A DNA stretch of 64,000 bases from Halopseudomonas xiamenensis (lineage in GTDB: Bacteria > Pseudomonadota > Gammaproteobacteria > Pseudomonadales > Pseudomonadaceae). The stretch spans positions 1 to 64,000 of the forward strand of contig NZ_JACLGO010000026.1 of NCBI RefSeq assembly GCF_014219065.1. The letters are read 5' to 3'. Made by a program: the position numbers and the translations under genes. Each line of letters opens with the position of its first letter. The first letter of the stretch is position 1. Of the stretch, positions 1-64,000 are shown piece after piece. The notes below the pieces were generated by a model. That model worked only from the letters and a program-made list of their open reading frames with translations. It was not told the DNA's origin and searched no databases.

Positions 1-36
1 GTAAGGCCGGAAGCCCCGATTGCCCCTCCACCCTGA

Positions 37-86
37 CAGGTCCATTTTGGACCTGTAGGAAAACCATACAAGCCCCGTCTCGGGGC
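37..86. terminator. two hairpins after the membrane protein gene
   Basis: Positions 37-55 are an inverted repeat (CAGGTCCA, TTT loop, TGGACCTG). Positions 72-86 are a second hairpin, GCCCCG-TCT-CGGGGC. They lie just beyond the stop of the leftward gene that ends at 94. There is no long T run, so Rho-independent termination is only a possibility. Confidence 0.4.
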
Positions 87-93
87 GATGCGC

Positions 94-1713
94 TCAGGGC
101 TGCTGTCTGCTCACGCTCTGCAGATGCTGCTCCAACTGCCCCTGATAGGGCTCGCGCAGCCGCTCCACGCAATAGATGCCCGGTTGGCTCGCCAGCCGGC
201 GCAGCGTGGCCTTGTCGCTGAGCAGGCCGCTGCCGGCCAGCTCGGCGTCCAGCAGCAACAGGTTGCGGCTGTACTGCATGCGCTCGAGCATCAGCGCGCA
301 GTCATCCGAGACCTGGGCCAGCTCATCGGCCGGAATATCCTGGCACGGCGTATGGCACAGGGCGATCTGCACATGCAGGGCGACGCCGGTATCGGCGATC
401 TGGATCTGCAGTTCATGCCCCAATACCCGCATCAGCTCGCCGCAGCACAGGGCGTTGCCCAGCTGGTCGGCATTATCCGGGTGGAAGAAGATCAGGCTGG
501 TGCCATCCATCAGCGTGTGCAACTGGCCGTCGCAGGCGCGGCTGGCCTGCTCCAGTTGCTCGCGGTAGCGCTCCAGCAGGCCAAGCAGGCGGGGCCGCGG
601 CAGGCGGTGCAGAGTATTCTGGTCACCCAGGCGTATCGCCAGCACCGTGCTGGCAGGCGCTGGCGGCACCGGAGCAGATTCCAGTTCGGTCAGCTCGTCG
701 CTGAGCGTGACGGCGGTATCCGCTGCAGCGGTGTTGTCCGGCTCGATGGCAGCGGTTTCGTTGTCCGTTTCTGTATCGATGCGGGGTGTATCGACGGCGG
801 CTGACGGGCCCGGGTCTTCGGTTTCTGGCTCCATCTCTGCCGCCAGCAATGGCTGGAGCTCTTCCACCAGTTCCTCGAAGGATTCCATCTCGGCTTCATC
901 AATCTCTGGTTCCAGCTCCGGTTCCGGCTCGGGTTCCGGTTCCGGCGGCAGGTCGGTTATGCGGCGTTCGGCCAGGCGCCTGGCCAGGTCGCCCAGCTCA
1001 TCGGCGCGGCGAATCCCCGGGGTTGGCATATCGGAGTCGCCATACCAGTTGCCGAGACCGGCCAGTACATGACGCATGCCGACGCCAAGCCGCCAGGCAA
1101 GCAGTCCGGCGATCACCAGCAGCAATGCCAGGCTCCACAGCAGTCCCTGCAGCATATTGCTCACCGGCTCGGTGAAGGGCGCGCGGGCCAGGCTCAGGTG
1201 CAGTTGGCCGATCAGTTCATCCTGGAAGTGTACGGCGGCGATGAAGCGTCCCTGGCCGGGTGCCAGACTGTTGGCGGCGGGTCTCCTGCCAGCTTCGGCA
1301 ACGACCCGGTTATTGGCTCCGGTCAGGCTGGCCTGCGCGATCATCGGGTTCTGCACCCATTGGGCGAGGATGATATTCAGGCTCAGGGTGTCATTGGCCG
1401 CGAGTGGATCGGCGACCAGCGAGGCGATCTGCCGGGCCAGTTCGCTGCCGGCCTGGTCGGCCTGCCGGGCGATGTCGCGTTGCAGCTGGAACTGGCCGAA
1501 CCAGAGCACCAGCACGAACATCAGCAGCAAGGGGACCAGGGTCAGCAGCATCAACATGCTGGGCAAGGTCAGGCGTTTTTTGCGCAGCGAGGCATGGCCG
1601 CGCAGAAACAGATTGTCAGATGAGTTCGGTGTGTGATTCAAAATATGACTCGATCGATGAATGAGAGGCAGGGCCGGCAGCCTGAAACGCCGTAGGAATT
1701 GAAGTATAGCCAT
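94..1713 (-). CDS. inner-membrane HAMP-like protein next to serB, function unknown
   Basis: About 539 residues from the ATG at 1713. A longer frame exists, but it would run over the serB start. A basic N-terminus is followed by a hydrophobic segment (LTLPSMLMLLTLVPLLLMF), a roughly 100-residue extracytoplasmic stretch, a second membrane segment (LLWSLALLLVIAGLLAW), and then an acidic linker with a Pro-Glu repeat (PEPEPEPEPELEPEIDE). The C-terminal domain is cytoplasmic. Two membrane segments around a periplasmic sensor suggest signalling topology, but I see no kinase or cyclase motif. Divergence from serB, with fimX nearby, matches the arrangement I recall around PA4961 in P. aeruginosa. Function is not assigned. 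Confidence 0.75.
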   Translation of the reverse strand: MAILQFLRRFRLPALPLIHRSSHILNHTPNSSDNLFLRGHASLRKKRLTLPSMLMLLTLVPLLLMFVLVLWFGQFQLQRDIARQADQAGSELARQIASLVADPLAANDTLSLNIILAQWVQNPMIAQASLTGANNRVVAEAGRRPAANSLAPGQGRFIAAVHFQDELIGQLHLSLARAPFTEPVSNMLQGLLWSLALLLVIAGLLAWRLGVGMRHVLAGLGNWYGDSDMPTPGIRRADELGDLARRLAERRITDLPPEPEPEPEPELEPEIDEAEMESFEELVEELQPLLAAEMEPETEDPGPSAAVDTPRIDTETDNETAAIEPDNTAAADTAVTLSDELTELESAPVPPAPASTVLAIRLGDQNTLHRLPRPRLLGLLERYREQLEQASRACDGQLHTLMDGTSLIFFHPDNADQLGNALCCGELMRVLGHELQIQIADTGVALHVQIALCHTPCQDIPADELAQVSDDCALMLERMQYSRNLLLLDAELAGSGLLSDKATLRRLASQPGIYCVERLREPYQGQLEQHLQSVSRQQP

Positions 1714-1803
1714 TAGCACTGAGGGGAAAAAGGTTGCGCCCGTGATGAATTGGGCATTTGCGGGTAGAATGGCCGATCCCAAATTCTGACTGGAGCGGCC
1801 ACC

Positions 1804-3015
1804 TTGAAGGAAATCGTCCTGATCAACATTACCGGTCCCGATCGGCCCGGCCTGACGGCGGCCATCACCGGCATCCTGGCGCGGGCGAGCGTCAGGATTC
1901 TGGATATTGGGCAGGCTGTTATCCATGACACGCTATCGTTTGGCATCCTGGTGGAAATGACTGGTGAAGGTGGTCTTTCTGACGTGCTCAAGGATGTTTT
2001 GTTCCGCGGCTATGAACTGGACCAGCAGGTGCGCTTCACGCCGGTCAGTGCTGAGGAGTACAGCCGCTGGGTTACTGGCCAGGGCAAGCCACGGCATATC
2101 GTCACCCTGCTGGCGCGTCGGGTCACCGCCGAGCATATCGCCCGGGTCAGCGAAATCACCGCCCGCTACGGCCTCAATATCGATCATATCGATCGTCTGT
2201 CCGAGCGTATTCCCGATGGCATGCCGGCTGATCAGGGCAAGGGTTGCATCGAGTTCTCGGTGCGTGGCGAGCCGGCTGATCCGGCGGCGCTGCGTACCGA
2301 ATTCCTGGCCATCGCCCAGGAGCTGAACGTGGATATCGCCTTCCAGCAGGACAGCGTGTTCCGTCGCAACCGCCGTCTGGTGGTATTCGACATGGACTCC
2401 ACACTGATCGACGCCGAGGTGATCGACGAGCTGGCCAAGGCCGCTGGCGTGGGTGACCAGGTCGCCGAGATCACCGAGCGGGCGATGCGCGGCGAACTGG
2501 ACTTCAAGGCCAGTTTCCGCGAGCGCATGGCGCTGCTCAAGGGCTTGCCGGAAACTGTACTGGAGGAGATCGGCCAGTCGCTGCGCCTGACCGAGGGGGC
2601 CGAGACCCTGATCGGGCAACTGCGCCGCCTGGGCTACAAGACCGCCATCCTGTCGGGGGGCTTCAGCTATTTCGCCGAAGGATTGCAGAAGCGTCTGGGT
2701 ATCGACTACGTCTATGCCAATGCGCTGCCGACACGCGATGGTCTGGTGACCGGCGAGGTGCTGGAGCCTATCGTCGATGGTCAGCGCAAGGCTGACCTGC
2801 TGCGCGAGCTGGCCCAGCGCGAGGGTATCAGCCTGGAACAGACCATTGCCGTGGGTGATGGCGCCAATGATCTGCCGATGCTGTCCATCGCTGGGCTGGG
2901 CGTCGCCTTCCGCGCCAAGCCACTGGTCAAGCAGTCGGCCAAGCAGGCGATTTCCACGCTGGGGCTGGATGGCATTCTGTATCTGCTGGGGTTCCGTGAT
3001 CGGGAAGGGTTCTGA
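1804..3015 (+). CDS. serB: phosphoserine phosphatase SerB
   Basis: Last step of serine biosynthesis, O-phosphoserine to serine, in the cytosol. The protein has 403 residues. Two ACT-like domains occupy about residues 1-170 (EIVLINITGPDRPGL), followed by a HAD phosphatase domain with the nucleophile motif FDMDSTLID near residue 195, the loop LSGGFSYF, and the metal site GDGANDLPML near residue 351. The start is a TTG; translation from it begins KEIVLINITG, which aligns with the usual MREIVLINITG of pseudomonad SerB, so no ATG is expected upstream. It is divergent from the membrane protein gene. Confidence 0.95.
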   Translation: MKEIVLINITGPDRPGLTAAITGILARASVRILDIGQAVIHDTLSFGILVEMTGEGGLSDVLKDVLFRGYELDQQVRFTPVSAEEYSRWVTGQGKPRHIVTLLARRVTAEHIARVSEITARYGLNIDHIDRLSERIPDGMPADQGKGCIEFSVRGEPADPAALRTEFLAIAQELNVDIAFQQDSVFRRNRRLVVFDMDSTLIDAEVIDELAKAAGVGDQVAEITERAMRGELDFKASFRERMALLKGLPETVLEEIGQSLRLTEGAETLIGQLRRLGYKTAILSGGFSYFAEGLQKRLGIDYVYANALPTRDGLVTGEVLEPIVDGQRKADLLRELAQREGISLEQTIAVGDGANDLPMLSIAGLGVAFRAKPLVKQSAKQAISTLGLDGILYLLGFRDREGF

Positions 3016-3088
3016 GAAGAACGCCCTCGATTGGTACCTTGCTGGTTTTCGTCCTGGGCTTTTCCCCGGCATCCTTAACTCTCGTTCA

Positions 3089-3226
3089 CCGTCATCCTCG
3101 GCGAAGGCCGAGGATCCACCGTCCACTCCGGGTTGGCCGGTACCCCTGGATCCTTCGCCTCGGCTTTGGCTTCCTGCGTCGCCCTACCTCCTGCATCCAT
3201 GCAGTCGTGCGCGAAGGATGACGAGG
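3089..3226. repeat. intergenic inverted repeat element
   Basis: The left end (CCGTCATCCTCGGCGAAGG, then CCGAGGATCCA) and the right end (GCGCGAAGGATGACGAGG) are inverted copies of the same GTCATCCT..CGAAGG unit, with another inverted copy (TGGATCCTTCGCC) between them. It has the form of the short palindromic repeats that fill proteobacterial intergenic gaps. It sits in the 262-bp gap between convergent serB and fimX. No ORF is credible here. Confidence 0.6.
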
Positions 3227-3277
3227 TGGGAGGGCTGGCGAGGTTAGGGAAGGATGGCGGGGAGCAGCGGAGACTGA

Positions 3278-5344
3278 TTACTCGCTGGAGAAGTTGTAAT
3301 TCATGCTGTCGCTGGGCGGTTGCAGGTAGTCGCCCTGGATATAGTTGACGCCGGCCTGCCACAGCGTCGGCATCATGATCGCGCTGTCGACGCAGGATAC
3401 GATGGTCAGCTTGCCCTGGTTATGCAGTGTGGCAACCATTTCCTTGAGCTGTTCCACGGCCTGGGCGTCGGACAGGTCGCGGCTGAAGGATTCGTCGATC
3501 TTCACATAGTCGACGGGCAGGTGCTTGAGGATCGTGTAGGGGTTCAGCGCGCCGCCGAAATGGCTCAGCGATATCTTCGAGTGCATGCTGTGCAGTGACT
3601 CGGCCAGGACCTTGGCGTGTTTCAGGTAGTTATTGGCGTCGGCGTCGTTGAACTGGAAGACCAGGGCATCGGCCGGCAGCCGGGATTCCTGCAGCAGGCT
3701 GGCGATCCACTTGATGATTCCGGGGTCCTGCAGGCTGGCGCTGCTCAGGTTGAGTATCAGCCTGGTGTCGCTGCCCTTGGCCCGGTGCTGGGTCAGCCGG
3801 TCGATCGACCGGCCGATCAGCCAGCGATCGATGTCCATCGCCAGGCCCGACTCCAGGGCGGCGGACTGGAAGTCCGCCAGTGGCACTTCCTCGCCCTGGT
3901 TGCTGGGCAGTCGCAGAAAAGCTTCGTAGTGTTCCGAGTTGTCGCCGCGCAGGCTGATGATCGGCTGGAACTGCAGGCTGAAGGCGTTGGTTTCCAGGGT
4001 ATGGCGAATCAGCGCGATGATATTGCCGCGATTGGCCAGATGTTCCAGCTCCTCGAGCGGATTGAATACCTTGATGGCGTTGCCGCCGGCCTGGCTGACC
4101 TGTTCGGCCAGGCGGTGTGCGCGCTCGATGGCCTGGGTCGGTTCCGGATTGGTTTCGCTGATGGCGGAAACGCCGATGCTGGCGGTGATCTGGATGGTAC
4201 GGCCGTTGGCCTCGAACAGGTTGCTCTCGATCTGCTTGAGCAGTGCCGGCAGCTGGCTTGCGACCGCCTCCGGTTCCGTGGCGGCGATCAGGACGCTGCA
4301 GGCATCGTCACTGAAGCGGGCGAGCAGGGCGTTTTCCGGAACGAAGCGCCGCAGGATCTGCGCCAGGTCGGCCAGGATCAGGTCCGAGCCGCCGATGCCG
4401 ATGTCCGCCTGCAGCGCGCTGAAGTTGTCGATGCTGATGTACACCAGGGTACTGGGCTGGCTGTTGCGTACAGCCTGTTCGCTGACGCTGTCGAGCTGTT
4501 CCTGGAACCAGGAGCGGTTGTACAGGCCGGTCACCAGGTCATGGCTGGCCATGGCCTTGAGCTTTTCCTCGAATTCGGCGCTGGCGGTCTCGGCGCGTAT
4601 TACCACCTGGGTGCAGGGTTCGCCGTCGTAGTTGGCCGGTGAGAAGCCGAGCATGATGGGGAATTCCTTGCCATCGCTGTCCACCGCTGTGCAGCGCATC
4701 TCGCTATGCTCGCCGCGGCTGGCGTAGTGACGCATGAAGTCCTTGAAGTTGTTCTGGTCCTTGGCGGCGATCAGCTCGAGCATTGGCTCGGCGGCCAGAT
4801 CGTCGGCATCGTCGTAGCCGAACAGGCGGGTATAGGAGCGGTTGGCGTAGATATGCATGCCGTCGAGCACGTAGGCGATGGCGTCGACCGAGCTGTCCAG
4901 CAGCAACTGGCAGCGCTTTTCCGTTTCGCGCAGGGCCTGCTCGGCGATGCGCCGCTGGCGGCGTGCGGCCAGGTTGGTCAGCTCGCGCTTGACCACCATG
5001 GTCAGCAGGGGCTCGGCATCGCCCGGGACGCAGTCCTGCATACCATTGCGCAGGGCTGCGGTACGGGTGTCGGTGTCGTCCTGCTCGGCCAGCAGGATGA
5101 AGGGCACGTCATGCGACTGGCTGATGATCAGGCAGGCTTCCTGGGCGCTCATGAAGCTGGTCTCGGGGCATGCCAGGCACAGGTCCCAGGTCTGCTGCAG
5201 GGATTCGTGCAGATCTTCCAGCGAACTGATGCGGTGTGCGCGGGTGGCATGCCCGGCGTTGCGCAGCATGCTGACCAGACGTTCCGCGTTGTTCTGCGAA
5301 TCATCCAGAATCAGTAGTCTAATGGCGTGTGCATCGATGGCCAT
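3278..5344 (-). CDS. fimX: FimX-type c-di-GMP receptor for type IV pili
   Basis: 688 residues in the order receiver-like domain (1-130, LLILDDSQNN), PAS (about 130-255), GGDEF (about 265-425) and EAL (about 440-685). The GGDEF signature is degenerate (RFSDDACSVL) and the EAL motif reads EAF, so both enzymatic sites look dead. That is the hallmark of FimX, which binds c-di-GMP through its EAL domain and controls pilus assembly and twitching at the cell pole. Length and position beside serB match P. aeruginosa fimX. The neighbouring PilZ-like gene is upstream in the same orientation. Confidence 0.9.
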   Translation of the reverse strand: MAIDAHAIRLLILDDSQNNAERLVSMLRNAGHATRAHRISSLEDLHESLQQTWDLCLACPETSFMSAQEACLIISQSHDVPFILLAEQDDTDTRTAALRNGMQDCVPGDAEPLLTMVVKRELTNLAARRQRRIAEQALRETEKRCQLLLDSSVDAIAYVLDGMHIYANRSYTRLFGYDDADDLAAEPMLELIAAKDQNNFKDFMRHYASRGEHSEMRCTAVDSDGKEFPIMLGFSPANYDGEPCTQVVIRAETASAEFEEKLKAMASHDLVTGLYNRSWFQEQLDSVSEQAVRNSQPSTLVYISIDNFSALQADIGIGGSDLILADLAQILRRFVPENALLARFSDDACSVLIAATEPEAVASQLPALLKQIESNLFEANGRTIQITASIGVSAISETNPEPTQAIERAHRLAEQVSQAGGNAIKVFNPLEELEHLANRGNIIALIRHTLETNAFSLQFQPIISLRGDNSEHYEAFLRLPSNQGEEVPLADFQSAALESGLAMDIDRWLIGRSIDRLTQHRAKGSDTRLILNLSSASLQDPGIIKWIASLLQESRLPADALVFQFNDADANNYLKHAKVLAESLHSMHSKISLSHFGGALNPYTILKHLPVDYVKIDESFSRDLSDAQAVEQLKEMVATLHNQGKLTIVSCVDSAIMMPTLWQAGVNYIQGDYLQPPSDSMNYNFSSE

Positions 5345-5398
5345 GGCGTCCCATTCGTCTAAAGCAGTCCCATCCTTGCGGATCCCAGACGATTGAAT

Positions 5399-7180
5399 CT
5401 ACAGAGACTTCCAGAGCGAGTCAAAGTCATCCTCCGAGCCAATGCTGAAACTTGTGCTATCGGTCTCGGTTTGGCCCTGGGTGTGATCCGGCTGATTCAA
5501 TATGTGGTGCTCGAACTGGCTGAAACTGCCGGTGGCGGCGATACGCTGGATCAGCTGCGCGCGCAGCTCCTGACCACCGAGCAGCAGCATCACCTTGCTG
5601 TTCACCTGGAACGGCAGGCGTGGGGTGATCAGTGTTGCGGGGCGGTCGATGGCGGTGACTTCCGGCAACAGCAGCGCGCGCAGGTAGCGGCTGGGGTGCT
5701 CGGTCTTGCGCAGCAGCTTGATCGCGCAGGGGGTGCAGTGCGGGGCGACCAGCTCGATGCCCATCTGGGTGCCGCCACCGCGTACCTGGCGAATCCAGCG
5801 TACCACTGCCAGGCTCCAGCCCTGGTCGCTTTCTTCCTGTACACCCAGCAGTTCACCGGCCTGTAGCTGCTTGGGGACTTCGCGTGGCCAGGTCAGGCAG
5901 AAGCCGCCGGGGCTGTGGTTGATGATGCGCAGGCTGTGCACCGGGTAGTTCTCGGCGTTTTCTTCGTCGCTGGGCTCGCTGCTGGTGGTGGTGTAGTTGA
6001 TCTTTTCCACATCCGGCGTCCAGTCCACCGACCTGTCGCCATCGAAGGCGGTGCTCCAGCCGTCCTGCTGGGCGCGGCGGTTGGCATCGGAAAACGGATT
6101 GCTGTCCTCGGCATTGATGAAGCGCGAGAAGCTGGTGCCGGCGATCTGGAAATGGGTGGCGCTCATGCCGATGGTGATGCGCAGCTCGCCGCGACCGGGC
6201 ATGCGGTTGAAGGTCCGCTCGGCCAGGTCGCCCCAGGACTGGCTGATATGCTGCAGCAGTTCCACACCCAGGCCCTCGGGGACCTGCAGGTGGTGGCGGG
6301 CCGGTTCGTTGTCGAGCAGGTACTGCTTGATGGTATCGACCAGGTGGCGAGTATCCAGGCCGAGACTGCCGGTGAGGTCTTCGTCCAGCACCAGTGAGCG
6401 GTAGCGCGGCGGGCAGTCCATGGCCGGGTTGATGATGAACAGCGCACCCTTGGCGTCCGGTTCGACCAGCGCGGCCATGCTGCTCCAGTGCTCGAGCACA
6501 GCGAACAGCCGCGCCATGACGCTCTGGCGCATCTGGTTGGGGCGGGCGGTGCCCAGCAGCAGTACCGCCAGGTAGGCCTGCTCGATGCTCAGCGCCTTGC
6601 CGGCCATGCTTTCCCTGTCAGCGACAGCGACCTGGTGCAGCTTGCGCTTGCGCGCCAGTTGGTACAGCTGGTGGATCTCCAGCCAGATGCCGTCGGCGAC
6701 CGGGCAATACAGCTGGTAGGCGCGCAGCAGCGGGCCGCACAGGGCGCGTATGGCGCGCTGGATGGCCAGTGGCATGATGTCGGCGCGGTCGCGGCTCTTC
6801 ATGCTGGCTTCCTGGGCGACGACGATCTTGTAGCCGGTGGCCAGGTGGTTCTGCAGTGACTGGGACAGGTTGGCGACCTTGCGCGGGCGATCCTCCAGGA
6901 CGATGGACTGCCCCAGGTAGTAGCGTGACAGGGCGGTGCAGACGTAATGCACCTGGGGCCGGATCAGTTCCAGCATGGCCAGGCGTTTGTCCGGGGCGAT
7001 CTGTAACTGGTTGAGTTCGATCAGGCCCTTGTACAGCTGGCGGGCGGTTTCGCCGATATTGGCCTTGGGCAGGTTGGCGATCCAGTGGGCTATGCCCTTG
7101 TCGGTGCTGTCGGCGAAGCTCAGGGATTCGAGCGTTTGCGCAGGCACTCGCAGATTCATTGTGGGCGTGGCGTTATCCAT
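5399..7180 (-). CDS. large protein with C-terminal PilZ-like domain
   Basis: 593 residues from the ATG at 7180, which has a GGAAG element 9 bases upstream. A TTG at 7243 would add 21 residues. The N-terminal two thirds are helix-rich and of unknown fold. The C-terminal region around residues 415-520 has the PilZ-like signature RIINHSPGGFCLTW and a beta-rich pattern, but the Arg-rich RxxxR half of the c-di-GMP motif is not clear. It lies directly upstream of fimX in the same orientation, as a conserved hypothetical does in P. aeruginosa. A c-di-GMP or pilus role is inferred from position only. Confidence 0.75.
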   Translation of the reverse strand: MDNATPTMNLRVPAQTLESLSFADSTDKGIAHWIANLPKANIGETARQLYKGLIELNQLQIAPDKRLAMLELIRPQVHYVCTALSRYYLGQSIVLEDRPRKVANLSQSLQNHLATGYKIVVAQEASMKSRDRADIMPLAIQRAIRALCGPLLRAYQLYCPVADGIWLEIHQLYQLARKRKLHQVAVADRESMAGKALSIEQAYLAVLLLGTARPNQMRQSVMARLFAVLEHWSSMAALVEPDAKGALFIINPAMDCPPRYRSLVLDEDLTGSLGLDTRHLVDTIKQYLLDNEPARHHLQVPEGLGVELLQHISQSWGDLAERTFNRMPGRGELRITIGMSATHFQIAGTSFSRFINAEDSNPFSDANRRAQQDGWSTAFDGDRSVDWTPDVEKINYTTTSSEPSDEENAENYPVHSLRIINHSPGGFCLTWPREVPKQLQAGELLGVQEESDQGWSLAVVRWIRQVRGGGTQMGIELVAPHCTPCAIKLLRKTEHPSRYLRALLLPEVTAIDRPATLITPRLPFQVNSKVMLLLGGQELRAQLIQRIAATGSFSQFEHHILNQPDHTQGQTETDSTSFSIGSEDDFDSLWKSL

Positions 7181-7299
7181 AACATTTTTCTTCCGTTGTA
7201 GCCCCTTGAGGCCAAATCGAGAACGAATCAAGCTGGAGTCCAATACATGAGTTACGCCAAGAATGAGTGTTTGATCACACTGTAGCAGTTGGTCAATGC

Positions 7300-8340
7300 C
7301 TAAGCTAAGCGGTCATTTGCCCTGATTAACTCGGGATGCAATGGTGTCTTGCTGGTTTCACCTGCGATCTCCCGCACCAGACGTGGAACCAGGAAACCCG
7401 GCAGTCTAGCGAGCATCTCACCGGCCAATCCTCTGGCCGTTGCGTCGTCTACATGAAAATGCTGTGCCCCTCTGACATGATCCAGCACGTGCAGATAGTA
7501 AGGCAAAACGCCATGATCTCCTAGGGCTTCGCTGAGTGCCAGCAGATCCTCGATACGATCGTTGACGCCCTTGAGCAGCACTGTCTGGTTCAACAGCATG
7601 ATGCCCGCCCGGCGCAGGGTGGTGATGGCCTGGCCAAGCTGTCCGTCGAGTTCATTGGCGTGGTTGCAGTGCAGCACCATGCTCACTGGCAGGCGCGTGC
7701 CGCACAGGGCGTCGATCAGGCTGCTGGTCACCCGCTGCGGGATCACCACCGGTAACCGCGTGTGCACCCGCAACCGGCGGACATGGGCTATGTCGGCAAT
7801 TTCCCGGGTCAGCCAGGCCAGGCGCTTGTCGTTGGCCGCCAACGGGTCACCGCCGCTGTAGATGACCTCGGCAATGCTAGGGTCCTGGCGTATGTAGTCC
7901 AGCGCCTGTTGCCACTGGTCGGTACTCAGGGCGTTGTCGGCATATGGGAAATGCCGGCGGAAGCAGTAGCGGCAGTTGACGGCGCAGCCGCCGCTGACGA
8001 TCAGCAGCAGCCGGCCGTGGTACTTGTGGATCACGCCCGGGCGGGCATTGCTGTGCTGCTCACCCAGTGGGTCGAGCACGAAATCCGGGTGTTCCAGCAG
8101 TTCCTCGCCCAGCGGCAGCACCTGGCGCAGCAGCGGGTCGGTGGCATCGCCCGGGCGCATGCGGTTGACGTAGGGCTCGGGCACGCGCAGCGGGAAATCG
8201 GCACTGGCAGCCTGTGCCGGGGCCAGCAGGGCCGGGTCCAGCTGCAGGCGTCGCAACAGCTCCCGTGGGTCGGTAATACTCTGCGCCAGCAGGCTTTGCC
8301 AGCTGACGGACTCAACAGGCGCTAAAGATCCATGTATCAT
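7300..8340 (-). CDS. epmB: EF-P-(R)-lysine 2,3-aminomutase EpmB
   Basis: Radical-SAM, PLP-dependent enzyme that converts (S)-alpha-lysine to (R)-beta-lysine for EF-P modification. It has 346 residues from the ATG at 8340; the longer open frame runs over the start of efp and is rejected. The [4Fe-4S]/SAM motif is CAVNCRYC (C-x3-C-x2-C), followed by YSGGDPLA. The PLP region LKGVNDRIEDLLALSEAL is present. It is divergent from efp with about 120 bp between the starts. EpmA is on the other side of efp, so all three parts of the lysine pathway sit together. Confidence 0.92.
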   Translation of the reverse strand: MIHGSLAPVESVSWQSLLAQSITDPRELLRRLQLDPALLAPAQAASADFPLRVPEPYVNRMRPGDATDPLLRQVLPLGEELLEHPDFVLDPLGEQHSNARPGVIHKYHGRLLLIVSGGCAVNCRYCFRRHFPYADNALSTDQWQQALDYIRQDPSIAEVIYSGGDPLAANDKRLAWLTREIADIAHVRRLRVHTRLPVVIPQRVTSSLIDALCGTRLPVSMVLHCNHANELDGQLGQAITTLRRAGIMLLNQTVLLKGVNDRIEDLLALSEALGDHGVLPYYLHVLDHVRGAQHFHVDDATARGLAGEMLARLPGFLVPRLVREIAGETSKTPLHPELIRANDRLA

Positions 8341-8460
8341 TGGGGTTTTTCCGCGCATGGGTGGCAGGGGCATCCGTCGGGCGTTGCACGCAACGCCGGG
8401 CTGTGACCATCGGTCGGCGCGTTTTCGGATGTATCCGTTCAAACAGCAAGTGGGAAATCT

Positions 8461-9027
8461 ATGGCCAACTATTCTACCAACGAATTCAAGCCGGGTCTTA
8501 AGGTGATGCTCGACGGCGATCCTTGCGCGATCCTCGAGAACGAGTACGTCAAGCCGGGCAAGGGACAGGCCTTCAACCGGGTCAAGGTGCGCAACCTGAA
8601 GACCGGTCGGGTCAACGAGCGGACCTTCAAGTCGGGTGACAGCCTGGAAGGTGCCGACGTGATGGATCGGGACATGGAATACCTGTACACCGATGGTGAG
8701 TTCTGGCACTTCATGGCCACCGACGGCTCCTTCGAGCAGTTCGGTGCCGATGAGAAAGCCGTGGGTGACACTTCCAACTGGTTGAAGGAGCAGGTCGTCT
8801 ACACCATCACCCTGTTCAATGGTTCGCCGATCGCCGTGACACCGCCGAACTTCGTCGAGCTGGAAGTGGTCGAGACCGATCCGGGTGTGCGTGGCGATAC
8901 CTCCGGCGGCGGCAACAAGCCGGCCAAGCTGGTGACCGGTGCGGTGGTCAAGGTACCGTTGTTCATCAACGTTGGTGATGTGCTCAAGGTCGATACGCGT
9001 ACCGCTGACTACGTCGGCCGTGCCTGA
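8461..9027 (+). CDS. efp: elongation factor P (lysine-tip type)
   Basis: 188 residues with three beta-barrel domains. It rescues ribosomes stalled at polyproline. The tip loop reads [18 protein letters not shown], which places Lys at position 34, the residue beta-lysylated by EpmA in E. coli. Pseudomonads that use EarP rhamnosylation have Arg at the matching loop. The Lys, plus epmB and epmA on either side, makes the beta-lysine route the consistent reading. Confidence 0.96.
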
Positions 9028-9167
9028 GAACCCGCTTACGATCTGCTGCGCGTCGGCCCTGCTGCGTTAAAAACAGGCTCGGAATGCTCATTTACGATTT
9101 GTAAACTCCGCTTCCTCGCCTGTTTTTGCCTTGCATGGCTCTAGCTCGCGAGATCGTAAACGGGTTC
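9028..9167. repeat. 140-bp inverted-repeat element after efp
   Basis: The element begins at the base after the efp stop. Its ends are inverted copies: GAACCCGCTTACGATCT on the left and AGATCGTAAACGGGTTC on the right. A second inner inverted pair is AAAAACAGGCTCGGAA / TTCCTCGCCTGTTTTT. It has the form of a MITE- or REP-like palindrome without coding capacity. It probably folds as a long hairpin in the efp transcript. Confidence 0.75.
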
Positions 9168-9191
9168 TGGACAAGCGCTGATGCACTAACG

Positions 9192-9217
9192 AAACCGGGG
9201 CCCAGGCCCCGGTTTTT
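9192..9217 (+). terminator. Rho-independent terminator
   Basis: The stem ACCGGGGCC / GGCCCCGGT is followed by TTTTT. It lies between efp and epmA and would end the efp transcript. epmA starts only 19 bases later. Confidence 0.8.
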
Positions 9218-9235
9218 CATTCGTGGAGTTCATGC

Positions 9236-10195
9236 ATGATCGACTGGCAACCCAGCGCCCCGCTGGCCAACCTGCGCCGCCGGGCGCAGATCATCGCCGG
9301 CATCCGCCGGTTCTTCGCCGAGCGCGACGTGCTGGAGGTGGACACCCCCACGCTGTCCGCGGCGGCAGTCAGCGACCCGCACCTGTTCCCCTTCGCCGCC
9401 GAGTACGTCCCCGAGGGCGGCGGCCAGGCGCAGACCCTGTACCTGCATACCTCGCCGGAATATCCGATGAAGCGCCTGCTGGCCGCCGGCAGTGGCTGCA
9501 TCTGGCAACTGTGCCGGGTCTATCGCAACGGCGAAAGCGGTAGCCGGCACAACCCGGAGTTCAGCATGCTGGAGTGGTATCGGCTGGGCTTCGATCATCA
9601 TCAACTGATGGATGAGGTGGATGAGCTGGTCGATTCGGTGCTGGGCTGTGGGCGCTCGCGCCGGGTGACCTATGCCGCGCTGTTCGCTGAGCACCTGGGC
9701 GTGGATATCCATGGCTGTGAAGACGCCGAGCTGGCGCGGCTGGGGCGTGAGCATTGCGACTTCCGTGGCGAGCTGGACCGCGATGGCTGGCTGAACCTGC
9801 TGTTCTCCCACTGCATCGAGCCCAGGCTGCTGCAGCCGACCATGGTATTTGCCTTTCCCGCTTCCCAGGCGGCGCTGGCCAGGGTGGTGGAAGGTGATGA
9901 CCGGGTGCCCAGTGCGGCGCGTTTCGAGCTGTTCATCCAGGGCATGGAATTGGCCAACGGCTATTTCGAGCTGACCGATGCTGCCGAGCAGTTGCGCCGT
10001 TTCGAGTCCGATCAGCAGTCGCGCGAGGTATTCGGGCGTGCCGCGTTGCCGATTGACCGGCGGCTGGTCAGTGCCCTGCAGCAGGGCTTGCCGGAGTGCG
10101 CCGGCGTGGCGCTGGGGGTTGACCGATTGGTGATGCTGGCGCTGAACGCCAGCCATATCGATGAGGTGATTGCCTTCCCGTTGCAGCGGGCCTGA
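9236..10195 (+). CDS. epmA: EF-P--(R)-beta-lysine ligase EpmA
   Basis: 319 residues. A class II lysyl-tRNA synthetase catalytic domain without the anticodon-binding domain, which distinguishes EpmA from LysRS. Class II motif 2 region (GCIWQLCRVYRNGESGSRHNPEF) and motif 3 (GVALGVDRLVMLAL) are visible. It attaches (R)-beta-lysine to Lys34 of EF-P. Length fits the E. coli protein (325). The start at 9236 is preceded by TGGAG. An in-frame alternative is not evident. Confidence 0.93.
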   Translation: MIDWQPSAPLANLRRRAQIIAGIRRFFAERDVLEVDTPTLSAAAVSDPHLFPFAAEYVPEGGGQAQTLYLHTSPEYPMKRLLAAGSGCIWQLCRVYRNGESGSRHNPEFSMLEWYRLGFDHHQLMDEVDELVDSVLGCGRSRRVTYAALFAEHLGVDIHGCEDAELARLGREHCDFRGELDRDGWLNLLFSHCIEPRLLQPTMVFAFPASQAALARVVEGDDRVPSAARFELFIQGMELANGYFELTDAAEQLRRFESDQQSREVFGRAALPIDRRLVSALQQGLPECAGVALGVDRLVMLALNASHIDEVIAFPLQRA

Positions 10196-10216
10196 TTGGT
10201 AAGGCTGTCGGGGGTG

Positions 10217-10318
10217 TAGCGTGCCTGTGTCCAGCAGCACCTGTGCTGCCGTCGAGCGGGCGCTCGACAGCCCGGGGCTGTGCCTGGGGGTGTAGCGCGC
10301 CCGCGCTACGCCTGCGGC
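10217..10318. repeat. REP-like GTAGCG palindromes
   Basis: Two copies of a GGGGTGTAGCG unit occur at about 10213 and 10289. The second folds as GTAGCGCG..CGCGCTAC. Between them is GCCGTCGAGCGGGCGCTCGACAGC, another hairpin. A related unit is found after the thiolase gene at 58.47 kb. The 233-bp gap between epmA and actP contains only these repeats and the terminator that follows. Confidence 0.6.
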
Positions 10319-10373
10319 CTTTCAGTCTGTACGTCGTCGAGCGAGCGCTTGGTAGCCTTGGGCAGGGGCAATT

Positions 10374-10408
10374 GAAAAATCCCCGGAGCAGTACCGCCTC
10401 CGGGGATT
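10374..10408 (-). terminator. Rho-independent terminator of actP
   Basis: Stem AATCCCCGGAG / CTCCGGGGATT. On the minus strand it is followed by TTTTC, downstream of the actP stop. Confidence 0.8.
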
Positions 10409-10428
10409 CGTCTGGTGCCGGTCCAGCC

Positions 10429-12090
10429 TTAGTGGGCTACCGCTCCACTGCGACCGATACCGGTCTGGCTGCGCACGGTCAGGGCGTCGAAGGCATCGCG
10501 CTCACGCTCGGCGCGCGCGGTCCTGTCGGTGATCGAGAAGAACCAGATCGCGATGAACGCCAGCGGGATGGAGACAATACCCGGGTTGGGGAAGGGGATG
10601 ATTGGCTCGGCGTTGCCGAACACATCGACCCATACGGTCTTGCTCAGCACCACCCAGACGGTCGCCACCAGCAGGCCGATGAAGCCGCCCATCACCGCAC
10701 CACGCGTGGTGCAGCCACGCCAGGAGATCGACAGCACCAGCACCGGGAAGTTGGCGCTGGCGGCGATGGCGAAGGCCAGGCCGACCATGAAGGCCACGTT
10801 TTGATCCTCGAAGATGATGCCCAGCAGGATCGACAGCACGCCCAGTACCAGGATCGAGATCTTGGAGATGCGCATCTCCTGCTTCTCGGTCGAGCGTCCG
10901 CGGGCGATCACGTTGGCGTACAGGTCATGGGCGATCGAGGCGGCGCCGGCCAGCGCCAGGCCGGCGACCACCGCGACGATGGTGGCGAAGGTGACCGCCG
11001 CCAGGAAGCCCAGCAGCAGACTGCCGCCCACCGCATTGGACAGGTGCACCGCCGCCATGTTGGTGCCGCCGATGAGGTCGGTCAGCATGTTGAAGCTGCC
11101 GTCCAGGCCACCGTGGAAGAATTCCGGATGACGGACCAGCAGGGCGATGGCGCCGAAGCCGATGATGAAGGTCAGGATGTAGAAGTAGCCGATGAAGCTG
11201 CTGGCCCAGATCACCGACTTGCGTGCTTCCTGGGCGCTGGAGACGGTGAAGAAGCGCATCAGGATGTGCGGCAGGCCGGCGGTACCGAAGGCCAGGGCCA
11301 GGCCCAGCGACAGCGCGTTCAGCGGATTGCTGGTGACAGCCTCGCCCGGTGACATCAGTTCCTCGGCATAGGGGTGCACGGTCACCGCCTCGGCGAGCAT
11401 GGCATCAGGGCTGAAGTTGAAGGCATACAGTACCAGCGCCGACAGCAGCGTACCGCCGGCGAGCATCAGCACCGCCTTGATGATCTGTACCCAGGTAGTG
11501 GCCGTCATGCCGCCGAAGAACACATAGATCATCATCAGCGCACCGATGATCACCACCGCGAACTTGTACTCGATACCGAACAGCAGCACGATCAGCTTGC
11601 CGGCGCCGACCATCTGCGCGATCAGGTACAGCGCGATGATCAGCAGCGAGGCGCTGGCGGCGAGGATGCGTACCGGCGTCTGTTCCAGGCGGAAGGCGGT
11701 GACGTCGGCGAAGTTGTAGCGCCCCAGGTTGCGCAGGCGCTCGGCGACCAGGAACATCACCACCGGCCAGCCGAACAGGAAGCCGATGGCATAGATCACG
11801 CCGTAGTAACCGGAGACGTAGACCATGCCGGCAATCCCCAGGAAGGAGGCCGCGGAGATGTAGTCACCGGCAATCGCCAGACCGTTCTGGAAGCCACTGA
11901 TGCCTCCGCCGGCGGTATAGAAGTCGGAGGTGGTCTGGGTCTTGCGCGCAGCCCACCAGGTGATGCCCATGGTGCCGGCGATGAATAGCAGGAACATCAC
12001 GATGGCTTCGGTGTTGGCGCCATGGCCGGTCTCGGCGAAGGCGGCTGGCGCGGCCAGGGCGAGCAGGGCGCCCCACAGGAGCTTGTTCAT
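10429..12090 (-). CDS. actP: cation/acetate symporter ActP
   Basis: 553 residues from the ATG at 12090. A signal-like N-terminus ([20 protein letters not shown]) is followed by about 13 membrane segments of the sodium:solute symporter family ([34 protein letters not shown]). It imports acetate and other short monocarboxylates. The start overlaps the stop of the upstream yjcH-type gene by ATGA, so the two are translationally coupled, as in E. coli yjcH-actP. Confidence 0.93.
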
Positions 12091-12395
12091 TGCACATCCC
12101 TCATGATCGCTGCCAGCAGCGGGTCGAATACCTTGTTGGAGAAATAGGTGTACAGGGCAATCAGGATCACCGCGCTGCACGCCACCAGCAGGCCGACGAA
12201 CAGTCCGACACTCATGGTCCAGGTCGCTCCCAGGGGCTGGGCGAACACCTCGGGCAGATAGGCCATGGTCAGGATGAAGCCGGCATAGATCAGCAGGGTG
12301 AGCCCGAAAAAGCTCATGCTGACCCGGGTACGGCGTTTCACCAGTTCCTGGTATTTGGGGTGCTTGAGCACCTCGGCCACTACGTCTCTTTGCAT
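12087..12395 (-). CDS. yjcH: DUF485 membrane protein YjcH
   Basis: 102 residues with two membrane segments ([20 protein letters not shown] and a segment near [23 protein letters not shown]). A DUF485 protein that always precedes actP and is thought to assist the symporter. It overlaps actP by four bases. Confidence 0.9.
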
Positions 12396-12453
12396 TGTTA
12401 TTCTCCTTTCTGGTTTTGCTCGTCCACCGGCAGGCTCGGCATGGACGCTGTTT

Positions 12454-12762
12454 TTATTGCTCTTGGGTTATCGGTATGGAGTTGTCCGGGCCGGTATGGT
12501 CACGGCTGATGGTGTTGAAATGCAGGGTGGCCAGGACGAAGGTCAACAACAGCAATAGCAGGCCAAGCCCCCAGAACAGGGTGCTGGAGGCAGTCGACAG
12601 GGGCGCGCCGAGCCATTCGGGTTGAAAGGCGACCAGTACCAGAAAGCCCAGATACAGCAGGCTCAGGCCCAGGGTGCAGGTCCAGACGAAGCCACCACGC
12701 TGGCGCTCACGGGCAGCGGGGAAGCACGGCTGGGGGACTCGCAAGTCAGTTTTCTTATGCAT
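12454..12762 (-). CDS. second small DUF485-like membrane protein
   Basis: 102 residues with two membrane segments (LGLSLLYLGFLVLVAF and LFWGLGLLLLLLTFVLATLHF). Size and topology match the downstream YjcH protein, although sequence identity is low. It is the first gene of the acetate operon, 58 bp upstream of yjcH. Probably an accessory subunit of the symporter operon; function is not established. Confidence 0.75.
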   Translation of the reverse strand: MHKKTDLRVPQPCFPAARERQRGGFVWTCTLGLSLLYLGFLVLVAFQPEWLGAPLSTASSTLFWGLGLLLLLLTFVLATLHFNTISRDHTGPDNSIPITQEQ

Positions 12763-12889
12763 GTTGTTATTTTTCCTGGCCGAATACGGGCTGGTATGCA
12801 GACTCTAAATCAGTGCTGGAAGGAGAAAAGGCGACCTTAGTCTTAGGCCGCCATGGGGAGTGATTGCGCAGCGCGGGGTAGGGATGTTG

Positions 12890-12907
12890 TGTAAGACATT
12901 GGCTATA
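12890..12907 (+). promoter_or_regulatory. GacA-like upstream activating box
   Basis: TGTAAG-ACATTG-GCTATA resembles the GacA palindrome TGTAAG-N6-CTTACA: the left half is perfect, the right half partial. It sits about 170-180 bp upstream of the predicted sRNA start, the spacing known for rsmX/Y/Z promoters. An AT-rich linker (12930-13040) follows, where IHF-type bending is expected. Confidence 0.55.
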
Positions 12908-13035
12908 TGGAGCGTGGGAAATAGTAGTCAATCACTGTGAGATGAGTAGGATATTTGACAGGCGTAAATTTTTAACTTATTGATATTAAATGTAAAAAAT
13001 AAAAATAACCTGAATGGGTGAGACAGTTATTGATA

Positions 13036-13063
13036 TTGAACGGGAATTTTTTCTGGCTATGAT
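13036..13063 (+). promoter_or_regulatory. sigma-70 promoter of the Rsm-like sRNA
   Basis: TTGAAC and TATGAT separated by 16 bases. The predicted start is about 13070. Confidence 0.6.
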
Positions 13064-13069
13064 GTGTCC

Positions 13070-13209
13070 ATGCGCGACGGACTGCGCTACTTGGCAGGGA
13101 GCTGAGTCAGGGATCATCAGGGAAGGTGGCAGTCAGGACGACTGGTCAGGGACGGCAGGTAGGGATAGCGCAAAAAATCAAGGGCGGGGGTAACCCCGCC
13201 CTTTTTTTT
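13070..13209 (+). ncRNA. Rsm-type small RNA (RsmA/CsrA sponge)
   Basis: About 140 nt, non-coding, with seven GGA motifs. Most are in the form CAGGGA, and one sits in a perfect hairpin loop (CAGTC-AGGAC-GACTG) at about 13130. Another lies in GCGC-GACGGACT-GCGC at the 5' end. Such AGGA loops are the binding sites of RsmA/CsrA. The RNA ends in a strong Rho-independent terminator (13182-13209). It fits the RsmX/Y/Z family, which titrates RsmA when GacS/GacA is active. Whether it is X, Y or Z cannot be told from here. Confidence 0.75.
13182..13209 (+). terminator. terminator of the Rsm-like sRNA
   Basis: GGGCGGGG / CCCCGCCC stem with a four-base loop and eight T residues. Confidence 0.9.
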
Positions 13210-13294
13210 GTCTGCTATCCATACCACCGGCCACCCTCGGGCCGTCGCAGGCGACATCGGAAACTTCTCCCTTCTTCCCGTGCTTCACTTTCTC

Positions 13295-13313
13295 CTCGTC
13301 TGATCAGACGATG
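13295..13313 (+). promoter_or_regulatory. island operator site 1 (GTC-N6-GAC dyad)
   Basis: CTCGTCTGATCAGACGATG contains the perfect palindrome CGTCTGATCAGACG. It matches the 19-bp motif found upstream of the other island operons. A -10-like hexamer (CAGAAT, 13334-13339) begins 30.5 bp from the dyad centre. The next gene starts at 13426. Confidence 0.7.
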
Positions 13314-13425
13314 CCGGCCTTTCGCGGACTTTCCAGAATCGATGCAATCGACCCCGGGCAATCCTGGCCGAGCCGCCACCGTTGGGCATGGCTCGGCCAG
13401 CGGTCCATTCGTTTCGGAGACCAGC

Positions 13426-14661
13426 ATGGCAGGCATCGAACAACAACTATCCCGAGCCTATACCCCGATCACCATCGGCCCGTTGACCCTGCGCAATCGT
13501 TTCATCAAGTCAGCCACCAACGAGGGCATGTCCCCGGACGGCGTGCCGTCGCGTCAGCTGGTGCAATTCCATGCGGCGATGGCCGCCGGTGGTGCCGGCC
13601 TGACCACTGTGGCCTATTGCGCGGTCAGTGGTGACGGTTGCACGTTACCCAATCAGATTGTGATGAACCGCGCCACCTTGCCGCATCTGCGTGCGCTGAC
13701 CGATGCCGTGCATGCAGAAGGTGGTGCGGTTTCCGCGCAGATCACCCATGGTGGTTGCTTCATCTTCGTCAAGCCGCCGGGCCAGGGGCGTCCGATTTCG
13801 GCCAGCGGTGGTTTCAACAAGATCGGCCTGATGAGCGGGCAATACCTCAAGCGAGAAATGAGCGTGGCGGACATGCAGCGGGTGGCGGCGGATTTCGCCG
13901 CGGCCGCCGAGCTGGCCCGCGAGGCCGGTTTCGACGCGGTGGAAATCCACATGGGCCACGGCTACCTGCTCAGCCAGTTCATCTCGCCGCTGTACAACAA
14001 GCGTCGGGACGAATACGGCGGCAGCCTGAGCAACCGGATGCGCTTCCCGCGCATGGTGCTGCGCCGGGTGCTGGATGCGGTGGGCGAGGACCTGGCAGTG
14101 ATCTGCAAGTTCAGCATGACCGAGGGCGTGCGCAGTGGTAATCGCATCGAGGACGGCGTGGCGGTGGCGCGTGAGCTGGCCGAGGAGGGCGCGCATCTGC
14201 TGGTGCTGAGCGCGGGGATGAACGCCGAGTCGATCAAGACCATGTTCGGCTCCTCCTTCCCGCCGGAAAACCGGGCGGTGGTGACCAACCCGATCATGAA
14301 GGCGGCCATGTTCCTGCAGTCGCTGTCCGAGAAGCCGCTGGAATTCCGTGAACTCTATCTGCTCCAGTACGCCCGCAAGGTGCGCGAAGCCGTGGATGTG
14401 CCGCTGGCCTATCTGGGCGGGGTAACCTCGGCCCAGGGGGTTGCCCAGGTCATGGAGGAGGGGTTCGACACCCTGGCCATGGGCCGGGTGCTGATTCATG
14501 ACCCGAACTGGGTAAAGCGGCTGGGCGAAGGACAGATCCAGCGCAGCGGCTGCACCGCCTGCAACCGCTGCGTGACCATGATGTACACCGATGGGGGCAC
14601 CAGCTGTGTGCTGGGCCAGCCGGGTGATGCGCAGCTCAATCGTATGCCGGCAGCTGGCTGA
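13426..14661 (+). CDS. NADH:flavin oxidoreductase (OYE family) with Fe-S cysteines
   Basis: 411 residues from the ATG at 13426; the frame is open further upstream but runs across the sRNA terminator. An FMN TIM barrel of the old yellow enzyme/2,4-dienoyl-CoA reductase type, with substrate pair HMGH in AVEIHMGHGYLLSQF. Near the C-terminus the cysteines C-x2-C-x2-C-x11-C (GCTACNRCVTMMYTDGGTSC) match the [4Fe-4S] site of trimethylamine dehydrogenase/FadH-like enzymes, yet the FAD/NAD(P) domain that normally follows is absent. It probably reduces or rearranges an unsaturated ketosteroid or dienoyl-CoA. The next gene encodes an FAD dehydrogenase. First gene of the operon running to 22.8 kb. Confidence 0.85.
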   Translation: MAGIEQQLSRAYTPITIGPLTLRNRFIKSATNEGMSPDGVPSRQLVQFHAAMAAGGAGLTTVAYCAVSGDGCTLPNQIVMNRATLPHLRALTDAVHAEGGAVSAQITHGGCFIFVKPPGQGRPISASGGFNKIGLMSGQYLKREMSVADMQRVAADFAAAAELAREAGFDAVEIHMGHGYLLSQFISPLYNKRRDEYGGSLSNRMRFPRMVLRRVLDAVGEDLAVICKFSMTEGVRSGNRIEDGVAVARELAEEGAHLLVLSAGMNAESIKTMFGSSFPPENRAVVTNPIMKAAMFLQSLSEKPLEFRELYLLQYARKVREAVDVPLAYLGGVTSAQGVAQVMEEGFDTLAMGRVLIHDPNWVKRLGEGQIQRSGCTACNRCVTMMYTDGGTSCVLGQPGDAQLNRMPAAG

Positions 14662-14697
14662 CACTCCCCTCGACAATCAATGCAGAAGGACGCTGGA

Positions 14698-16176
14698 ATG
14701 CAAGACGACAAGAGTTATTCCCCCGCCAGGGCTTGCCCGCTCGCAGCAGTGCCGGGCTGGGACCTGGAAGCCGATGTGGTGGTTGTGGGCTTTGGTGCCG
14801 CCGGGGCATGTGCGGCGATCGAGGCGCGCGAGGTCGGGGCCGATGTGGTGGTGCTGGAGGTGGCCGGCGTGGGTGGCGGCAGTGCCAGCCTGTCGGGTGG
14901 CGAGGTCTATGTGGGTGGCAACGGTGGCACCGATGTGCAGCGCGAGCATGGCTTCAGCGATGCCACCGAGGATTTTCAGCGGTACCTGATGATGGCCGGC
15001 GGGCCAGCTGCCGACGCCGAGCGCGTAGCGATCTATGCCGATAATGGTGTGGCGCATTTCAACTGGCTGCGCGAGCAGGGCGTACCCTTCAAGGGTACCT
15101 ACCTGCCGGGAAAATGGATCGAGCCGCCGACGGACGACACCCTGTTGTGGTCCGGCAACGAGAAGTCCTGGCCCTATCTGGAGCAGGCCAGACCAGCACC
15201 GCGCGGGCACACCGTGCAGTTCGTCGGCTGGGGTGGTGGCCAGGTGCTGATGGAAACCCTGTGTAGCCGTGCCGAGGAACTGGGCGCGCAGGTGCGCTAT
15301 GACAGCCGGGCGCTGGCCCTGGTCGTCGATGAGCGGCAGCGTGTGGTCGGTGTGGTCACCCGTGAGGCGGGTACGCCGCGCTTTGTCCGGGCGCGGCGTG
15401 GGGTGGTTCTCTGTGCTGGTGGTTTCATCAGCAACACCGCCATGGTTGAGCGCTTCGCTCCCGCCGCGCTGGATTGCGAACTGCAGGTCAGTGCCGGCAA
15501 TGATGACGGTGCCGGTATCCGCATGGGCATGAGCGTCGGTGCCGCCACGCTGAACATGCAGGAGTTCTTCGCAACCCTGCCGTTCTTCCCGCCGGCCTCA
15601 CTGGTCAAGGGCATCTTCATCAATGAGCGTGGCCAGCGCTTCGTCAACGAGGACTGCTATCACGGGCGCGTTGCCCATCACGTGCTGCGCCAACCCAATG
15701 GTCGTGCCTGGCTGCTGGTCGACAACGAGATATTCGGCCGTCCGGTGATCCAGGAAGATATCCAGATAGCGGCGGTTGGCGAGAGTTGGGAAGAGGTCGA
15801 GCAGGAGCTGGGCTTGCCGGCCGGTGCATTGGTACATACCGTCGAGGAGTTCAACCGGCTGGCGGCACAGGGGCAGGACCCGTATTTCCACAAGACCGCC
15901 GAATGGCTGCGCTCCCTGACCGAGCCGCCGTTTGCCGCGTTGAGCTATTGCAAGGGAGATTTCCAGGGCCATGCCTTTACCCTCGGCGGATTGGCTGCGC
16001 GGCCCAGCGGCGAGGTGCTGGATGCCGAGGCTCAGCCCATCGCCGGATTGTATGCTGCCGGACGAACCGCCTGTGGCCTGCCGCGCTGGGGCGAGGGCTA
16101 CAGCTCGGGGCTGTCGCTGGGCGACTCGACCTTCTTCGGCCGGCTGGCTGGACGCAGTGCGGCAGCGGATGACTGA
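14698..16176 (+). CDS. FAD-dependent 3-ketosteroid dehydrogenase-like protein
   Basis: 492 residues from the ATG at 14698 (AGGA 8-9 bases upstream; a second ATG at 14680 lacks a site). N-terminal Rossmann motif VVVGFGAAGACAAIEA, and C-terminal FAD-binding segment GLYAAGRTACGLPRWGEGYSSGLSLGDSTFFGRLAGR, as in the KstD/fumarate reductase flavoprotein family. These introduce a 1,2 or 4,5 double bond into ring A of 3-ketosteroids. Which bond is made cannot be decided, because the substrate residues are not assignable by eye. Its place beside an enone reductase suggests ring A redox adjustment. Confidence 0.8.
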   Translation: MQDDKSYSPARACPLAAVPGWDLEADVVVVGFGAAGACAAIEAREVGADVVVLEVAGVGGGSASLSGGEVYVGGNGGTDVQREHGFSDATEDFQRYLMMAGGPAADAERVAIYADNGVAHFNWLREQGVPFKGTYLPGKWIEPPTDDTLLWSGNEKSWPYLEQARPAPRGHTVQFVGWGGGQVLMETLCSRAEELGAQVRYDSRALALVVDERQRVVGVVTREAGTPRFVRARRGVVLCAGGFISNTAMVERFAPAALDCELQVSAGNDDGAGIRMGMSVGAATLNMQEFFATLPFFPPASLVKGIFINERGQRFVNEDCYHGRVAHHVLRQPNGRAWLLVDNEIFGRPVIQEDIQIAAVGESWEEVEQELGLPAGALVHTVEEFNRLAAQGQDPYFHKTAEWLRSLTEPPFAALSYCKGDFQGHAFTLGGLAARPSGEVLDAEAQPIAGLYAAGRTACGLPRWGEGYSSGLSLGDSTFFGRLAGRSAAADD

Positions 16177-16192
16177 ACAAGCATGCCGCCAA

Positions 16193-16210
16193 TCGTCCGT
16201 CCGGACGACG
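16193..16210 (+). promoter_or_regulatory. island operator site 2
   Basis: TCGTCCGTCCGGACGACG holds the GTC-N6-GAC core. The -10-like TAGAGT (16232-16237) begins 31.5 bp from the centre. It precedes the acyl-CoA dehydrogenase gene at 16295, suggesting an internal promoter in the operon. Confidence 0.55.
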
Positions 16211-16294
16211 TCGCGACGCTGGTGCTGGCGTTAGAGTCGACGCATAACCAAGACCGGGTCCGCGATCTGGTGAGAACAACAAGCAGGTAACACG

Positions 16295-17485
16295 ATGAAC
16301 GAGCTAGAAGTATTTCGCCAGGAAACCCGAGCCTGGCTCGAGGCCAACTGCCCGGCCTCCATGCGCACGCCCATGCCCTCCGACGAGATGGTCTGGGGCG
16401 GGCGTACGGTCGAGTTCAAGCATGAGGACCAACGCCTGTGGTTCGAACGCATGCGCGACAAGGGCTGGTTCTGCCCCGACTGGCCGGTGGAGTACGGTGG
16501 TGGCGGACTGAGTCCGCAGCAGGTGGCGATTCTCGATGCGGAAATGCGCCGGCTGCACTGCCGCCCGCCGCAGATCAACCTGGGTATCTGGATGCTCGGG
16601 CCGGTATTGCTGGAGTTCGCCAGTGAGCAGCAGAAACAGCAGTTCCTGCCGCCCATGGCCGGTGGCGAGATCCGCTGGTGCCAGGGTTTCTCCGAACCCA
16701 ATGCCGGCTCCGACCTGGCCAGCCTGCGTACCAGTGCGGTGGTCGACGGTGAGGACTTCGTGGTCAACGGCACCAAGATCTGGACCTCCTACGGCAACAA
16801 GTCTGATTGGATGTATGCATTGGTACGCACCGGCCCCATGGAGCCGAAGCAGGCCGGTATCAGCCTGATCGTGCTGGACATGGCCTCGCCCGGGGTGACG
16901 GTGTCGCCGATCGACCTGATCAGCGGCAAGTCCAGTTTCTGCCAGGTGTTCTTCGACAATGTGCGGGTACCGCGTTCGCAACTGATCGGCGAGCTGAATG
17001 GTGGCTGGCCGCTGGGCAAGGCGCTGCTGCAGCATGAGCGCAGTGCCATGTCCAAGTTCAGCGAGTCGGCGCTGCCGACCCATTTCGACCTCGGTGAGTT
17101 CCTCGGCAAATACCTGGCCAGCCCGCAGACCACCGCCGAAACCGTGCTGCAGCAGCGGGCCGTCGTCTGCCTGATGCAGGAGGAGAGCTTCCGCCTGACC
17201 AACCAGCGGATCTACCAGACCCTGCGTGCCCGACAGGATGCGTCCGGCCTGATGGCTATCGCCAAGCTGGTGCATACCGAGCAGGAGCGCAGCAAGTTCG
17301 AGCTGTTGCTGGAAATCATGGGCAACCATGCCATGGGTTGGCAGGGCGAGGGCTTCGACCAGCGCGAGCTGGATCTCACCGGCGCGTGGCTGATGAGCTT
17401 CGCCCAGACCATTGCCGGTGGCTCATCGGAAGTGCAGTTGAACGTGATTGCCAAGCGCGTGCTTGGCCTGCCGGAAGCCAAGTGA
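16295..17485 (+). CDS. acyl-CoA dehydrogenase, pair 1 large subunit
   Basis: 396 residues. Flavin acyl-CoA dehydrogenase with the standard motifs WCQGFSEPNAGSDLAS (FAD/substrate), FVVNGTKIWTSYG and the C-terminal AGGSSEVQLNVIAKRVLGLP. The position of the classical catalytic Glu reads GG, as in several FadE proteins that use a glutamate elsewhere. The next gene encodes a second, divergent acyl-CoA dehydrogenase. Adjacent unlike pairs of this kind form alpha2beta2 enzymes in actinobacterial steroid catabolism. Substrate is not known; it may act on a side chain or ring CoA ester. Confidence 0.85.
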   Translation: MNELEVFRQETRAWLEANCPASMRTPMPSDEMVWGGRTVEFKHEDQRLWFERMRDKGWFCPDWPVEYGGGGLSPQQVAILDAEMRRLHCRPPQINLGIWMLGPVLLEFASEQQKQQFLPPMAGGEIRWCQGFSEPNAGSDLASLRTSAVVDGEDFVVNGTKIWTSYGNKSDWMYALVRTGPMEPKQAGISLIVLDMASPGVTVSPIDLISGKSSFCQVFFDNVRVPRSQLIGELNGGWPLGKALLQHERSAMSKFSESALPTHFDLGEFLGKYLASPQTTAETVLQQRAVVCLMQEESFRLTNQRIYQTLRARQDASGLMAIAKLVHTEQERSKFELLLEIMGNHAMGWQGEGFDQRELDLTGAWLMSFAQTIAGGSSEVQLNVIAKRVLGLPEAK

Positions 17486-17495
17486 GGAGAGTGCC

Positions 17496-18626
17496 GTGAG
17501 TCTGGTTTATAACGAAGATCAACTGCAATTGCAGGACAGCGCACGTGACTTCCTTTCGGCGCGTTCGCCGGCTTCCGTGCAACGGGCAATACGCGACCAG
17601 GATATCGCTGCCGGTTACGACGCGGGCGTCTGGCAGAGCATGCTGGACCTGGGTTGGAGCGCGGTGGCGTTCAGTGAAGCCGATGGCGGGCTGGATTTCG
17701 GCTTTGCCGGATTTGCCCCGCTGTTCGAGGAAATCGGTCGTCACCTGGGCGCCTCGCCGCTGCTGAGCAGCATAGTGCTCTGCGGTGGCCTGATCGAGCA
17801 ACTGGGCAGCGAGCAGCAGCGCCAGCAAAGGCTGCCGCAACTGATCAGTGGTGAATTGCGCCTGGCGCTGGCGCTGGAGGAAAATGCCCGGCATGCGCCC
17901 GAGGCTATCCAGCTCGAGGCTCGTCGCGATGGGGACGGCTGGGTACTGAGCGGTGAGAAAACCTGGGTGGCCGATGCCCGCGAGGCTGACGGCTGGTTGG
18001 TGGTGGCCCGTGAGTCAGAGGGCCGTTGCGGTGTATTCCATGTGCGAGCCGACCAGGCCGGCGTGCAGACCAGTGCCCGTAGCATGATCGACTCGCGCAA
18101 CATGGCTGCCTTGCGCCTGGATCAGGTGCGGGTTGCCGCCGACGATCGACTCGGCAGCAACGATGCCGGCAAGGCGCTGGATCTGGTGCTGGACTGGGGG
18201 CGGGCGTGCCTGGCCGCAGAGCTGCTGGGCATGTCGGAAACCGCCTTCAGCATGACCGTCGAATACCTCAAGACCCGGGTCCAGTTCGGCGTACCGATCG
18301 GTAGCTTCCAGGCGCTGCAGCACCGTGCGGCACGTTTGTATGCCGATCTGCAACTGGCGCGCAGCAGCATGATGGCGGCCTTCGCCCAGCTTGATCGTCC
18401 CGGCGGTGATGACCGTGAGCGCCGGCGGCTGGTCAGCCTGGCCAAGTGGCAGGCGGGCCAGGTGGCCCAGCGGGTCAGTAACGAGGCGATACAGATGCAT
18501 GGTGGCATCGGCGTCACCGACGAATATGATCTGGGACTGTTCCTCAAGCGCATGCGCATGGCACAGAACCAGCTGGGCAACAGCGATTACCACTGCCAGC
18601 GCTACAGCGACAATCGCAGCGCCTGA
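17496..18626 (+). CDS. acyl-CoA dehydrogenase, pair 1 small subunit
   Basis: 376 residues from a GTG at 17496, 10 bases after the previous stop, with GAGGAGAG in front of it. Motifs MHGGIGVTDEYDLGLFLKRM and RVQFGVPIGSFQALQHRAA identify the family, but the N-terminal half lacks the usual SEPNAGSD signature and is divergent (EENARHAPEAI). This suggests the structural or CoA-binding partner of the heteromeric enzyme encoded just upstream. Confidence 0.82.
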   Translation: MSLVYNEDQLQLQDSARDFLSARSPASVQRAIRDQDIAAGYDAGVWQSMLDLGWSAVAFSEADGGLDFGFAGFAPLFEEIGRHLGASPLLSSIVLCGGLIEQLGSEQQRQQRLPQLISGELRLALALEENARHAPEAIQLEARRDGDGWVLSGEKTWVADAREADGWLVVARESEGRCGVFHVRADQAGVQTSARSMIDSRNMAALRLDQVRVAADDRLGSNDAGKALDLVLDWGRACLAAELLGMSETAFSMTVEYLKTRVQFGVPIGSFQALQHRAARLYADLQLARSSMMAAFAQLDRPGGDDRERRRLVSLAKWQAGQVAQRVSNEAIQMHGGIGVTDEYDLGLFLKRMRMAQNQLGNSDYHCQRYSDNRSA

Positions 18627-18667
18627 AGGCCGTTGCCGATCATTACAAGAACGACAAAGAGGTGAGC

Positions 18668-20338
18668 ATGCAAACCAGTCTTCTGGAACAATGGCAGACC
18701 TGTAACCAGCAGTTGTTGAGCGCCCAGTCGCCCTTTGCCCTGGGCGAGGACGAGCAGGGTCGCAAATACTTCATCAATGCCCCGGCGACGCTGACCGAAG
18801 CCATCCAGGCCGGTCGCCGCCATGCTGATGCGCCTTTCCTGCTGTGGTGTGACCAGCGCTACAGCTTTGCCGAGTTCTACGCGGCTGCCGACCGCATGAC
18901 CGCTGCGCTGCAGCAGGTTCTTGGCGTCCGTCCCGGTGAGCGGGTGGCGATCGCCATGCGCAACCGCCCGGAATGGATGATCGCCTTCACCGCCTGCGTG
19001 CAGGCCGGCGCCGTCCCGGTACCGCTGAACAGCTGGGGGCTGGGCGATGAACTGTTGCACGCCATCGGGGATGCCGGAGCCGGTGTGTTGATCTGCGATC
19101 CGGAGCGTTATCAGCATCTGCAGGAGAACCTGGCACAGATCCAGCTGGTATTGGTCGATGGCACACCTCCGCCAGGCCAGTATGCCTGGCAGGCGTTGAT
19201 GGATGCCGAGCTGGCGCCCATGCAGTTGATCGAACCCAGGCCGGATGATATCGCTCAGGTGCTCTATACCTCCGGCACCACCAGTCGTGCCAAGGGCGTG
19301 GTATCCAGCCATCGGGCCGTTGCCCAGGCGCTGTTCGCGCTGGACTACCAGGGGGCCTTCGCCGGCATGACATCGCCGGAGCGGGTCAGGCCGATCATCG
19401 AGTCCGGCCTGCAGCCCACGGCCCTGATCAGCTTTCCGCTGTTCCATGTCAGTGGCCTGCAATCGCAGTTTCTCAGCATGCTGCGCAATGGTCGGCGCAT
19501 GGTGATCATGTACAAATGGGATGTCGAAGAGGCGTTGCGGCTGATCGAAACCGAGCGTTGCACCCAGTTCAACGGTGCGCCGGTGATGATGCAGCAACTG
19601 ATCAACCATCCGCGATTCGACAGCTCGGCCACCGCCAGCCTGTTCGCCCTCGGCATGGGCGGTGGGGCCTCCTCCGAGGTGCTGCTGCAGCGGCTGCTGG
19701 CGGCCAAGCCCAATGCCATGGTCGGTGCCGGTTTCGGCATGACCGAATGCAACGGCATAGGCGCTGCGCATTCCGGAGAACAGTTCATGCATTTCCCCGG
19801 CAGTGCCGGATGGCCATTGCCACTGGTTGACCTGGTCATCGGCGAGTCGCCGGAGCAGCCCCTGCCGGCGGGCGAGGAAGGGCCGATCTGGATGCGTTCG
19901 GTAACGCTGATGGAGGGTTACTGGAATCGCGCCGAGGAGACCAGCGAGGCCTTGCACAATGGCTGGCTGTACAGTGGTGATGTCGGTTACCTCGATGAGT
20001 ACGGCATGCTCTACGTCACTGGCCGGATCAAGGACATCATCATCCGTGGTGGCGAGAACATTTCCGCGTTGGAAGTCGAGCAATGCGCCGGTGCCCATGC
20101 CGCCGTGGTCGAGGCGGCTGCCTTTGCCTTGCCCGATACCGAAATGGGTGAGTGCGTGGCGCTGGTAGTGCATGTGCGCGAAGACCTCGGCGAACAGGAG
20201 TTGCGCAACTTCATGGCTGGCCGGTTGGCGGCCTTCAAGCTACCCAGCCGTATCTGGTTCACCGATCAGCCGCTGCCGCGCAATGCCACGGGCAAACTGC
20301 AGAAAACACAGATCAGGCAGGCTGTGGGGCTCGCTTGA
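18668..20338 (+). CDS. acyl-CoA synthetase (AMP-binding), steroid acid candidate
   Basis: 556 residues from the ATG at 18668 (AGAGGTG upstream; a GTG two codons earlier is possible). P-loop-like motif LYTSGTTSRAKGVVSSH, then FHVSG, GAGFGMTECNG, the hinge YSGDVGYLDEYGMLYVTGRIKDIIIRGGENIS and the catalytic Lys in NATGKLQK. It activates a carboxylic acid with ATP and CoA. In this operon the acid is likely a steroid side chain or an indanedione propionate. A FadD3-like role (HIP-CoA synthetase) is possible but not shown. Confidence 0.85.
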   Translation: MQTSLLEQWQTCNQQLLSAQSPFALGEDEQGRKYFINAPATLTEAIQAGRRHADAPFLLWCDQRYSFAEFYAAADRMTAALQQVLGVRPGERVAIAMRNRPEWMIAFTACVQAGAVPVPLNSWGLGDELLHAIGDAGAGVLICDPERYQHLQENLAQIQLVLVDGTPPPGQYAWQALMDAELAPMQLIEPRPDDIAQVLYTSGTTSRAKGVVSSHRAVAQALFALDYQGAFAGMTSPERVRPIIESGLQPTALISFPLFHVSGLQSQFLSMLRNGRRMVIMYKWDVEEALRLIETERCTQFNGAPVMMQQLINHPRFDSSATASLFALGMGGGASSEVLLQRLLAAKPNAMVGAGFGMTECNGIGAAHSGEQFMHFPGSAGWPLPLVDLVIGESPEQPLPAGEEGPIWMRSVTLMEGYWNRAEETSEALHNGWLYSGDVGYLDEYGMLYVTGRIKDIIIRGGENISALEVEQCAGAHAAVVEAAAFALPDTEMGECVALVVHVREDLGEQELRNFMAGRLAAFKLPSRIWFTDQPLPRNATGKLQKTQIRQAVGLA

Positions 20339-20360
20339 ACAGCGTCGAGGTGAGACCAGC

Positions 20361-21152
20361 ATGAGTAATCTGAATGGAAAGGTCGCCATCGTCACTGGTG
20401 GCGCCCAGGGCATCGGCCGCGGCATCGTCGAAGCCTACGTCAACGCCGGTGCCCGCGTGCTGCTGAGTGATATCAACAGCGCGGCCATCGAGCGGGCCGT
20501 GGATGAGCTGGAGGCGTTGCAACCGGGCCGGGTATTCGGTTACCGGGCCGACGTCACCAGCAAGGAGCAGGTCCAGGCTATGGTCGCCGCCGCCATCGAG
20601 CATTTCGGACGGCTGGATATCCTGGTCAACAACGCCTGGAAGGGTGCCGGACTGGCGCGTCTGGAGCAGCAGACCGATGAGCAACTGCGTGGCGCCTTCG
20701 ACATGGCGGTGATGGCGGCGTTCTGGGCCATGCAGGCGGCGCTGCCGGAGTTTCGTCGGCTGGGTGCCGGGCGGGTGGTCAACCTGTGTTCGCTGAATGG
20801 CGTCAATGCGCATATGTACAGCGCCGACTACAACGCCGCCAAGGAAGCACTGCGCAGCCTGACCCGCACTGCAGCGCGGGAGTGGGCCGCGGACCAGGTG
20901 TGCTGCAACATCATCTGCCCCGGTGCCGCCAGTGAAGCCTATCGGCGCTTTGCCGAAGCGAGTCCGGACAATGCCCGGGCCATGGAGCAGGCCAACCCCA
21001 TGGGGCGCATCGGTGATCCGCTGCACGATATCGGTCCGGTGGCGGTATTTCTCGGCAGCGACGATTGCCGCTACGTGACCGGCAATACCTTCTTCGTCGA
21101 TGGCGGGGCGCATATCAATGGAGTGCACTGGGCCCCGCAACTGCCTGCCTGA
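20361..21152 (+). CDS. short-chain dehydrogenase/reductase
   Basis: 263 residues. Classical SDR with TGGAQGIG cofactor loop near residue 12, NNAW (variant NNAG), catalytic YNAAK and FVDGGAHINGVHW near the C-terminus. NAD(H) preference is suggested by DIN after the second beta strand. Probably a hydroxysteroid or 3-hydroxyacyl-CoA dehydrogenase. It is 22 bp after the CoA ligase in the same operon. Confidence 0.85.
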   Translation: MSNLNGKVAIVTGGAQGIGRGIVEAYVNAGARVLLSDINSAAIERAVDELEALQPGRVFGYRADVTSKEQVQAMVAAAIEHFGRLDILVNNAWKGAGLARLEQQTDEQLRGAFDMAVMAAFWAMQAALPEFRRLGAGRVVNLCSLNGVNAHMYSADYNAAKEALRSLTRTAAREWAADQVCCNIICPGAASEAYRRFAEASPDNARAMEQANPMGRIGDPLHDIGPVAVFLGSDDCRYVTGNTFFVDGGAHINGVHWAPQLPA

Positions 21153-21201
21153 GTTCGAAAGCGGTTCCCACAACAATAACGACAATCCAATCGAGGGTCC
21201 G

Positions 21202-22779
21202 ATGAGTCAAGATGTCGCCAAGCCCTGGGCCAGCTTCATCGCCCTGTTGTTCGCCACCTTCGTCACTATCGAGGCGGCAGCCTTCCAGGCACCGGTGCTG
21301 CCCAGTGTCACCGAGCACTTTTCCATTCCGGTCAACCTGGCCGCCCTGATCCTGATCTTCTACTTTGTCGCGGTGGCGGTGTGCGCGCCGATGATGGGAC
21401 GGCTAGGGGACCAGCATGGGCGCCGGCGCATGATCAGCATCGGCCTGGTGGTATTCGGTATTGCCGAATTCATGGCCGCCTGGGCACCGAGTTTCTGGTT
21501 GTTCCTGGTGGCGCGCTTTCTCCAGGGACTGGGGGTGGCCTGCATATTCCCGGCGGTATTCAGTTACGTGAACCGCCTGTTTCGTGAGGACCAGCGTGGC
21601 ATGGCCCTGGGTGTGCTGATGTTCGTCATGACCTTCGGTGCCGCCAGTGGCGGTCTGCTGGGTGGCCTGATGATCGACGCCCTCGGCTGGCGCAGCGTCT
21701 ATCTGGTCAGCGGGGTTCTGGCGTTGTTGGGGCTGGCCCCGTTGCTGCTATGGGTACCGGAACAGCGTGGCGAGGTGGCGGCGGGGCGCTTCGACTGGTT
21801 GGGGGCGGTGCTGTTACTATCGACCATCACCGCGCTGCTGTCGCTGCCGACCTGGGCCGCCAACTTCGGCAGCGACTCCTGGGTGACCTGGAGCATAGTT
21901 GTGGTCGGTGTTGCCAGTCTGTTGTGGCTGTGGCAGCACAGCGGGCGTGAGGCGGCGCCGATACTGGACGTCTCGCTGCTCAAGGACCGGCGCTTTGCCG
22001 TGCCCAGCGCCATCTACTGGATACAGATGATCCTCAGCAGTGGTGTGGTCTACTCGCTGGCGTTCTTCATCAATACCCGCCCCGGCGGCAGCGCCGCGCA
22101 GTTCGGCATGGTCACCCTGGCGCTGTATGGCAGCACCATGCTGGCTTCGCCGATCGCCGGCAAGCTGATCGACCGTATCGAGCCACGCCGGGTCGCTACC
22201 CTGTCGCTGGTTGGCAGCCTGCTGGCGCTGATCCTGTTTTCGCGCATGGGGACGTCGGTACCGCTGGTGTCGGTACTGCTGCTGGTGAGCCTGATCGGCC
22301 TGATGATGGCGGCCAACAGTACGGCGCTGATGAAACTGGCGCTGGGGGCAGTACCGCCGCATAAATCCGGCGCCGGTTCCGGTCTGTTCAGCATGTTGCG
22401 TGATCTTGGCCTGCCGACCGGCTCGTCGCTGGCGCTGGCGATCTTCGGCTTGTCCTCGAGTTTCCATACCCGCCGTGTTGCCGAGCAGACCGCCGCCGAG
22501 CTGGAGCTGGGCGAGACCCTCGCTGCTGAATTACTAAGGGCAGCGACGGTGCGGGGCACCGAGATGAGCGCTGAGCTGACAGCGGCATTGCTGGACTCCG
22601 GTGCCGGAGTCGATCAGGTGCTGGAGAGTATTACCGTTGCCTCACTGGGCGGGGCAATCAGCAGTGTTGGTTATCTGCTCACCGGGCTGTTGGTGCTGGC
22701 CCTGGCGTTGACGCCGTTTCTTGGGCGGAGGGCGGATGTGCAGGCGGTTTCCGGCGTGGGGGCGGCTGTTTCGCGCTAA
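21202..22779 (+). CDS. MFS transporter, 14-segment DHA2/EmrB type
   Basis: 525 residues from the ATG at 21202 (GAGGG upstream). About 14 hydrophobic segments; loop motif GRLGDQHGRRR between segments 2 and 3, and LQGLGVACIFPAVFSYVNR. EmrB/QacA-like drug:proton antiporters export hydrophobic compounds; here it may move steroids or intermediates. Last gene of the operon. Confidence 0.85.
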   Translation: MSQDVAKPWASFIALLFATFVTIEAAAFQAPVLPSVTEHFSIPVNLAALILIFYFVAVAVCAPMMGRLGDQHGRRRMISIGLVVFGIAEFMAAWAPSFWLFLVARFLQGLGVACIFPAVFSYVNRLFREDQRGMALGVLMFVMTFGAASGGLLGGLMIDALGWRSVYLVSGVLALLGLAPLLLWVPEQRGEVAAGRFDWLGAVLLLSTITALLSLPTWAANFGSDSWVTWSIVVVGVASLLWLWQHSGREAAPILDVSLLKDRRFAVPSAIYWIQMILSSGVVYSLAFFINTRPGGSAAQFGMVTLALYGSTMLASPIAGKLIDRIEPRRVATLSLVGSLLALILFSRMGTSVPLVSVLLLVSLIGLMMAANSTALMKLALGAVPPHKSGAGSGLFSMLRDLGLPTGSSLALAIFGLSSSFHTRRVAEQTAAELELGETLAAELLRAATVRGTEMSAELTAALLDSGAGVDQVLESITVASLGGAISSVGYLLTGLLVLALALTPFLGRRADVQAVSGVGAAVSR

Positions 22780-22801
22780 GTGTTGCGAGCGGACAAGAAA
22801 C

Positions 22802-22821
22802 CGGCCCGCATCAGCGGGCCG
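22802..22821. terminator. hairpin between convergent operons
   Basis: CGGCCCGC-ATCA-GCGGGCCG stem-loop between the MFS gene (+) and the SnoaL-like gene (-). No T run is obvious on either strand. Confidence 0.55.
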
Positions 22822-22839
22822 GGTCGGTATGGCAGGGGA

Positions 22840-23295
22840 TCAGTTGATCGGCCTGGAGGTAATATTGCACTGGCTATCCAGCGGCTGGATCATTTCCAGC
22901 AGACGCTTGTAGCCGGTACGCAGGATGCGCCATTGGCCATCGACCTTGGTATAGCGATCTTCGTAGATGGCGCTGCCGTGCAGGATAGTGCCTTCATCCA
23001 GGTTGATGAAAATATCGTGGAGGTACCATAGGCCAGTGGCCTCATCACCCTTGACGCTGATTTCCGGGGTATGGCCGTTGTGCATGCCGAAGCGGCGATT
23101 GGTGAAGGAGGTACCGTAGAAATCCATGGCTTCGCTCATGCCATTGATCTCGAGCTGATAGGTTGGGCTGTCAAAACGGATCAGTACATCCTGCGCCAGT
23201 ATCCCGCGCAGCAGTTCCAGGTTACAGGTGTCGATACCGCGGAAATAGCGGGCCTTGAGTTGCTTGATCTGCTCTATCTCATACAGCTCTTGCAT
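22840..23295 (-). CDS. SnoaL/NTF2-like protein, copy B
   Basis: 151 residues from the ATG at 23295. Short cone-shaped fold family that includes ketosteroid isomerases, scytalone dehydratase and SnoaL cyclases. It is clearly a paralogue of the protein at 24641-25096: both contain IKQLKARYFR.IDTCNL, HNGHTPEI, GSAIY.DRY and end in TS(R/K)PIN. The two flank an SDR and an SRPBCC gene. A small-ligand enzyme or binding role on a steroid is likely; reaction unknown. Confidence 0.85.
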   Translation of the reverse strand: MQELYEIEQIKQLKARYFRGIDTCNLELLRGILAQDVLIRFDSPTYQLEINGMSEAMDFYGTSFTNRRFGMHNGHTPEISVKGDEATGLWYLHDIFINLDEGTILHGSAIYEDRYTKVDGQWRILRTGYKRLLEMIQPLDSQCNITSRPIN

Positions 23296-23329
23296 GTTGT
23301 GTCCTTTTAATCGGGTAGGAAGCGGGGGA

Positions 23330-24121
23330 TCAGTGGGGCAGGTAGTGGCCGCCATTGACATCCAGTTGGGCGCCGGTTACGACCTTGGAATAGTCGCTGG
23401 CCAGATACAGGGCAGCGGAAGCACAGTCAGCATCGTCGGGAATCTTGCGTAGCGGGATCTGCTGGGCGATCTGCTCGACCAGTGACTCGACGCTGGCTCC
23501 CAGGCGTTTGGCTTCACTCTCGAAATACTGGATCACCGGCGTGCCCCACATCCAGCCATTGAAGGTGCTGTTGACACGGATACCGAACGGCCCCAGGTCT
23601 TCAGCCAGGTACTGCACAGCGGTCTTCAACGCACCCTTGGAGACCGCGTATCCGGCTTCCATCTGGTTGGGGCGGCGGGTGGCCATGGTGTTGACCATGA
23701 CGATGCTGCCGGATTTCTGCTGTTTCATCTGTGGCACTACCGCCTGGGTCATGTTCATGCTGCCGAACAGGTTGACTTCCATGGTCTTGCGCCAGTCATC
23801 CATCTGCGAGTTGCTGGACGACCCCCAGTTGCCGTGGGCGTAGGCGGAGTTGATCAGCGCATCGATACGTCCGAAATGCTCCACTGTCAGCTTGGCCAGT
23901 TTTTCGCATTGGGCGGTCTGGGTGATGTCGGTAGGCAGTTTGAGGATATCGCAGCCATGGCCGGCCTCGCGGATGGCGGCTTCGGTCTCATCCAGCATGG
24001 TTGGCGTGCGAGCTGCCAGCACCACGGCTTTGGCTTGATATTCGGCGGCGCGCAGCGCCAGCTTGATGCCCATCCCCGGGCCGATTCCGGAGATGATGAT
24101 GATCTTGTCTTTCAATAGCAT
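23330..24121 (-). CDS. short-chain dehydrogenase/reductase
   Basis: 263 residues. Cofactor loop GIGPGMG (the usual TG is replaced by SG), catalytic YAVSK, C-terminal TGAQLDVNGGHYLPH. It lies between the SnoaL-like copy B and the SRPBCC gene in the minus-strand operon with the sulfotransferase. Probably a hydroxysteroid dehydrogenase acting on the substrate of that module. Confidence 0.85.
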   Translation of the reverse strand: MLLKDKIIIISGIGPGMGIKLALRAAEYQAKAVVLAARTPTMLDETEAAIREAGHGCDILKLPTDITQTAQCEKLAKLTVEHFGRIDALINSAYAHGNWGSSSNSQMDDWRKTMEVNLFGSMNMTQAVVPQMKQQKSGSIVMVNTMATRRPNQMEAGYAVSKGALKTAVQYLAEDLGPFGIRVNSTFNGWMWGTPVIQYFESEAKRLGASVESLVEQIAQQIPLRKIPDDADCASAALYLASDYSKVVTGAQLDVNGGHYLPH

Positions 24122-24150
24122 GGAGCACCTCTCTTGTTGTATGGGCGTGT

Positions 24151-24618
24151 TCAGCGGCGGCTGGCGTAGAGCGCCTCGGCGCGTTGTTTGAGATCGCGGG
24201 CTACCTGGTCGAAGGCCTGTTTCACCCAGGCACCGTGTTCCGCCATGATGGTGTCGGCATTGATGCCGAGGAACTGATCGGTGGTGAAGTAGGTGCTGCG
24301 CTCGGGGCCGATGGCTTCGACATACTGATCGCGGCGGGCGGCGTCCTTGTTTTCCGGCACTGGTCGCTGTTCCCAGGACAACAGCTGCTCCGGCTCGCAG
24401 GCCACCAGGTATTCATTGACCGGTACCTCGGTATCGGTACCCGGCAGGCGCACCAGCATCTCCACCGGGTCATTGATCTGCATGCCGCAGCGGATGCTGA
24501 AGCAGAAGCTGTTCCACTGCTCGTACTTGTCCAGATCGGTCAGTACCTCCCAGACCACGCTGGCCGGGGCATCGATCTCGACCTTGATCGAGGTGACAAG
24601 GTTTGCGGCTTTGGTCAT
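24151..24618 (-). CDS. SRPBCC (START-like) ligand-binding protein
   Basis: 155 residues with the polyketide cyclase/START-like pattern: KVEIDAPASVVWEVLTDLDKYEQWNSF at the N-terminus and a C-terminal amphipathic helix. The fold carries hydrophobic ligands such as sterols, or acts as a cyclase or aromatase. It is 29 bp from the SDR gene and 22 bp from the SnoaL-like copy A. Confidence 0.8.
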   Translation of the reverse strand: MTKAANLVTSIKVEIDAPASVVWEVLTDLDKYEQWNSFCFSIRCGMQINDPVEMLVRLPGTDTEVPVNEYLVACEPEQLLSWEQRPVPENKDAARRDQYVEAIGPERSTYFTTDQFLGINADTIMAEHGAWVKQAFDQVARDLKQRAEALYASRR

Positions 24619-24640
24619 GTCGAACTCCTTCTTGTTGTTG

Positions 24641-25096
24641 TCAGTTGATTGGTTTGGAGGTGATCTGCAGCTGTTCAGGCAGCGGCTCGACGGTCTCCAG
24701 CAGCGTCTGGTAGCCGGTTTCGGCGATCAGCCACTGGCCGTCGCGCTTGACGTAGCGATCCTGATAGATCGCGCTGCCCTGCATATGGGTGTTTTCTTCG
24801 AGGTTGATGAAGATGTAGCTCAGGTACCACAGTGCCGTAGCCTGATTGCCGTCGACCTCGATTTCCGGGGTATGTCCGTTATGCGTGGCCAGGCGGGTAG
24901 GGGTGAAGGAGGTCCGGTAGAACTCCAGCGCCGGCTCCAGCCCCTCCAGGTGGAACTGGTAGGCGGGGCTCTTGAAGGCCAGTTTGACGTCCTCGGTCAA
25001 CATGGCCCTGAGCATGTCCAGGTTGCAGGTGTCGATAGCGCGGAAATAGCGCGCCTTGAGTTGCTTGATACGTTCGATGGCTTCGAGATCCAGCAT
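24641..25096 (-). CDS. SnoaL/NTF2-like protein, copy A
   Basis: 151 residues, paralogue of the protein at 22840-23295 (identical length, shared HNGHTPEI and GSAIYQDRY segments). This close similarity across the whole length indicates duplication within the operon. Family and likely role are as for copy B. Confidence 0.85.
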   Translation of the reverse strand: MLDLEAIERIKQLKARYFRAIDTCNLDMLRAMLTEDVKLAFKSPAYQFHLEGLEPALEFYRTSFTPTRLATHNGHTPEIEVDGNQATALWYLSYIFINLEENTHMQGSAIYQDRYVKRDGQWLIAETGYQTLLETVEPLPEQLQITSKPIN

Positions 25097-25137
25097 GTGC
25101 AGATACTCCCGATGGTTCAGCTGTTGAGGACAACCGG

Positions 25138-26334
25138 CTAGGCCTCACTGGCCTGCAGGTGGCGTGCCCGGTACTGGGCGTAATCGGTTTCCATCTGCTC
25201 CGGTGTCAGGCCGAAACGCTCCAGGCTGTAGTCATGCGTGGCACGTTTCTCCCGGCCATTCTTCGCCAGCCATTGCTCGGCATCGGCGCGCGCCTTGTCG
25301 GTGAAGGGCATACTGGCGAAGGTGTATACGCGCTCCAGCACCTGCATCGGCCTGGCCACAGTGTCGGCGAACTGGATGTCCAGGAAACGGTCAAGGGGAT
25401 GCTGGTCACGCACCTGCATGGTGTGGCGAATCCCCCGGGCCATGCGACGGTTCCACTGGATGCCGGCGGATCTGGGGTCGGGCTGATCGCTGTACATCTG
25501 CCACAGGGTGTGTGCCATGCTGGCCATTGAGGGGATGGTCTGCGCCGGTTCGCGATGGGTCAGGATCACCTGCGCCCTGGGAAATACCTCCAGCAGCAGA
25601 TCGATGGTATGCAGGTGCTGGGGTGCCTTGAGCAGCCAGCGTTGGCCGCCGGTTTCTCCGCGTTGCTGTTTCTGCCACTGCAGGAATTGCAGCATCTTCT
25701 TCAGCTGGGTGTAGACGGGGCGCTGGTCCTGCTGGTCGAGCCACTGGGTGTAGCTGGGTACGTCGGCGTAGGCGTCCATCGCACACAGGAACGAATGTTC
25801 CATGAGCATGAATTCCTCATCGCAGAGCATGGCATCGAACGGATGGATCGAGAGGATCTGCGGTATGGCCTCGATAGTCTGTTGCACCTCGGCCTTGGCC
25901 TGGCTGATACGTTGCTCGGGCGCGGCCAGGGATTCACCCTCCAGCGGCGCCGGGTAGCGGGTTTCCCACCAGGCGGCGGAGTGGAAGCGTGGGTCCACCG
26001 CCAGGGTGCGCTGCAGCATGGTAGTACCGGTGCGCGGCAGACCGACGATGACCAGCGGATCATCGATGGCTATCCGGGTGATTTCCGGGAACCTGCGCAG
26101 GTAGTCCTCCATCACCAGCCGGTTGAGCAACTGGCCGACCAGCCGCTCGCGCATCAGATAACGTCCGGTATCTGACAGCTTGGCTTCGCGATCCAGCGCA
26201 TCGGCCAACACCTCCAGGGCCTGTCGATAGTTATCATCGCCGAAGTGACTTAGTCCGTTGGCACGTTGGCTGGCTTCACTGAGCAACTGGTCGATATCCA
26301 GCGCCTGGCGTGTGGTTTGCGTGGTCATGTTCAT
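25138..26334 (-). CDS. sulfotransferase family protein
   Basis: 398 residues from the ATG at 26334, which overlaps the upstream stop by ATGA. PAPS-binding 5' loop VIVGLPRTGTTMLQRTLA near residue 92, and the 3'-phosphate region VILTHREPAQTIPSMASM. Transfers sulfonate from PAPS to a hydroxyl group. This branch is common in mycobacteria and sphingomonads, where few substrates are known. The operon also encodes ATP sulfurylase and APS kinase (CysD, CysNC), and cysQ is divergent, so donor supply and by-product removal are at hand. A sterol or steroid alcohol acceptor is inferred from context only. Confidence 0.85.
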   Translation of the reverse strand: MNMTTQTTRQALDIDQLLSEASQRANGLSHFGDDNYRQALEVLADALDREAKLSDTGRYLMRERLVGQLLNRLVMEDYLRRFPEITRIAIDDPLVIVGLPRTGTTMLQRTLAVDPRFHSAAWWETRYPAPLEGESLAAPEQRISQAKAEVQQTIEAIPQILSIHPFDAMLCDEEFMLMEHSFLCAMDAYADVPSYTQWLDQQDQRPVYTQLKKMLQFLQWQKQQRGETGGQRWLLKAPQHLHTIDLLLEVFPRAQVILTHREPAQTIPSMASMAHTLWQMYSDQPDPRSAGIQWNRRMARGIRHTMQVRDQHPLDRFLDIQFADTVARPMQVLERVYTFASMPFTDKARADAEQWLAKNGREKRATHDYSLERFGLTPEQMETDYAQYRARHLQASEA

Positions 26335-27440
26335 ACCGCCTCCTGAAGCTGGTCGATCTTGACTACCCGCGTAGTCGGGTGGCACTGCTGACTGGCGCCG
26401 ACCCAGCGCAGGCACAGCGTGCCCTGGCGGATACCGGCGGTCTGCAGCCAGTTGGCCATCCCCGGGTCGCGCTCGCTGAGCACCAGGGTGACTCCGCCAT
26501 CCTGGTCATACGTGGCCTGGTGCTTGTTGAAGCAGATCCGGTGGTAGCGGTAATCCAGCGACTCCATCCAGTAATTGTTGATCTGCAGGTTCCAGAAGTC
26601 GCATTCGGGTACCTTCTGCACATGGATCACCAGCGCTTCGTCTTCGGCCAGCGCCCAGTGTGAGTGGTAATAGAAGATGTTCGGGTCGCCACCCACCGAC
26701 TGACATAGTGCCTGGTCGGCCGGAGGCAACTGATTACTGTGCGCCAGGTAGCTCTGTGTCCAATCGGCGAATAGCCGGGCGGTGTTTTCCACATAGCTGC
26801 TGACGCGCTGCAGGGCCTGTTCGAACGTGGCCGGGTCCAATGGACCGGGCTTGGCATCGGCGCCGATACGTTCGATGGACAACTGCGCCGGTACTTCCGT
26901 GTCGCGATCGAGGAAGGTCTGGCGCACCAGTACCGAGTTGCTGGCCGGGTCCACCTTCAGCCAGTTGCCCGGTTGCGGGTGACGGCTGATGAGGATCTCG
27001 AAGTTGCCGTCCTGATCGGTTTCCAGGGTGCTGGCATCGATGAAGCCGGTCTGGACCATCTTGCCGTCGGTTTCATAGCCGCCTTTCTGGGTGCCGAAGC
27101 TGAGGTAGTAGACCGAACCACGGTTGCCCTTGATGCGGTATTCCAGGTTGCCGTCCAGGCGTGCGTATTCATACAGATTGTCGGGATTGTCCGCGCCGAT
27201 CTTCGCGGTTTCATGGGAGGTCTTGAAAAAACCGGGAAACGCCGGGTCGGCAAACTCGACATGCATTTCCAGGCCGATACGCAGCAGGCGGGTCAGGTAG
27301 CGGAAGCCTTCGGCGCGGGTGGCGGCGTCGGCCGGGGTTTCCGGGCGCAGGATCTGCTCGCCGCAGCGCTTGAGGTTGTCGCAGAAGTCCGACCAGGCCT
27401 GGCCGCTGACCAGGGCGGGATGAGAGGTATTTGTTGTCAT
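26331..27440 (-). CDS. DUF1214-like protein coupled to the sulfotransferase
   Basis: 369 residues from the ATG at 27440. No signal peptide is evident. A central region with RIKGNRGSVYYLSFGTQ and a C-terminal region with LVIHVQKVPECDFWNLQINNYWMESLDYRYHRICFN resembles DUF1254/DUF1214-type beta-sandwich proteins, which often sit beside sulfotransferase-like genes in mycobacteria and sphingomonads. It overlaps the sulfotransferase by four bases, so the two are made together. Function unknown. Confidence 0.7.
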   Translation of the reverse strand: MTTNTSHPALVSGQAWSDFCDNLKRCGEQILRPETPADAATRAEGFRYLTRLLRIGLEMHVEFADPAFPGFFKTSHETAKIGADNPDNLYEYARLDGNLEYRIKGNRGSVYYLSFGTQKGGYETDGKMVQTGFIDASTLETDQDGNFEILISRHPQPGNWLKVDPASNSVLVRQTFLDRDTEVPAQLSIERIGADAKPGPLDPATFEQALQRVSSYVENTARLFADWTQSYLAHSNQLPPADQALCQSVGGDPNIFYYHSHWALAEDEALVIHVQKVPECDFWNLQINNYWMESLDYRYHRICFNKHQATYDQDGGVTLVLSERDPGMANWLQTAGIRQGTLCLRWVGASQQCHPTTRVVKIDQLQEAV

Positions 27441-27460
27441 TGTCTGTCTCCGGGGTAGCA

Positions 27461-27500
27461 GGGCCTGCGAACAGGCCCTCGACTTGCTGTTTTTCCAGCA
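27461..27500. other. stem-loops between cysNC and the DUF1214-like gene
   Basis: GGGCCTG-CGAA-CAGGCCC at 27461-27478 and TGCTG-TTTTTC-CAGCA at about 27485-27500. No T run follows on the minus strand, so they look like processing or attenuation hairpins rather than a terminator. The 73-bp gap separates PAPS synthesis genes from the sulfotransferase block. Confidence 0.45.
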
Positions 27501-27513
27501 GGACTGCCTGGTT

Positions 27514-29418
27514 TCACTCGATGTGACCACGCTCGATCAGGGTGGCGATGATCCTGTCCACGGCCTGTTCGGGCGACATCCGGGTGGTCTCGATATGAAT
27601 GTCCGGGTTGGCCGGCGCTTCATAGGGAGAATCGATACCGGTGAAGTTCTTCAACTCGCCCCGACGGACCTTCTTGTACAGACCTTTTGGGTCGCGTTCT
27701 TCGGCTATCGGTAGAGGGGTGTCGATGAAAATTTCCAGAAACGCCTCATCACCCAGCAACTGGCGCGCCATTTCCCGTTCGGAGCGGAACGGCGAGATGA
27801 AGGCGGTGAGGGTGATCAGGCCGGCATCGACGAACAGCTTGCCGACCTCGGCGACGCGGCGGATATTCTCCACCCGATCGGCATCGGTGAAGCCCAGGTC
27901 GCGGTTCAGGCCATGGCGCACGTTGTCACCATCCAGCAGATAGGTGGACTGGCCACGGGCATACAGGCGTTTTTCCAGCAGGTTGGCAATGGCCGACTTG
28001 CCGGCGCCAGACAGGCCGGTGAACCACAGCAGGACCGGCTTCTGCCCCAGTTGTTCGGCGCGCACCTTCTGGTTCACATCGGTGTGCTGCATATGGATGT
28101 TCTGCGAACGGCGCAGCGAGAAGTCAATCAGGCCGGCGCCGACGGTGGCGTTGCTCAGCCGATCGATCAAAATGAAACTGCCGGTTTCGCGGTTGCTCTG
28201 ATAGGGATCGAAGGCCACCGGCTGACTGCAGGAGAGATTGCACACGCCGATCTCGTTCAGCGCCAGCTCCTTGGCGGCCAGATGCTCCAGAGTATTGACG
28301 TTGATCTTGTGCTTGGGTGCGGCGAGGGTCACCGGCACGGTCTTGCCACCGATCTTCATCAGATAGGGGCGTCCGCCGAGCATGGGTTGCTCATGCATCC
28401 AGACCAGAGTGACTTGGAACTGATCGGCCACGCTCGGCGGTTCGTTGGCGGTGGCGATCACATCGCCACGGCTGCAGTCCACTTCGTCGCTCAGGGTCAG
28501 GGTGACCGACTGGCCGGCCACGGCCTGCTGCAGGTCGCCATCCTGGGTGACGATGCGGGCAATATGGGTTTCCCGGCCGGCGGGCAGAATACGCACGCGG
28601 TCGCCCGGTTGCACTACGCCAGCGGCGACGGTGCCGGCAAAGCCGCGGAAGTCCAGGTTCGGGCGGTTGACCCACTGCACCGGCATGCGGAAGGGCAGTT
28701 TCTGCTGGTGGGACTCGTCTATCTCGACGGTTTCCAGGTAGCCCATCAACGTGGTGCCCCGGTACCACGGCATATGCTCGGTGCGCTCGGTGATGTTATC
28801 GCCCCGCAGTGCCGACATCGGGATGGCGGTGATCTCGGGCAGGTTGATCTTGCCGGCGAATTCACGGTATTCCTCGACGATTTCGTTAAAGACCTTTTCC
28901 GAGTAGTCCATCAGATCCATCTTGTTGACCGCCAGCACCACCTTGCGAATGCCGATCAGCGAGGCCAGGAAGGAGTGACGCCGGGATTGAGTCAGCACGC
29001 CGCGACGGGCGTCGATCATCACGATGGCAACATCGGCGGTGGAGGCACCGGTGACCATGTTGCGGGTGTACTGCTCGTGGCCGGGTGTGTCGGCGACGAT
29101 GAACTTGCGACGGTCGGTAGAGAAGAAGCGATAGGCCACATCGATGGTGATGCCCTGTTCGCGCTCGGCCGCCAGGCCATCCACCAGCAGAGCGAAGTCC
29201 AGTTCGCCGCCCTGGGTGCCGACCCTTTTCGAGTCGGCTTCCAGTACGTCCAGCTGATCCTCGAAGAGCATCTTGGCTTCATACAGCAGGCGCCCGATCA
29301 GCGTGCTCTTGCCGTCGTCGACGCTGCCACAGGTAATGAACCGCAACAGGCTCTTGTGTTCATGGGATTTGAGATATGCCTCGATATCGTCGGCAATCAG
29401 GTCGGATACGTGAGCCAT
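27514..29418 (-). CDS. cysNC: bifunctional CysN/CysC (ATP sulfurylase GTPase + APS kinase)
   Basis: 634 residues. Residues 1-440 are the EF-Tu-like GTPase subunit of ATP sulfurylase ([26 protein letters not shown]). From about residue 450 the APS kinase domain follows (P-loop [16 protein letters not shown] near 468, [15 protein letters not shown]). With CysD it turns sulfate and ATP into APS and then PAPS. The start overlaps the cysD stop by ATGA. Fused CysNC is usual in pseudomonads. Confidence 0.95.
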
Positions 29419-30317
29419 CAGAAATACCCCTCTTGTTTTTTCTTCTCCATCGATGCTGCGGCGTCATGGTCGATCATTCGGCCTTGTCGTTCCGAGGTGC
29501 GGGTCAGCAGCATTTCCTGAATGATCTTCGGCAGGGTGTCGGCATCGGACTCGACCGCGCCGGTCAGCGGATAGCAACCCAGGGTGCGGAAGCGCACGTT
29601 GCGCAGCATCGGGACCTCGCCCGGGTTCAGCGGCATACGTTCGTCGTCCACCATGATCAGCATGCCGTCGCGCTCGACTACCGGGCGCGGGGCGGCGAAA
29701 TACAGGGGAACGATGGGAATGTTTTCCAGATGGATGTACTGCCAGATATCCAGCTCGGTCCAGTTGGACAAGGGGAACACACGGATCGACTCGCCCTTGT
29801 TCTTGCGGGTGTTGTACAGATGCCACAGCTCCGGTCGCTGGTTCTTCGGGTCCCAGCGATGCTGGTCGGAACGGAAGGAGAAGATACGTTCCTTGGCGCG
29901 TGATTTTTCCTCGTCACGACGTGCGCCGCCGAAGGCTGCATCGAAGCCGTATTGATCCAGCGCTTGCTTGAGACCCTCGGTCTTCATGATGTCGGTATGG
30001 ATCTGCGAGCCGTGCTTGAACGGGCTGATCCCCATTGCCAGCCCGTCGGGATTGACGTGGCTGATCAGCTCCAGGCCCAGTTTCGCCACCATCTGGTCGC
30101 GGAAGCGATACATGTCCTGGAATTTCCAGGTGGTATCGACATGCAGCAGGGGGAACGGCGGCTTGGCTGGATAGAAGGCCTTCATTGCCAGGTGCAGCAT
30201 TACCGCGCTGTCCTTGCCAATGGAGTACAGCATGACCGGGTTGTCGGCCTCGGCCACTACTTCGCGCATGGCCTGGATGCTTTCGGCTTCCAGTCTCTGC
30301 AGGTGCGTCAACGTCAT
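29418..30317 (-). CDS. cysD: sulfate adenylyltransferase subunit 2 CysD
   Basis: 299 residues if translation starts at the ATG at 30317, which is preceded by AAGGA nine bases away. PP-loop-type motif [17 protein letters not shown] near the N-terminus, [17 protein letters not shown], and C-terminal [16 protein letters not shown]. Catalyses APS formation with CysN. The first residues ([20 protein letters not shown]) match the normal CysD N-terminus, so the enzyme is complete. The same reading frame stays open 337 codons upstream (see the overlapping entry). Confidence 0.93.
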
Positions 30318-31328
30318 AGCTTTTTCCTTCGACTTTTGTTGTTGTCGACGCTCAGCGTATCGGGGCTGATTCGCCGAGTTATGCGCGAGTTGAAGTTTTA
30401 ATATGCGTTGCAGCATGAACAGCATCGGGTTGCCGGGCGGGCTGGCGGGGAGCCCTGCAGCGCCTGCGTTGCCCACATCTGTAGCGCGTTGGCTGTGGTG
30501 ACGGATATCCTCGGCCAACTGCTGGGCGCCGTTCAGCATGTCGGTGGCTTGGGGCAGGTGAAACAGCTGCAGTTGCTCGGTGCGCTTGCTGGCCCAGGCG
30601 CTGAAGGTGGCTGCACGCTGCCATTGCATGCCCGGCAGCAGAGCGAAGAGCTTGCGCCCGGTACTGCGCTGCAGGCGGTCGAAGAAGTTCTCCAGATGTG
30701 GCGCACGCAAGCCACCATCGTAGGGTAGCCAGAGCACCTTGCCGCGGTTGCTCATGGCCCTGAGTACGCCATGCCGCAGTTTCTTGCCGGGGCTCGGCGC
30801 ACCGAAGTCGTCGACCCAGAAAATCTCACCACCTTCCTCCCGGGCCTGGGAGGCGATCTGTTGATAGGTGCTCTGGTGCCACCGCTGGACGCTGAGGGGA
30901 GCGTTGGCGATGCGCCGGGCCGGGCGCTCGGCATTCAGCCGCCAGCGTTGCAGGTAGTGTGTCGCGGTGCGGTCGGGAATGCTGATCCGGTACTGCTTAC
31001 GGACCAGCGCCTGCATGGCTTCGAGCTGCCAGAGCAGGTATGGCAACTGGTGGGCTTCCGGCGCGGTGGCGACCAGCGTCTGGTACATCTCCAGCTCCTG
31101 CTCGGCGCTCAAGGTACGTCCTTCCCCCATCTTGCGGCCACGCTCGCGGATGGGGACGGCCTGCCAGCCACCGTTCTGCCAGGCCTTATGCGCGGCAATG
31201 ATGGTCGGCGAGGACAGCCCTGTGGCGGCACTGATGGTCTTCAGGGTATTGCCCGCCAGGCGCAGCTTCACGGCCTGGATGCGCAGGGTATTGAGCTGCC
31301 CGATGGGCAGGCGGTTACCACGTGCCAT
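29418..31328 (-). CDS. HTH/IS630-like protein continuous with CysD (636-residue ORF)
   Basis: An ATG at 31328 with AAAGGAG upstream opens a frame that reads through into cysD with no stop. Residues 1-130 have an IS630-type HTH/winged-helix organisation ([30 protein letters not shown]). Residues 160-300 resemble a DDE transposase core ([18 protein letters not shown]) with the later catalytic acid lost ([10 protein letters not shown]). Either a real HTH-CysD fusion is made, or the upstream protein shares its C-terminus with CysD while cysD also starts at 30317. No flanking inverted repeats or second IS end are visible. A domesticated regulator is one reading; a recent in-frame deletion of a stop is another. 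Confidence 0.6.
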
Positions 31329-31406
31329 GACCGCTCCTTTAAATATCCAATTGCTGATTGGGGGGATAGTTGGTCCCTGTACTCTTGCGGGTACGGAAAA
31401 AAGACG

Positions 31407-31425
31407 CATAGTCCGTTTGGACCAA
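31407..31425 (-). promoter_or_regulatory. island operator site 3 (weak)
   Basis: Read on the minus strand, TTGGTCCAAACGGACTATG matches the island consensus at 15 of 19 positions and keeps GTC-N6-GAC. AAGAGT lies 30.5 bp from the centre toward the HTH-CysD gene. It lies between that gene and cysQ and could serve the whole sulfotransferase operon. Confidence 0.45.
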
Positions 31426-31446
31426 TCTGAAAAAAAGAGGAAAGCT

Positions 31447-32211
31447 ATGAACGAAGCCATGTCAGCGCTGCTTGAGCAGGTGATCGATATCACCCGTGTC
31501 GCCGGTGAACAGGTGCTGCAGATCTATCACTCCGATTTCGAAGTGCGAGGCAAGGATGATGCTTCACCGGTGACCGAGGCCGACGAGCGTGCCGAGGCTC
31601 TGATCCTGCGGGCCCTGGCGCAGTGCGCGCCCGCTGATCCGGTGATTTCCGAAGAGGCTGCCGCTGCGGGTCATGTACCCGAGGTGGGTCAGCGCTTCTG
31701 GCTGGTGGATCCGCTCGATGGCACCAGGGAGTTCGTCAGTCGCAATGGTGAATTCACGGTCAATATCGCTCTGATCGAAGCTGGCGAACCTGTGCTGGGC
31801 GTGGTACTGGCTCCTGCGTTGGGCCGCCTGTTCGCCGGGGCCAGGGGCTGTGGCGCTTTTGTCGAGGAGGCCGGTATACGCAAGCCCATCGAATGCCGCG
31901 AACCCTCATCCGAGGGGCTGGAAGTGGTGGCCAGCCGCTCCCATGGGGATGCCCAGGCGCTGGATGCCTTTCTGGCCGGGCGCAAGGTCCGCTCGCTGAA
32001 AAGCGCCGGCTCATCATTGAAGATCTGCCTGGTGGCCGCTGGGGAGGCGGATCTGTATCCGCGTCTGGGTCGTACCATGGAATGGGATATCGCCGCTGGT
32101 CACGCAGTGCTGCTGGCGGCTGGTGGCCAGATATTGACGCTGCAGAACGAGCCGCTGCGATACGGCAAACCGGGCCTGGACAACCCGTATTTCTATGCCC
32201 GGGGTAGATGA
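31447..32211 (+). CDS. cysQ: 3'(2'),5'-bisphosphate nucleotidase CysQ
   Basis: 254 residues from the ATG at 31447 (AGAGGAAAG upstream). Inositol-phosphatase fold with metal motifs [16 protein letters not shown] and [10 protein letters not shown]. It hydrolyses PAP, the product left by sulfotransferases and PAPS reductase, to AMP. Divergent from the cysD-cysNC-sulfotransferase operon with 118 bp between the starts, an arrangement that pairs PAPS use with PAP removal. Confidence 0.93.
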
Positions 32212-32287
32212 GACGGTACGATCAGAGACAGCTCCCCTGGAAGAGCCGGGTTTCATCCCGGCCTGCGAAGTTTCCGCCAGCATCGCG

Positions 32288-32338
32288 GGTCGAGGTGGAA
32301 CTCGACCCTCCATGGAGCGCCCCCGCTCAGGGGGATGG
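32288..32338. repeat. intergenic repeat copy 1 (GGTCG..CCCTCCATG)
   Basis: GGTCGAGGTGGAACTCGACC then CTCCATGGAGCGC and a GCCCCCGC/GGGGG hairpin. A related copy is at 58524 (GGTCGGGACGGAACCCGGCC, CTCCATG). It lies between the convergent cysQ and flavin reductase genes and may also serve as their terminator. Confidence 0.55.
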
Positions 32339-32340
32339 CT

Positions 32341-34464
32341 TTAGAGTGCCAGTGCCAGGTCGGTAGCTGAGCGCAGCGCGCCTTCGATATAGCCCAGATT
32401 GTGACTGTCGCCGAGGCGATGGATGGGCAGACCGCTGCTGGCCAGCTCATCGGCCAGGCTGGGGTCTGGGCCGGCTCCCACCGCCAGTACCACGGAATCG
32501 GCTGCCACATGCAGGCTGTCGCTGTCCTGGGTGCGGTAATGCACGGCACGCCCATCGATGCGGTCGATCTGCACCTCGGTCAGCAGGGCGACATCGTGCT
32601 GCCGCAGATTATCCAGTACTCGCCAGCGGCGTACGATCGACAGTTCCCGACCCAGGTTGGCGTCCGGCTCCAGCACCGTTACCCGGCGACCACGTTCGAC
32701 CAGGAACTCGGCCAGTTCCAAACCCACCAGCCCACCGCCAATGATCACCACCTGCTTGCCCAATGGCATCCACAGCTTCGACAGTTGCTTGATGGCATCG
32801 GTGCTGTTGGTCGCCCCGGTCAGACTGCCGGCTTTCATCATGGTCCGCTGTGCCAGTGATAGCTTGGCTTTGGCAATCTCCTCGGCGCGGTCGCCAGTCA
32901 TCAGCCGGCGCAGTTCATCGCCACTCCACACATGCTTGAGGTCGGCGCCGGGAATGTCCGGTGCGGCGCGGCGCGCGCCGTTGGCCACCAGTACCTGATC
33001 AGCGCCCAGCTCCCGCAGCAGCTCGGGAGTGGCTGCGGTGTCCAGGTGTACATCGATGGGTAGCTGGTTGACCTGGTGCACCAGGTTATCCAGCAGCGCA
33101 CCGTTCTCCGGGTAGGCCAAGGCGGCGAAGAACAGTGTGCCGCCGAGTCGGTTGCTGCGTTCGAGCAGGGTTACCCGGTGCCCACGCAGGCTGGCCAGCC
33201 GCGCCGCTTCAAGCCCCGCCGGACCGCCACCGACCACCACGATATGCTGCGGCTGGGCCGCTGGCAGGATGACTTTCTGCGCTTCATGGCCGGTGAAGGG
33301 ATTCACCGCGCACTTGACCCGCTGGTTGACGAAGATCTGGCTGACGCAGACATAGCAGTAGATACACGGGCGGATGGCCGCTGCATCACCCTTGATCAGC
33401 TTGTTCGGCAGTTCCGGATCGGCCAGCAGCTTGCGGCCCATGGCGATGAAATCGCATTTGCCCTCGGCCAGGGCACGGTCGGCGGTGGCCGGATCGAGCC
33501 GGCCGACGGCGATTACCGGTATCCCAACCTCCTTCCTGACCTCGGCGGCCCAGTCAAGAAAGCCCGCCGGCTTCTGCACCAGCGGTGCTTCGGTGAAGGC
33601 CACCCCGGTGGTGGTCGCCGCATACGCCGATACCGATACCGCATCCACGCCGGCGGCTTCGGCCAGCCGGGCGAAGGCCTGGCACTCCTCCAGGGTGATG
33701 CCGCCGTCCAGGCGCAGCTCCTGGGCATCCAGGCGTAACCAGACGCCGAAGTCATCACCAGTGCGTTGACGTACCTCGCGTATCACCTCGAGCATCAGCC
33801 GAGCACGGTTTTCCAGGCTGCCACCGTACTCGTCGTCGCGCTTGTTGTAATAGGCAGAGAGGAAGCCGGCGATGATATAGGTATGCGCGGCATGGATCTC
33901 CACCCCATCGAAGCCGGCACGCCTGGCGCGGTCAGCGGCGTCGCCAAACCAGCTCACCAATTGGGCGATATCGGCCTTGTCCAGCACTCGCACCTGCGGC
34001 TTGTTCTTCGGCCTGCCGGAGCTGATGAAGGCGCCCAGCTCCTCGCGGGTCAGCGAGTCCATCATGTCGGTCTTGAACGGTGGTGGCAGGGATGGCACCC
34101 ATAGCTCACGGCCTTCGGCCAGGTCACGCACGGCGGTCTTGCCGGCATGCTGCAACTGGATGGCGATCTTCGCCCCGTGCCGGTGAACCCGTTGTACCAG
34201 CTGGCTGAGGCCGGGCAGGAAGCGATCGTCCGACAGGCCGACCTGGTAGGGCTCGGCGGTGCCAGCGGGGAAGGCGATGGCCCCCACGCCCATGATCAGC
34301 AGGCCGGCACCACCGGCGGCGCGCGCTTCGTAATAGGCCTGGATGCGTTCGCCGCAGCTGCCATCCGATTCGGCGAAGTTGGAGCCCATGGGGGCCATGA
34401 TGATACGGTTGCGCAGCTGCAGCTTGCCGATCCGGCCAGGCTGCAGCAGGTGGGAATTATTCAT
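32341..34464 (-). CDS. FMN/4Fe-4S/FAD reductase of the dienoyl-CoA reductase family
   Basis: 707 residues. An FMN TIM barrel (1-335; GVEIHAAHTYIIAGFLSAYYNKR carries the HxxH pair) is followed by the iron-sulfur cysteines C-x2-C-x2-C-x11-C (CIYCYVCVSQIFVNQRVKC) and FAD/NAD(P) Rossmann domains (VVVGGGPAGLEAARLASLRG and VVIIGGGLVGLELAEFLVERG). This is the FadH, trimethylamine dehydrogenase and bile-acid BaiCD/BaiH plan. It probably reduces a steroid enone or a dienoyl-CoA. Last gene of the minus-strand operon with the MFS transporter and the hydrolase. Confidence 0.88.
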   Translation of the reverse strand: MNNSHLLQPGRIGKLQLRNRIIMAPMGSNFAESDGSCGERIQAYYEARAAGGAGLLIMGVGAIAFPAGTAEPYQVGLSDDRFLPGLSQLVQRVHRHGAKIAIQLQHAGKTAVRDLAEGRELWVPSLPPPFKTDMMDSLTREELGAFISSGRPKNKPQVRVLDKADIAQLVSWFGDAADRARRAGFDGVEIHAAHTYIIAGFLSAYYNKRDDEYGGSLENRARLMLEVIREVRQRTGDDFGVWLRLDAQELRLDGGITLEECQAFARLAEAAGVDAVSVSAYAATTTGVAFTEAPLVQKPAGFLDWAAEVRKEVGIPVIAVGRLDPATADRALAEGKCDFIAMGRKLLADPELPNKLIKGDAAAIRPCIYCYVCVSQIFVNQRVKCAVNPFTGHEAQKVILPAAQPQHIVVVGGGPAGLEAARLASLRGHRVTLLERSNRLGGTLFFAALAYPENGALLDNLVHQVNQLPIDVHLDTAATPELLRELGADQVLVANGARRAAPDIPGADLKHVWSGDELRRLMTGDRAEEIAKAKLSLAQRTMMKAGSLTGATNSTDAIKQLSKLWMPLGKQVVIIGGGLVGLELAEFLVERGRRVTVLEPDANLGRELSIVRRWRVLDNLRQHDVALLTEVQIDRIDGRAVHYRTQDSDSLHVAADSVVLAVGAGPDPSLADELASSGLPIHRLGDSHNLGYIEGALRSATDLALAL

Positions 34465-34512
34465 GGGGATAGACCTCGAAGGCCGGGCAATCCTGTTGCC
34501 CGGCCATGATTG

Positions 34513-35352
34513 TCATTCGTCGTTGAGGAAGGTGATGCATTCGCGGTTGAATAGCGCCTGGTGCTCTACCTGCACCCAGTGGCCACAGCGATTGAGCATA
34601 ATGAAGCGCACATGCGGGCTGTGTTCGAGGATCTTCAGGGCGCCGGCCGGGGGGTTGAACAGGTCATCGGTGCCCCAGAAACCGAGAATCGGCACGCGGA
34701 TCTCGCCCAGGCGTTCGGTCATGTTCGGCACCAGCATGGTGGAGAACAGGTTGGCTGGCTGGGTGACTGCCACCGCGGCACGCTCCTTCAGCAGGTTCTC
34801 GTCCAGCTGGCTGGCGTCGAACAGCTGCAGGCTCATGACCTGGCGCATTTCCTCGACGCCCATCGGCCCCTGGCCGAATACCTCGACCATGCGCACGATG
34901 CCGGGCATCTGGAAGTAGGTCTCGCGTTCCTCCACGCCGCCGGGGGCCATCAGGATCAGCTTTTCCACCCGTTCGGGGTAGGCCAGTGCCGCGCCCAGGG
35001 CAATGGCGCCGCCCAGCGAGTTGCCGAGCAGGGTGCAGCGGTCGATGCCGGCCTTGTCGAGGAAGTCGCCCAGGCAGCTGACGAAGAATTGCAGGTCGTA
35101 TTTCACGTCATCCGGTTTGTCGGAGCGACCGAAACCCGGCAGGTCGAGGACGATATTGCGGTAACCGGCCTTGTCGAATACCGGGTAGTTGCCTTTGAAA
35201 TTACTGAAGCCACTGGCACCGGGCCCGCTGCCATGCAGCCAGACCACCACCGGACCGCTGCCGATATCCAGATAGTGCAGGGTCAGTCCGTTGTCCAGGG
35301 TGACGTGACAGCCGGTGGGCAGTGGCAGGTCGGCGTTGGGGGTCTTGCTCAT
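34513..35352 (-). CDS. hsaD: meta-cleavage product hydrolase, HsaD/TesD-like
   Basis: 279 residues. Alpha/beta hydrolase with nucleophile elbow GNSLGG, acid in FWGTDDLFNPP and His in NRCGHWVQVEH; oxyanion motif LHGSGPGASGFSNF is typical of C-C bond hydrolases (BphD, HsaD). These cut the dienol from extradiol ring cleavage. In the steroid route HsaD/TesD splits 4,9-DSHA into an indanedione propionate (HIP) and a dienoic acid. The matching dioxygenase is at 49687. Steroid specificity is inferred from the island. Confidence 0.82.
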   Translation of the reverse strand: MSKTPNADLPLPTGCHVTLDNGLTLHYLDIGSGPVVVWLHGSGPGASGFSNFKGNYPVFDKAGYRNIVLDLPGFGRSDKPDDVKYDLQFFVSCLGDFLDKAGIDRCTLLGNSLGGAIALGAALAYPERVEKLILMAPGGVEERETYFQMPGIVRMVEVFGQGPMGVEEMRQVMSLQLFDASQLDENLLKERAAVAVTQPANLFSTMLVPNMTERLGEIRVPILGFWGTDDLFNPPAGALKILEHSPHVRFIMLNRCGHWVQVEHQALFNRECITFLNDE

Positions 35353-35354
35353 GT

Positions 35355-36698
35355 TCAGGCTCCTTCAAGCACAGGGGATGCGGTGGGCAGGTCCGGACCG
35401 GACACCTGCCGACGATAGCGGGGGATTGCCAGAGCCAGGCTCAGGCAGGGAAGCACCAGAATGACCATGGTGCTGGCCATCGCATAGCGCAGGGCCTCGG
35501 CGCCGATGGCCAGTTCAAAAAAATCACTGAGTACGCCAACCACCAGCGGGCCGAGGCCGACACCGAGCAGGGTCACGCCCATCAGGAATATGGCGGTGCC
35601 CTGGGCCATCTTCGAGGCCGGGAACAGGTGAGTCATGGCGCCGAAGCAGGGGACCGACCACCAGACACCGAAAAATGCGAAACCCAGGTACAGCAGGAAA
35701 GGCATGGGTACGCTCATCTCGCCCAGGCTGAACACCGCGCCGGCGGGCCACAGGAAAAACAGCAGGCCGAAAGGGATACTCATTGCTGTACCGAACAGCG
35801 CTGTGCCCAGTTGCCAGCCGCTGTCACGTCGCACCAGGCGGTCGGTGGCCCAGCCACAGACCAGGGTGCCGATCACTGACATCAGTCCGCCGCCGACGCC
35901 CAGCAACATGCCGGCTTCGGTCAAGCTCAGACCATGGGAGCGGATCAGGAAACTCGGCGTCCAGGTGCCTACGGCGTAGGCCGCGATGGCGGCGAGGCTG
36001 CCGGCGGCGACGATCAGTGCATAGGAGGGGGTTCTGGCCAGTGACAGGAAGGTTTTCACAAAACTTTCCTGGGACTCCTGCGCCGATGCCAGCTGGTGGC
36101 GCGGCGCACGCACGGTCAGAGCCAGCAACAGACCCAGCAGCACGCCCGGCGCACCGATCAGGATGAACGCCCAGCGCCAGCCGTACATATCGGCGATCCA
36201 GCCGCCCATGCCCAGGCCAAAGACCGCACCGAGCGCCGGGCCCATGAGGAAGACCGCCAACGCCCGGGAGCGGTGGCTGGGAGGATACAGGTCGGCCACC
36301 ATGGCCACCGAGGGTGCCGATCCGCCGGCTTCACCGATCGCCACGCCGATGCGAAACAGCAACAGCATGGCGAAGCTGGTGGCGACCCCGCAGAGCATGG
36401 TCATGGCGCTCCAGGCGATACATGCCAGGGCGATCACCGGCTTGCGTCCGATACGGTCGGAAAGACGCCCCAGCGGCAGGCCGAATACGGTATAGAACAG
36501 CGCGAAAGCCACCCCGGAGAGCAGTCCGATCATGGTGTCGGATACGCCGAACTCCAGCTTGATGGGTTCGATCAGGATCGAGACCAGCAGGCGGTCTATG
36601 TAGTTGAAAATGTAGATCAGCGCCAGCATCAGCAGGGCGTAGTGGGTATGCCAGGTGATTTTGCGCTGGGTAGGGCAAGGGATGGCTGACGAGTTCAC
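35355..36698 (-). CDS. MFS transporter (12 segments)
   Basis: 447 residues from a GTG at 36698 with CGGAG seven bases upstream. N-terminal half has YIFNYIDRLLVSILIEPI and GRLSDRIGRKP between segments 2 and 3, typical of the anion/sugar-acid and aromatic-acid MFS branches. Candidate importer of a steroid acid or related carboxylate. First gene of the operon, two bases upstream of the hydrolase gene, and divergent from the SDR at 36901 with two operator sites between. Confidence 0.85.
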   Translation of the reverse strand: MNSSAIPCPTQRKITWHTHYALLMLALIYIFNYIDRLLVSILIEPIKLEFGVSDTMIGLLSGVAFALFYTVFGLPLGRLSDRIGRKPVIALACIAWSAMTMLCGVATSFAMLLLFRIGVAIGEAGGSAPSVAMVADLYPPSHRSRALAVFLMGPALGAVFGLGMGGWIADMYGWRWAFILIGAPGVLLGLLLALTVRAPRHQLASAQESQESFVKTFLSLARTPSYALIVAAGSLAAIAAYAVGTWTPSFLIRSHGLSLTEAGMLLGVGGGLMSVIGTLVCGWATDRLVRRDSGWQLGTALFGTAMSIPFGLLFFLWPAGAVFSLGEMSVPMPFLLYLGFAFFGVWWSVPCFGAMTHLFPASKMAQGTAIFLMGVTLLGVGLGPLVVGVLSDFFELAIGAEALRYAMASTMVILVLPCLSLALAIPRYRRQVSGPDLPTASPVLEGA

Positions 36699-36757
36699 GG
36701 CATGCTCCGGATTTTATTCTTGGTTGTCCGATCATCCACCGCGCCGGCAAGCCTCAA

Positions 36758-36776
36758 CATCGTCCGTTCAGACCAG
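36758..36776 (-). promoter_or_regulatory. island operator site 4 (leftward)
   Basis: Minus-strand CTGGTCTGAACGGACGATG. A -10-like GATGAT (36736-36731) starts 31.5 bp from the dyad centre. Serves the MFS-hydrolase-reductase operon. Confidence 0.7.
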
Positions 36777-36807
36777 TGTTGGCAGGCGGTCCGGGTGTCC
36801 GGATTGG

Positions 36808-36826
36808 TTAGTCTCAACGGACGATG
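36808..36826 (+). promoter_or_regulatory. island operator site 5 (rightward)
   Basis: TTAGTCTCAACGGACGATG. The -10-like AATCAT (36847-36852) starts 30.5 bp from the centre. Serves the SDR operon from 36901. Together with site 4 it makes a symmetric divergent control region. Confidence 0.75.
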
Positions 36827-36900
36827 TTGGTCGCTGTTCGCGAATGAATCATAGCTGCAACCGTCAATGGGTCGACTGCGATCGGCCAACAGGAGCAGCG

Positions 36901-37635
36901 ATGAAACTCGATAACAAGATTGCCTTTGTGACTGGTGCCGCTCAAGGCATGGGTGCCGCCATTGTCCGCGAATTCGTGGCCCGGGGGGCGCTGGTTTATG
37001 CCGCCGATATCAATGCCGAGGCCATCGAGGCCAGTGTTGCCGAGCTGGGTGACCGGGCCCGGGCGGTGGTGTGCAACGTCATGGACGAAGCCTCGGTGCA
37101 GGCTGCCATGCAGCGTATCAGTGACGAGGCCGGGCGCCTCGACGTACTGGTCAACAATGCCGGTACCGGCTCGGTTGACAGCTTCCTGGACACCCCGGTG
37201 GAAAACTGGGATCGCGTAGTTGGCGTCAACCTCAAGGGCACCTTCCTGTGCGCCCGTGAAGCGGCTCGCCTGATGGTCTCCAAGGAGACTGCCGGCACCA
37301 TCATCAATTTTTCCAGCACCGGTGCGGTTACCGGTGAAGGCCCCAGCCATTACGTGGCCTCCAAGGCCGGCGTCATGGGGCTGACCCGCGCCCTGGCCCG
37401 CGAGCTGGCACCGCAGAAGATTCGCGTCAACACCATTGTCCCCGGTCCCACCGACACGCCGATGATGGCTGGCATTCCCGATGAGTGGATGCAGGCGATG
37501 ATCGCCGCGATTCCCCTGGGTCGACTCTGCCAGCCCGACGAAGTGGCCCGCGTGGCGGCCTTCCTGGCCAGTGACGATGCCAGCTTCATTACCGGCCAGA
37601 ACATCACCGTCAACGGCGGTTCGGCATTCCTCTGA
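36901..37635 (+). CDS. short-chain dehydrogenase/reductase
   Basis: 244 residues with TGAAQGMG, DIN after beta 2 (NAD preference), NNAG, YVASK and NITVNGGSAFL at the C-terminus. First gene of a seven-gene rightward operon. Probably a hydroxysteroid dehydrogenase (3-, 7-, 12- or 17-position) or hydroxyacyl-CoA dehydrogenase; position specificity cannot be read from sequence. Confidence 0.87.
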   Translation: MKLDNKIAFVTGAAQGMGAAIVREFVARGALVYAADINAEAIEASVAELGDRARAVVCNVMDEASVQAAMQRISDEAGRLDVLVNNAGTGSVDSFLDTPVENWDRVVGVNLKGTFLCAREAARLMVSKETAGTIINFSSTGAVTGEGPSHYVASKAGVMGLTRALARELAPQKIRVNTIVPGPTDTPMMAGIPDEWMQAMIAAIPLGRLCQPDEVARVAAFLASDDASFITGQNITVNGGSAFL

Positions 37636-37647
37636 GGGAGAGACATC

Positions 37648-38421
37648 ATGACAGCACGCATGCACAACAAGATCGCCTTCGTTACCGGTGGTGGCTCCGG
37701 AATCGGCGCCGCAACGGCCATCAAGATGGCCGCCGAGGGCGCCACCGTGATCATCTGCGGGCGCAGCGAAGAGCCTTTGCAGAAGGTGGTCGAACAGATC
37801 CGTGCCGCTGGGGGCCAGGCCGACTACCGGGTAGCCGATGTCAGTGACGAGCAGGCCTTCGTCGGCGCCATCAAGTCCGTCGCCACCACTTATGGTCGCC
37901 TGGACATCATGGTCAACAACGCCATGGCCTATACCTGGGGCGGCGTTGACAGCATGAGCACCGAGGACTGGCACGCCAACTTCTCCACCACCGTGGACGG
38001 CACCTTCTGGGGCACCCGTACCGCGATGCAGCTGATGAAGGAGCAGGGCGGCGGGGCCATCGTCAATATCGCCTCGATTTGCGGCCTGTTCGGCACCGCC
38101 TGGATGTCCGGTTACTCCGCGGCTAAGGCGGCGGTAATCAACTTCAGCCGGGCGGTAGCCTCCGAAGGTGCGCCCTACAAGGTGCGCTGCAACGTGGTGA
38201 TACCGGGTGTGGTAGCCACCCCGGCTACCGCCGGCATGCTCGGTGACGACAAGACGCGCAACAACACCGAGAAGCTCATCCCCATGGGCCGGGTCGGCGA
38301 GGCCGGGGAGCTGGCCAATGCGGTGTTCTTCCTCGCCTCCGACGAAGCCTCCTACATCACCGGCGCCAGCCTGAACGTCGATGGTGGTCGCAGCTCGGAT
38401 CTGTACACCGTACTGGAATGA
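37648..38421 (+). CDS. short-chain dehydrogenase/reductase
   Basis: 257 residues with TGGGSGIG, a basic GRSEEP after beta 2 that suggests NADP(H), NNAM (variant of NNAG), YSAAK and LNVDGGRSSD near the end. Twelve bp after the previous SDR, but with opposite apparent cofactor preference, so the two might act as an oxidation/reduction pair that inverts a hydroxyl. That pairing is inference. Confidence 0.87.
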   Translation: MTARMHNKIAFVTGGGSGIGAATAIKMAAEGATVIICGRSEEPLQKVVEQIRAAGGQADYRVADVSDEQAFVGAIKSVATTYGRLDIMVNNAMAYTWGGVDSMSTEDWHANFSTTVDGTFWGTRTAMQLMKEQGGGAIVNIASICGLFGTAWMSGYSAAKAAVINFSRAVASEGAPYKVRCNVVIPGVVATPATAGMLGDDKTRNNTEKLIPMGRVGEAGELANAVFFLASDEASYITGASLNVDGGRSSDLYTVLE

Positions 38422-38471
38422 CCCGCGGGCCTGCGGGCCCGCCTCAGCAGCCAACCTGATAAGGCAATACC

Positions 38472-39101
38472 ATGGATCAGAACACCCTTGCGCAGCGCCT
38501 GGATCGCCTGGAGTCGATCGAGGCTATCCGTCAACTGGCGGGCAAATACTCCCTGTCACTGGACATGCGTGACCTGGATGCCCACGTCAATCTGTTCGCC
38601 CCGGATATCCGTGTAGGCGGTGGCAAGGTCGGTCGCGAACATCTGAAGAGCTGGGTGGACGATACCCTGCGTCACCAGTTCACCGGTACCTCCCATCACC
38701 TGGGCCAGCACATCATCGAGTTCGTCGACGAGGACCATGCCATCGGCGTGGTGTATTCGAAGAACGAGCATGAAACCGGCGCCGAGTGGGTGATCATGCA
38801 GATGCTCTACTGGGACGATTACGAGCGCATCGATGGCCAGTGGTTGTTCCGCCGCCGGCTGCCCTGCTACTGGTACGCCACCGACCTGAACAAGCCGCCG
38901 ATCGGCGACATGAAGATGCGCTGGCCGGGGCGTGAACCCTACAACGGCACCTTCCATGCGCTGTTTCCCTCCTGGCAGCAGTTCTGGGCCGGCGCGCCTG
39001 ATCATGAGGCGTTGCCGCAGGTAGCTGAGCCGGCACCGGTCGAACATTTCCTGCGGCGCATGCGGGCTGATACCCCCGCGCCGAAGATCCGTGTTCGCTG
39101 A
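38472..39101 (+). CDS. SnoaL/NTF2-like protein, longer form
   Basis: 209 residues. N-terminal segment RLESIEAIRQLAGKYSLSLDMRDLD with HIIEFVDEDHAIGVVYSKNEHE matches the SnoaL-like/bile-acid dehydratase group, with a 60-residue C-terminal extension. Related folds include the 7-alpha-dehydratase BaiE, so water elimination from a hydroxysteroid is a possible reaction. Not closely similar to the 151-residue pair at 22.8 and 24.6 kb. Confidence 0.82.
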   Translation: MDQNTLAQRLDRLESIEAIRQLAGKYSLSLDMRDLDAHVNLFAPDIRVGGGKVGREHLKSWVDDTLRHQFTGTSHHLGQHIIEFVDEDHAIGVVYSKNEHETGAEWVIMQMLYWDDYERIDGQWLFRRRLPCYWYATDLNKPPIGDMKMRWPGREPYNGTFHALFPSWQQFWAGAPDHEALPQVAEPAPVEHFLRRMRADTPAPKIRVR

Positions 39102-39113
39102 GGGGGAGGGCAT

Positions 39114-40199
39114 ATGAATCCATTGCTGCAAGCCGCCCGCTTCGGTGAGCTGACGCTGACCAACCGCATCGTCATGGCACCGATGACCCGCAGCCGGGCT
39201 GATGACGCCGCTGTGCCGACCCCGGTGATGGTCGATTATTACGCCCAGCGCGCCTCGGCCGGGCTGATCGTCGCCGAGGGCACCTCGCCATCGGCCGACG
39301 GCCTGGGCTATTGCCGCACGCCAGCGATCTACAACCAACAGCAGATCGATGCCTGGCGCCAGGTCACCGAGGCAGTACATGCCGCCGGTGGCCAGATAGT
39401 GCTGCAGCTGATGCACTGCGGCCGCGTGGCCACCCGGCACAACAAGCCCGGCGGCAGTCGCACGGTGGCGCCATCGGCAGTACGTGCCGAGGTGCAATTG
39501 TTCACCGACGTGGTGGGCATGGCCGATACCGAGCAGCCCGAGGCCCTGAGCCGCGAGGAGATCCGCCAGATCATCGGCGAGTATCGCCAGGCCGCGTTGA
39601 ACGCCCGTGAGGCCGGTTTCGATGGGGTCGAGCTGCATTGCACCAGCGGCTACCTGCCCATGCAGTTCATGTCGCAGAACGCCAACCAGCGTACCGATGA
39701 ATATGGTGGCCGCGCCGACAACCGGGTGCGCTTTGCCCTGGAAGTGCTGCAGGCCATGGCCGAGGCCATCGGTCCGGGGCGGGTCGGTGTGCGCTTCTGC
39801 CCCGGCAACAAGTTCAACGATATCGCTGACAGTGATCCGGCAGCCACCTTCGATGCGCTGCTGCGCGGGCTGCAAGGGTTGAACCTGGCGTATCTGCACA
39901 TCATGCGTGCGCATACCCGCAAGGTGGATGCGTTCGCCCAGGCCCGTGCCCAGTTCAGCGGGCCACTGATCGTCAATGATGGTTTCGAACCCGACAGCGC
40001 CGAACAGATGGTCGCCGACGGGCTGGCCGACGCGGTTTCCTTTGGCCGCCACTTCATTGCCAACCCGGACCTGGTGGTGCGCATCGATGGGCAACTGCCG
40101 CTGGCCGAGTTCGACCGTCACACCCTGTATTCCCCTGGGCCCGCCGGATACAGCGATTACCCCACGGCAGACGCACGCTCTCTGGAGGAGTTGTCATGA
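39114..40199 (+). CDS. old yellow enzyme-type ene-reductase with altered active site
   Basis: 361 residues, FMN barrel of the NemA/OYE group (IVMAPMTRSRA, EYGG.ADNRVRF, GRHFIANPDLV). The substrate-binding pair, normally HxxN or HxxH, reads HCTS (VELHCTSGYLPMQF), and the QLWHxGR motif reads QLMHCGR. The second anchor is therefore Ser, so the enzyme may not be a standard enone reductase. Overlaps the next gene by four bases. Confidence 0.85.
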   Translation: MNPLLQAARFGELTLTNRIVMAPMTRSRADDAAVPTPVMVDYYAQRASAGLIVAEGTSPSADGLGYCRTPAIYNQQQIDAWRQVTEAVHAAGGQIVLQLMHCGRVATRHNKPGGSRTVAPSAVRAEVQLFTDVVGMADTEQPEALSREEIRQIIGEYRQAALNAREAGFDGVELHCTSGYLPMQFMSQNANQRTDEYGGRADNRVRFALEVLQAMAEAIGPGRVGVRFCPGNKFNDIADSDPAATFDALLRGLQGLNLAYLHIMRAHTRKVDAFAQARAQFSGPLIVNDGFEPDSAEQMVADGLADAVSFGRHFIANPDLVVRIDGQLPLAEFDRHTLYSPGPAGYSDYPTADARSLEELS

Positions 40200-42052
40200 G
40201 CACATCCCTGGCACAACAAGAACAAGCCACCATCGATAGCCTGCCCAGCCGGGAGCAGACCCAGGCCAAGCTGGACCTGCGCTCGGTGGCAGCCAGCCGT
40301 ATCAAGCCACTGCAGAACTATACCCTGGCCGATCGCCTGGAAACCCAGGCGGACCGCTTTGGCGAGCGGGATTTCCTGGTCTACGGTGGGCAGCGCTTCA
40401 GCTACCGCGAGGTGGACGAGCGCGCCAACCAGTACGCCAATACCTTCCTGGCCCGGGGCATCCAGCCTGGCGACGTCTGCGCCATGGCCATGGAGAACCG
40501 TCCGGACTTCTTCTTCTGCTGGTTTGGCCTGACCAAGATCGGTGCCGTCACCGCTTTTCTCAACTATCACCTGACCGGCCGTGCCCTGGTGCACGCGCTG
40601 CAGTCCACTGCTGCCCGGGCGGTGGTGATTGGCGAGGAGTGCCTGGGCGGTTTTCTCGATACCGAACAGACCGCCGATTACCCGCGCTGGCTGGTCAGTG
40701 ATGCGGAAAAGCCGGTGCAGCGCGATACGCTGCCGGCCAGCCTGGACCAGCAGTTCACCGACCAGGTCCATGCCGCCTCGCGTGAACGCCCCGATGCCGC
40801 GCTGCGTGCCGGCATCAAGGCCGAGGATGACATGCTGTACATCTTCACCTCGGGTACCACCGGTTTGCCCAAGGCGGCGAAATACAGCCATATGCGCTGG
40901 ATGACCTCGGGCGATGTCATGGAGGTGACCCTGGAGGTCTCTCCCGAGGACGTCTTCTATTGCTGCCTGCCGCTGTACCACGGTGCCGCGGCTACCTCGG
41001 TGACCTCTACCGCGCTGGCTGCCGGTGCATCGATCGTGTTCCGTCGCAAGTTCAGCGCCAGCCAGTTCTGGCAGGATATCCGCCAGCACCGGGTGAGCAT
41101 CTTCCAGTACATCGGCGAGATCTGCCGCTACCTGCTGAACAAGCCGGCCCAGCCCGACGACCGCGAGCATGGTCTGCGCTGCATGCTCGGCGCCGGACTG
41201 AGCAAGGATGTGTGGAGCCGCTGGGTCGAACGTTTCGGCGAGCTGGACGTGTTCGAGGGCTGGGGCGCCACCGAGGCCAATGCCGCGGTGCTCAACGTCG
41301 ACAACCGTGTCGGTTCCTGCGGCCGGGTGCCGTTCTGGGACAAGACCAATCTGCGCCTGCTCAGGTACGACACCGCCACCCAGACCCACCTGCGTGATGC
41401 CGAGGGTCGCTACATCCACTGCCAGCCGGGTGAAGTCGGTGAGGCGGTGGGCATGATCATCAACCTGCCGGACATCGGTGCCGGGCGTTTCGAGGGCTAT
41501 ACCTCGGCCGAGGCCACCGAAAGCAAGATACTGCGCAACGTGTTCAGCGACGGTGATGCCTGGTGGGCCTCCGGTGACCTGCTGCGTTACGACGAGGACG
41601 GCTACTGCTACTTCATCGACCGGATCGGCGACACCTTCCGCTGGAAGAGCGAGAACGTCTCGACCCTGGAAGTCGCCGATGCCCTGGGCGACTTCCCCGG
41701 CCTGGAACTGATCAACATCTATGGCGTACGGGTGCCACAGCATGAAGGCCGTGCCGGCATGGCCGCGGTCTTGATGCAGCCGGGCCGCAGCTTCGATCCA
41801 CGGGCCTTCTTCGAGTTCGCCGTGGACCGCCTGCCGCACTATGCCGTGCCGGTGTTCGTACGGGTATCGGCCATGGCGGATATGACCAGCACCTTCAAGC
41901 TGCGCAAGATCGACCTGCAGCGCCAGGGCTACAACCCCGAGCTGTTCGACGATCCGCTGTTCATCAAGGACGACCAGGCCGGCAGCTATGTACCGTTCAC
42001 TGCCGAGGCGCTGGCCCGGGCTGGCCTGCCTGCATTCGCCGGAGAGGCCTGA
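40196..42052 (+). CDS. FATP/FadD6-like acyl-CoA synthetase, steroid or bile acid candidate
   Basis: 618 residues. Adenylation motif YIFTSGTTGLPKAAKYSH, PLYHGAAATS, FEGWGATEANAA, and the VLACS signature near SGDLLRYDEDGYCYFIDRIGDTFRWKSENVSTLEV. The FATP branch includes mammalian bile acyl-CoA synthetase and pseudomonad steroid ligases (Std type). Probably activates a C-24 or C-22 steroid side chain. Coupled by four-base overlap to the OYE before it and by one base to the gene after it. Confidence 0.88.
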   Translation: MSTSLAQQEQATIDSLPSREQTQAKLDLRSVAASRIKPLQNYTLADRLETQADRFGERDFLVYGGQRFSYREVDERANQYANTFLARGIQPGDVCAMAMENRPDFFFCWFGLTKIGAVTAFLNYHLTGRALVHALQSTAARAVVIGEECLGGFLDTEQTADYPRWLVSDAEKPVQRDTLPASLDQQFTDQVHAASRERPDAALRAGIKAEDDMLYIFTSGTTGLPKAAKYSHMRWMTSGDVMEVTLEVSPEDVFYCCLPLYHGAAATSVTSTALAAGASIVFRRKFSASQFWQDIRQHRVSIFQYIGEICRYLLNKPAQPDDREHGLRCMLGAGLSKDVWSRWVERFGELDVFEGWGATEANAAVLNVDNRVGSCGRVPFWDKTNLRLLRYDTATQTHLRDAEGRYIHCQPGEVGEAVGMIINLPDIGAGRFEGYTSAEATESKILRNVFSDGDAWWASGDLLRYDEDGYCYFIDRIGDTFRWKSENVSTLEVADALGDFPGLELINIYGVRVPQHEGRAGMAAVLMQPGRSFDPRAFFEFAVDRLPHYAVPVFVRVSAMADMTSTFKLRKIDLQRQGYNPELFDDPLFIKDDQAGSYVPFTAEALARAGLPAFAGEA

Positions 42053-43146
42053 TGAGCGGCCTGGGCCTGCACGAGCGCGAGGTCAGGGACAGCCTGAGCT
42101 TTCCCTGGGCCGAACCACCGCAACCGGGCCACACGCTGGAAGTGGCCCCGGGAGTATTGTGGCTGCGCATGCCGCTGCCATTCGGCCTGGATCACATCAA
42201 CCTCTACCTGCTGCGCCATGAGCACGGCTGGGTAGTGGTGGACACCGGCCTGAACACGCCACAGAGCCGTGAAGTGTGGGAAAGGGTATTTGGCGAGGTA
42301 TTCGCCGGCGCGCCGGTGCTGGCGGTGATCGTCACCCATTGCCATTACGACCACAGCGGCCTGCTCGGTTGGCTGGTGGATCGCTTCCAGTGTCCGGCCT
42401 ACATGAGCTTTGGTGAATACCAGGCGCTGTTCGTTGCTCTGCCCAAGGGCGATGAGCCGAACTGGGCGTTTTCCCAGTTCTTCCAACGTTGCGGGCTGCA
42501 GCAGGAGCAGGTGGAAGCCTTCCGCCCGATGCTCAGCCAGATGGCCTATGACATCGACGCGCCTACCAGTTTTCGTCGGTTGCGGGAGAACGACCGACTG
42601 AGGATCGGCCAGCGCTGCTGGCGGGTAGTCATCGGTTCGGGGCACTCCCCCGAGCATGTATGCCTGTACAGCGAAGATGACCAGTTGCTGATCGCCGGTG
42701 ACCAGATCCTGCCGCGCATTACCTCCAGTGTCTGCATCACCGTCACCGAGCCGGAAGCCAATCCACTGGGCGATTGGCTGGCCTCGTTGCGGCGCTTTCG
42801 CAACCTGTCCGACGGGGTGCTGGTATTACCAGCCCATGAGCGGCCATTCCATGGCCTGCATCACCGCATCGGGCAGTTGCAGCAGCACCACGATGCCCAT
42901 CTGGAGGCGCTGGTCTCGGCGCTGGAAGGTGGGGCCCAGACCGTTGCCGAGCTATGCCCGATTCTGTTCCCGCGGATTCGCGGGAGTTTCGACTTGTTGA
43001 TGGCCATGGGCGAGACCCTGGCCCACATCAATTTCCTCAGGGACGAGGGAGTACTGACCCGCACCCTGGATGGCGAAGCCTGGCGCTTCAGTCTGTCCAG
43101 CAGTGGGGGGCGGACGTTTGTAGCAGCTGAAGACATACATGTTTAA
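42052..43146 (+). CDS. metallo-beta-lactamase-fold hydrolase
   Basis: 364 residues with THCHYDHSG (HxHxDH), SGHSPEH and further His for two metals, plus a C-terminal helical region. RNase-like or other nucleic-acid roles are unlikely in this position. A thioesterase or lactonase acting on a CoA ester or lactone of the pathway fits the neighbours. Overlaps the CoA ligase stop by one base. Confidence 0.82.
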   Translation: MSGLGLHEREVRDSLSFPWAEPPQPGHTLEVAPGVLWLRMPLPFGLDHINLYLLRHEHGWVVVDTGLNTPQSREVWERVFGEVFAGAPVLAVIVTHCHYDHSGLLGWLVDRFQCPAYMSFGEYQALFVALPKGDEPNWAFSQFFQRCGLQQEQVEAFRPMLSQMAYDIDAPTSFRRLRENDRLRIGQRCWRVVIGSGHSPEHVCLYSEDDQLLIAGDQILPRITSSVCITVTEPEANPLGDWLASLRRFRNLSDGVLVLPAHERPFHGLHHRIGQLQQHHDAHLEALVSALEGGAQTVAELCPILFPRIRGSFDLLMAMGETLAHINFLRDEGVLTRTLDGEAWRFSLSSSGGRTFVAAEDIHV

Positions 43147-43189
43147 CAAAACAACAGGCAAGTTGTTTCACCTGAATCCAGGAGTAGTT

Positions 43190-44770
43190 ATGAAAAACAA
43201 TAACAAGAAGATCATGCAGCGGAGCTCGACAGGGTTTGCGGTCGCCTCACTGGCCATCGCCATCGCCGCATTCTCTTCCCATGACGTACAGGCCGGCGAA
43301 ACCTTCCGTTTCGACAATGGAGCAACCCTCGACTGGTCGGTGACCACCAGCTACGGCATCGGTATTCGCATGAAGAATGCCGACTCCAAGCTGCTGGATG
43401 GCCAGGCCAACGGTGATGATGGCAACCGCAACTTCGATCGTCATTCTCTGACTACCCACCGGGCTACCGCCCTGGGTGAGTTGATCCTGCGCAAGGACAA
43501 CTGGGGTGCGGTATTGCGTGGCAGTACCTTCTACGATGACGTCTATCACAGCAAGAACGACAACGACTCGCCCGGTACGGTCAACAAGGACGGCGAGCAC
43601 GACCGTTTCACCAGCGACGCGAAGAAATACTCCGGTGGCCGCAGCCGCTTCCTGGATGCCTATGTATTCGGTGATTTCGATCTGCCCAACCGCCAGCGCC
43701 TGGGTCTCAAGGCCGGTCGGCACATGGTGGCCTGGGGTGAGGGGTTGTTCTATCCCGGGGTGAACGGGGTGCAGGGGCCGGTCAACGTGGTCAACTCCGG
43801 CCAGCCGGGGATCGAGGTCAAGGACATCATGTTGCCGGTTGGCCAGGTATCGGCCAGCTGGGAAGTCAACCCGGACTTCGGCCTGTCCGCCTACGTGCAG
43901 TACGAGTGGAAGGGCAACGAGCTGAATCCGGTGGGTTCCTTCCTGTCGACTTCGGATGTGACCGGGCCGGGGCGGGAGTTCATGATTCTGGGGCCGGGTT
44001 TCAATGCGGCCTATGCTGGCACCAACGAGCCGCGTGATAGCGGACAATACGGGATCCGCGCCATGTACCGGCCGGCCCTGTCCACCGAGCTGGGCTTTTT
44101 CCATGTGCGTTACCATGATCGCAACCCGGCTGGGGTGACCATTGCACCGGACTTCCAGAGCTATGAGATCGATTATTTCGAGGATATCAAGCTCACTGGT
44201 ATGAGCTTCTCCACCAGCATGGGTGATACCCAGGTGGGTGGCGAATGGTCCTACCGCACCGGTGCCCCGGTCATGCTGGCCAACAACGCTGGCACCACTA
44301 CCGGCTCCGGCCAGCAGATGCAGCTGAGCTTCATTCGCGCATTTGGCGACATGCCCTGGGCCAGTTCCACCACTGTGATGGGTGAAGTGGTACATGTGCG
44401 TGCCGATGATGTGGACAAGATCGGCAACAACGATGACTACACCTACAAGACCGCCACCGGATGGCAGACCAAGACTGCCACAGCCTATACCCTGCAGGCG
44501 GTGTTGTCCTACCCCGGCATCTTCTCCGGCTGGGACCTGAACGTGCCGGTGAACTGGTCGCATGTGGTGGAGGGCAACACACCGCTCAAGGGCACCATTT
44601 CGGCGGGCCAGGGTGACAAGCGCATGTCACTGGGGGCGACCTTCAAGTACCTGGGCAACCTGGAGCTGAATACCACCTACACGGCCTATCTGTCTTCGGC
44701 TGATCCGGCTCGCAACCGCGTGCTGTCTGACCGCGACTACCTGACGTTCTCGGCCAAGTATTCCTTCTGA
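43190..44770 (+). CDS. DUF1302 outer-membrane protein
   Basis: 526 residues from the ATG at 43190 (CAGGAG upstream). Cleavable signal peptide with a site after HDVQA near residue 35, then a beta-rich sequence ending in an aromatic residue (LTFSAKYSF), as outer membrane barrels do. DUF1302 proteins accompany DUF1329 proteins in hydrophobic substrate catabolism in pseudomonads. Likely an outer-membrane channel or surface component for steroids. Confidence 0.87.
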   Translation: MKNNNKKIMQRSSTGFAVASLAIAIAAFSSHDVQAGETFRFDNGATLDWSVTTSYGIGIRMKNADSKLLDGQANGDDGNRNFDRHSLTTHRATALGELILRKDNWGAVLRGSTFYDDVYHSKNDNDSPGTVNKDGEHDRFTSDAKKYSGGRSRFLDAYVFGDFDLPNRQRLGLKAGRHMVAWGEGLFYPGVNGVQGPVNVVNSGQPGIEVKDIMLPVGQVSASWEVNPDFGLSAYVQYEWKGNELNPVGSFLSTSDVTGPGREFMILGPGFNAAYAGTNEPRDSGQYGIRAMYRPALSTELGFFHVRYHDRNPAGVTIAPDFQSYEIDYFEDIKLTGMSFSTSMGDTQVGGEWSYRTGAPVMLANNAGTTTGSGQQMQLSFIRAFGDMPWASSTTVMGEVVHVRADDVDKIGNNDDYTYKTATGWQTKTATAYTLQAVLSYPGIFSGWDLNVPVNWSHVVEGNTPLKGTISAGQGDKRMSLGATFKYLGNLELNTTYTAYLSSADPARNRVLSDRDYLTFSAKYSF

Positions 44771-44809
44771 AAATGAATAGCCAAGCGACTTTCGATGCCC
44801 GTCAGCGTT

Positions 44810-44828
44810 TTAGTCTGATCAGACGATG
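44810..44828 (+). promoter_or_regulatory. island operator site 6
   Basis: TTAGTCTGATCAGACGATG, with perfect inner palindrome GTCTGATCAGAC. The -10-like AATAAT (44848-44853) starts 29.5 bp from the centre. Gives the DUF1329 gene its own promoter, independent of the operon before it. Confidence 0.78.
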
Positions 44829-44889
44829 AGCCTGCAGCTGACGACGCAATAATGGATTGAAAGTCGCGTATACCCTGTGGAGAAGAATA

Positions 44890-46272
44890 ATGAGCAAACA
44901 TGGTGTAGTAGTTTCCCTGGCCGCCGCCATCAGCATGACTGTCGCGGGTTGGGCCAATGCCGCAGTTTCCCCCGAAGAGGCCGAGCGACTGGGCCAGGAC
45001 CTCACCTGCGTAGGCGCCGAGCGGGCAGGTAACGCCGATGGCAGCATCCCCGAGTTCAAGGGGTTGTACGTGGGCAAGGTTCCGGGCTGGGATGCCGCGC
45101 CGCACAGTGGTGCGCACCCGATCGACCCCTTTGCCGCGGACCAGCCGATCCTGGTGATCACCGCTGCCAACATGGCCGAGCATGCCGACAAGCTGACCGA
45201 CGGTCAGCAGGCGATGCTCAAGCGCTATCCCGATACCTACAAGATCAACGTGTATGAGGGGCGTCGTGAGTTCGCCTACCCGGAGGTGGTCTGCGAACGC
45301 GCCAAGTGGAACGCGCTGAATGCCGAGGTGGTGGATGACGGCTTCGGTTACACGGGGCTGGGCTATGTACCCTTCCCGATTCCCAAGAGCGCGATGGAAG
45401 TGCTGTGGAACCATCAGCTGCCGTTCCGTGCCTGGACCCAGGACGAGATTCGCGATATCGCTTCGGTAACTGCCAGTGGCAGTATCGGCTGGGGTCGTTC
45501 CCATGGTCGCTGCCTGGCTCCGCCCATGGATCCGGATCCGAACCTGCGTCCGCATACCGATGACGGCGTTTCGGCCTACTGTACCACCGAGGTTCTGCTG
45601 CCACTGCGTGAGCGGGGCAACACCTCGCTCAACCACGAGCCCTATAACTACCGTACCGCAGCGCGTACTGCATGGTCCTACAACACCGGGACACGCCGGG
45701 TGCGCCTGGCTCCCGGCTATGGCTACGACCAGCCGCTGGGTGGCAGTAACGGTCTGATGACCATCGATGAGGACCGCCTGTTCAACGGTGCGCCGGATCG
45801 CTACGACTGGACGCTGGTAGGCAAGCAGGAGGTCATCATCCCGGCCAACGCCTACAAGGTGCATGGCAAGGATGTCAGCTACAAGGACCTGTTGACCGCC
45901 AATCATCCCAACCCGGAGTACCTGCGCTATGAACTGCGGCGGGTGTGGGTGATCGAGGCCAACGTCAAGCCGGGCAGCCGCCATCTGTATGGCAAGCGCC
46001 GCCTGTTCATCGATGAGGACAACTGGCATGCGGTGATGGCGGATAACTACGATAGCCGTGGCGACCTGTGGAAACATGCCATCATCAACTACTACTACCA
46101 TCCGGATACCAGCGCCTGGCAGGCGGGTACGTCGTTCTTCCACGACCTCAACAGCGGTGGCTATATCGGCTACACCCTGGCCAATGAGCGTGAGCGGGCG
46201 GCAATCCTGAACAAGGGCGAGATGGACCCGAGCCAGTTCACTCCGGACCGGCTGCGGGCCATGGGTCGCTGA
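44890..46272 (+). CDS. DUF1329 periplasmic/outer-membrane protein
   Basis: 460 residues from the ATG at 44890. Signal peptide with cleavage after GWANA; mature protein begins AVSPEEAERLGQDLTCVGAERAGN, the usual DUF1329 start, and has long beta-rich LolB-like stretches (RYELRRVWVIEANVKPGSRHLYGKRRLFIDED). Partners DUF1302 proteins in the uptake of hydrophobic compounds. It has its own operator-promoter. Confidence 0.88.
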   Translation: MSKHGVVVSLAAAISMTVAGWANAAVSPEEAERLGQDLTCVGAERAGNADGSIPEFKGLYVGKVPGWDAAPHSGAHPIDPFAADQPILVITAANMAEHADKLTDGQQAMLKRYPDTYKINVYEGRREFAYPEVVCERAKWNALNAEVVDDGFGYTGLGYVPFPIPKSAMEVLWNHQLPFRAWTQDEIRDIASVTASGSIGWGRSHGRCLAPPMDPDPNLRPHTDDGVSAYCTTEVLLPLRERGNTSLNHEPYNYRTAARTAWSYNTGTRRVRLAPGYGYDQPLGGSNGLMTIDEDRLFNGAPDRYDWTLVGKQEVIIPANAYKVHGKDVSYKDLLTANHPNPEYLRYELRRVWVIEANVKPGSRHLYGKRRLFIDEDNWHAVMADNYDSRGDLWKHAIINYYYHPDTSAWQAGTSFFHDLNSGGYIGYTLANERERAAILNKGEMDPSQFTPDRLRAMGR

Positions 46273-46294
46273 TCGGATCCTTCCCCGGCAATGA

Positions 46295-46327
46295 AAAAAG
46301 GCCGATCCCGCAAGGGGTCGGCCTTTT
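46295..46327 (+). terminator. Rho-independent terminator
   Basis: AAAAGGCCGATCCC / GGGGTCGGCCTTTT stem-loop after the DUF1329 gene. It can also act on the convergent gene that ends at 46348. Confidence 0.85.
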
Positions 46328-46347
46328 GCCGTTGATACTGTCGGGTA

Positions 46348-47055
46348 CTACCTGTCGTCGAGCAGATCCGACAGCTGATTGCTGAAGACCCGTGCATTCT
46401 GGGTTACTACCAGGGGCGAGAAGGGATTGCCCGACTGGGTGCGGGTCCAGCCTTCGCGGATATCCGACAGCGCATGATGGAGCATGCTCCAGCGGGCGGC
46501 CAGGCTGGCGTCCTGGCTGCGTGGCAGCAGCGTGGCGAGTTGCCGGTCCAGTTGTTGGAGCAGGTCGCTGATATCGGTGCGGTAGTAGTGGCTGCCCGGT
46601 TCGGCCGCTGAGGGAATACCGACGTAGCTGGCGAAGGCGTAGCGCAGGGTCAGGTATTCGGTCATCAGCACGCTGAGCCAGGGCGTGTCGGCATCCGGTT
46701 GGTGCAGCGTCTCGATCATGTTCATCAATTCGCTGTAGAGCAGGTCCATGTCTTCGCTGCTGGGTACTTGTCCGGCCTCAAGACCGGCGAGGATACGGGT
46801 GATGGCTGCGGTGTAGCGGGTGGTGGCGAATGACTGGTCGCTACTGCCGGCCGGAGGGATATGCAGCAGGTCGAGGCTGCCTTGCAACTCCTTGCGTTGC
46901 CTGGAATACATGCCTTCGCCTTGCAGTTGCAGCGTCAGTGTCAGCGCGCGCATGGCTTCGCGCTGCAACACTACATTGTCCGGTAGTGCCGCCTGGCCCG
47001 GCAGTGCGAACAGGCATCCAGCCAATGTCAGGGAACGGGTTATTTTTCTTATCAT
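46348..47055 (-). CDS. secreted protein of unknown family
   Basis: 235 residues with an N-terminal signal (MIRKITRSLTLAGCLFALPGQA, cut before ALPDN). The mature part is helical and acidic, without motifs I recognise. Alone on the minus strand between DUF1329 and the thiolase operon. Its upstream region shares the space with island operator site 7 and has a weak GTC-N6-AAC dyad (47149-47166) of its own. A periplasmic role in the pathway is possible; no function is proposed. Confidence 0.7.
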   Translation of the reverse strand: MIRKITRSLTLAGCLFALPGQAALPDNVVLQREAMRALTLTLQLQGEGMYSRQRKELQGSLDLLHIPPAGSSDQSFATTRYTAAITRILAGLEAGQVPSSEDMDLLYSELMNMIETLHQPDADTPWLSVLMTEYLTLRYAFASYVGIPSAAEPGSHYYRTDISDLLQQLDRQLATLLPRSQDASLAARWSMLHHALSDIREGWTRTQSGNPFSPLVVTQNARVFSNQLSDLLDDR

Positions 47056-47225
47056 GATGGCATCCTTGTGGTTTTCCGAAGAGCGGACCGTTGCCAGTGC
47101 AGGCTGCTGGCCGCCTGGGCAAGAGTGCGGCGAGATGGTCGGCTTGTCCTAGTTGGTTCGGACTAGCGCAGGTCGTCGGCAAGCTGGTTGTGCCGGCCGT
47201 CACGGAGCAGGGAAAAATACTCGAT

Positions 47226-47244
47226 GTAGGCTTAACGGACGATG
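47226..47244 (+). promoter_or_regulatory. island operator site 7
   Basis: GTAGGCTTAACGGACGATG; left half degenerate (GGC for GTC), right half identical to the consensus. GACAAT (47266-47271) starts 31.5 bp from the centre. Precedes the thiolase gene. Confidence 0.6.
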
Positions 47245-47325
47245 AAAGGCTCCCTGGGAGGGCGTGACAATCGAGCACAGAGGGTGACATTTTCCAGGTC
47301 GCCCGCAGCCGATGAGGGGAAAATC

Positions 47326-48537
47326 ATGGGTTTGAAAGGGACGGCCGCCATTGTTGGCGCCGCGCAGTACAAGCCGGAAAAATATTCCACGGCGCCACAG
47401 ATGTTCCACCTGGAGCAGGTCGCCGACCTGGCTGCCCAGGCGCTGGCCGATGCGGGCTTGCAGGCCTCGGATATCGATGGCCTGTGCATCAACGGTCCGC
47501 ATTTTCATGAAGCGTCCAGTTTCGTGCCGGCGATGGCCGCGGAATACCTGGGCATCGCATTGAACTTCGCTGAAGTGGTCGACCTTGGTGGTACCACCTC
47601 GGTGGGCATGATCTGGCGTGCGGCGGCCGCTATCGAGCTGGGTATCTGCCAGGCGGTGCTGTGCGTGATTCCGCAGCGCATGGCGTCCTTCGGTCCCGAT
47701 GATGATCCATCGGCCATGGCCCGGGCCATGCGCTTCGGTGGCCACAGTACCCAGTACGGCGCGCCGGAGGCCGAGTTCGACCTGCCCTATGGCCATATGG
47801 GGCAGAATACCGGCTACGCGATGATCGCCCAGCGCTACGCGGCGCAGTACGGCTATGACCAGCGCGCGATGGCGAAGATCGCGGTGGACCAGCGGTTCAA
47901 TGCCCAGGCTCATCCGGATGCCATCTTCCGTGGCCAGGAGCTGAGCATCGAGGATGTGCTGGGCAGCAAGATGGTTGCCGATCCGTTGCACATCCTCGAG
48001 ATCGTCATGCCGGTGGCCGGCGGGGCTGCGGTGATCGTCGCCTCCAAGGAACTGGCCATGCGCAGCAAGGGCCGGCCGGCCTACATCACCGGTTTCGGCG
48101 AGCGGCTGGGCTACAAGTCGCCGAGCTATTCGCCGGACATGACCGAAACCCCGGTCGGGCCGGCGGCGCGCAGCGCCTTCGCCATGGCCGGGCTGAAGCC
48201 TGCCGACATGCACGCCGCGCAGATCTACGACTGCTACACCATCACCGTGCTGCTCAGCCTGGAGGACGCCGGGTTCTGCGCCAAGGGCGAGGGCATGCGC
48301 TTCATTCTCGACAATGACCTGACCTACAAGGGCAACTTCCCGATGAACACCCACGGTGGGCAGCTGAGTTTCGGCCAGGCCGGCTCGGCCGGTGGTTTCT
48401 CCCAGGTGGTCGAGGCCTATCAGCAGGTGGCCGGCAAGGCCGGTGACCGCCAGCTCAAGGTCTGTGACCAGGTGTTCGTTTCCGGCACCGGCGGTGTCAT
48501 GAGCGAGCAGGGCGCATTGATTCTTCAGGGGGCTTGA
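47326..48537 (+). CDS. SCP2-type thiolase homologue without catalytic cysteine (Ltp2-like aldolase candidate)
   Basis: 403 residues from the ATG at 47326 (GAGGGGA upstream). Thiolase fold, but the place of the acyl-accepting Cys reads DLGGTTSVGM, so it cannot be an ordinary thiolase. IYDCYTITVLLSLEDAGFC and NTHGGQLSFGQAGSAGG resemble SCP2/Ltp-type proteins. Ltp2 of steroid-degrading actinobacteria likewise lacks the Cys and splits the side chain by retro-aldol cleavage, in complex with a DUF35 protein. The next gene encodes a DUF35 domain, three bases on. Confidence 0.85.
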   Translation: MGLKGTAAIVGAAQYKPEKYSTAPQMFHLEQVADLAAQALADAGLQASDIDGLCINGPHFHEASSFVPAMAAEYLGIALNFAEVVDLGGTTSVGMIWRAAAAIELGICQAVLCVIPQRMASFGPDDDPSAMARAMRFGGHSTQYGAPEAEFDLPYGHMGQNTGYAMIAQRYAAQYGYDQRAMAKIAVDQRFNAQAHPDAIFRGQELSIEDVLGSKMVADPLHILEIVMPVAGGAAVIVASKELAMRSKGRPAYITGFGERLGYKSPSYSPDMTETPVGPAARSAFAMAGLKPADMHAAQIYDCYTITVLLSLEDAGFCAKGEGMRFILDNDLTYKGNFPMNTHGGQLSFGQAGSAGGFSQVVEAYQQVAGKAGDRQLKVCDQVFVSGTGGVMSEQGALILQGA

Positions 48538-48539
48538 GC

Positions 48540-49478
48540 ATGAGCAACAAACCTATGCCGCTGCCGACGGCGATTTCCGCACCCTTCTGGGATGGCTTGA
48601 AGGACGGCAGGATCATGTTGCAGCAGTGCAACGCCTGCCAGCACTGGATTTTCTACCCGCGTCGGCATTGCAATAGTTGCCTGTCGCATGACCTGAGCTG
48701 GAAACAGGTCACCGGTGCGGGCAAGTTGTACACCTATACGGTGGCGCGGGTGCCGACGCTGCCCGAGTTTGCCGGTGCCGAGCCGCAGATTCTGGCGGTG
48801 GTGGAGCTGGACGAAGGGGTGCGCATGAATACCACCCTGGTCGGGCTGGAGCCCGAGCGGATCGAGGTCGGCATGCCGGTCAAGCCGGTGCGCGCCACGG
48901 TGAATGCCGAGGGTGCGATACTGCTGCGCTATACCGGTGTGGACGTGCCTCTGGATGAACGCGATGAAGTGGTCAGGGCCCCGGAGGCACCGAGCGCCGA
49001 TGCCGGCCCGGCTCGCCAGCAGATTGACGTCAAGGATATCGAGGCGCTGAAGGCGCTGGTCACCGGCGAGTTCAGCGACTGGAGCAGCCAGATCCTGGTG
49101 GATCAGGAACTGATCGACCAGTTCGCTGCGCTATCCGGCGACGATTACTGGATCCATACCGACCCGGAGCGGGCCCGCAAGGAAAGCCCCTTCGGCGGCA
49201 CCATCGCCCATGGCGCGCTGGTGCAGGTGCTGATGTCGCGCATGCAGGTACCGTTGAGCTTCGAGGTCACCGGTTTCACCAATATGGTCAACTACGGTTC
49301 CGAACGGCTGCGCTTCCCCAGCCCGGTGCCGGCCGGTTCGCTGCTGCACTCCCGGACCCGGGTCAAGTCGGTGGAAGTGTTGCCGCGGGGCACGCAGATG
49401 GTACTGGAATGCAATATCCATGTCGTTGGCCAGGAGCGTCCGGCGGTGATCAATGACCTGGTGATTCTGTATATGTGA
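48540..49478 (+). CDS. DUF35-MaoC fusion (Zn ribbon/OB fold + hydratase)
   Basis: 312 residues from the ATG at 48540. N-terminal DUF35: zinc ribbon CNAC and CNSC, then an OB fold (KLYTYTVARVPTLPEF). From about residue 165 a hot-dog hydratase follows, with SGDDYWIHTDPERA and GGTIAHGALVQ, carrying the catalytic Asp/His pair. In M. tuberculosis the ChsH2 chain has MaoC first and DUF35 last; here the order is reversed. Together with the thiolase homologue it could hydrate an enoyl-CoA side chain and hand the product to the aldolase. Confidence 0.85.
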   Translation: MSNKPMPLPTAISAPFWDGLKDGRIMLQQCNACQHWIFYPRRHCNSCLSHDLSWKQVTGAGKLYTYTVARVPTLPEFAGAEPQILAVVELDEGVRMNTTLVGLEPERIEVGMPVKPVRATVNAEGAILLRYTGVDVPLDERDEVVRAPEAPSADAGPARQQIDVKDIEALKALVTGEFSDWSSQILVDQELIDQFAALSGDDYWIHTDPERARKESPFGGTIAHGALVQVLMSRMQVPLSFEVTGFTNMVNYGSERLRFPSPVPAGSLLHSRTRVKSVEVLPRGTQMVLECNIHVVGQERPAVINDLVILYM

Positions 49479-49525
49479 TGTGAGCTGTTGTTGTGCTGTC
49501 CGGCCCGCCCAAGGGTCGGTTTTCA

Positions 49526-49560
49526 ATCGTCCATGGGTTCTTCCATGGGCGATTTTTTTT
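49526..49560 (+). terminator. Rho-independent terminator
   Basis: ATCGTCCATGG / CCATGGGCGAT stem followed by at least eight T residues, 48 bp after the DUF35-MaoC stop. Separates this pair from the next operon. Confidence 0.88.
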
Positions 49561-49602
49561 ACCCGCAGTCACCCGTCCGACCGGTGACGGCCGGCTTTTT
49601 CG

Positions 49603-49621
49603 TTAGTCTCAATGGACGATG
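49603..49621 (+). promoter_or_regulatory. island operator site 8
   Basis: TTAGTCTCAATGGACGATG. AACAAT (49643-49648) starts 31.5 bp from the centre. Controls the dioxygenase-ipdAB-fadA6 operon. Confidence 0.78.
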
Positions 49622-49686
49622 AATGCGCCATGCCCGGCGCGCAACAATCCATTCATGCTTTCAGGCCCTGAATGAGGAGTTGCGGC

Positions 49687-50586
49687 ATGAGTGAGATTCG
49701 CGCATTGAGCTATTTTGTAGCGCAGATTGATGATGTGCAGAAGTGGCAGCATTACGCCGAGAACGTGCTGGGCATGATGACCAGCCGCACCTCCGATGGT
49801 GCGCTGTATATCAAGATGGACGACCGGCCCTTCCGCATGCTGGTGGTCGAGGGGGCGGAGGATCGCTATCTGGCCTCCGGCTGGGAACTGGCCGGCAAGA
49901 ATGCCTTTGACGCCATGCTGCGCAAGCTGGACGCCCAGGGCGTCGAGTACAGCCTGGCCGATGCCGCTTTCTGCGCCCAGCGCGGGGTCAACGAGGCCGC
50001 GCTGCTGCAGGATCCAGCAGGCAACCGGCACGAACTGACCTGGGGCTACCTGTCCGACTGTGAACCCTTCGTCTCGCCCCAGGGTGTGCCGCGCTTCCTG
50101 ACCGGTGACATGGGGCTGGGCCACACCGTGCTGCCGACGCCCAACTTCGATGAGTGCGCAGCTTTCTACCGCGATGTGCTGGGCTTCGAGATTTCCGACA
50201 TCTTCAACTTCCGTCCGGTGCCGGACGCGCCGGCCACCCGTATCCACTTCCTGCACTGCGGCAATGCCCGGCATCACAGCCTGGCGATTGCCGAGTACGA
50301 CGTACCGAGCAAGTGCGTGCATGTGATGGTCGAGGTGGATTCCATGACCGAGGTCGGTCGTGCGCATGACCGGCGCATCGCCCATCAGGTGCCGCTGTCG
50401 GCGACCCTGGGTCAGCACCTCAACGACAAGATGACCTCTTTCTATATGAAGACGCCCTCCGGTTTCGACCTGGAGTACGGCTGGGGCGGATTGCAGGTGG
50501 ACTGGGATCAGCACACCGCCTTTGAATTCACCAAGGTCAGCATCTGGGGTCATGACTTCGGCGCCGGCCAGCAGGAGGAGCAGTAA
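49687..50586 (+). CDS. hsaC: extradiol ring-cleavage dioxygenase, HsaC/TesB-like
   Basis: 299 residues, two vicinal-oxygen-chelate modules. Fe(II) ligands are visible as His146 (GLGHTVLPTP), His212 (CVHVMVEVD) and Glu263 (GFDLEYGWGG); the second-sphere His pair is in NARHHSLAI. Same positions as BphC/HsaC. It opens a catechol ring by meta-cleavage; in steroid catabolism HsaC/TesB cleaves the aromatised A ring of 3,4-DHSA. Context with ipdAB and an HsaD-like hydrolase supports this over biphenyl. Coupled by one base to ipdA. Confidence 0.87.
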   Translation: MSEIRALSYFVAQIDDVQKWQHYAENVLGMMTSRTSDGALYIKMDDRPFRMLVVEGAEDRYLASGWELAGKNAFDAMLRKLDAQGVEYSLADAAFCAQRGVNEAALLQDPAGNRHELTWGYLSDCEPFVSPQGVPRFLTGDMGLGHTVLPTPNFDECAAFYRDVLGFEISDIFNFRPVPDAPATRIHFLHCGNARHHSLAIAEYDVPSKCVHVMVEVDSMTEVGRAHDRRIAHQVPLSATLGQHLNDKMTSFYMKTPSGFDLEYGWGGLQVDWDQHTAFEFTKVSIWGHDFGAGQQEEQ

Positions 50587-51461
50587 TGAACAAATTGATG
50601 ACCGCTGCCGATGCCGTAGGCCAACTGCGTGACGGCATGACCATAGGTTTCGGTGGCTGGGGCCCGCGGCGCAAGCCGATGGCGATCGTGCGCGAGATCC
50701 TGCGCAGCAATGTGAAGGACCTGACCGTGGTCGCCTACGGCGGTCCGGAAGTCGGCATGCTGTGTGCCGCCGGCAAGGTGAGGAAGCTGATCTTCGGCTT
50801 TGCCACCATGGACGCGATTCCTCTGGAGCCGTATTTCCGCAAGGCGCGGCAGGCCGGCACGCTGGATGTGATGGAGCTGGACGAGGGGCTGTTCCAGTGG
50901 GGCCTCAAGGCTGCTGCCATGCGCCTGCCGTTCCTGCCGGCCCGTGCCGGTCTGGCCACTGACGTGCTGACCCACAACCCTGAACTGAAGACGATCAGCT
51001 CGCCCTATGCCGATGGCGAAGTGCTGCTGGCGATGCCGGCGCTGGAGCTGGATGTGGCCTTCGTTCACGTCAACCGTGCCGATAAGCTGGGCAACACCCT
51101 GATCACCGGCAGCGATCCGTATTTTGATCATCACTTTGCCCGTGCCGCCAAACAGTGCTTCGTGTCGGCCGAGGTGGTGGAAGAGCGTTTCGAGCTGGAT
51201 GCCGCCACTGCCCGCCTGTCGACCTTCGAGCGTTCCATGGTCACCGGCTTGATCGAGGCGCCGCTGGGTGCCCACCCCACCGCCTGCAGCCCGGCCTACG
51301 GTTGGGACATGGAACACCTGAAAGGCTACAGCGACAGTGCCAACGCCGACGACGGCTGGCAGCAGTATGTGGACAAGTATGTCAATTGCAGTCAGGCCGA
51401 GTACCTGGAGCGCAACGGCGGTGCCGAGCGTGTCAGCAGCCTGCCGATGCCCATTTTCTGA
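50586..51461 (+). CDS. ipdA: IpdA-like CoA-transferase family ring hydrolase, alpha subunit
   Basis: 291 residues (Mtb IpdA has 292). N-terminal MTAADAVGQLRDGMTIGFGGWGPRRKPMAIVREIL is the family's opening, and the residues that replace the CoA-transferase signature match my recollection of IpdA. With IpdB it opens the last carbon ring (ring C) of the steroid-derived COCHEA-CoA by hydrolysis. Found almost only in steroid degraders, so it is the best single marker for the island's substrate class. Confidence 0.92.
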   Translation: MNKLMTAADAVGQLRDGMTIGFGGWGPRRKPMAIVREILRSNVKDLTVVAYGGPEVGMLCAAGKVRKLIFGFATMDAIPLEPYFRKARQAGTLDVMELDEGLFQWGLKAAAMRLPFLPARAGLATDVLTHNPELKTISSPYADGEVLLAMPALELDVAFVHVNRADKLGNTLITGSDPYFDHHFARAAKQCFVSAEVVEERFELDAATARLSTFERSMVTGLIEAPLGAHPTACSPAYGWDMEHLKGYSDSANADDGWQQYVDKYVNCSQAEYLERNGGAERVSSLPMPIF

Positions 51462-51472
51462 GGAGTGAGACG

Positions 51473-52282
51473 ATGAGTAGCGTTAATTTCAGCCTGGCTG
51501 AACTGATGATCGTCGCGGCGTCCGAAGCCTGGCGTGGCAACGGTGAGGTACTGGCTTCGGGGCTGGGTATCATTCCGCGCCTGGGAGCCAGTCTGGCCAA
51601 GCTCACGCATTCGCCCGAACTGCTGATGACCGACAGTGAAACGCTGATCGTGGAAGAGCCGATCCCGGTCGGCCCGCGCGGCGATTACGTACCGAAGTAT
51701 TCCGGCTTCCTGCCTTTTGAGCGGGTGTTCGATGCAGTCTGGCATGGCCGCCGTCACGCCATGGTCGGACCGACCCAGGTCGACCGCTGGGCACAGAGCA
51801 ACCTGTCGGTGGTGGGTGACTATGCCAAACCCAAGGTCGCTATGCTGGGCGTGCGCGGTTTACCGGGCAACAGCATCAACCACCGGAATTCCTTCTTCAT
51901 GCCCAATCACACCACCCGCGCCTTCGTATCCGGCGAGGTGGATATGGTGTCGGGTGTCGGCTTCAACCCCGAGCGCTGGGCGCCGGGTATGCGCCGTGAC
52001 CTGATGAGCATCGGCCTGGTGATCACCGACCTGTGCGTGATGGATTTCAACGGGCCGGACAATGCTGCGCGGGTGCTGTCGCTGCACCCCGGGGTGGATT
52101 TCGAACTGGTGCAGGAGCGCACCGGCTTCCCGCTGCTCAAGGCCGATAACATGGGTGTCACCGCAGCACCCACTGCCGAGCAACTGGCCATCATCCAGCG
52201 CATGGACCCGCACAACCTGCGTGCCCGCCAGCTCAAGGGCAACCCGGTGGGTATCCGTACTGCAGAGGAGGTGCGGGGATGA
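51473..52282 (+). CDS. ipdB: IpdB-like ring hydrolase, beta subunit
   Basis: 269 residues from the ATG at 51473, behind GAGGAGTGAGACG and 11 bp after ipdA. Starts SSVNFSLAELMIVAASEAWRGNGEVLASGLG and contains MLGVRGLPGNSINHRNSFFMPNHT. Forms the heteromeric IpdAB enzyme with the preceding product. Slightly longer than the actinobacterial protein. The stop overlaps the next start by ATGA. Confidence 0.92.
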   Translation: MSSVNFSLAELMIVAASEAWRGNGEVLASGLGIIPRLGASLAKLTHSPELLMTDSETLIVEEPIPVGPRGDYVPKYSGFLPFERVFDAVWHGRRHAMVGPTQVDRWAQSNLSVVGDYAKPKVAMLGVRGLPGNSINHRNSFFMPNHTTRAFVSGEVDMVSGVGFNPERWAPGMRRDLMSIGLVITDLCVMDFNGPDNAARVLSLHPGVDFELVQERTGFPLLKADNMGVTAAPTAEQLAIIQRMDPHNLRARQLKGNPVGIRTAEEVRG

Positions 52283-53178
52283 GTGAATTCGTTCAGCGCG
52301 AGGACACGGCGGTCTACGAGACCGACACACCGGTGTCCTACCGGGTAGAGCAGGGCGTGGCGATCGTCACCATGAGCCGCCCGCAGTACAACAACGTACA
52401 GAACTCGCAGATGACCTACGCGCTGGACGACTGCTTCCGCCGCGCGATCAATGATGATGAGGTCAAGGTCATCGTGCTGTGTTCCACCGGCAAGCATTTT
52501 TCTGCCGGGCACGATATCGGTACCCCGGGACGGGATGTGACCAGGTCCTTCGAGCACAAGCACCTGTGGTGGGATCACACCAACAAGCCGGGTGGCGAGT
52601 TCCTCTATGTGCGCGAGCAGGAGGTGTACCTGAACATGTGCCGGCGCTGGCGCGAGATGCCCAAGCCGACCATCGCCATGGTGCAGGGCGGTTGCATCGC
52701 CGGTGGCCTGATGCTGGCCTGGGTCTGCGATCTGATCGTCGCCAGTGACGACGCGTTCTTCCAGGACCCGGTGGTACGCATGGGCATTCCCGGTGTGGAG
52801 TATTTCGCCCACGCCTTCGAGATGCACCCGCGTATCGCCAAGGAATTCCTCATGCTCGGCGACCGCATGCCGGCGGCCCGTGCCTACGAGCTGGGCATGG
52901 TCAACCGGGTGGTGCCCAGGGACGAGCTGCAAAGCGCGACCATGGACATCGCCCAGCGCATCGCCAAGCAGCCGCGCATGGGCCTGGCGCTGACCAAGCA
53001 GGCAGTCAACCATATCGAGGATCTGCAGGGCAAGCGCACCGGCATGGAAGCGGTATTCGCCTGGCACCATTTTGCCCATGTGCACAACGAGCAGGTATCC
53101 GGTGACAAGCTCGGCGGTTTCGACGGCAAGGCCATGGCTGCGGCGAATAAGGCCCAGGCCGAGCGGGAGCGCGGCTGA
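52279..53178 (+). CDS. enoyl-CoA hydratase/isomerase family protein
   Basis: 299 residues. Crotonase fold with oxyanion loops GKHFSAGHDIG and GGCIAGGLMLAWVCDLIVAS; the catalytic acids near 145-165 read DDAFFQDPVVRMGIPG. A roughly 25-residue insertion (TPGRDVTRSFEHKHLWWDHTN) after the first loop is unusual. Different from the EchA20-type protein two genes on. Hydration of an intermediate between HIP-CoA and ring D opening, or of the IpdAB product, is likely. Confidence 0.85.
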   Translation: MSEFVQREDTAVYETDTPVSYRVEQGVAIVTMSRPQYNNVQNSQMTYALDDCFRRAINDDEVKVIVLCSTGKHFSAGHDIGTPGRDVTRSFEHKHLWWDHTNKPGGEFLYVREQEVYLNMCRRWREMPKPTIAMVQGGCIAGGLMLAWVCDLIVASDDAFFQDPVVRMGIPGVEYFAHAFEMHPRIAKEFLMLGDRMPAARAYELGMVNRVVPRDELQSATMDIAQRIAKQPRMGLALTKQAVNHIEDLQGKRTGMEAVFAWHHFAHVHNEQVSGDKLGGFDGKAMAAANKAQAERERG

Positions 53179-54293
53179 TGAGTGCTCTGCAAACGCGCCT
53201 GACCGAAGCGCTGGGTTGTCGCTATCCCATCGTGCAGACGGCGATGGGCTGGGTGTCCGATGCCAACCTGGTGATCGCCACCACCCGTGCTGGTGGCTTC
53301 GGTTTCCTGGCTGGGGCGACCATTGCAGCGGATCAGCTGGAAGGTGAGATCCAGAAGGTGATCGCCGCCACCGGTGGCAGCAACTTCGGCCTGAACTTCC
53401 ATATGTTCCAGGAAAATGCCGCCCAGTGCGTCGATCTGGCGATCCAGTATCGTCTGCGTGCGGTGAGCTATGGTCGTGGTCCGGACCAACAGACCATCGC
53501 CCGCTTCAAGGCTGCCGGCGTACTCTGCATCCCCACCGTGGGTGCGCTCAAGCATGCGCTCAAGGCGGTGGAACTGGGCGCGGACATGATCACCATCCAG
53601 GGCGGTGAAGGCGGTGGTCATACCGGTGGCGTGCCGAGCAGCATCCTGTTGCCGCAGGTGCTGGCCGCGGTGGACGTGCCGGTGATCGCCGCCGGCGGTT
53701 TCTCCACCGGACGTGGGCTGGCCTCGGCGCTGGCCGCCGGTGCCGAGGGCATCGCCATGGGCACCCGGTTCATGATGAGCAGCGACTCGCCGACGCCCAA
53801 GGCTACCCTGCAACGCTATCTGGCAACCAGGGATACCCAGCAGATCCGGGTCACCCTGGCAGTGGATGGCATGCGCCATCGCATGGTGGAAAACCCCTTC
53901 ATCAACAAACTGGAAGCGGCCGGGCCCATGGGCCGGCTGTGGATCGCGCTGCGCAGTGCGCGCAAATGGAAGGCGCAGACCGGCATGAGCACCGGGCACA
54001 TGATCAGCACCTTCTTCAAGGCCATCAAGGATGACCCGGGTGCCATGTCCCAGGTCATCATGGCGGCCAACCAACCGGTGCTGCTGCAACGCTCCATGGT
54101 CGAGGGCTTCCCCGACGAAGGCATCCTGCCCAGTGGCCAGGTGGCGGCGGCCATCGACCAGTTGCAGAGCTGCGAGCAGATCATCGGCGAGATTGCCGAG
54201 GAGGCCGAGGCCTGCCTGCAGCGCCTGTACCAACGCATGCATCCATCCCCGGCGGAGCAAGCCGCCGGCCAACACGAGAGAGCCCAGGTATGA
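53178..54293 (+). CDS. ipdC: IpdC-like flavin enzyme (nitronate monooxygenase family)
   Basis: 371 residues. FMN TIM barrel of the 2-nitropropane dioxygenase family (PIVQTAMGWVSDANLV, IQGGEGGGHTGG, VIAAGGFSTGRGLASALAAGAEGIAMGTRF). IpdC in HIP catabolism belongs to this family and acts on the HIP-CoA rings as a redox enzyme. One-base coupling with the hydratase before and four-base overlap with echA20 after it. Assignment rests on family plus context. Confidence 0.85.
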   Translation: MSALQTRLTEALGCRYPIVQTAMGWVSDANLVIATTRAGGFGFLAGATIAADQLEGEIQKVIAATGGSNFGLNFHMFQENAAQCVDLAIQYRLRAVSYGRGPDQQTIARFKAAGVLCIPTVGALKHALKAVELGADMITIQGGEGGGHTGGVPSSILLPQVLAAVDVPVIAAGGFSTGRGLASALAAGAEGIAMGTRFMMSSDSPTPKATLQRYLATRDTQQIRVTLAVDGMRHRMVENPFINKLEAAGPMGRLWIALRSARKWKAQTGMSTGHMISTFFKAIKDDPGAMSQVIMAANQPVLLQRSMVEGFPDEGILPSGQVAAAIDQLQSCEQIIGEIAEEAEACLQRLYQRMHPSPAEQAAGQHERAQV

Positions 54294-55042
54294 ACGCCGC
54301 ATTTTCCGTGGAAATCAATCAGGGTATTGCCGAGCTGGTGATCGACAAGCCGCCGGTCAATGCCCTGGACAGCAATGAATGGCTGGCACTGGCGGCGCAG
54401 ATCGATGCGCTGGGCGCCGACCCCGAGGTGCGGGTGCTGATCCTGCGCTCGGAAGGGCGCGGCTTCTGTGCCGGCGTCGATATCAAGGAGCTGGATGCGC
54501 ACCCCGAACGCATCGTCAGGGTCAATGCCGGCAACTACGCGACCTTCAAGGCGATCCATCGCTGCGCGGTACCGGTGATCGTCGCCGTGCACGGCTTCGT
54601 GCTCGGCGGCGGCATCGGCATGGCCGGCGCCGCGGACATCCTGGTGGCCTCGCGCTGCGCCACCTTCGCCGTGCCCGAGGTCGATCGTGGCGCCATGGGC
54701 GGTGGTGCCCACTTGCAGCGCCTGTTCCCGGTGCAGAAGGTGCGCTACATGTACTTCACCGGCGAGGCGGTGACTGCCCCGGACGCCATGCAGTACGGCT
54801 TCATCGAACGGCTGGTCGAGCGCAACGAGCTGGCCGCCACGGCCCGGGAGATCGCGGCGAAGATCGCCGCTAAGAGCCCGGCGATGATCCGTATCGCCAA
54901 GGAAGCCCTCAACGGTATCGAAGACGGCAACCTGGAAGACAAATACCGCTGGGAGCAGGGCTTCACCCTGGAGGCCTACACCATGCCGGATTCGGCCGAG
55001 ACCCGCCGCGCCTTCGTTGAAAAGCGCGACGCCAGCTTCTGA
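54290..55042 (+). CDS. echA20: EchA20-like ring D hydrolase
   Basis: 250 residues. Crotonase fold with PPVNALDSNEW, GRGFCAGVDIKELD, GFVLGGGIGMAGAADILVAS and ATFAVPEVDRGAMGGGAHLQRLFP, closely following the M. tuberculosis EchA20 pattern as I recall it (GVDIKE, GGGIG, PEV.RGA.G). EchA20 hydrolyses ring D of HIEC-CoA to give COCHEA-CoA, the IpdAB substrate. Three genes after ipdB, in a tightly packed operon. Confidence 0.87.
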   Translation: MNAAFSVEINQGIAELVIDKPPVNALDSNEWLALAAQIDALGADPEVRVLILRSEGRGFCAGVDIKELDAHPERIVRVNAGNYATFKAIHRCAVPVIVAVHGFVLGGGIGMAGAADILVASRCATFAVPEVDRGAMGGGAHLQRLFPVQKVRYMYFTGEAVTAPDAMQYGFIERLVERNELAATAREIAAKIAAKSPAMIRIAKEALNGIEDGNLEDKYRWEQGFTLEAYTMPDSAETRRAFVEKRDASF

Positions 55043-55064
55043 GCAAGACCTTGAGAGTGCCACC

Positions 55065-56231
55065 ATGCAACTGACCTATACCGCCAAACAACAAGCCTTC
55101 CGCGCCGAAGTGCGCGCCTGGCTCAAGGCCAATGTGCCGAGCAAGCCGCTGGCCAGCTATGACACCCGCGAGGGCTTCGAGGAGCATCGCGCCTGGGAGG
55201 GCAAGCTGTACGCAAGCCGGCTGTCCATGGTCATGTGGCCAGAGCACCTGGGTGGTCGCGGCTGCGACCTGATCGAATGGCTGATCTTCGAGGAGGAATA
55301 CTACGCCGCCGGTGCGCCGATGCGGGTCAACCAGAACGGTCAACTGCTGCTTGGCCCGACCCTGATGGAGTTCGGCACCGAGGAGCAGAAGCGCCACTTC
55401 CTGCCGCGCATCGCCTCCAGCGAGGACATGTGGGCGCAGGGCTGGTCCGAGCCCAATGCCGGTTCGGACATGGCAGCGATCCGCAGCAAGGCGTTGCGCG
55501 ACGGTGACGAGTTCGTCATCAACGGCCAGAAGACCTGGTCGACCCGGGCGATCTTCGCCGACTGGATCTTCGGCCTGTTCCGCACCGACCCGCAGAGCAG
55601 CCGCCACCACGGCCTGAGTTACCTGCTGGTGCCGCTGGACAGCCCCGGCGTAACCATCCGCCCGATCAAGGCGCTGAACGGCAAGGACGCCTTCGCCGAA
55701 GTGTTCTTCGACGACGTGCGCGTACCGGCCGGCAACCTGCTTGGCGCCGAAGGCCAGGGCTGGCACGTGGCGATGGCCACCGCCGGCTTCGAGCGTGGCC
55801 TGCTGCTGCGCTCGCCGGCGCGTTTCCAGCAGACCGCCCGGCGGCTGGTGGAACTGTACAAGGCCAACCCGCAGGTCGCCGAGCGTGACCCGGGTGTGCG
55901 CGATGCGGTGATAGAAAGCTGGATGGGCGCCGAAGCCTACGCCCAGGCTGCCTACCACACCGTCGGCCTGGTCGAGAAAGGCGCGAAGATCGGTGCCGAG
56001 GCCAGCATCAACAAGATCATCTGGTCGGAACTGGACCTGAAGATGCACGAGACCGCCATGCGCATCCTCGGCCCCTTCGGCGAGCTGACCGGCCAGGCGC
56101 CGGAAGCGGTCGAGCAGGGTAACTGGCTGGAGGGCTTCCTGTTCGCCCAGGCCGGGCCGATCTATGCCGGCACCAACGAAATCCAGCGCAACATCATTGC
56201 CGAGCGCATGCTCGGCCTGCCGAAAGCCTGA
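55065..56231 (+). CDS. acyl-CoA dehydrogenase, pair 2 large subunit
   Basis: 388 residues from the ATG at 55065. Motifs WAQGWSEPNAGSDMAAIRS, FVINGQKTWSTRA, IYAGTNEIQRNIIAERMLGLP. Full-length FadE-type subunit, next to a shorter, divergent one. In the steroid C/D ring route FadE31, FadE32 and FadE33 form such mixed enzymes acting on the ring-opened chain; this pair is likely the equivalent. One-to-one assignment needs a tree. Confidence 0.88.
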   Translation: MQLTYTAKQQAFRAEVRAWLKANVPSKPLASYDTREGFEEHRAWEGKLYASRLSMVMWPEHLGGRGCDLIEWLIFEEEYYAAGAPMRVNQNGQLLLGPTLMEFGTEEQKRHFLPRIASSEDMWAQGWSEPNAGSDMAAIRSKALRDGDEFVINGQKTWSTRAIFADWIFGLFRTDPQSSRHHGLSYLLVPLDSPGVTIRPIKALNGKDAFAEVFFDDVRVPAGNLLGAEGQGWHVAMATAGFERGLLLRSPARFQQTARRLVELYKANPQVAERDPGVRDAVIESWMGAEAYAQAAYHTVGLVEKGAKIGAEASINKIIWSELDLKMHETAMRILGPFGELTGQAPEAVEQGNWLEGFLFAQAGPIYAGTNEIQRNIIAERMLGLPKA

Positions 56232-56241
56232 GGACGCCAAC

Positions 56242-57300
56242 ATGGACTTTACCTTTACCGAAGACCAATTGGCCTTCCGCGAAGCGATCAGTCGCTTTCT
56301 GATGACCGAAGCGCCGCCGGAGATGCTGCGCGAGATCTGGGACACCGACGATGGTCGTTCCCCGGAGCTGCGCGGCAAGATGGCCGAGCAGGGGCTGACC
56401 GCGCTGTCGGTGCCCGAAGCCCAGGGCGGGCTGGGCATGGACGATATCGCCTGGTCATTGCTGACCCAGGAGTTGGGCTACTACGCCATCGCCGACTCGC
56501 TGGCCGATACCGCCTACGTCGCCACCGGCCTGCTCAGCGCACTGCCCGAGGGCACGCCGCGCCGTGATGAAATGCTCAGCCGCATCGCCGAGGGCAATGT
56601 GCGCATCGCCGTTGGTCACAGCGTCAATCCGCTGATCGCCGACGTGCACCTGGCCGATGTGGTCCTGCTGGAGCATGAGGGCGAGGTGCATGGTCTGCGC
56701 CGCGACGCCATCGGCTTTGAACGCAACCCGAGCATCGACAGCTCGCGGCGCCTGAGCCGGGTCAGTTTCACGCCCAGCGCCGACAGCCTGGTGCTGGATG
56801 CCGGGCAGGGCCGCGCGGTCTGGGCCCAGACCCTGAATCGTGGCGCGCTGGCGGTAGCTGGGCAGAGCCTGGGCCTGGCCCAGCGCATGCTCGACCTGTC
56901 GGTGGACTATGCGGTGCAGCGCAAGCAGTTCGGCAAGCCAATCGGCAGCTTCCAGGCGGTCAAGCACCACCTGGCCGACGTCGCCGGCAAGATCGAGTTC
57001 GCCAGGCCGGTGCTGTACCGTGCCGCCCATGCCCTGGCGCACGGCGAAGCCGGTGCCGACCTGCATGTATCCCATGCCAAGCTGGCCTGCTGCGAAGCCG
57101 CCTGGCTGGCCGGCCGGCATGGTATCCAGGTGCATGGCGCCATGGGCTACACCTGGGAAGTCGACCTGCAGATGTTCATGAAGCGCGCCTGGGCGCTGGA
57201 CTCCTCCTGGGGTGACCGCGCCTTCCACAAATCCCGGGTGGCCAACGCCATCCTCGCGCCCGATGCCGCCATCGGCCCGCAATACACCTTCGCGGAGTGA
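56242..57300 (+). CDS. acyl-CoA dehydrogenase, pair 2 small subunit
   Basis: 352 residues from the ATG at 56242, 10 bp after the partner. MDFTFTEDQLAFREAISRFL, YAVQRKQFGKPIGSFQAVKHH and IQVHGAMGYTWEVDLQMFMKRAW are family motifs; the central beta domain is shortened and lacks the SEPNAGSD signature. Divergence of the FAD region is typical of the second chain of alpha2beta2 steroid acyl-CoA dehydrogenases. Confidence 0.87.
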   Translation: MDFTFTEDQLAFREAISRFLMTEAPPEMLREIWDTDDGRSPELRGKMAEQGLTALSVPEAQGGLGMDDIAWSLLTQELGYYAIADSLADTAYVATGLLSALPEGTPRRDEMLSRIAEGNVRIAVGHSVNPLIADVHLADVVLLEHEGEVHGLRRDAIGFERNPSIDSSRRLSRVSFTPSADSLVLDAGQGRAVWAQTLNRGALAVAGQSLGLAQRMLDLSVDYAVQRKQFGKPIGSFQAVKHHLADVAGKIEFARPVLYRAAHALAHGEAGADLHVSHAKLACCEAAWLAGRHGIQVHGAMGYTWEVDLQMFMKRAWALDSSWGDRAFHKSRVANAILAPDAAIGPQYTFAE

Positions 57301-57303
57301 ATC

Positions 57304-58455
57304 ATGGCCCAAGCCTATATTGTTGATGCCCTGCGCAGCCCCACCGGGCGGCGCAAGGGCAGTCTGGCCAGCGTCCACGCCATCGACCTGGGTGCCGCGG
57401 TACTCAAGGCGCTGGTCGAGCGCAACGGCATCCCTGCCGATGACTACGATGACGTGATCTTCGGCTGCGTCGATACCATCGGCTCGCAGGCCGGTGATAT
57501 CGCCCGCACCAGCTGGCTGGCCGCCGGCCTGCCGCTGACTGTGCCCGGCACCACGGTCGACCGTCAGTGCGGTTCCTCGCAGCAGGCGCTGCACTTCGCC
57601 GCCCAGGCGGTAATGAGCGGTACCCAGGATGTGGTCGCCGTCGGCGGTGTGCAGACCATGACGCAGATCCCGATCTCCTCGGCCATGCTCGCCGGCCAGC
57701 CGTTGGGCTTTCCCGATCCGTTCTCCGGCAGTGAGGGCTGGCAGGCACGTTTTGGCGGTCAGCCGGTCAACCAGTTCTACGCCGCCCAGCGCATCGCCAG
57801 CCACTGGAACATCAGCCGGGCGGACATGGAAGCCTTCGCCCTGGAGAGCCATCGCCGTGCGCTGCATGCTATCGCCGAGGGCCGCTTCGAGCGGGAGATC
57901 GTCGCTGTGAATGGCTTGGCGGTGGACGAGACGCCCCGCCAGACCACATTGGAAAAGATGGCCTCGCTGGAGCCGGTCGATGCGCAGTTCCCGGATATTA
58001 CCGCAGCTGTCTCCAGCCAGACCTGCGATGCCTCGGCGGCCATGCTGGTGGTGTCGGAGGCGGCGCTCAAGCGCTATGGCCTGACGCCCCGAGCCCGCGT
58101 GCATCACCTGACGGTACTCGGTGATGATCCGATCTGGCACCTGACCGCACCGATTGCCGCCACCCGTCGTGCCCTGCAGCGGGCCGGCATGAACATGGCC
58201 GATATCGACCTGGTGGAAATCAACGAGGCCTTCGCCTCGGTGGTCATGGCCTGGCAGAAGGAGCTGGACTACGATCCGGCCAGGACCAACGTCAACGGCG
58301 GCGCCATTGCCCTCGGGCACCCCCTCGGCGCCACTGGCGCGCGGCTGATGACCAGCTTGCTGCATGAGCTGGAGCGCAGTGGTGGCCGCTACGGCCTGCA
58401 GACCATGTGTGAGGGCGGTGGCCAGGCCAACGTGACCATCATCGAGCGGCTGTAG
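57304..58455 (+). CDS. fadA6: FadA6-like thiolase
   Basis: 383 residues. Active-site Cys in TTVDRQCGSSQQALHFAA near residue 87; NEAFASVVMAW, GGAIALGHPLGATGARLM, and the second Cys in QTMCEGGGQANVT. A working degradative thiolase, unlike the Cys-less one at 47.3 kb. FadA6 performs the thiolytic step at the end of HIP catabolism. Last gene of the operon. Confidence 0.88.
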   Translation: MAQAYIVDALRSPTGRRKGSLASVHAIDLGAAVLKALVERNGIPADDYDDVIFGCVDTIGSQAGDIARTSWLAAGLPLTVPGTTVDRQCGSSQQALHFAAQAVMSGTQDVVAVGGVQTMTQIPISSAMLAGQPLGFPDPFSGSEGWQARFGGQPVNQFYAAQRIASHWNISRADMEAFALESHRRALHAIAEGRFEREIVAVNGLAVDETPRQTTLEKMASLEPVDAQFPDITAAVSSQTCDASAAMLVVSEAALKRYGLTPRARVHHLTVLGDDPIWHLTAPIAATRRALQRAGMNMADIDLVEINEAFASVVMAWQKELDYDPARTNVNGGAIALGHPLGATGARLMTSLLHELERSGGRYGLQTMCEGGGQANVTIIERL

Positions 58456-58467
58456 CTGTTCCGGGGT

Positions 58468-58497
58468 GTAGCGCCCCGGTCCGCGTTCGGGCGCTAC
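58468..58497. terminator. REP-like hairpin after fadA6
   Basis: GTAGCGCCC / GGGCGCTAC nine-base stem with a 12-base loop, 12 bp after the fadA6 stop, not followed by T. The GGGGTGTAGCGC unit recurs at about 10.2 and 10.3 kb. Confidence 0.55.
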
Positions 58498-58523
58498 GCC
58501 AGCGAACTGGCAGCAACCCAGCA

Positions 58524-58575
58524 GGTCGGGACGGAACCCGGCCCTCCATGAATCGGGCGCTCTGCTGAGCGCGGT
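58524..58575. repeat. intergenic repeat copy 2 (GGTCG..CCCTCCATG)
   Basis: GGTCGGGACGGAACCCGGCC then CTCCATGAATCGGGCGC and a GCGCTCTGCTGAGCGC hairpin. Related to the copy at 32288 between cysQ and the flavin reductase gene. Confidence 0.5.
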
Positions 58576-58595
58576 TGTCACGAGGGAAAGGTTTG

Positions 58596-59837
58596 ATGCC
58601 AGCGAACACAGACACATATCAGGCCCCGGAACTGACGCTGGACGAGTACGACCGGATCGTCGGCCGGATCTACTCCGGTGCTCTGCACACAGCGCATTTG
58701 TATGATGCGCTGGAGGAGTTGCGGCTGCTGTTTGCGGCCCGCTTCGTTACGCTTATCCTGCATGTGGCCGATGCCGAGGACGTGGCACTGATGCTGGTTG
58801 CCGGCAATCAGGAAGTCGAGGGGCGGGTTGCGCTGTTCAAGTACTTCCCCAGTGATACACCCCTGGCGCGGTTGCCCGTGGACAAGGTGTACTGCATCGA
58901 AGACCTGATGAGCATAGCGGAATGGGAAAACAGCCGTTACTACCGCGAATATGCCCGGCCCAGTGACGTCTACCATGTGATGGGGGCGGACCTGGCTACA
59001 CAGTCGGGGATCATCGGCTTCCGCGTCGCACGGGCGCATGGCCAGCCGGCCTTTTCCATGCATGACAAGGCGTTGTGTACCCGGCTGTTGCCACACCTGC
59101 GTTGCAGTCTGGACTTTCATGACCTGCTGGATCGCCGGGAGTCCATGGGCAATCTGTATTCCGAGGCGGTCAATCGCCTGTCGGTCGCCAGCATGGTACT
59201 GGATGAGGCCGGCCATGTGCTGCAACTCAACTCGGTGGCGCGCACTCTGCTGGAACGGGCCGATGGGCTCAAGATGGTCGGCTCGCGCCTGGAGGCCAGT
59301 TACCCCAGCGATAACCGAGAGTTGTATCGGTTCATCCGCTATGCCGCCGAGTCCCGTGCCAACCTGGCTTCCGAGCCGGTATCCGCGGCCCTGTCCATCG
59401 CCCGGCCCTCGGGTCAGGTGGGGCTGGGTGTGGTGATAGAGCCGATCCGCAACAGCGGTTGGGTCGAGGGGCAGGGCCAGCCGGTGGTCATGATCTATGT
59501 GCGGGACGCCATGGGTGGGGTGCAGATGAGCAGCGAGCTGGCGCAGCAGCTGTTCAACTTCACGCCGGCCGAAACCACCCTGGCCCTGCAACTGGCCAAC
59601 GGCCTGTCGCTGGAGGAAGCCGCGGAAAAACTCGGTATAACGCGCAATACCGGCCGCGCCCACCTGCGTTCGATCTTCGCCAAGACCGGCATCAAGCGCC
59701 AGGCCGAGCTGGTCAAGGTGTTGCTCAACAGTATCGTTTCCCTCGGGCTGGGTGAAGTCGCCGAGCTGGAGAAACGCCCCGTTCCAGTGATCATCCAGCC
59801 GGAGCAGCGTTTCTCGCCGGATAATCCGCCGGCGTAG
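58596..59837 (+). CDS. LuxR-type transcriptional regulator of the island
   Basis: 413 residues from the ATG at 58596 (CGAGGGAAAG upstream). The N-terminal 300 residues have no clear catalytic motif but contain a PAS-like stretch after about residue 185 (SVASMVLDEAGHVLQLNSVARTLLERADG). C-terminal LuxR HTH: FTPAETTLALQLANGLSLEEAAEKLGITRNTGRAHLRSIFAKTGIKRQAELVKVLL. The only regulator gene in the catabolic region. TeiR of Comamonas testosteroni, which senses testosterone and activates steroid genes, is also a LuxR-type protein of about this length. No copy of the island operator is seen in front of this gene. Confidence 0.87.
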   Translation: MPANTDTYQAPELTLDEYDRIVGRIYSGALHTAHLYDALEELRLLFAARFVTLILHVADAEDVALMLVAGNQEVEGRVALFKYFPSDTPLARLPVDKVYCIEDLMSIAEWENSRYYREYARPSDVYHVMGADLATQSGIIGFRVARAHGQPAFSMHDKALCTRLLPHLRCSLDFHDLLDRRESMGNLYSEAVNRLSVASMVLDEAGHVLQLNSVARTLLERADGLKMVGSRLEASYPSDNRELYRFIRYAAESRANLASEPVSAALSIARPSGQVGLGVVIEPIRNSGWVEGQGQPVVMIYVRDAMGGVQMSSELAQQLFNFTPAETTLALQLANGLSLEEAAEKLGITRNTGRAHLRSIFAKTGIKRQAELVKVLLNSIVSLGLGEVAELEKRPVPVIIQPEQRFSPDNPPA

Positions 59838-59857
59838 TGCCCGCGCGCTCCCACCCT

Positions 59858-59876
59858 TTAGTCTCTATGGACGATG
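59858..59876 (+). promoter_or_regulatory. island operator site 9
   Basis: TTAGTCTCTATGGACGATG. AACAAT (59897-59902) starts 30.5 bp from the centre. Controls the operon from 59962 to beyond the window end. Confidence 0.78.
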
Positions 59877-59961
59877 ATTGCAAAGTGGCCGCTGGCAACA
59901 ATCGTTCCCCAGGGCTGGCAGCGCCGTATGGCTGCTCCGGCAGACAAACAGGGGAACACAG

Positions 59962-60846
59962 ATGGGAATTCTTGATAACAGGGTGGTCATCATCACCGGC
60001 GCCGGTGGCGGACTGGGTGCGGCCCATGCGCGGGTTTTCGCCAGCGAAGGTGCCTGCGTGCTGGTCAATGACATCAACCGTGACGCCGCGCAGAAGGTGG
60101 TGGACGAGATCACCGCCGCCGGTGGCCGCGCGCTGGTCAACACCTCGGACATCACCAACTATGCCGACAGCGAGAACGCCGTCAAACAGGCCATCGAGAC
60201 CTGGGGCGACCTGCATGTGGTGGTCAACAACGCCGGGGTCAACCGCGACCGCATGTTCGCCTCCATGACCGAGGCTGAGTGGGACACCATCATGGCCGTG
60301 CACCTGAAAGGCCACTTCTGCATCAGCTCGCATGCCGTGCACTACTGGCGCGACCAGGCCAAGGCCGGGCACAAGGTGGATGCGCGCATCATCAACACCA
60401 CCTCCGGGGCCGGCCTGCAGGGTTCCATCGGCCAGTCCAACTACGCCGCGGCCAAGGCTGGCATCGCCGCGCTGACCCTCAACCAGGCGGCCGAGCTGCG
60501 CCGCTACGGCATCACCGCCAATGCGGTGGCGCCGGCAGCGCGCACCGGCATGACCACCGCGGTGGAATCCATGGCCACGCGCATGGCCAAGCCCGAGGAT
60601 GGCAGCTTCGACTACTGGGCGCCGGAGAACGTCAGCTCGCTGCTGGCCTGGCTGGCCAGTGCCGAGGCCGCCGGCATCAGCGGGCGGGTGTTCGAGTCCG
60701 AAGGTGGCAGGATCTCCATCGCCGACGGCTGGCGCAGTACCCAGGGCGTGGACAAGGGGGACCGCTGGTTGCCGGTGGAAGTCGGCGAGGCCATGCAGGC
60801 GCTGCTGGCCGCTGAAGTACCGGCGCAGCCGGTCTACGGCGCCTGA
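59962..60846 (+). CDS. short-chain dehydrogenase (17-beta-HSD4/MFE-2-like)
   Basis: 294 residues with TGAGGGLG, NDI after beta 2, NNAGVNRD, YAAAK and ITANAVAPAARTGMT. The pattern is that of the dehydrogenase domain of peroxisomal MFE-2/17-beta-HSD4 and bacterial Hsd4A, which oxidise 17-hydroxyl or side-chain 3-hydroxyacyl-CoA groups. First gene of the last operon, directly before pair 3 of the acyl-CoA dehydrogenases. Confidence 0.86.
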   Translation: MGILDNRVVIITGAGGGLGAAHARVFASEGACVLVNDINRDAAQKVVDEITAAGGRALVNTSDITNYADSENAVKQAIETWGDLHVVVNNAGVNRDRMFASMTEAEWDTIMAVHLKGHFCISSHAVHYWRDQAKAGHKVDARIINTTSGAGLQGSIGQSNYAAAKAGIAALTLNQAAELRRYGITANAVAPAARTGMTTAVESMATRMAKPEDGSFDYWAPENVSSLLAWLASAEAAGISGRVFESEGGRISIADGWRSTQGVDKGDRWLPVEVGEAMQALLAAEVPAQPVYGA

Positions 60847-60861
60847 TTCGGGAGCAGAACC

Positions 60862-62043
60862 ATGGAGTTTCGCTTCACCGAAGAGCAGCAGATGATCCGC
60901 GACACCGCGGCGGCCTTTCTGCAGGATGTCTCCAGCTCCAGTGCCGTGCGCGAGGCCATGGCTACCGAAGCGGGGTATGACGCCGAACTCTGGCAGCGCA
61001 TCTGCCGGGAGTTGTGCTTCCAGGCCATTACCGTGCCGGAAGAACATGGCGGCATGGGGCTTGGCTATGTCGAACTCTGTGCGGTACTGGAGCAGATGGG
61101 CAGCGTGTTGTTGTGCTCGCCGTTTTTCAGCACCGTCTGCCTGGGTGTCAACGCCCTGCTGCTGGCCGGCAGCGACGCCCAGAAACAGCAATACCTGCCT
61201 GCCATCGTCGACGGCAGCCTGACCGCCACCCTTGCCTGGACCGGACCGCAGGCCGCCCGCCATGGCGGCCAGTGGGGCTGCGAAGCGGTCACCGCCACCT
61301 GGCAGCCATCGGGCGACGGCTACCTGCTGCAGGGCGAGTTGCGCTACGTCATCGATGGCCACAGCGCCGACCTGTTGATCATTGCAGCGCGGGCACCCGG
61401 CAGCTCGGGTGCGCAGGGCATTGCCCTGTTCGCGGTGCCGGCAACCAGTGCTGGCGTGACGCGCCAGTGGCTGCCGACGATGGACCAGACCCGTCACCAG
61501 GCGGCTGTCCAGTTGGATCAGCTGCAACTGCCGGCCGACGCACTGATGGGCGAGGCCGGGCAAGGTGGCAAGACGCTGCTGCGACTCATCGACCTGGCCA
61601 AGGTGGCGATGGCCGCCGAGCAGATGGGCGCAGCGCAGAAGACCCTGGACATGAGCGTGGCCTACATGCAGGAGCGGTTGCAGTTCGGTCGCCCGATCGC
61701 CAGCTTCCAGGCGCTCAAGCACAAGGCGGCGGACATGAAGCTCAAGTGCGAAGTGGCCCGTTCAGCAGTCTACTACGCCGCCTGCATCGCCCAGGAGGCG
61801 CTCGATGCGCAGGGCGATCGGCAACTGGCTGGCGAGCTGCCGGAAGCCGCCGCCATGGCCAAGGGGTATTGCTCGGACACCCTGTTCTTCAATGCCGGCA
61901 CGGCGCTGCAGATGCATGGTGGTGTGGGCTTTACCTGGGAGTACGACGTGCACCTGTATTTCAAAAGGGCCAAGGCCAGCGAACTGTACCTGGGTAATGC
62001 TGCCGCGCAGCGCGAGCTGATCGCCGGCCTGCTGCTGGATTGA
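60862..62043 (+). CDS. acyl-CoA dehydrogenase, pair 3 divergent subunit
   Basis: 393 residues. MEFRFTEEQQMIRDTAAAFLQ, ERLQFGRPIASFQALKHKAADM and MHGGVGFTWEYDVHLYFKRAKASELYLGN are family motifs; SEPNAGSD is absent and the mid-region is divergent (AWTGPQAARHGGQW). It precedes the FadE30-like gene by 11 bp and is probably its partner chain, as in the other two pairs of the island. Confidence 0.86.
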   Translation: MEFRFTEEQQMIRDTAAAFLQDVSSSSAVREAMATEAGYDAELWQRICRELCFQAITVPEEHGGMGLGYVELCAVLEQMGSVLLCSPFFSTVCLGVNALLLAGSDAQKQQYLPAIVDGSLTATLAWTGPQAARHGGQWGCEAVTATWQPSGDGYLLQGELRYVIDGHSADLLIIAARAPGSSGAQGIALFAVPATSAGVTRQWLPTMDQTRHQAAVQLDQLQLPADALMGEAGQGGKTLLRLIDLAKVAMAAEQMGAAQKTLDMSVAYMQERLQFGRPIASFQALKHKAADMKLKCEVARSAVYYAACIAQEALDAQGDRQLAGELPEAAAMAKGYCSDTLFFNAGTALQMHGGVGFTWEYDVHLYFKRAKASELYLGNAAAQRELIAGLLLD

Positions 62044-62054
62044 GGAAGCGAGAT

Positions 62055-63230
62055 ATGAAACTGACATTCAGCGCTGCCGACGAAGCCTTCCGTGAGGAAA
62101 TCGCCGGCTGGCTGCGCGACAACCTCAGCGGTGAGTTCGCCCAACTGAAATTCCGCGGCGGCCCCGGTGACGAGCATATGTTCCCCGCCGAGCGCAAACG
62201 CTGGGAGCAGCACCTGGCCGCCGGTGGCTGGACCTGCGTTGGCTGGCCGAAGGAGGTCGGCGGGCGCGGTGCGTCCATCGAGCAGCAGGTGATCTTCTTC
62301 GAGGAGTACGCCCGTGCCGGTGGCCCCGGCCGTGTCGGCCATATCGGCGAAGGCCTGGCTGGCCCGACGCTGATCGCCTTCGGCAGCGATGAGCAGAAAC
62401 AGCGTTACCTGCCGGGCATCCTGTCCGGCACCGAACTCTGGTGCCAGGGCTATTCCGAGCCGGGGGCCGGCTCGGACCTGGCCAACGTGCGCACCCGTGC
62501 CCGCCAGGACGCCAATGGCCAATGGTTGATCAGTGGCCAGAAGGTCTGGACCTCGTTGGCCCATGAGTCGGACTGGTGCTTCGTGGTCGCCCGCACCGAC
62601 CCGGAGTCCCAGGCCCACCGCGGGCTGGGTTTCTTCCTGGTGTCGATGCACCAGCCGGGCGTCACCGTGCGCCCGATCGAACAACTGACCGGCACCTCGG
62701 AATTCAACGAGGTGTTCTTCGACGAGGCGGTCGCTGCCGACATCGTCGGTGCGCCGGGCGATGGCTGGAAGGTGGCCATGGGTCTGCTCGGTTTCGAGCG
62801 CGGGGTGTCCACCCTCGGCCAGCAGATGCAGTTCCAGAACGAACTGGACGAGATCATCCGCATCGCCAGGGACAATGGTGCTGCCCAGGTGCCGGCCATC
62901 CGCCAACGCATCGCCGAGGCCCACACCGGCCTGCGGCTGATGCGCTACAACGCCATGCGCATGCTCTCGGACAACGGCCCGGGCGACAGCTCGGCGCTGG
63001 TCTACAAGCTGCACTGGTCCAGCTGGCACCGCAACCTCGGTGCCCTGGCCATGGATGTGCTGGGGCCGGAGGCGGACATCATCGAGGCCGCGCCCTATGA
63101 ACTGACGCGCCTGCAGTCGCTGTTCCTGTTCACCCGCTCGGACACTCTCTACGGCGGCACCAACCAGATCCAGCGCAACATCATCGCCGAGCGTGGCCTC
63201 GGCATGCCCAAGGAAGCCAAAGGCAGATAA
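62055..63230 (+). CDS. fadE30: FadE30-like acyl-CoA dehydrogenase
   Basis: 391 residues from the ATG at 62055. ELWCQGYSEPGAGSDLANVRTRA, WLISGQKVWTSLAHESDWCFVVARTD, TGTSEFNEVFFDEA, and GLLGFERGVSTLGQQM match the FadE30 pattern as I recall it, which dehydrogenates 5-OH-HIP-CoA in the first beta-oxidation turn. In M. tuberculosis fadE30 lies next to ipdF, and the same pair is seen here. Confidence 0.87.
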   Translation: MKLTFSAADEAFREEIAGWLRDNLSGEFAQLKFRGGPGDEHMFPAERKRWEQHLAAGGWTCVGWPKEVGGRGASIEQQVIFFEEYARAGGPGRVGHIGEGLAGPTLIAFGSDEQKQRYLPGILSGTELWCQGYSEPGAGSDLANVRTRARQDANGQWLISGQKVWTSLAHESDWCFVVARTDPESQAHRGLGFFLVSMHQPGVTVRPIEQLTGTSEFNEVFFDEAVAADIVGAPGDGWKVAMGLLGFERGVSTLGQQMQFQNELDEIIRIARDNGAAQVPAIRQRIAEAHTGLRLMRYNAMRMLSDNGPGDSSALVYKLHWSSWHRNLGALAMDVLGPEADIIEAAPYELTRLQSLFLFTRSDTLYGGTNQIQRNIIAERGLGMPKEAKGR

Positions 63231-63232
63231 CC

Positions 63233-64000
63233 ATGAACGATCTGAAAAATCCCGAATATGTACCCGGCCATGGCCTGCTCAAGGGCAAGTCGGTATTGAT
63301 CACCGCCGCCGCCGGGGCCGGCATCGGCTTTGCCGCGGCGCTCAAGGCGGTGGAGGAAGGTTGCCGTGGCATCGTCATCAGCGATGTGCACGAGGGCCGG
63401 CTGGCCGCCTCGGTGGACAAGCTCAGGCAGGACACTGGCCTGAACGAGGTGTGGGGCAAGTTGTGCAACGTGACCGACGAGGCCGAAGTACGGGCGCTGG
63501 TCGATTTCGCCGAGGACAAGCTGGATGGTATCGACATCCTGATCAACAACGCCGGGCTGGGTACCAGCAAGACCCTGGTCGAGATGGAAGATGCCGAGTG
63601 GAACAAGGTCATCGACGTGACCCTGAACGGCACCATGCGCATGACCCGCTACATGCTGCAGGTGATGAAGGTGCGGGGGCAGGGCGGTGTCATCGTCAAC
63701 AACGCCTCGGTGCTGGGTTGGCGGGCGCAGAAGGAGCAGGCCCACTACGCCGCGGCCAAGGCCGGGGTCATGGCGCTGACCCGCTGTGCGGCGCTGGAAG
63801 CGGCTGAATTCAATGTACGCATCAATGCCGTTGCGCCGTCGCTGGCGGTGCATCCGATGCTGCGCAAATCCGCCCCCGAGGCGCTGCTCAAGGAGCTGGA
63901 AGGCCGCGAGGCCTATGGCCGCGGCGCCGAGTGCTGGGAGGTGGCCAACGTGATGATGTTCCTGGCCAGTGACTACTCCAGCTATATGACTGGTGAGATT
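63233..64000 (+). CDS. ipdF: IpdF-like SDR, cut by the window end
   Basis: 256 codons from the ATG at 63233 to the last base; the frame is still open. TAAAGAGIG cofactor loop (an Ala-rich variant of TGxxxGxG), NNAGLGTSKT, NNASVLGWRAQKEQAHYAAAK and LASDYSSYMTGEI. The NNASVLGWRAQ..HYAAAKAGVMALTRC block is the pattern of Rv3559c/IpdF, which acts on the hydroxyl of 5-OH-HIC-CoA-type intermediates. Only a few C-terminal residues are expected to be missing. Confidence 0.87.
   Translation, partial: MNDLKNPEYVPGHGLLKGKSVLITAAAGAGIGFAAALKAVEEGCRGIVISDVHEGRLAASVDKLRQDTGLNEVWGKLCNVTDEAEVRALVDFAEDKLDGIDILINNAGLGTSKTLVEMEDAEWNKVIDVTLNGTMRMTRYMLQVMKVRGQGGVIVNNASVLGWRAQKEQAHYAAAKAGVMALTRCAALEAAEFNVRINAVAPSLAVHPMLRKSAPEALLKELEGREAYGRGAECWEVANVMMFLASDYSSYMTGEI

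Follow-up and report, generated by a model that had tools for sequence, protein, structure and literature searches.

What switches on the operons of the steroid-degradation cluster carried by the window, as we call the whole 64-kb stretch of Halopseudomonas DNA analyzed here? One regulator type, TeiR/TesR, is already known, TeiR reportedly having been described in 2004. In excerpts of three papers TeiR/TesR figures as a positive regulator of many steroid genes (PMC6678751, PMC6895838, PMC13101464), and the available part of a 2021 review describes regulation in bile-acid-degrading Proteobacteria as largely unknown (PMC8399759). The original prediction attributed nine copies of a dyad with the core GTC-N6-GAC to an activator of the LuxR type. 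We regard this dyad as a very strong candidate for the operator through which a TeiR/TesR-like family of LuxR-type activators would switch on steroid-degradation operons, a judgment drawn from sequence comparison.

All nine dyads are found in the window sequence, and a hexamer of the form xAxxxT begins 29.5 to 31.5 bp from the dyad center at each of them, as had been claimed. The distance is 29.5 bp at 44810, 30.5 bp at 13295, 31407, 36808 and 59858, and 31.5 bp at 16192, 36758, 47226 and 49603. The dyad at 13295..13313 (+), with the -10-like CAGAAT at 13334-13339, precedes an OYE-type gene (13426) and an FAD-binding gene (14680); it scores 23.1 bits with a matrix built from other species, and the same site with CAGAAT occurs in genomes G036, G035 and G003. 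Two dyads form a divergent pair: 36758..36776 (-), with GATGAT at 36731-36736, lies before an MFS transporter gene (35355-36698, -), and 36808..36826 (+), with AATCAT at 36847-36852, lies before an SDR gene (36901). A similar pair is present in G036, G025, G035, G028, G034, G005, G015, G078 and G073, the flanking genes having been compared for G036 only. Sites bearing AATCAT also occur in other genomes. Further downstream, 44810..44828 (+) with AATAAT at 44848-44853 precedes a DUF1329 gene (44890), 47226..47244 (+) with GACAAT at 47266-47271 precedes a thiolase/lipid-transfer-type gene (47326), and 49603..49621 (+) with AACAAT at 49643-49648 precedes the HsaC/TesB-type extradiol dioxygenase gene (49687). 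The last, 59858..59876 (+) with AACAAT at 59897-59902, stands directly after the LuxR-type gene and before an SDR gene (59962), and is retained in G036, G025, G035 and G003.

Two dyads are doubtful. One, placed at 16193 by the original prediction, is present but starts in register at 16192 (16192..16210, +); with TAGAGT at 16232-16237 it precedes a gene at 16295 and scores 16.5 bits with the other-species matrix, and its core and TAGAGT are retained in G036. The other, 31407..31425 (-), with AAGAGT at 31381-31386 before an IS630-like/CysD ORF, scores 21.9 bits with that matrix and is considered doubtful because its right arm is altered in G036 (GGAC to GGCC). The site at 47226 had been ranked with these two as weakest, but it scores 21.1 bits with the same matrix and is kept with its -10 hexamer in G036, G025 and G035. 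A suggested tenth dyad at 47149 was rejected for its low score (below 10 with the other-species matrix, 10.2 with a window matrix) and its lack of conservation. All dyads had been placed outside genes; those at 13295 and 31407 do lie within longer mechanical ORFs, although both are upstream of the likely start codons.

By chance, xAxxxT would match within a three-position window at 0.093 per site, as measured on sites from other species. The three-position spacing range was picked post hoc by the earlier reader, yet the held-out sites that served as the test keep it: 8 of 10 on a second contig of the same genome (C81), 70 of 73 non-redundant dyads of other species, and all 20 dyads before HsaC/TesB genes, one in each of 20 genomes of other species. 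Among the 73, which lie beside homologues 49-59% identical to the window's LuxR-type protein, windows clear of the three positions match at 1 to 13 sites. That set shows a conserved dyad, a nearly featureless gap and the -10 at column 40, and an ORF follows the dyad in 72 of the 73. It was obtained by thinning 139 sites at 75% identity over 60 bases, omitting loci L062-L067 (from the genomes of G003, G036, G025 and G035) and sites below 16 bits; five of the 73 (L069, L070) come from the window's own genus (G005, G015). The HsaC promoters were taken from 20 of 28 HsaC-positive genomes, with the L155 stretch comprising 237 bases and G059 being G015 again.

The bare core carries little information: the window has 30 copies of GTC-N6-GAC versus 16.5 ± 3.8 in shuffles, about twofold above chance, and the core by itself was dropped as evidence. 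Specificity resides in the longer word. Across the genome, exact TNGTCN6GACGATG has 24 matches, of which the window holds 6, the initial 50 kb of C81 another 5 and the remaining sequence 13; the reversed pattern has 2. When the hexamer is added in register, 8 exact matches are left (the window and the C81 cluster having 3 each, with 2 elsewhere) versus 0 reversed. Allowing one mismatch gives 36 versus 6, with many lying beyond the cluster. A looser pattern, TTAGTCN6GACNANG with up to two mismatches, was uninformative (679 versus 1,923 reversed). A dyad model made from the sequence of eight window dyads alone was used to scan all 4.28 Mb of the Halopseudomonas-type genome at E<=10. With 150 of 240 first-look candidates scored, it returned 11 matches, namely those eight, with 36808 as the top match, and three on C81, and none outside the two steroid contigs. 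The motif is not equally dense elsewhere, cluster-free relatives having zero dyads or stray single ones. Scoring across 58 genomes covered at most 141 candidates per genome under stricter filters, and since the model scans scored part of the candidates, weak sites may be missed.

C81 carries a further part of the steroid cluster together with three paralogues of the LuxR-type protein. Its dyad at C81:28727 lies 96 nt before an HsaA-like gene that has a KstD-like gene after it, and the one at C81:25342 (-) precedes an HsaB-like reductase gene. The sites at C81:46161 and C81:15060 are without xAxxxT, and that at C81:25376 has a variant right arm.

The regulator gene (58596..59837, +) encodes GAF-like and PAS-like parts and a putative C-terminal LuxR-type helix-turn-helix (HTH), and its product is a probable TeiR/TesR-like activator with a predicted GAF-PAS-HTH layout. 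PF00196 (GerE) matches residues 322-375 (E 1.2e-4) at 22.1 bits, below the 23.5 cut-off, and the structure model places helices at 313-383. EL222 and VqmA were among the Foldseek matches of this model, with low TM-scores, and searching solved structures by sequence turned up no match better than E 0.026. Pfam and NCBIfam scans found no kinase domain. The gene lies 9 kb from that of the HsaC/TesB-type meta-cleavage dioxygenase (49687..50586, +), a marker of 9,10-seco steroid degradation, whose product scores 280 bits with NF045631 (cut-off 450) and 288 bits with TIGR03213 (cut-off 366).

Beyond the island, the dyad is found together with members of this regulator family in Pseudomonas, Marinobacter, Marinobacterium, Thauera, Aromatoleum, a Vibrio plasmid and others. 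Among 58 genomes, the same 10 have a LuxR homologue of at least 56% identity, at least four dyads and an HsaC/TesB orthologue of at least 80%. HsaC was surveyed for 30 of 79 loci in 29 genomes, presence meaning in the same genome; it is found at 68-80% identity in 28 of the 29, and at 34% in a Zoogloea MAG. A non-steroid role of the wider family, hinted at by DUF1302/DUF1329 neighbors, was dropped on this count. Dyads also occur with homologues 36-43% identical, on Vibrio, Cupriavidus and Burkholderia plasmids, in three Thauera-order genomes and in G043. The association has exceptions. G006, G007 and G057 each have one dyad without a LuxR homologue, that of G007 resembling the 13295 site in its -10 as well. 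Full-length homologues (36% and 28%) are encoded in G044 and G046, with no dyad in either at E<=0.3; G044 has two weak dyads, both without the hexamer. One strong dyad of G331, at L191:18391, has its hexamer off by one column, and in G074 reversed-pattern matches number 6 versus 7 forward.

The arrangement suggests how such a site could work. The -10 follows the dyad center at about 30.5 bp, which would put the dyad near -42 relative to a predicted transcript start, over a poor -35, in keeping with the original prediction. Right-arm columns 17-19 read ATG, columns 20-22 are variable and 17 bp separate the element from the -10; T18 and G19 are conserved yet have no mirror counterpart in the left arm. 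We infer that an activator dimer would bind TNGTC-N6-GACNA centered near -42, and that the right arm, running into ATG, would with the 17-bp spacer act as a poor -35 (xTGxxx) next to a usable -10 (GATACT, AACAAT and similar). Given that poor -35 and usable -10, sigma-70 polymerase would need an activator at -35, as in class-II activation. The GAF/PAS-like half may sense a steroid or a breakdown product.

The lux box is likewise a dyad near -42 overlapping -35. The window sites fit the geometry of LuxR and EL222-type class-II activators in this spacing and in their co-occurrence with a LuxR-type protein, whereas the dyad itself differs and GAF- and PAS-like parts stand in place of an acyl-homoserine-lactone or LOV domain. 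Compared by description rather than by sequence, the system resembles TeiR/TesR of C. testosteroni in regulator type, in a steroid cluster with tesB and in positive control. Against an activator of this kind, TeiR is reported in part of PMC6678751 as a polar membrane kinase, unlike the modelled GAF-PAS-HTH protein of the window, and tesR-like genes are said, in a passage of PMC6895838 citing another report, to be confined to C. testosteroni. According to excerpts of PMC8399759, the steroid cluster of P. stutzeri Chol1 contains two TeiR-like genes, and deletion of one (C211_RS11295) delays cholate degradation (unpublished data), as expected of an activator; cluster location is shared, and the same excerpts give no binding site or promoter architecture for these regulators. 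We found no published operator for TeiR/TesR in the parts of the open-licence PMC literature covered.

Palindromes over promoters also suit repressors. KstR and KstR2 of Actinobacteria and EdcR of Caenibius have palindromic operators in steroid regulons and, unlike the system proposed here, are repressors; the palindrome proposed for EdcR lies across the -10 (PMC8700777), and bile-acid-degrading Proteobacteria are reported to lack KstR1/KstR2 homologues (PMC8399759). A different Comamonas LuxR-type protein is described in excerpts as a repressor of a steroid gene (PMC6678751, PMC8700777), and the cluster has a TetR-like gene (C81:8493-9167), named by eye from its N-terminus, whose product might use the dyad as an operator overlapping the promoter by chance. 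We consider a repressor operator very unlikely, as it would need neither a constant -10 distance nor the absence of a consensus -35. The cluster TetR itself was rejected as reader of the dyad on its distribution: of 38 genomes or records with dyads, 8 have it at 45% identity or more, and G005, G024, G025, G034, G035 and G036 have dyads and no TetR match at E<=1e-10. Co-occurrence is unable to separate the regulator from other cluster genes, and another factor could read the dyad while sharing the neighborhood of the LuxR gene. That is highly improbable to us in view of the confinement of model matches to cluster contigs (150 of 240 candidates scored), with strays at most in cluster-free relatives, and of dyads beside 36-43% homologues in distant taxa, including the Vibrio plasmid.

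Within the activator-operator reading, the sites may be shared out. The genome has four LuxR paralogues, 58596 and three at C81:3664-7474 that are 48-61% identical to it, so the sites are not assignable wholesale to 58596. That the four divide the sites, with 58596 controlling a subset, is possible, if somewhat doubtful. In its favor, all 20 genomes examined for the HsaC promoter have TCAAYG as its inner hexamer, and mean inner-hexamer identity is 93% among 14 spacer-distinct HsaC promoters versus 43% among all 73 sites. However, the HTH stretch is nearly identical in all four paralogues, sites just 3' of luxR in other species have no inner hexamer in common (mean identity 49% over 21 spacer-distinct sites), and hexamer conservation may do no more than tune strength. 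A bolder and rather unlikely extension is one ancient cis-code for gamma- and betaproteobacterial steroid catabolism, in which a common operator would serve intracellular GAF-PAS-LuxR receptors, and the inner hexamer and -10 would form a promoter-specific address setting the order or strength of induction or choosing the paralogue. Such an address has so far been seen for the HsaC promoter only.

As a TeiR/TesR-like activator operator, the short dyad at near-constant promoter distance is probably the landing place of steroid-responsive activators in many gamma- and betaproteobacterial steroid degraders. A defined operator with fixed promoter geometry would allow the steroid regulon to be listed for each genome from sequence, missing pathway genes to be found via their promoters and steroid-responsive reporters to be built. 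It would also yield exact predictions, on start sites and point mutations, for a TeiR-type regulator, so that the way in which bacteria control steroid breakdown, still poorly understood, becomes open to direct testing.

All nine dyads and their downstream xAxxxT hexamers were present in the window as the original prediction had described them. The bare GTC-N6-GAC core is poor evidence by itself, with 30 occurrences in the window versus 16.5 expected. The exact word TNGTCN6GACGATG occurs 24 times in the 4.28 Mb genome versus twice for the reversed word, and the window together with the first 50 kb of C81, a second steroid contig, accounts for 11 of the 24. A sequence-only model trained on eight window dyads (16192 excluded) was run on the whole genome, scoring 150 of the 240 first-look candidates. 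At E ≤ 10 it returned 11 matches, namely the eight training sites and three on C81 [13230(+), 25376(+) and 40102(-)]; beyond the training sites its matches among the scored candidates lay only on C81, and the motif is unequally dense across the genome. With a matrix built from other species, 16192 scored 16.5 bits and the other eight window sites at least 21 bits each; sites 16192 and 31407(-) may be inactive.

C81 carries three tandem paralogues (61, 60 and 48% identity) of the LuxR-type protein encoded at 58596-59837(+) in the window, and further steroid genes for HsaA-like, KstD-like and HsaB-like proteins, all below curated NCBIfam cut-offs. Among C81 sites outside training that scored at least 11 bits, xAxxxT stood at the predicted offsets in 8 of 10. 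The dyad at 28727 precedes the HsaA-like gene by 96 nt, with the KstD-like gene next after it, and the dyad at 25342(-) (L008:5342) precedes the HsaB-like gene. The latter lies back-to-back with 25376(+) (L008:5376), 34 bp away, between divergent genes; overlapping opposite-strand dyads also occur on a Vibrio plasmid (L059:17156/17157) and in genome G331. A weak dyad at 962 (L007:962) has its GATATT exactly in register and lies roughly 200 bp upstream of a large ORF (1179-3653). Halopseudomonas formosensis and Pseudomonas sp. MYb185 (G036) are among the same-genus genomes compared. The window contig and C81 are probably neighbours in the genome, because in MYb185 the orthologous sites share a single contig (about 251-350 kb).

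Among 58 genomes, ten have a LuxR homologue of at least 56% identity, and the same ten carry four to nine dyads (E ≤ 0.3) and, alone among the 58, HsaC at 80% identity or more. At this threshold 44 of the remaining 48 have zero dyads, G006, G007 and G057 have one each, and G043, with a 36% homologue, has two. Exact matches to the composite of dyad and -10 numbered 146 versus 8 reversed in 17 cluster-bearing genomes, six of the eight coming from G074, and 5 versus 2 in seven cluster-free genus members. The 49603, 59858 and 44810 dyads are identical in MYb185, G025 and G035 amid diverged flanks; the G025 copy of 44810 lacks a clear -10. In G023, which has zero dyads at E ≤ 0.3, a 62% identical fragment (C45:130621-130881) in a 134-residue open frame matches the LuxR protein over its HTH alone and is possibly a remnant.

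The best 79 of 525 confirmed homologue loci in a scan of named genomes span Pseudomonas, Stutzerimonas, Halopseudomonas, Marinobacter, Marinobacterium, Thauera, Aromatoleum and others. Scanning 73 of these 79 (1.42 Mb; homologues 49-59% identical) with the window matrix yielded 142 matches of at least 16 bits versus 7 for the reversed matrix. In 73 non-redundant sites, columns 2-6 and 13-19 (counted from the dyad start) are conserved, a 20-bp gap is nearly featureless and the -10 occupies columns 40-45. In 70 of the 73 an xAxxxT begins at one of columns 39-41, versus 1-13 for three-column windows clear of these positions. First downstream genes, assigned by a set rule for 72 sites, encode SDR (29), acyl-CoA-dehydrogenase-type (10), BNR-repeat (9), KshA C-terminal domain (7), DUF1329 (2) and thiolase (2) proteins, and HsaC at 68-80% identity was found in 28 of 29 genomes tried among the homologue loci. 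The element is not restricted to this island and occurs in many genera. With homologues of 36-43% identity it is still present on the Vibrio alfacsensis plasmid NZ_CP140104.1, on a Cupriavidus plasmid and in G331, G371, G179 and G043, and is weaker on a Burkholderia plasmid; in G331, G371 and G179 the HsaC match is preceded by a dyad with a column-40 hexamer, which starts 78-89 nt away. The Vibrio plasmid (L059) also has cysD and cysN within 15 kb of its TeiR-like gene, and at 29418-31493(-) in the window an IS630-transposase-like N-terminal part (NF033545, 65 bits, cut-off 100) is in one frame with CysD. Sulfate activation may therefore be part of steroid islands.

The HsaC promoter was scanned up to 4 kb before HsaC, on its strand, with a matrix from which the HsaC site of the window had been removed. 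The best site (27.8-30.1 bits) begins 79-91 nt before the HsaC match and has xAxxxT at column 40 in all 20 genomes scanned. Identity across 14 spacer-distinct HsaC promoters reaches 93% in the inner hexamer and 79% in the -10, versus 38% in the spacer; the values for inner hexamer and -10 are 43% and 39% over all 73 sites, and only 49% and 54% at 21 spacer-distinct sites directly 3' of luxR. This conservation beside a variable spacer argues that selection acts on bases outside the arms, at the HsaC promoter at least, where they may either tune strength or select among paralogues. By eye, several genomes of Halopseudomonas and Pseudomonas show the same pairing of a 36808-like site with AATCAT and a divergent 36758-like partner (flanking genes compared in MYb185 only).

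The symmetric core is TNGTC-N6-GACNA, and right-arm T18 and G19 have no left-arm mirror partners. Given a -10 that starts at column 40, the ATGNNN of columns 17-22 occupies the -35 position for a 17-bp spacer, and the right arm would double as a shared, degenerate -35. Setting the -10 start as -12 places the dyad centre at about -42.5, a predicted spacing of class-II activator geometry, for which the lux box, with its operator near -42, offers the comparison. The LuxR gene starts about 140 bp after the HsaC-led gene run, and no dyad of at least 9 bits lies in this gap (58455-58596). The gene may therefore be co-transcribed with its own target operon, in positive feedback. An AlphaFold2 model of the protein (mean pLDDT 70, pTM 0.44) suggests a GAF-like N-terminal part, then a PAS-like part and a C-terminal HTH. 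Pfam PAS scored 19.9 bits, below cut-off, and no kinase domain was found in Pfam or NCBIfam scans; Foldseek matches (phytochrome and PDE GAF tandems, DhaR, VqmA, EL222) had low TM-scores.

A LuxR-type activator is the probable reader of the dyads. Against this reading stand the four paralogues that share the field, a 13295-type site in G007, which lacks the regulator, the distant homologues of G044 and G046, and many reversed-pattern matches in G074. Both the G007 site (C1:32778), which matches 13295 in its -10 too, and G006:C7:738552 are single orphans, each in a relative that lacks the regulator. The homologues in G044 (36%) and G046 (28%) are near full-length, yet both genomes have zero dyads at E ≤ 0.3, and G044 has just two weak ones, both without a hexamer.

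In PMC6678751, PMC6895838, PMC13101464 and PMC8700777, TeiR/TesR is described as a LuxR-type positive regulator of Comamonas steroid genes, to which the window protein is likened by regulator type and position in a steroid cluster. A report cited in PMC6895838 confines tesR-like genes to C. testosteroni. According to PMC8399759, P. stutzeri Chol1 carries TeiR-like genes, the loss of one slows cholate degradation, and the regulatory mechanisms are largely unknown. No published operator for the TeiR/TesR-like family was found in the open-licence literature. Activators of the LuxR type that act from a -42 operator are already known; what appears new is this particular operator, together with its promoter grammar and taxonomic reach.
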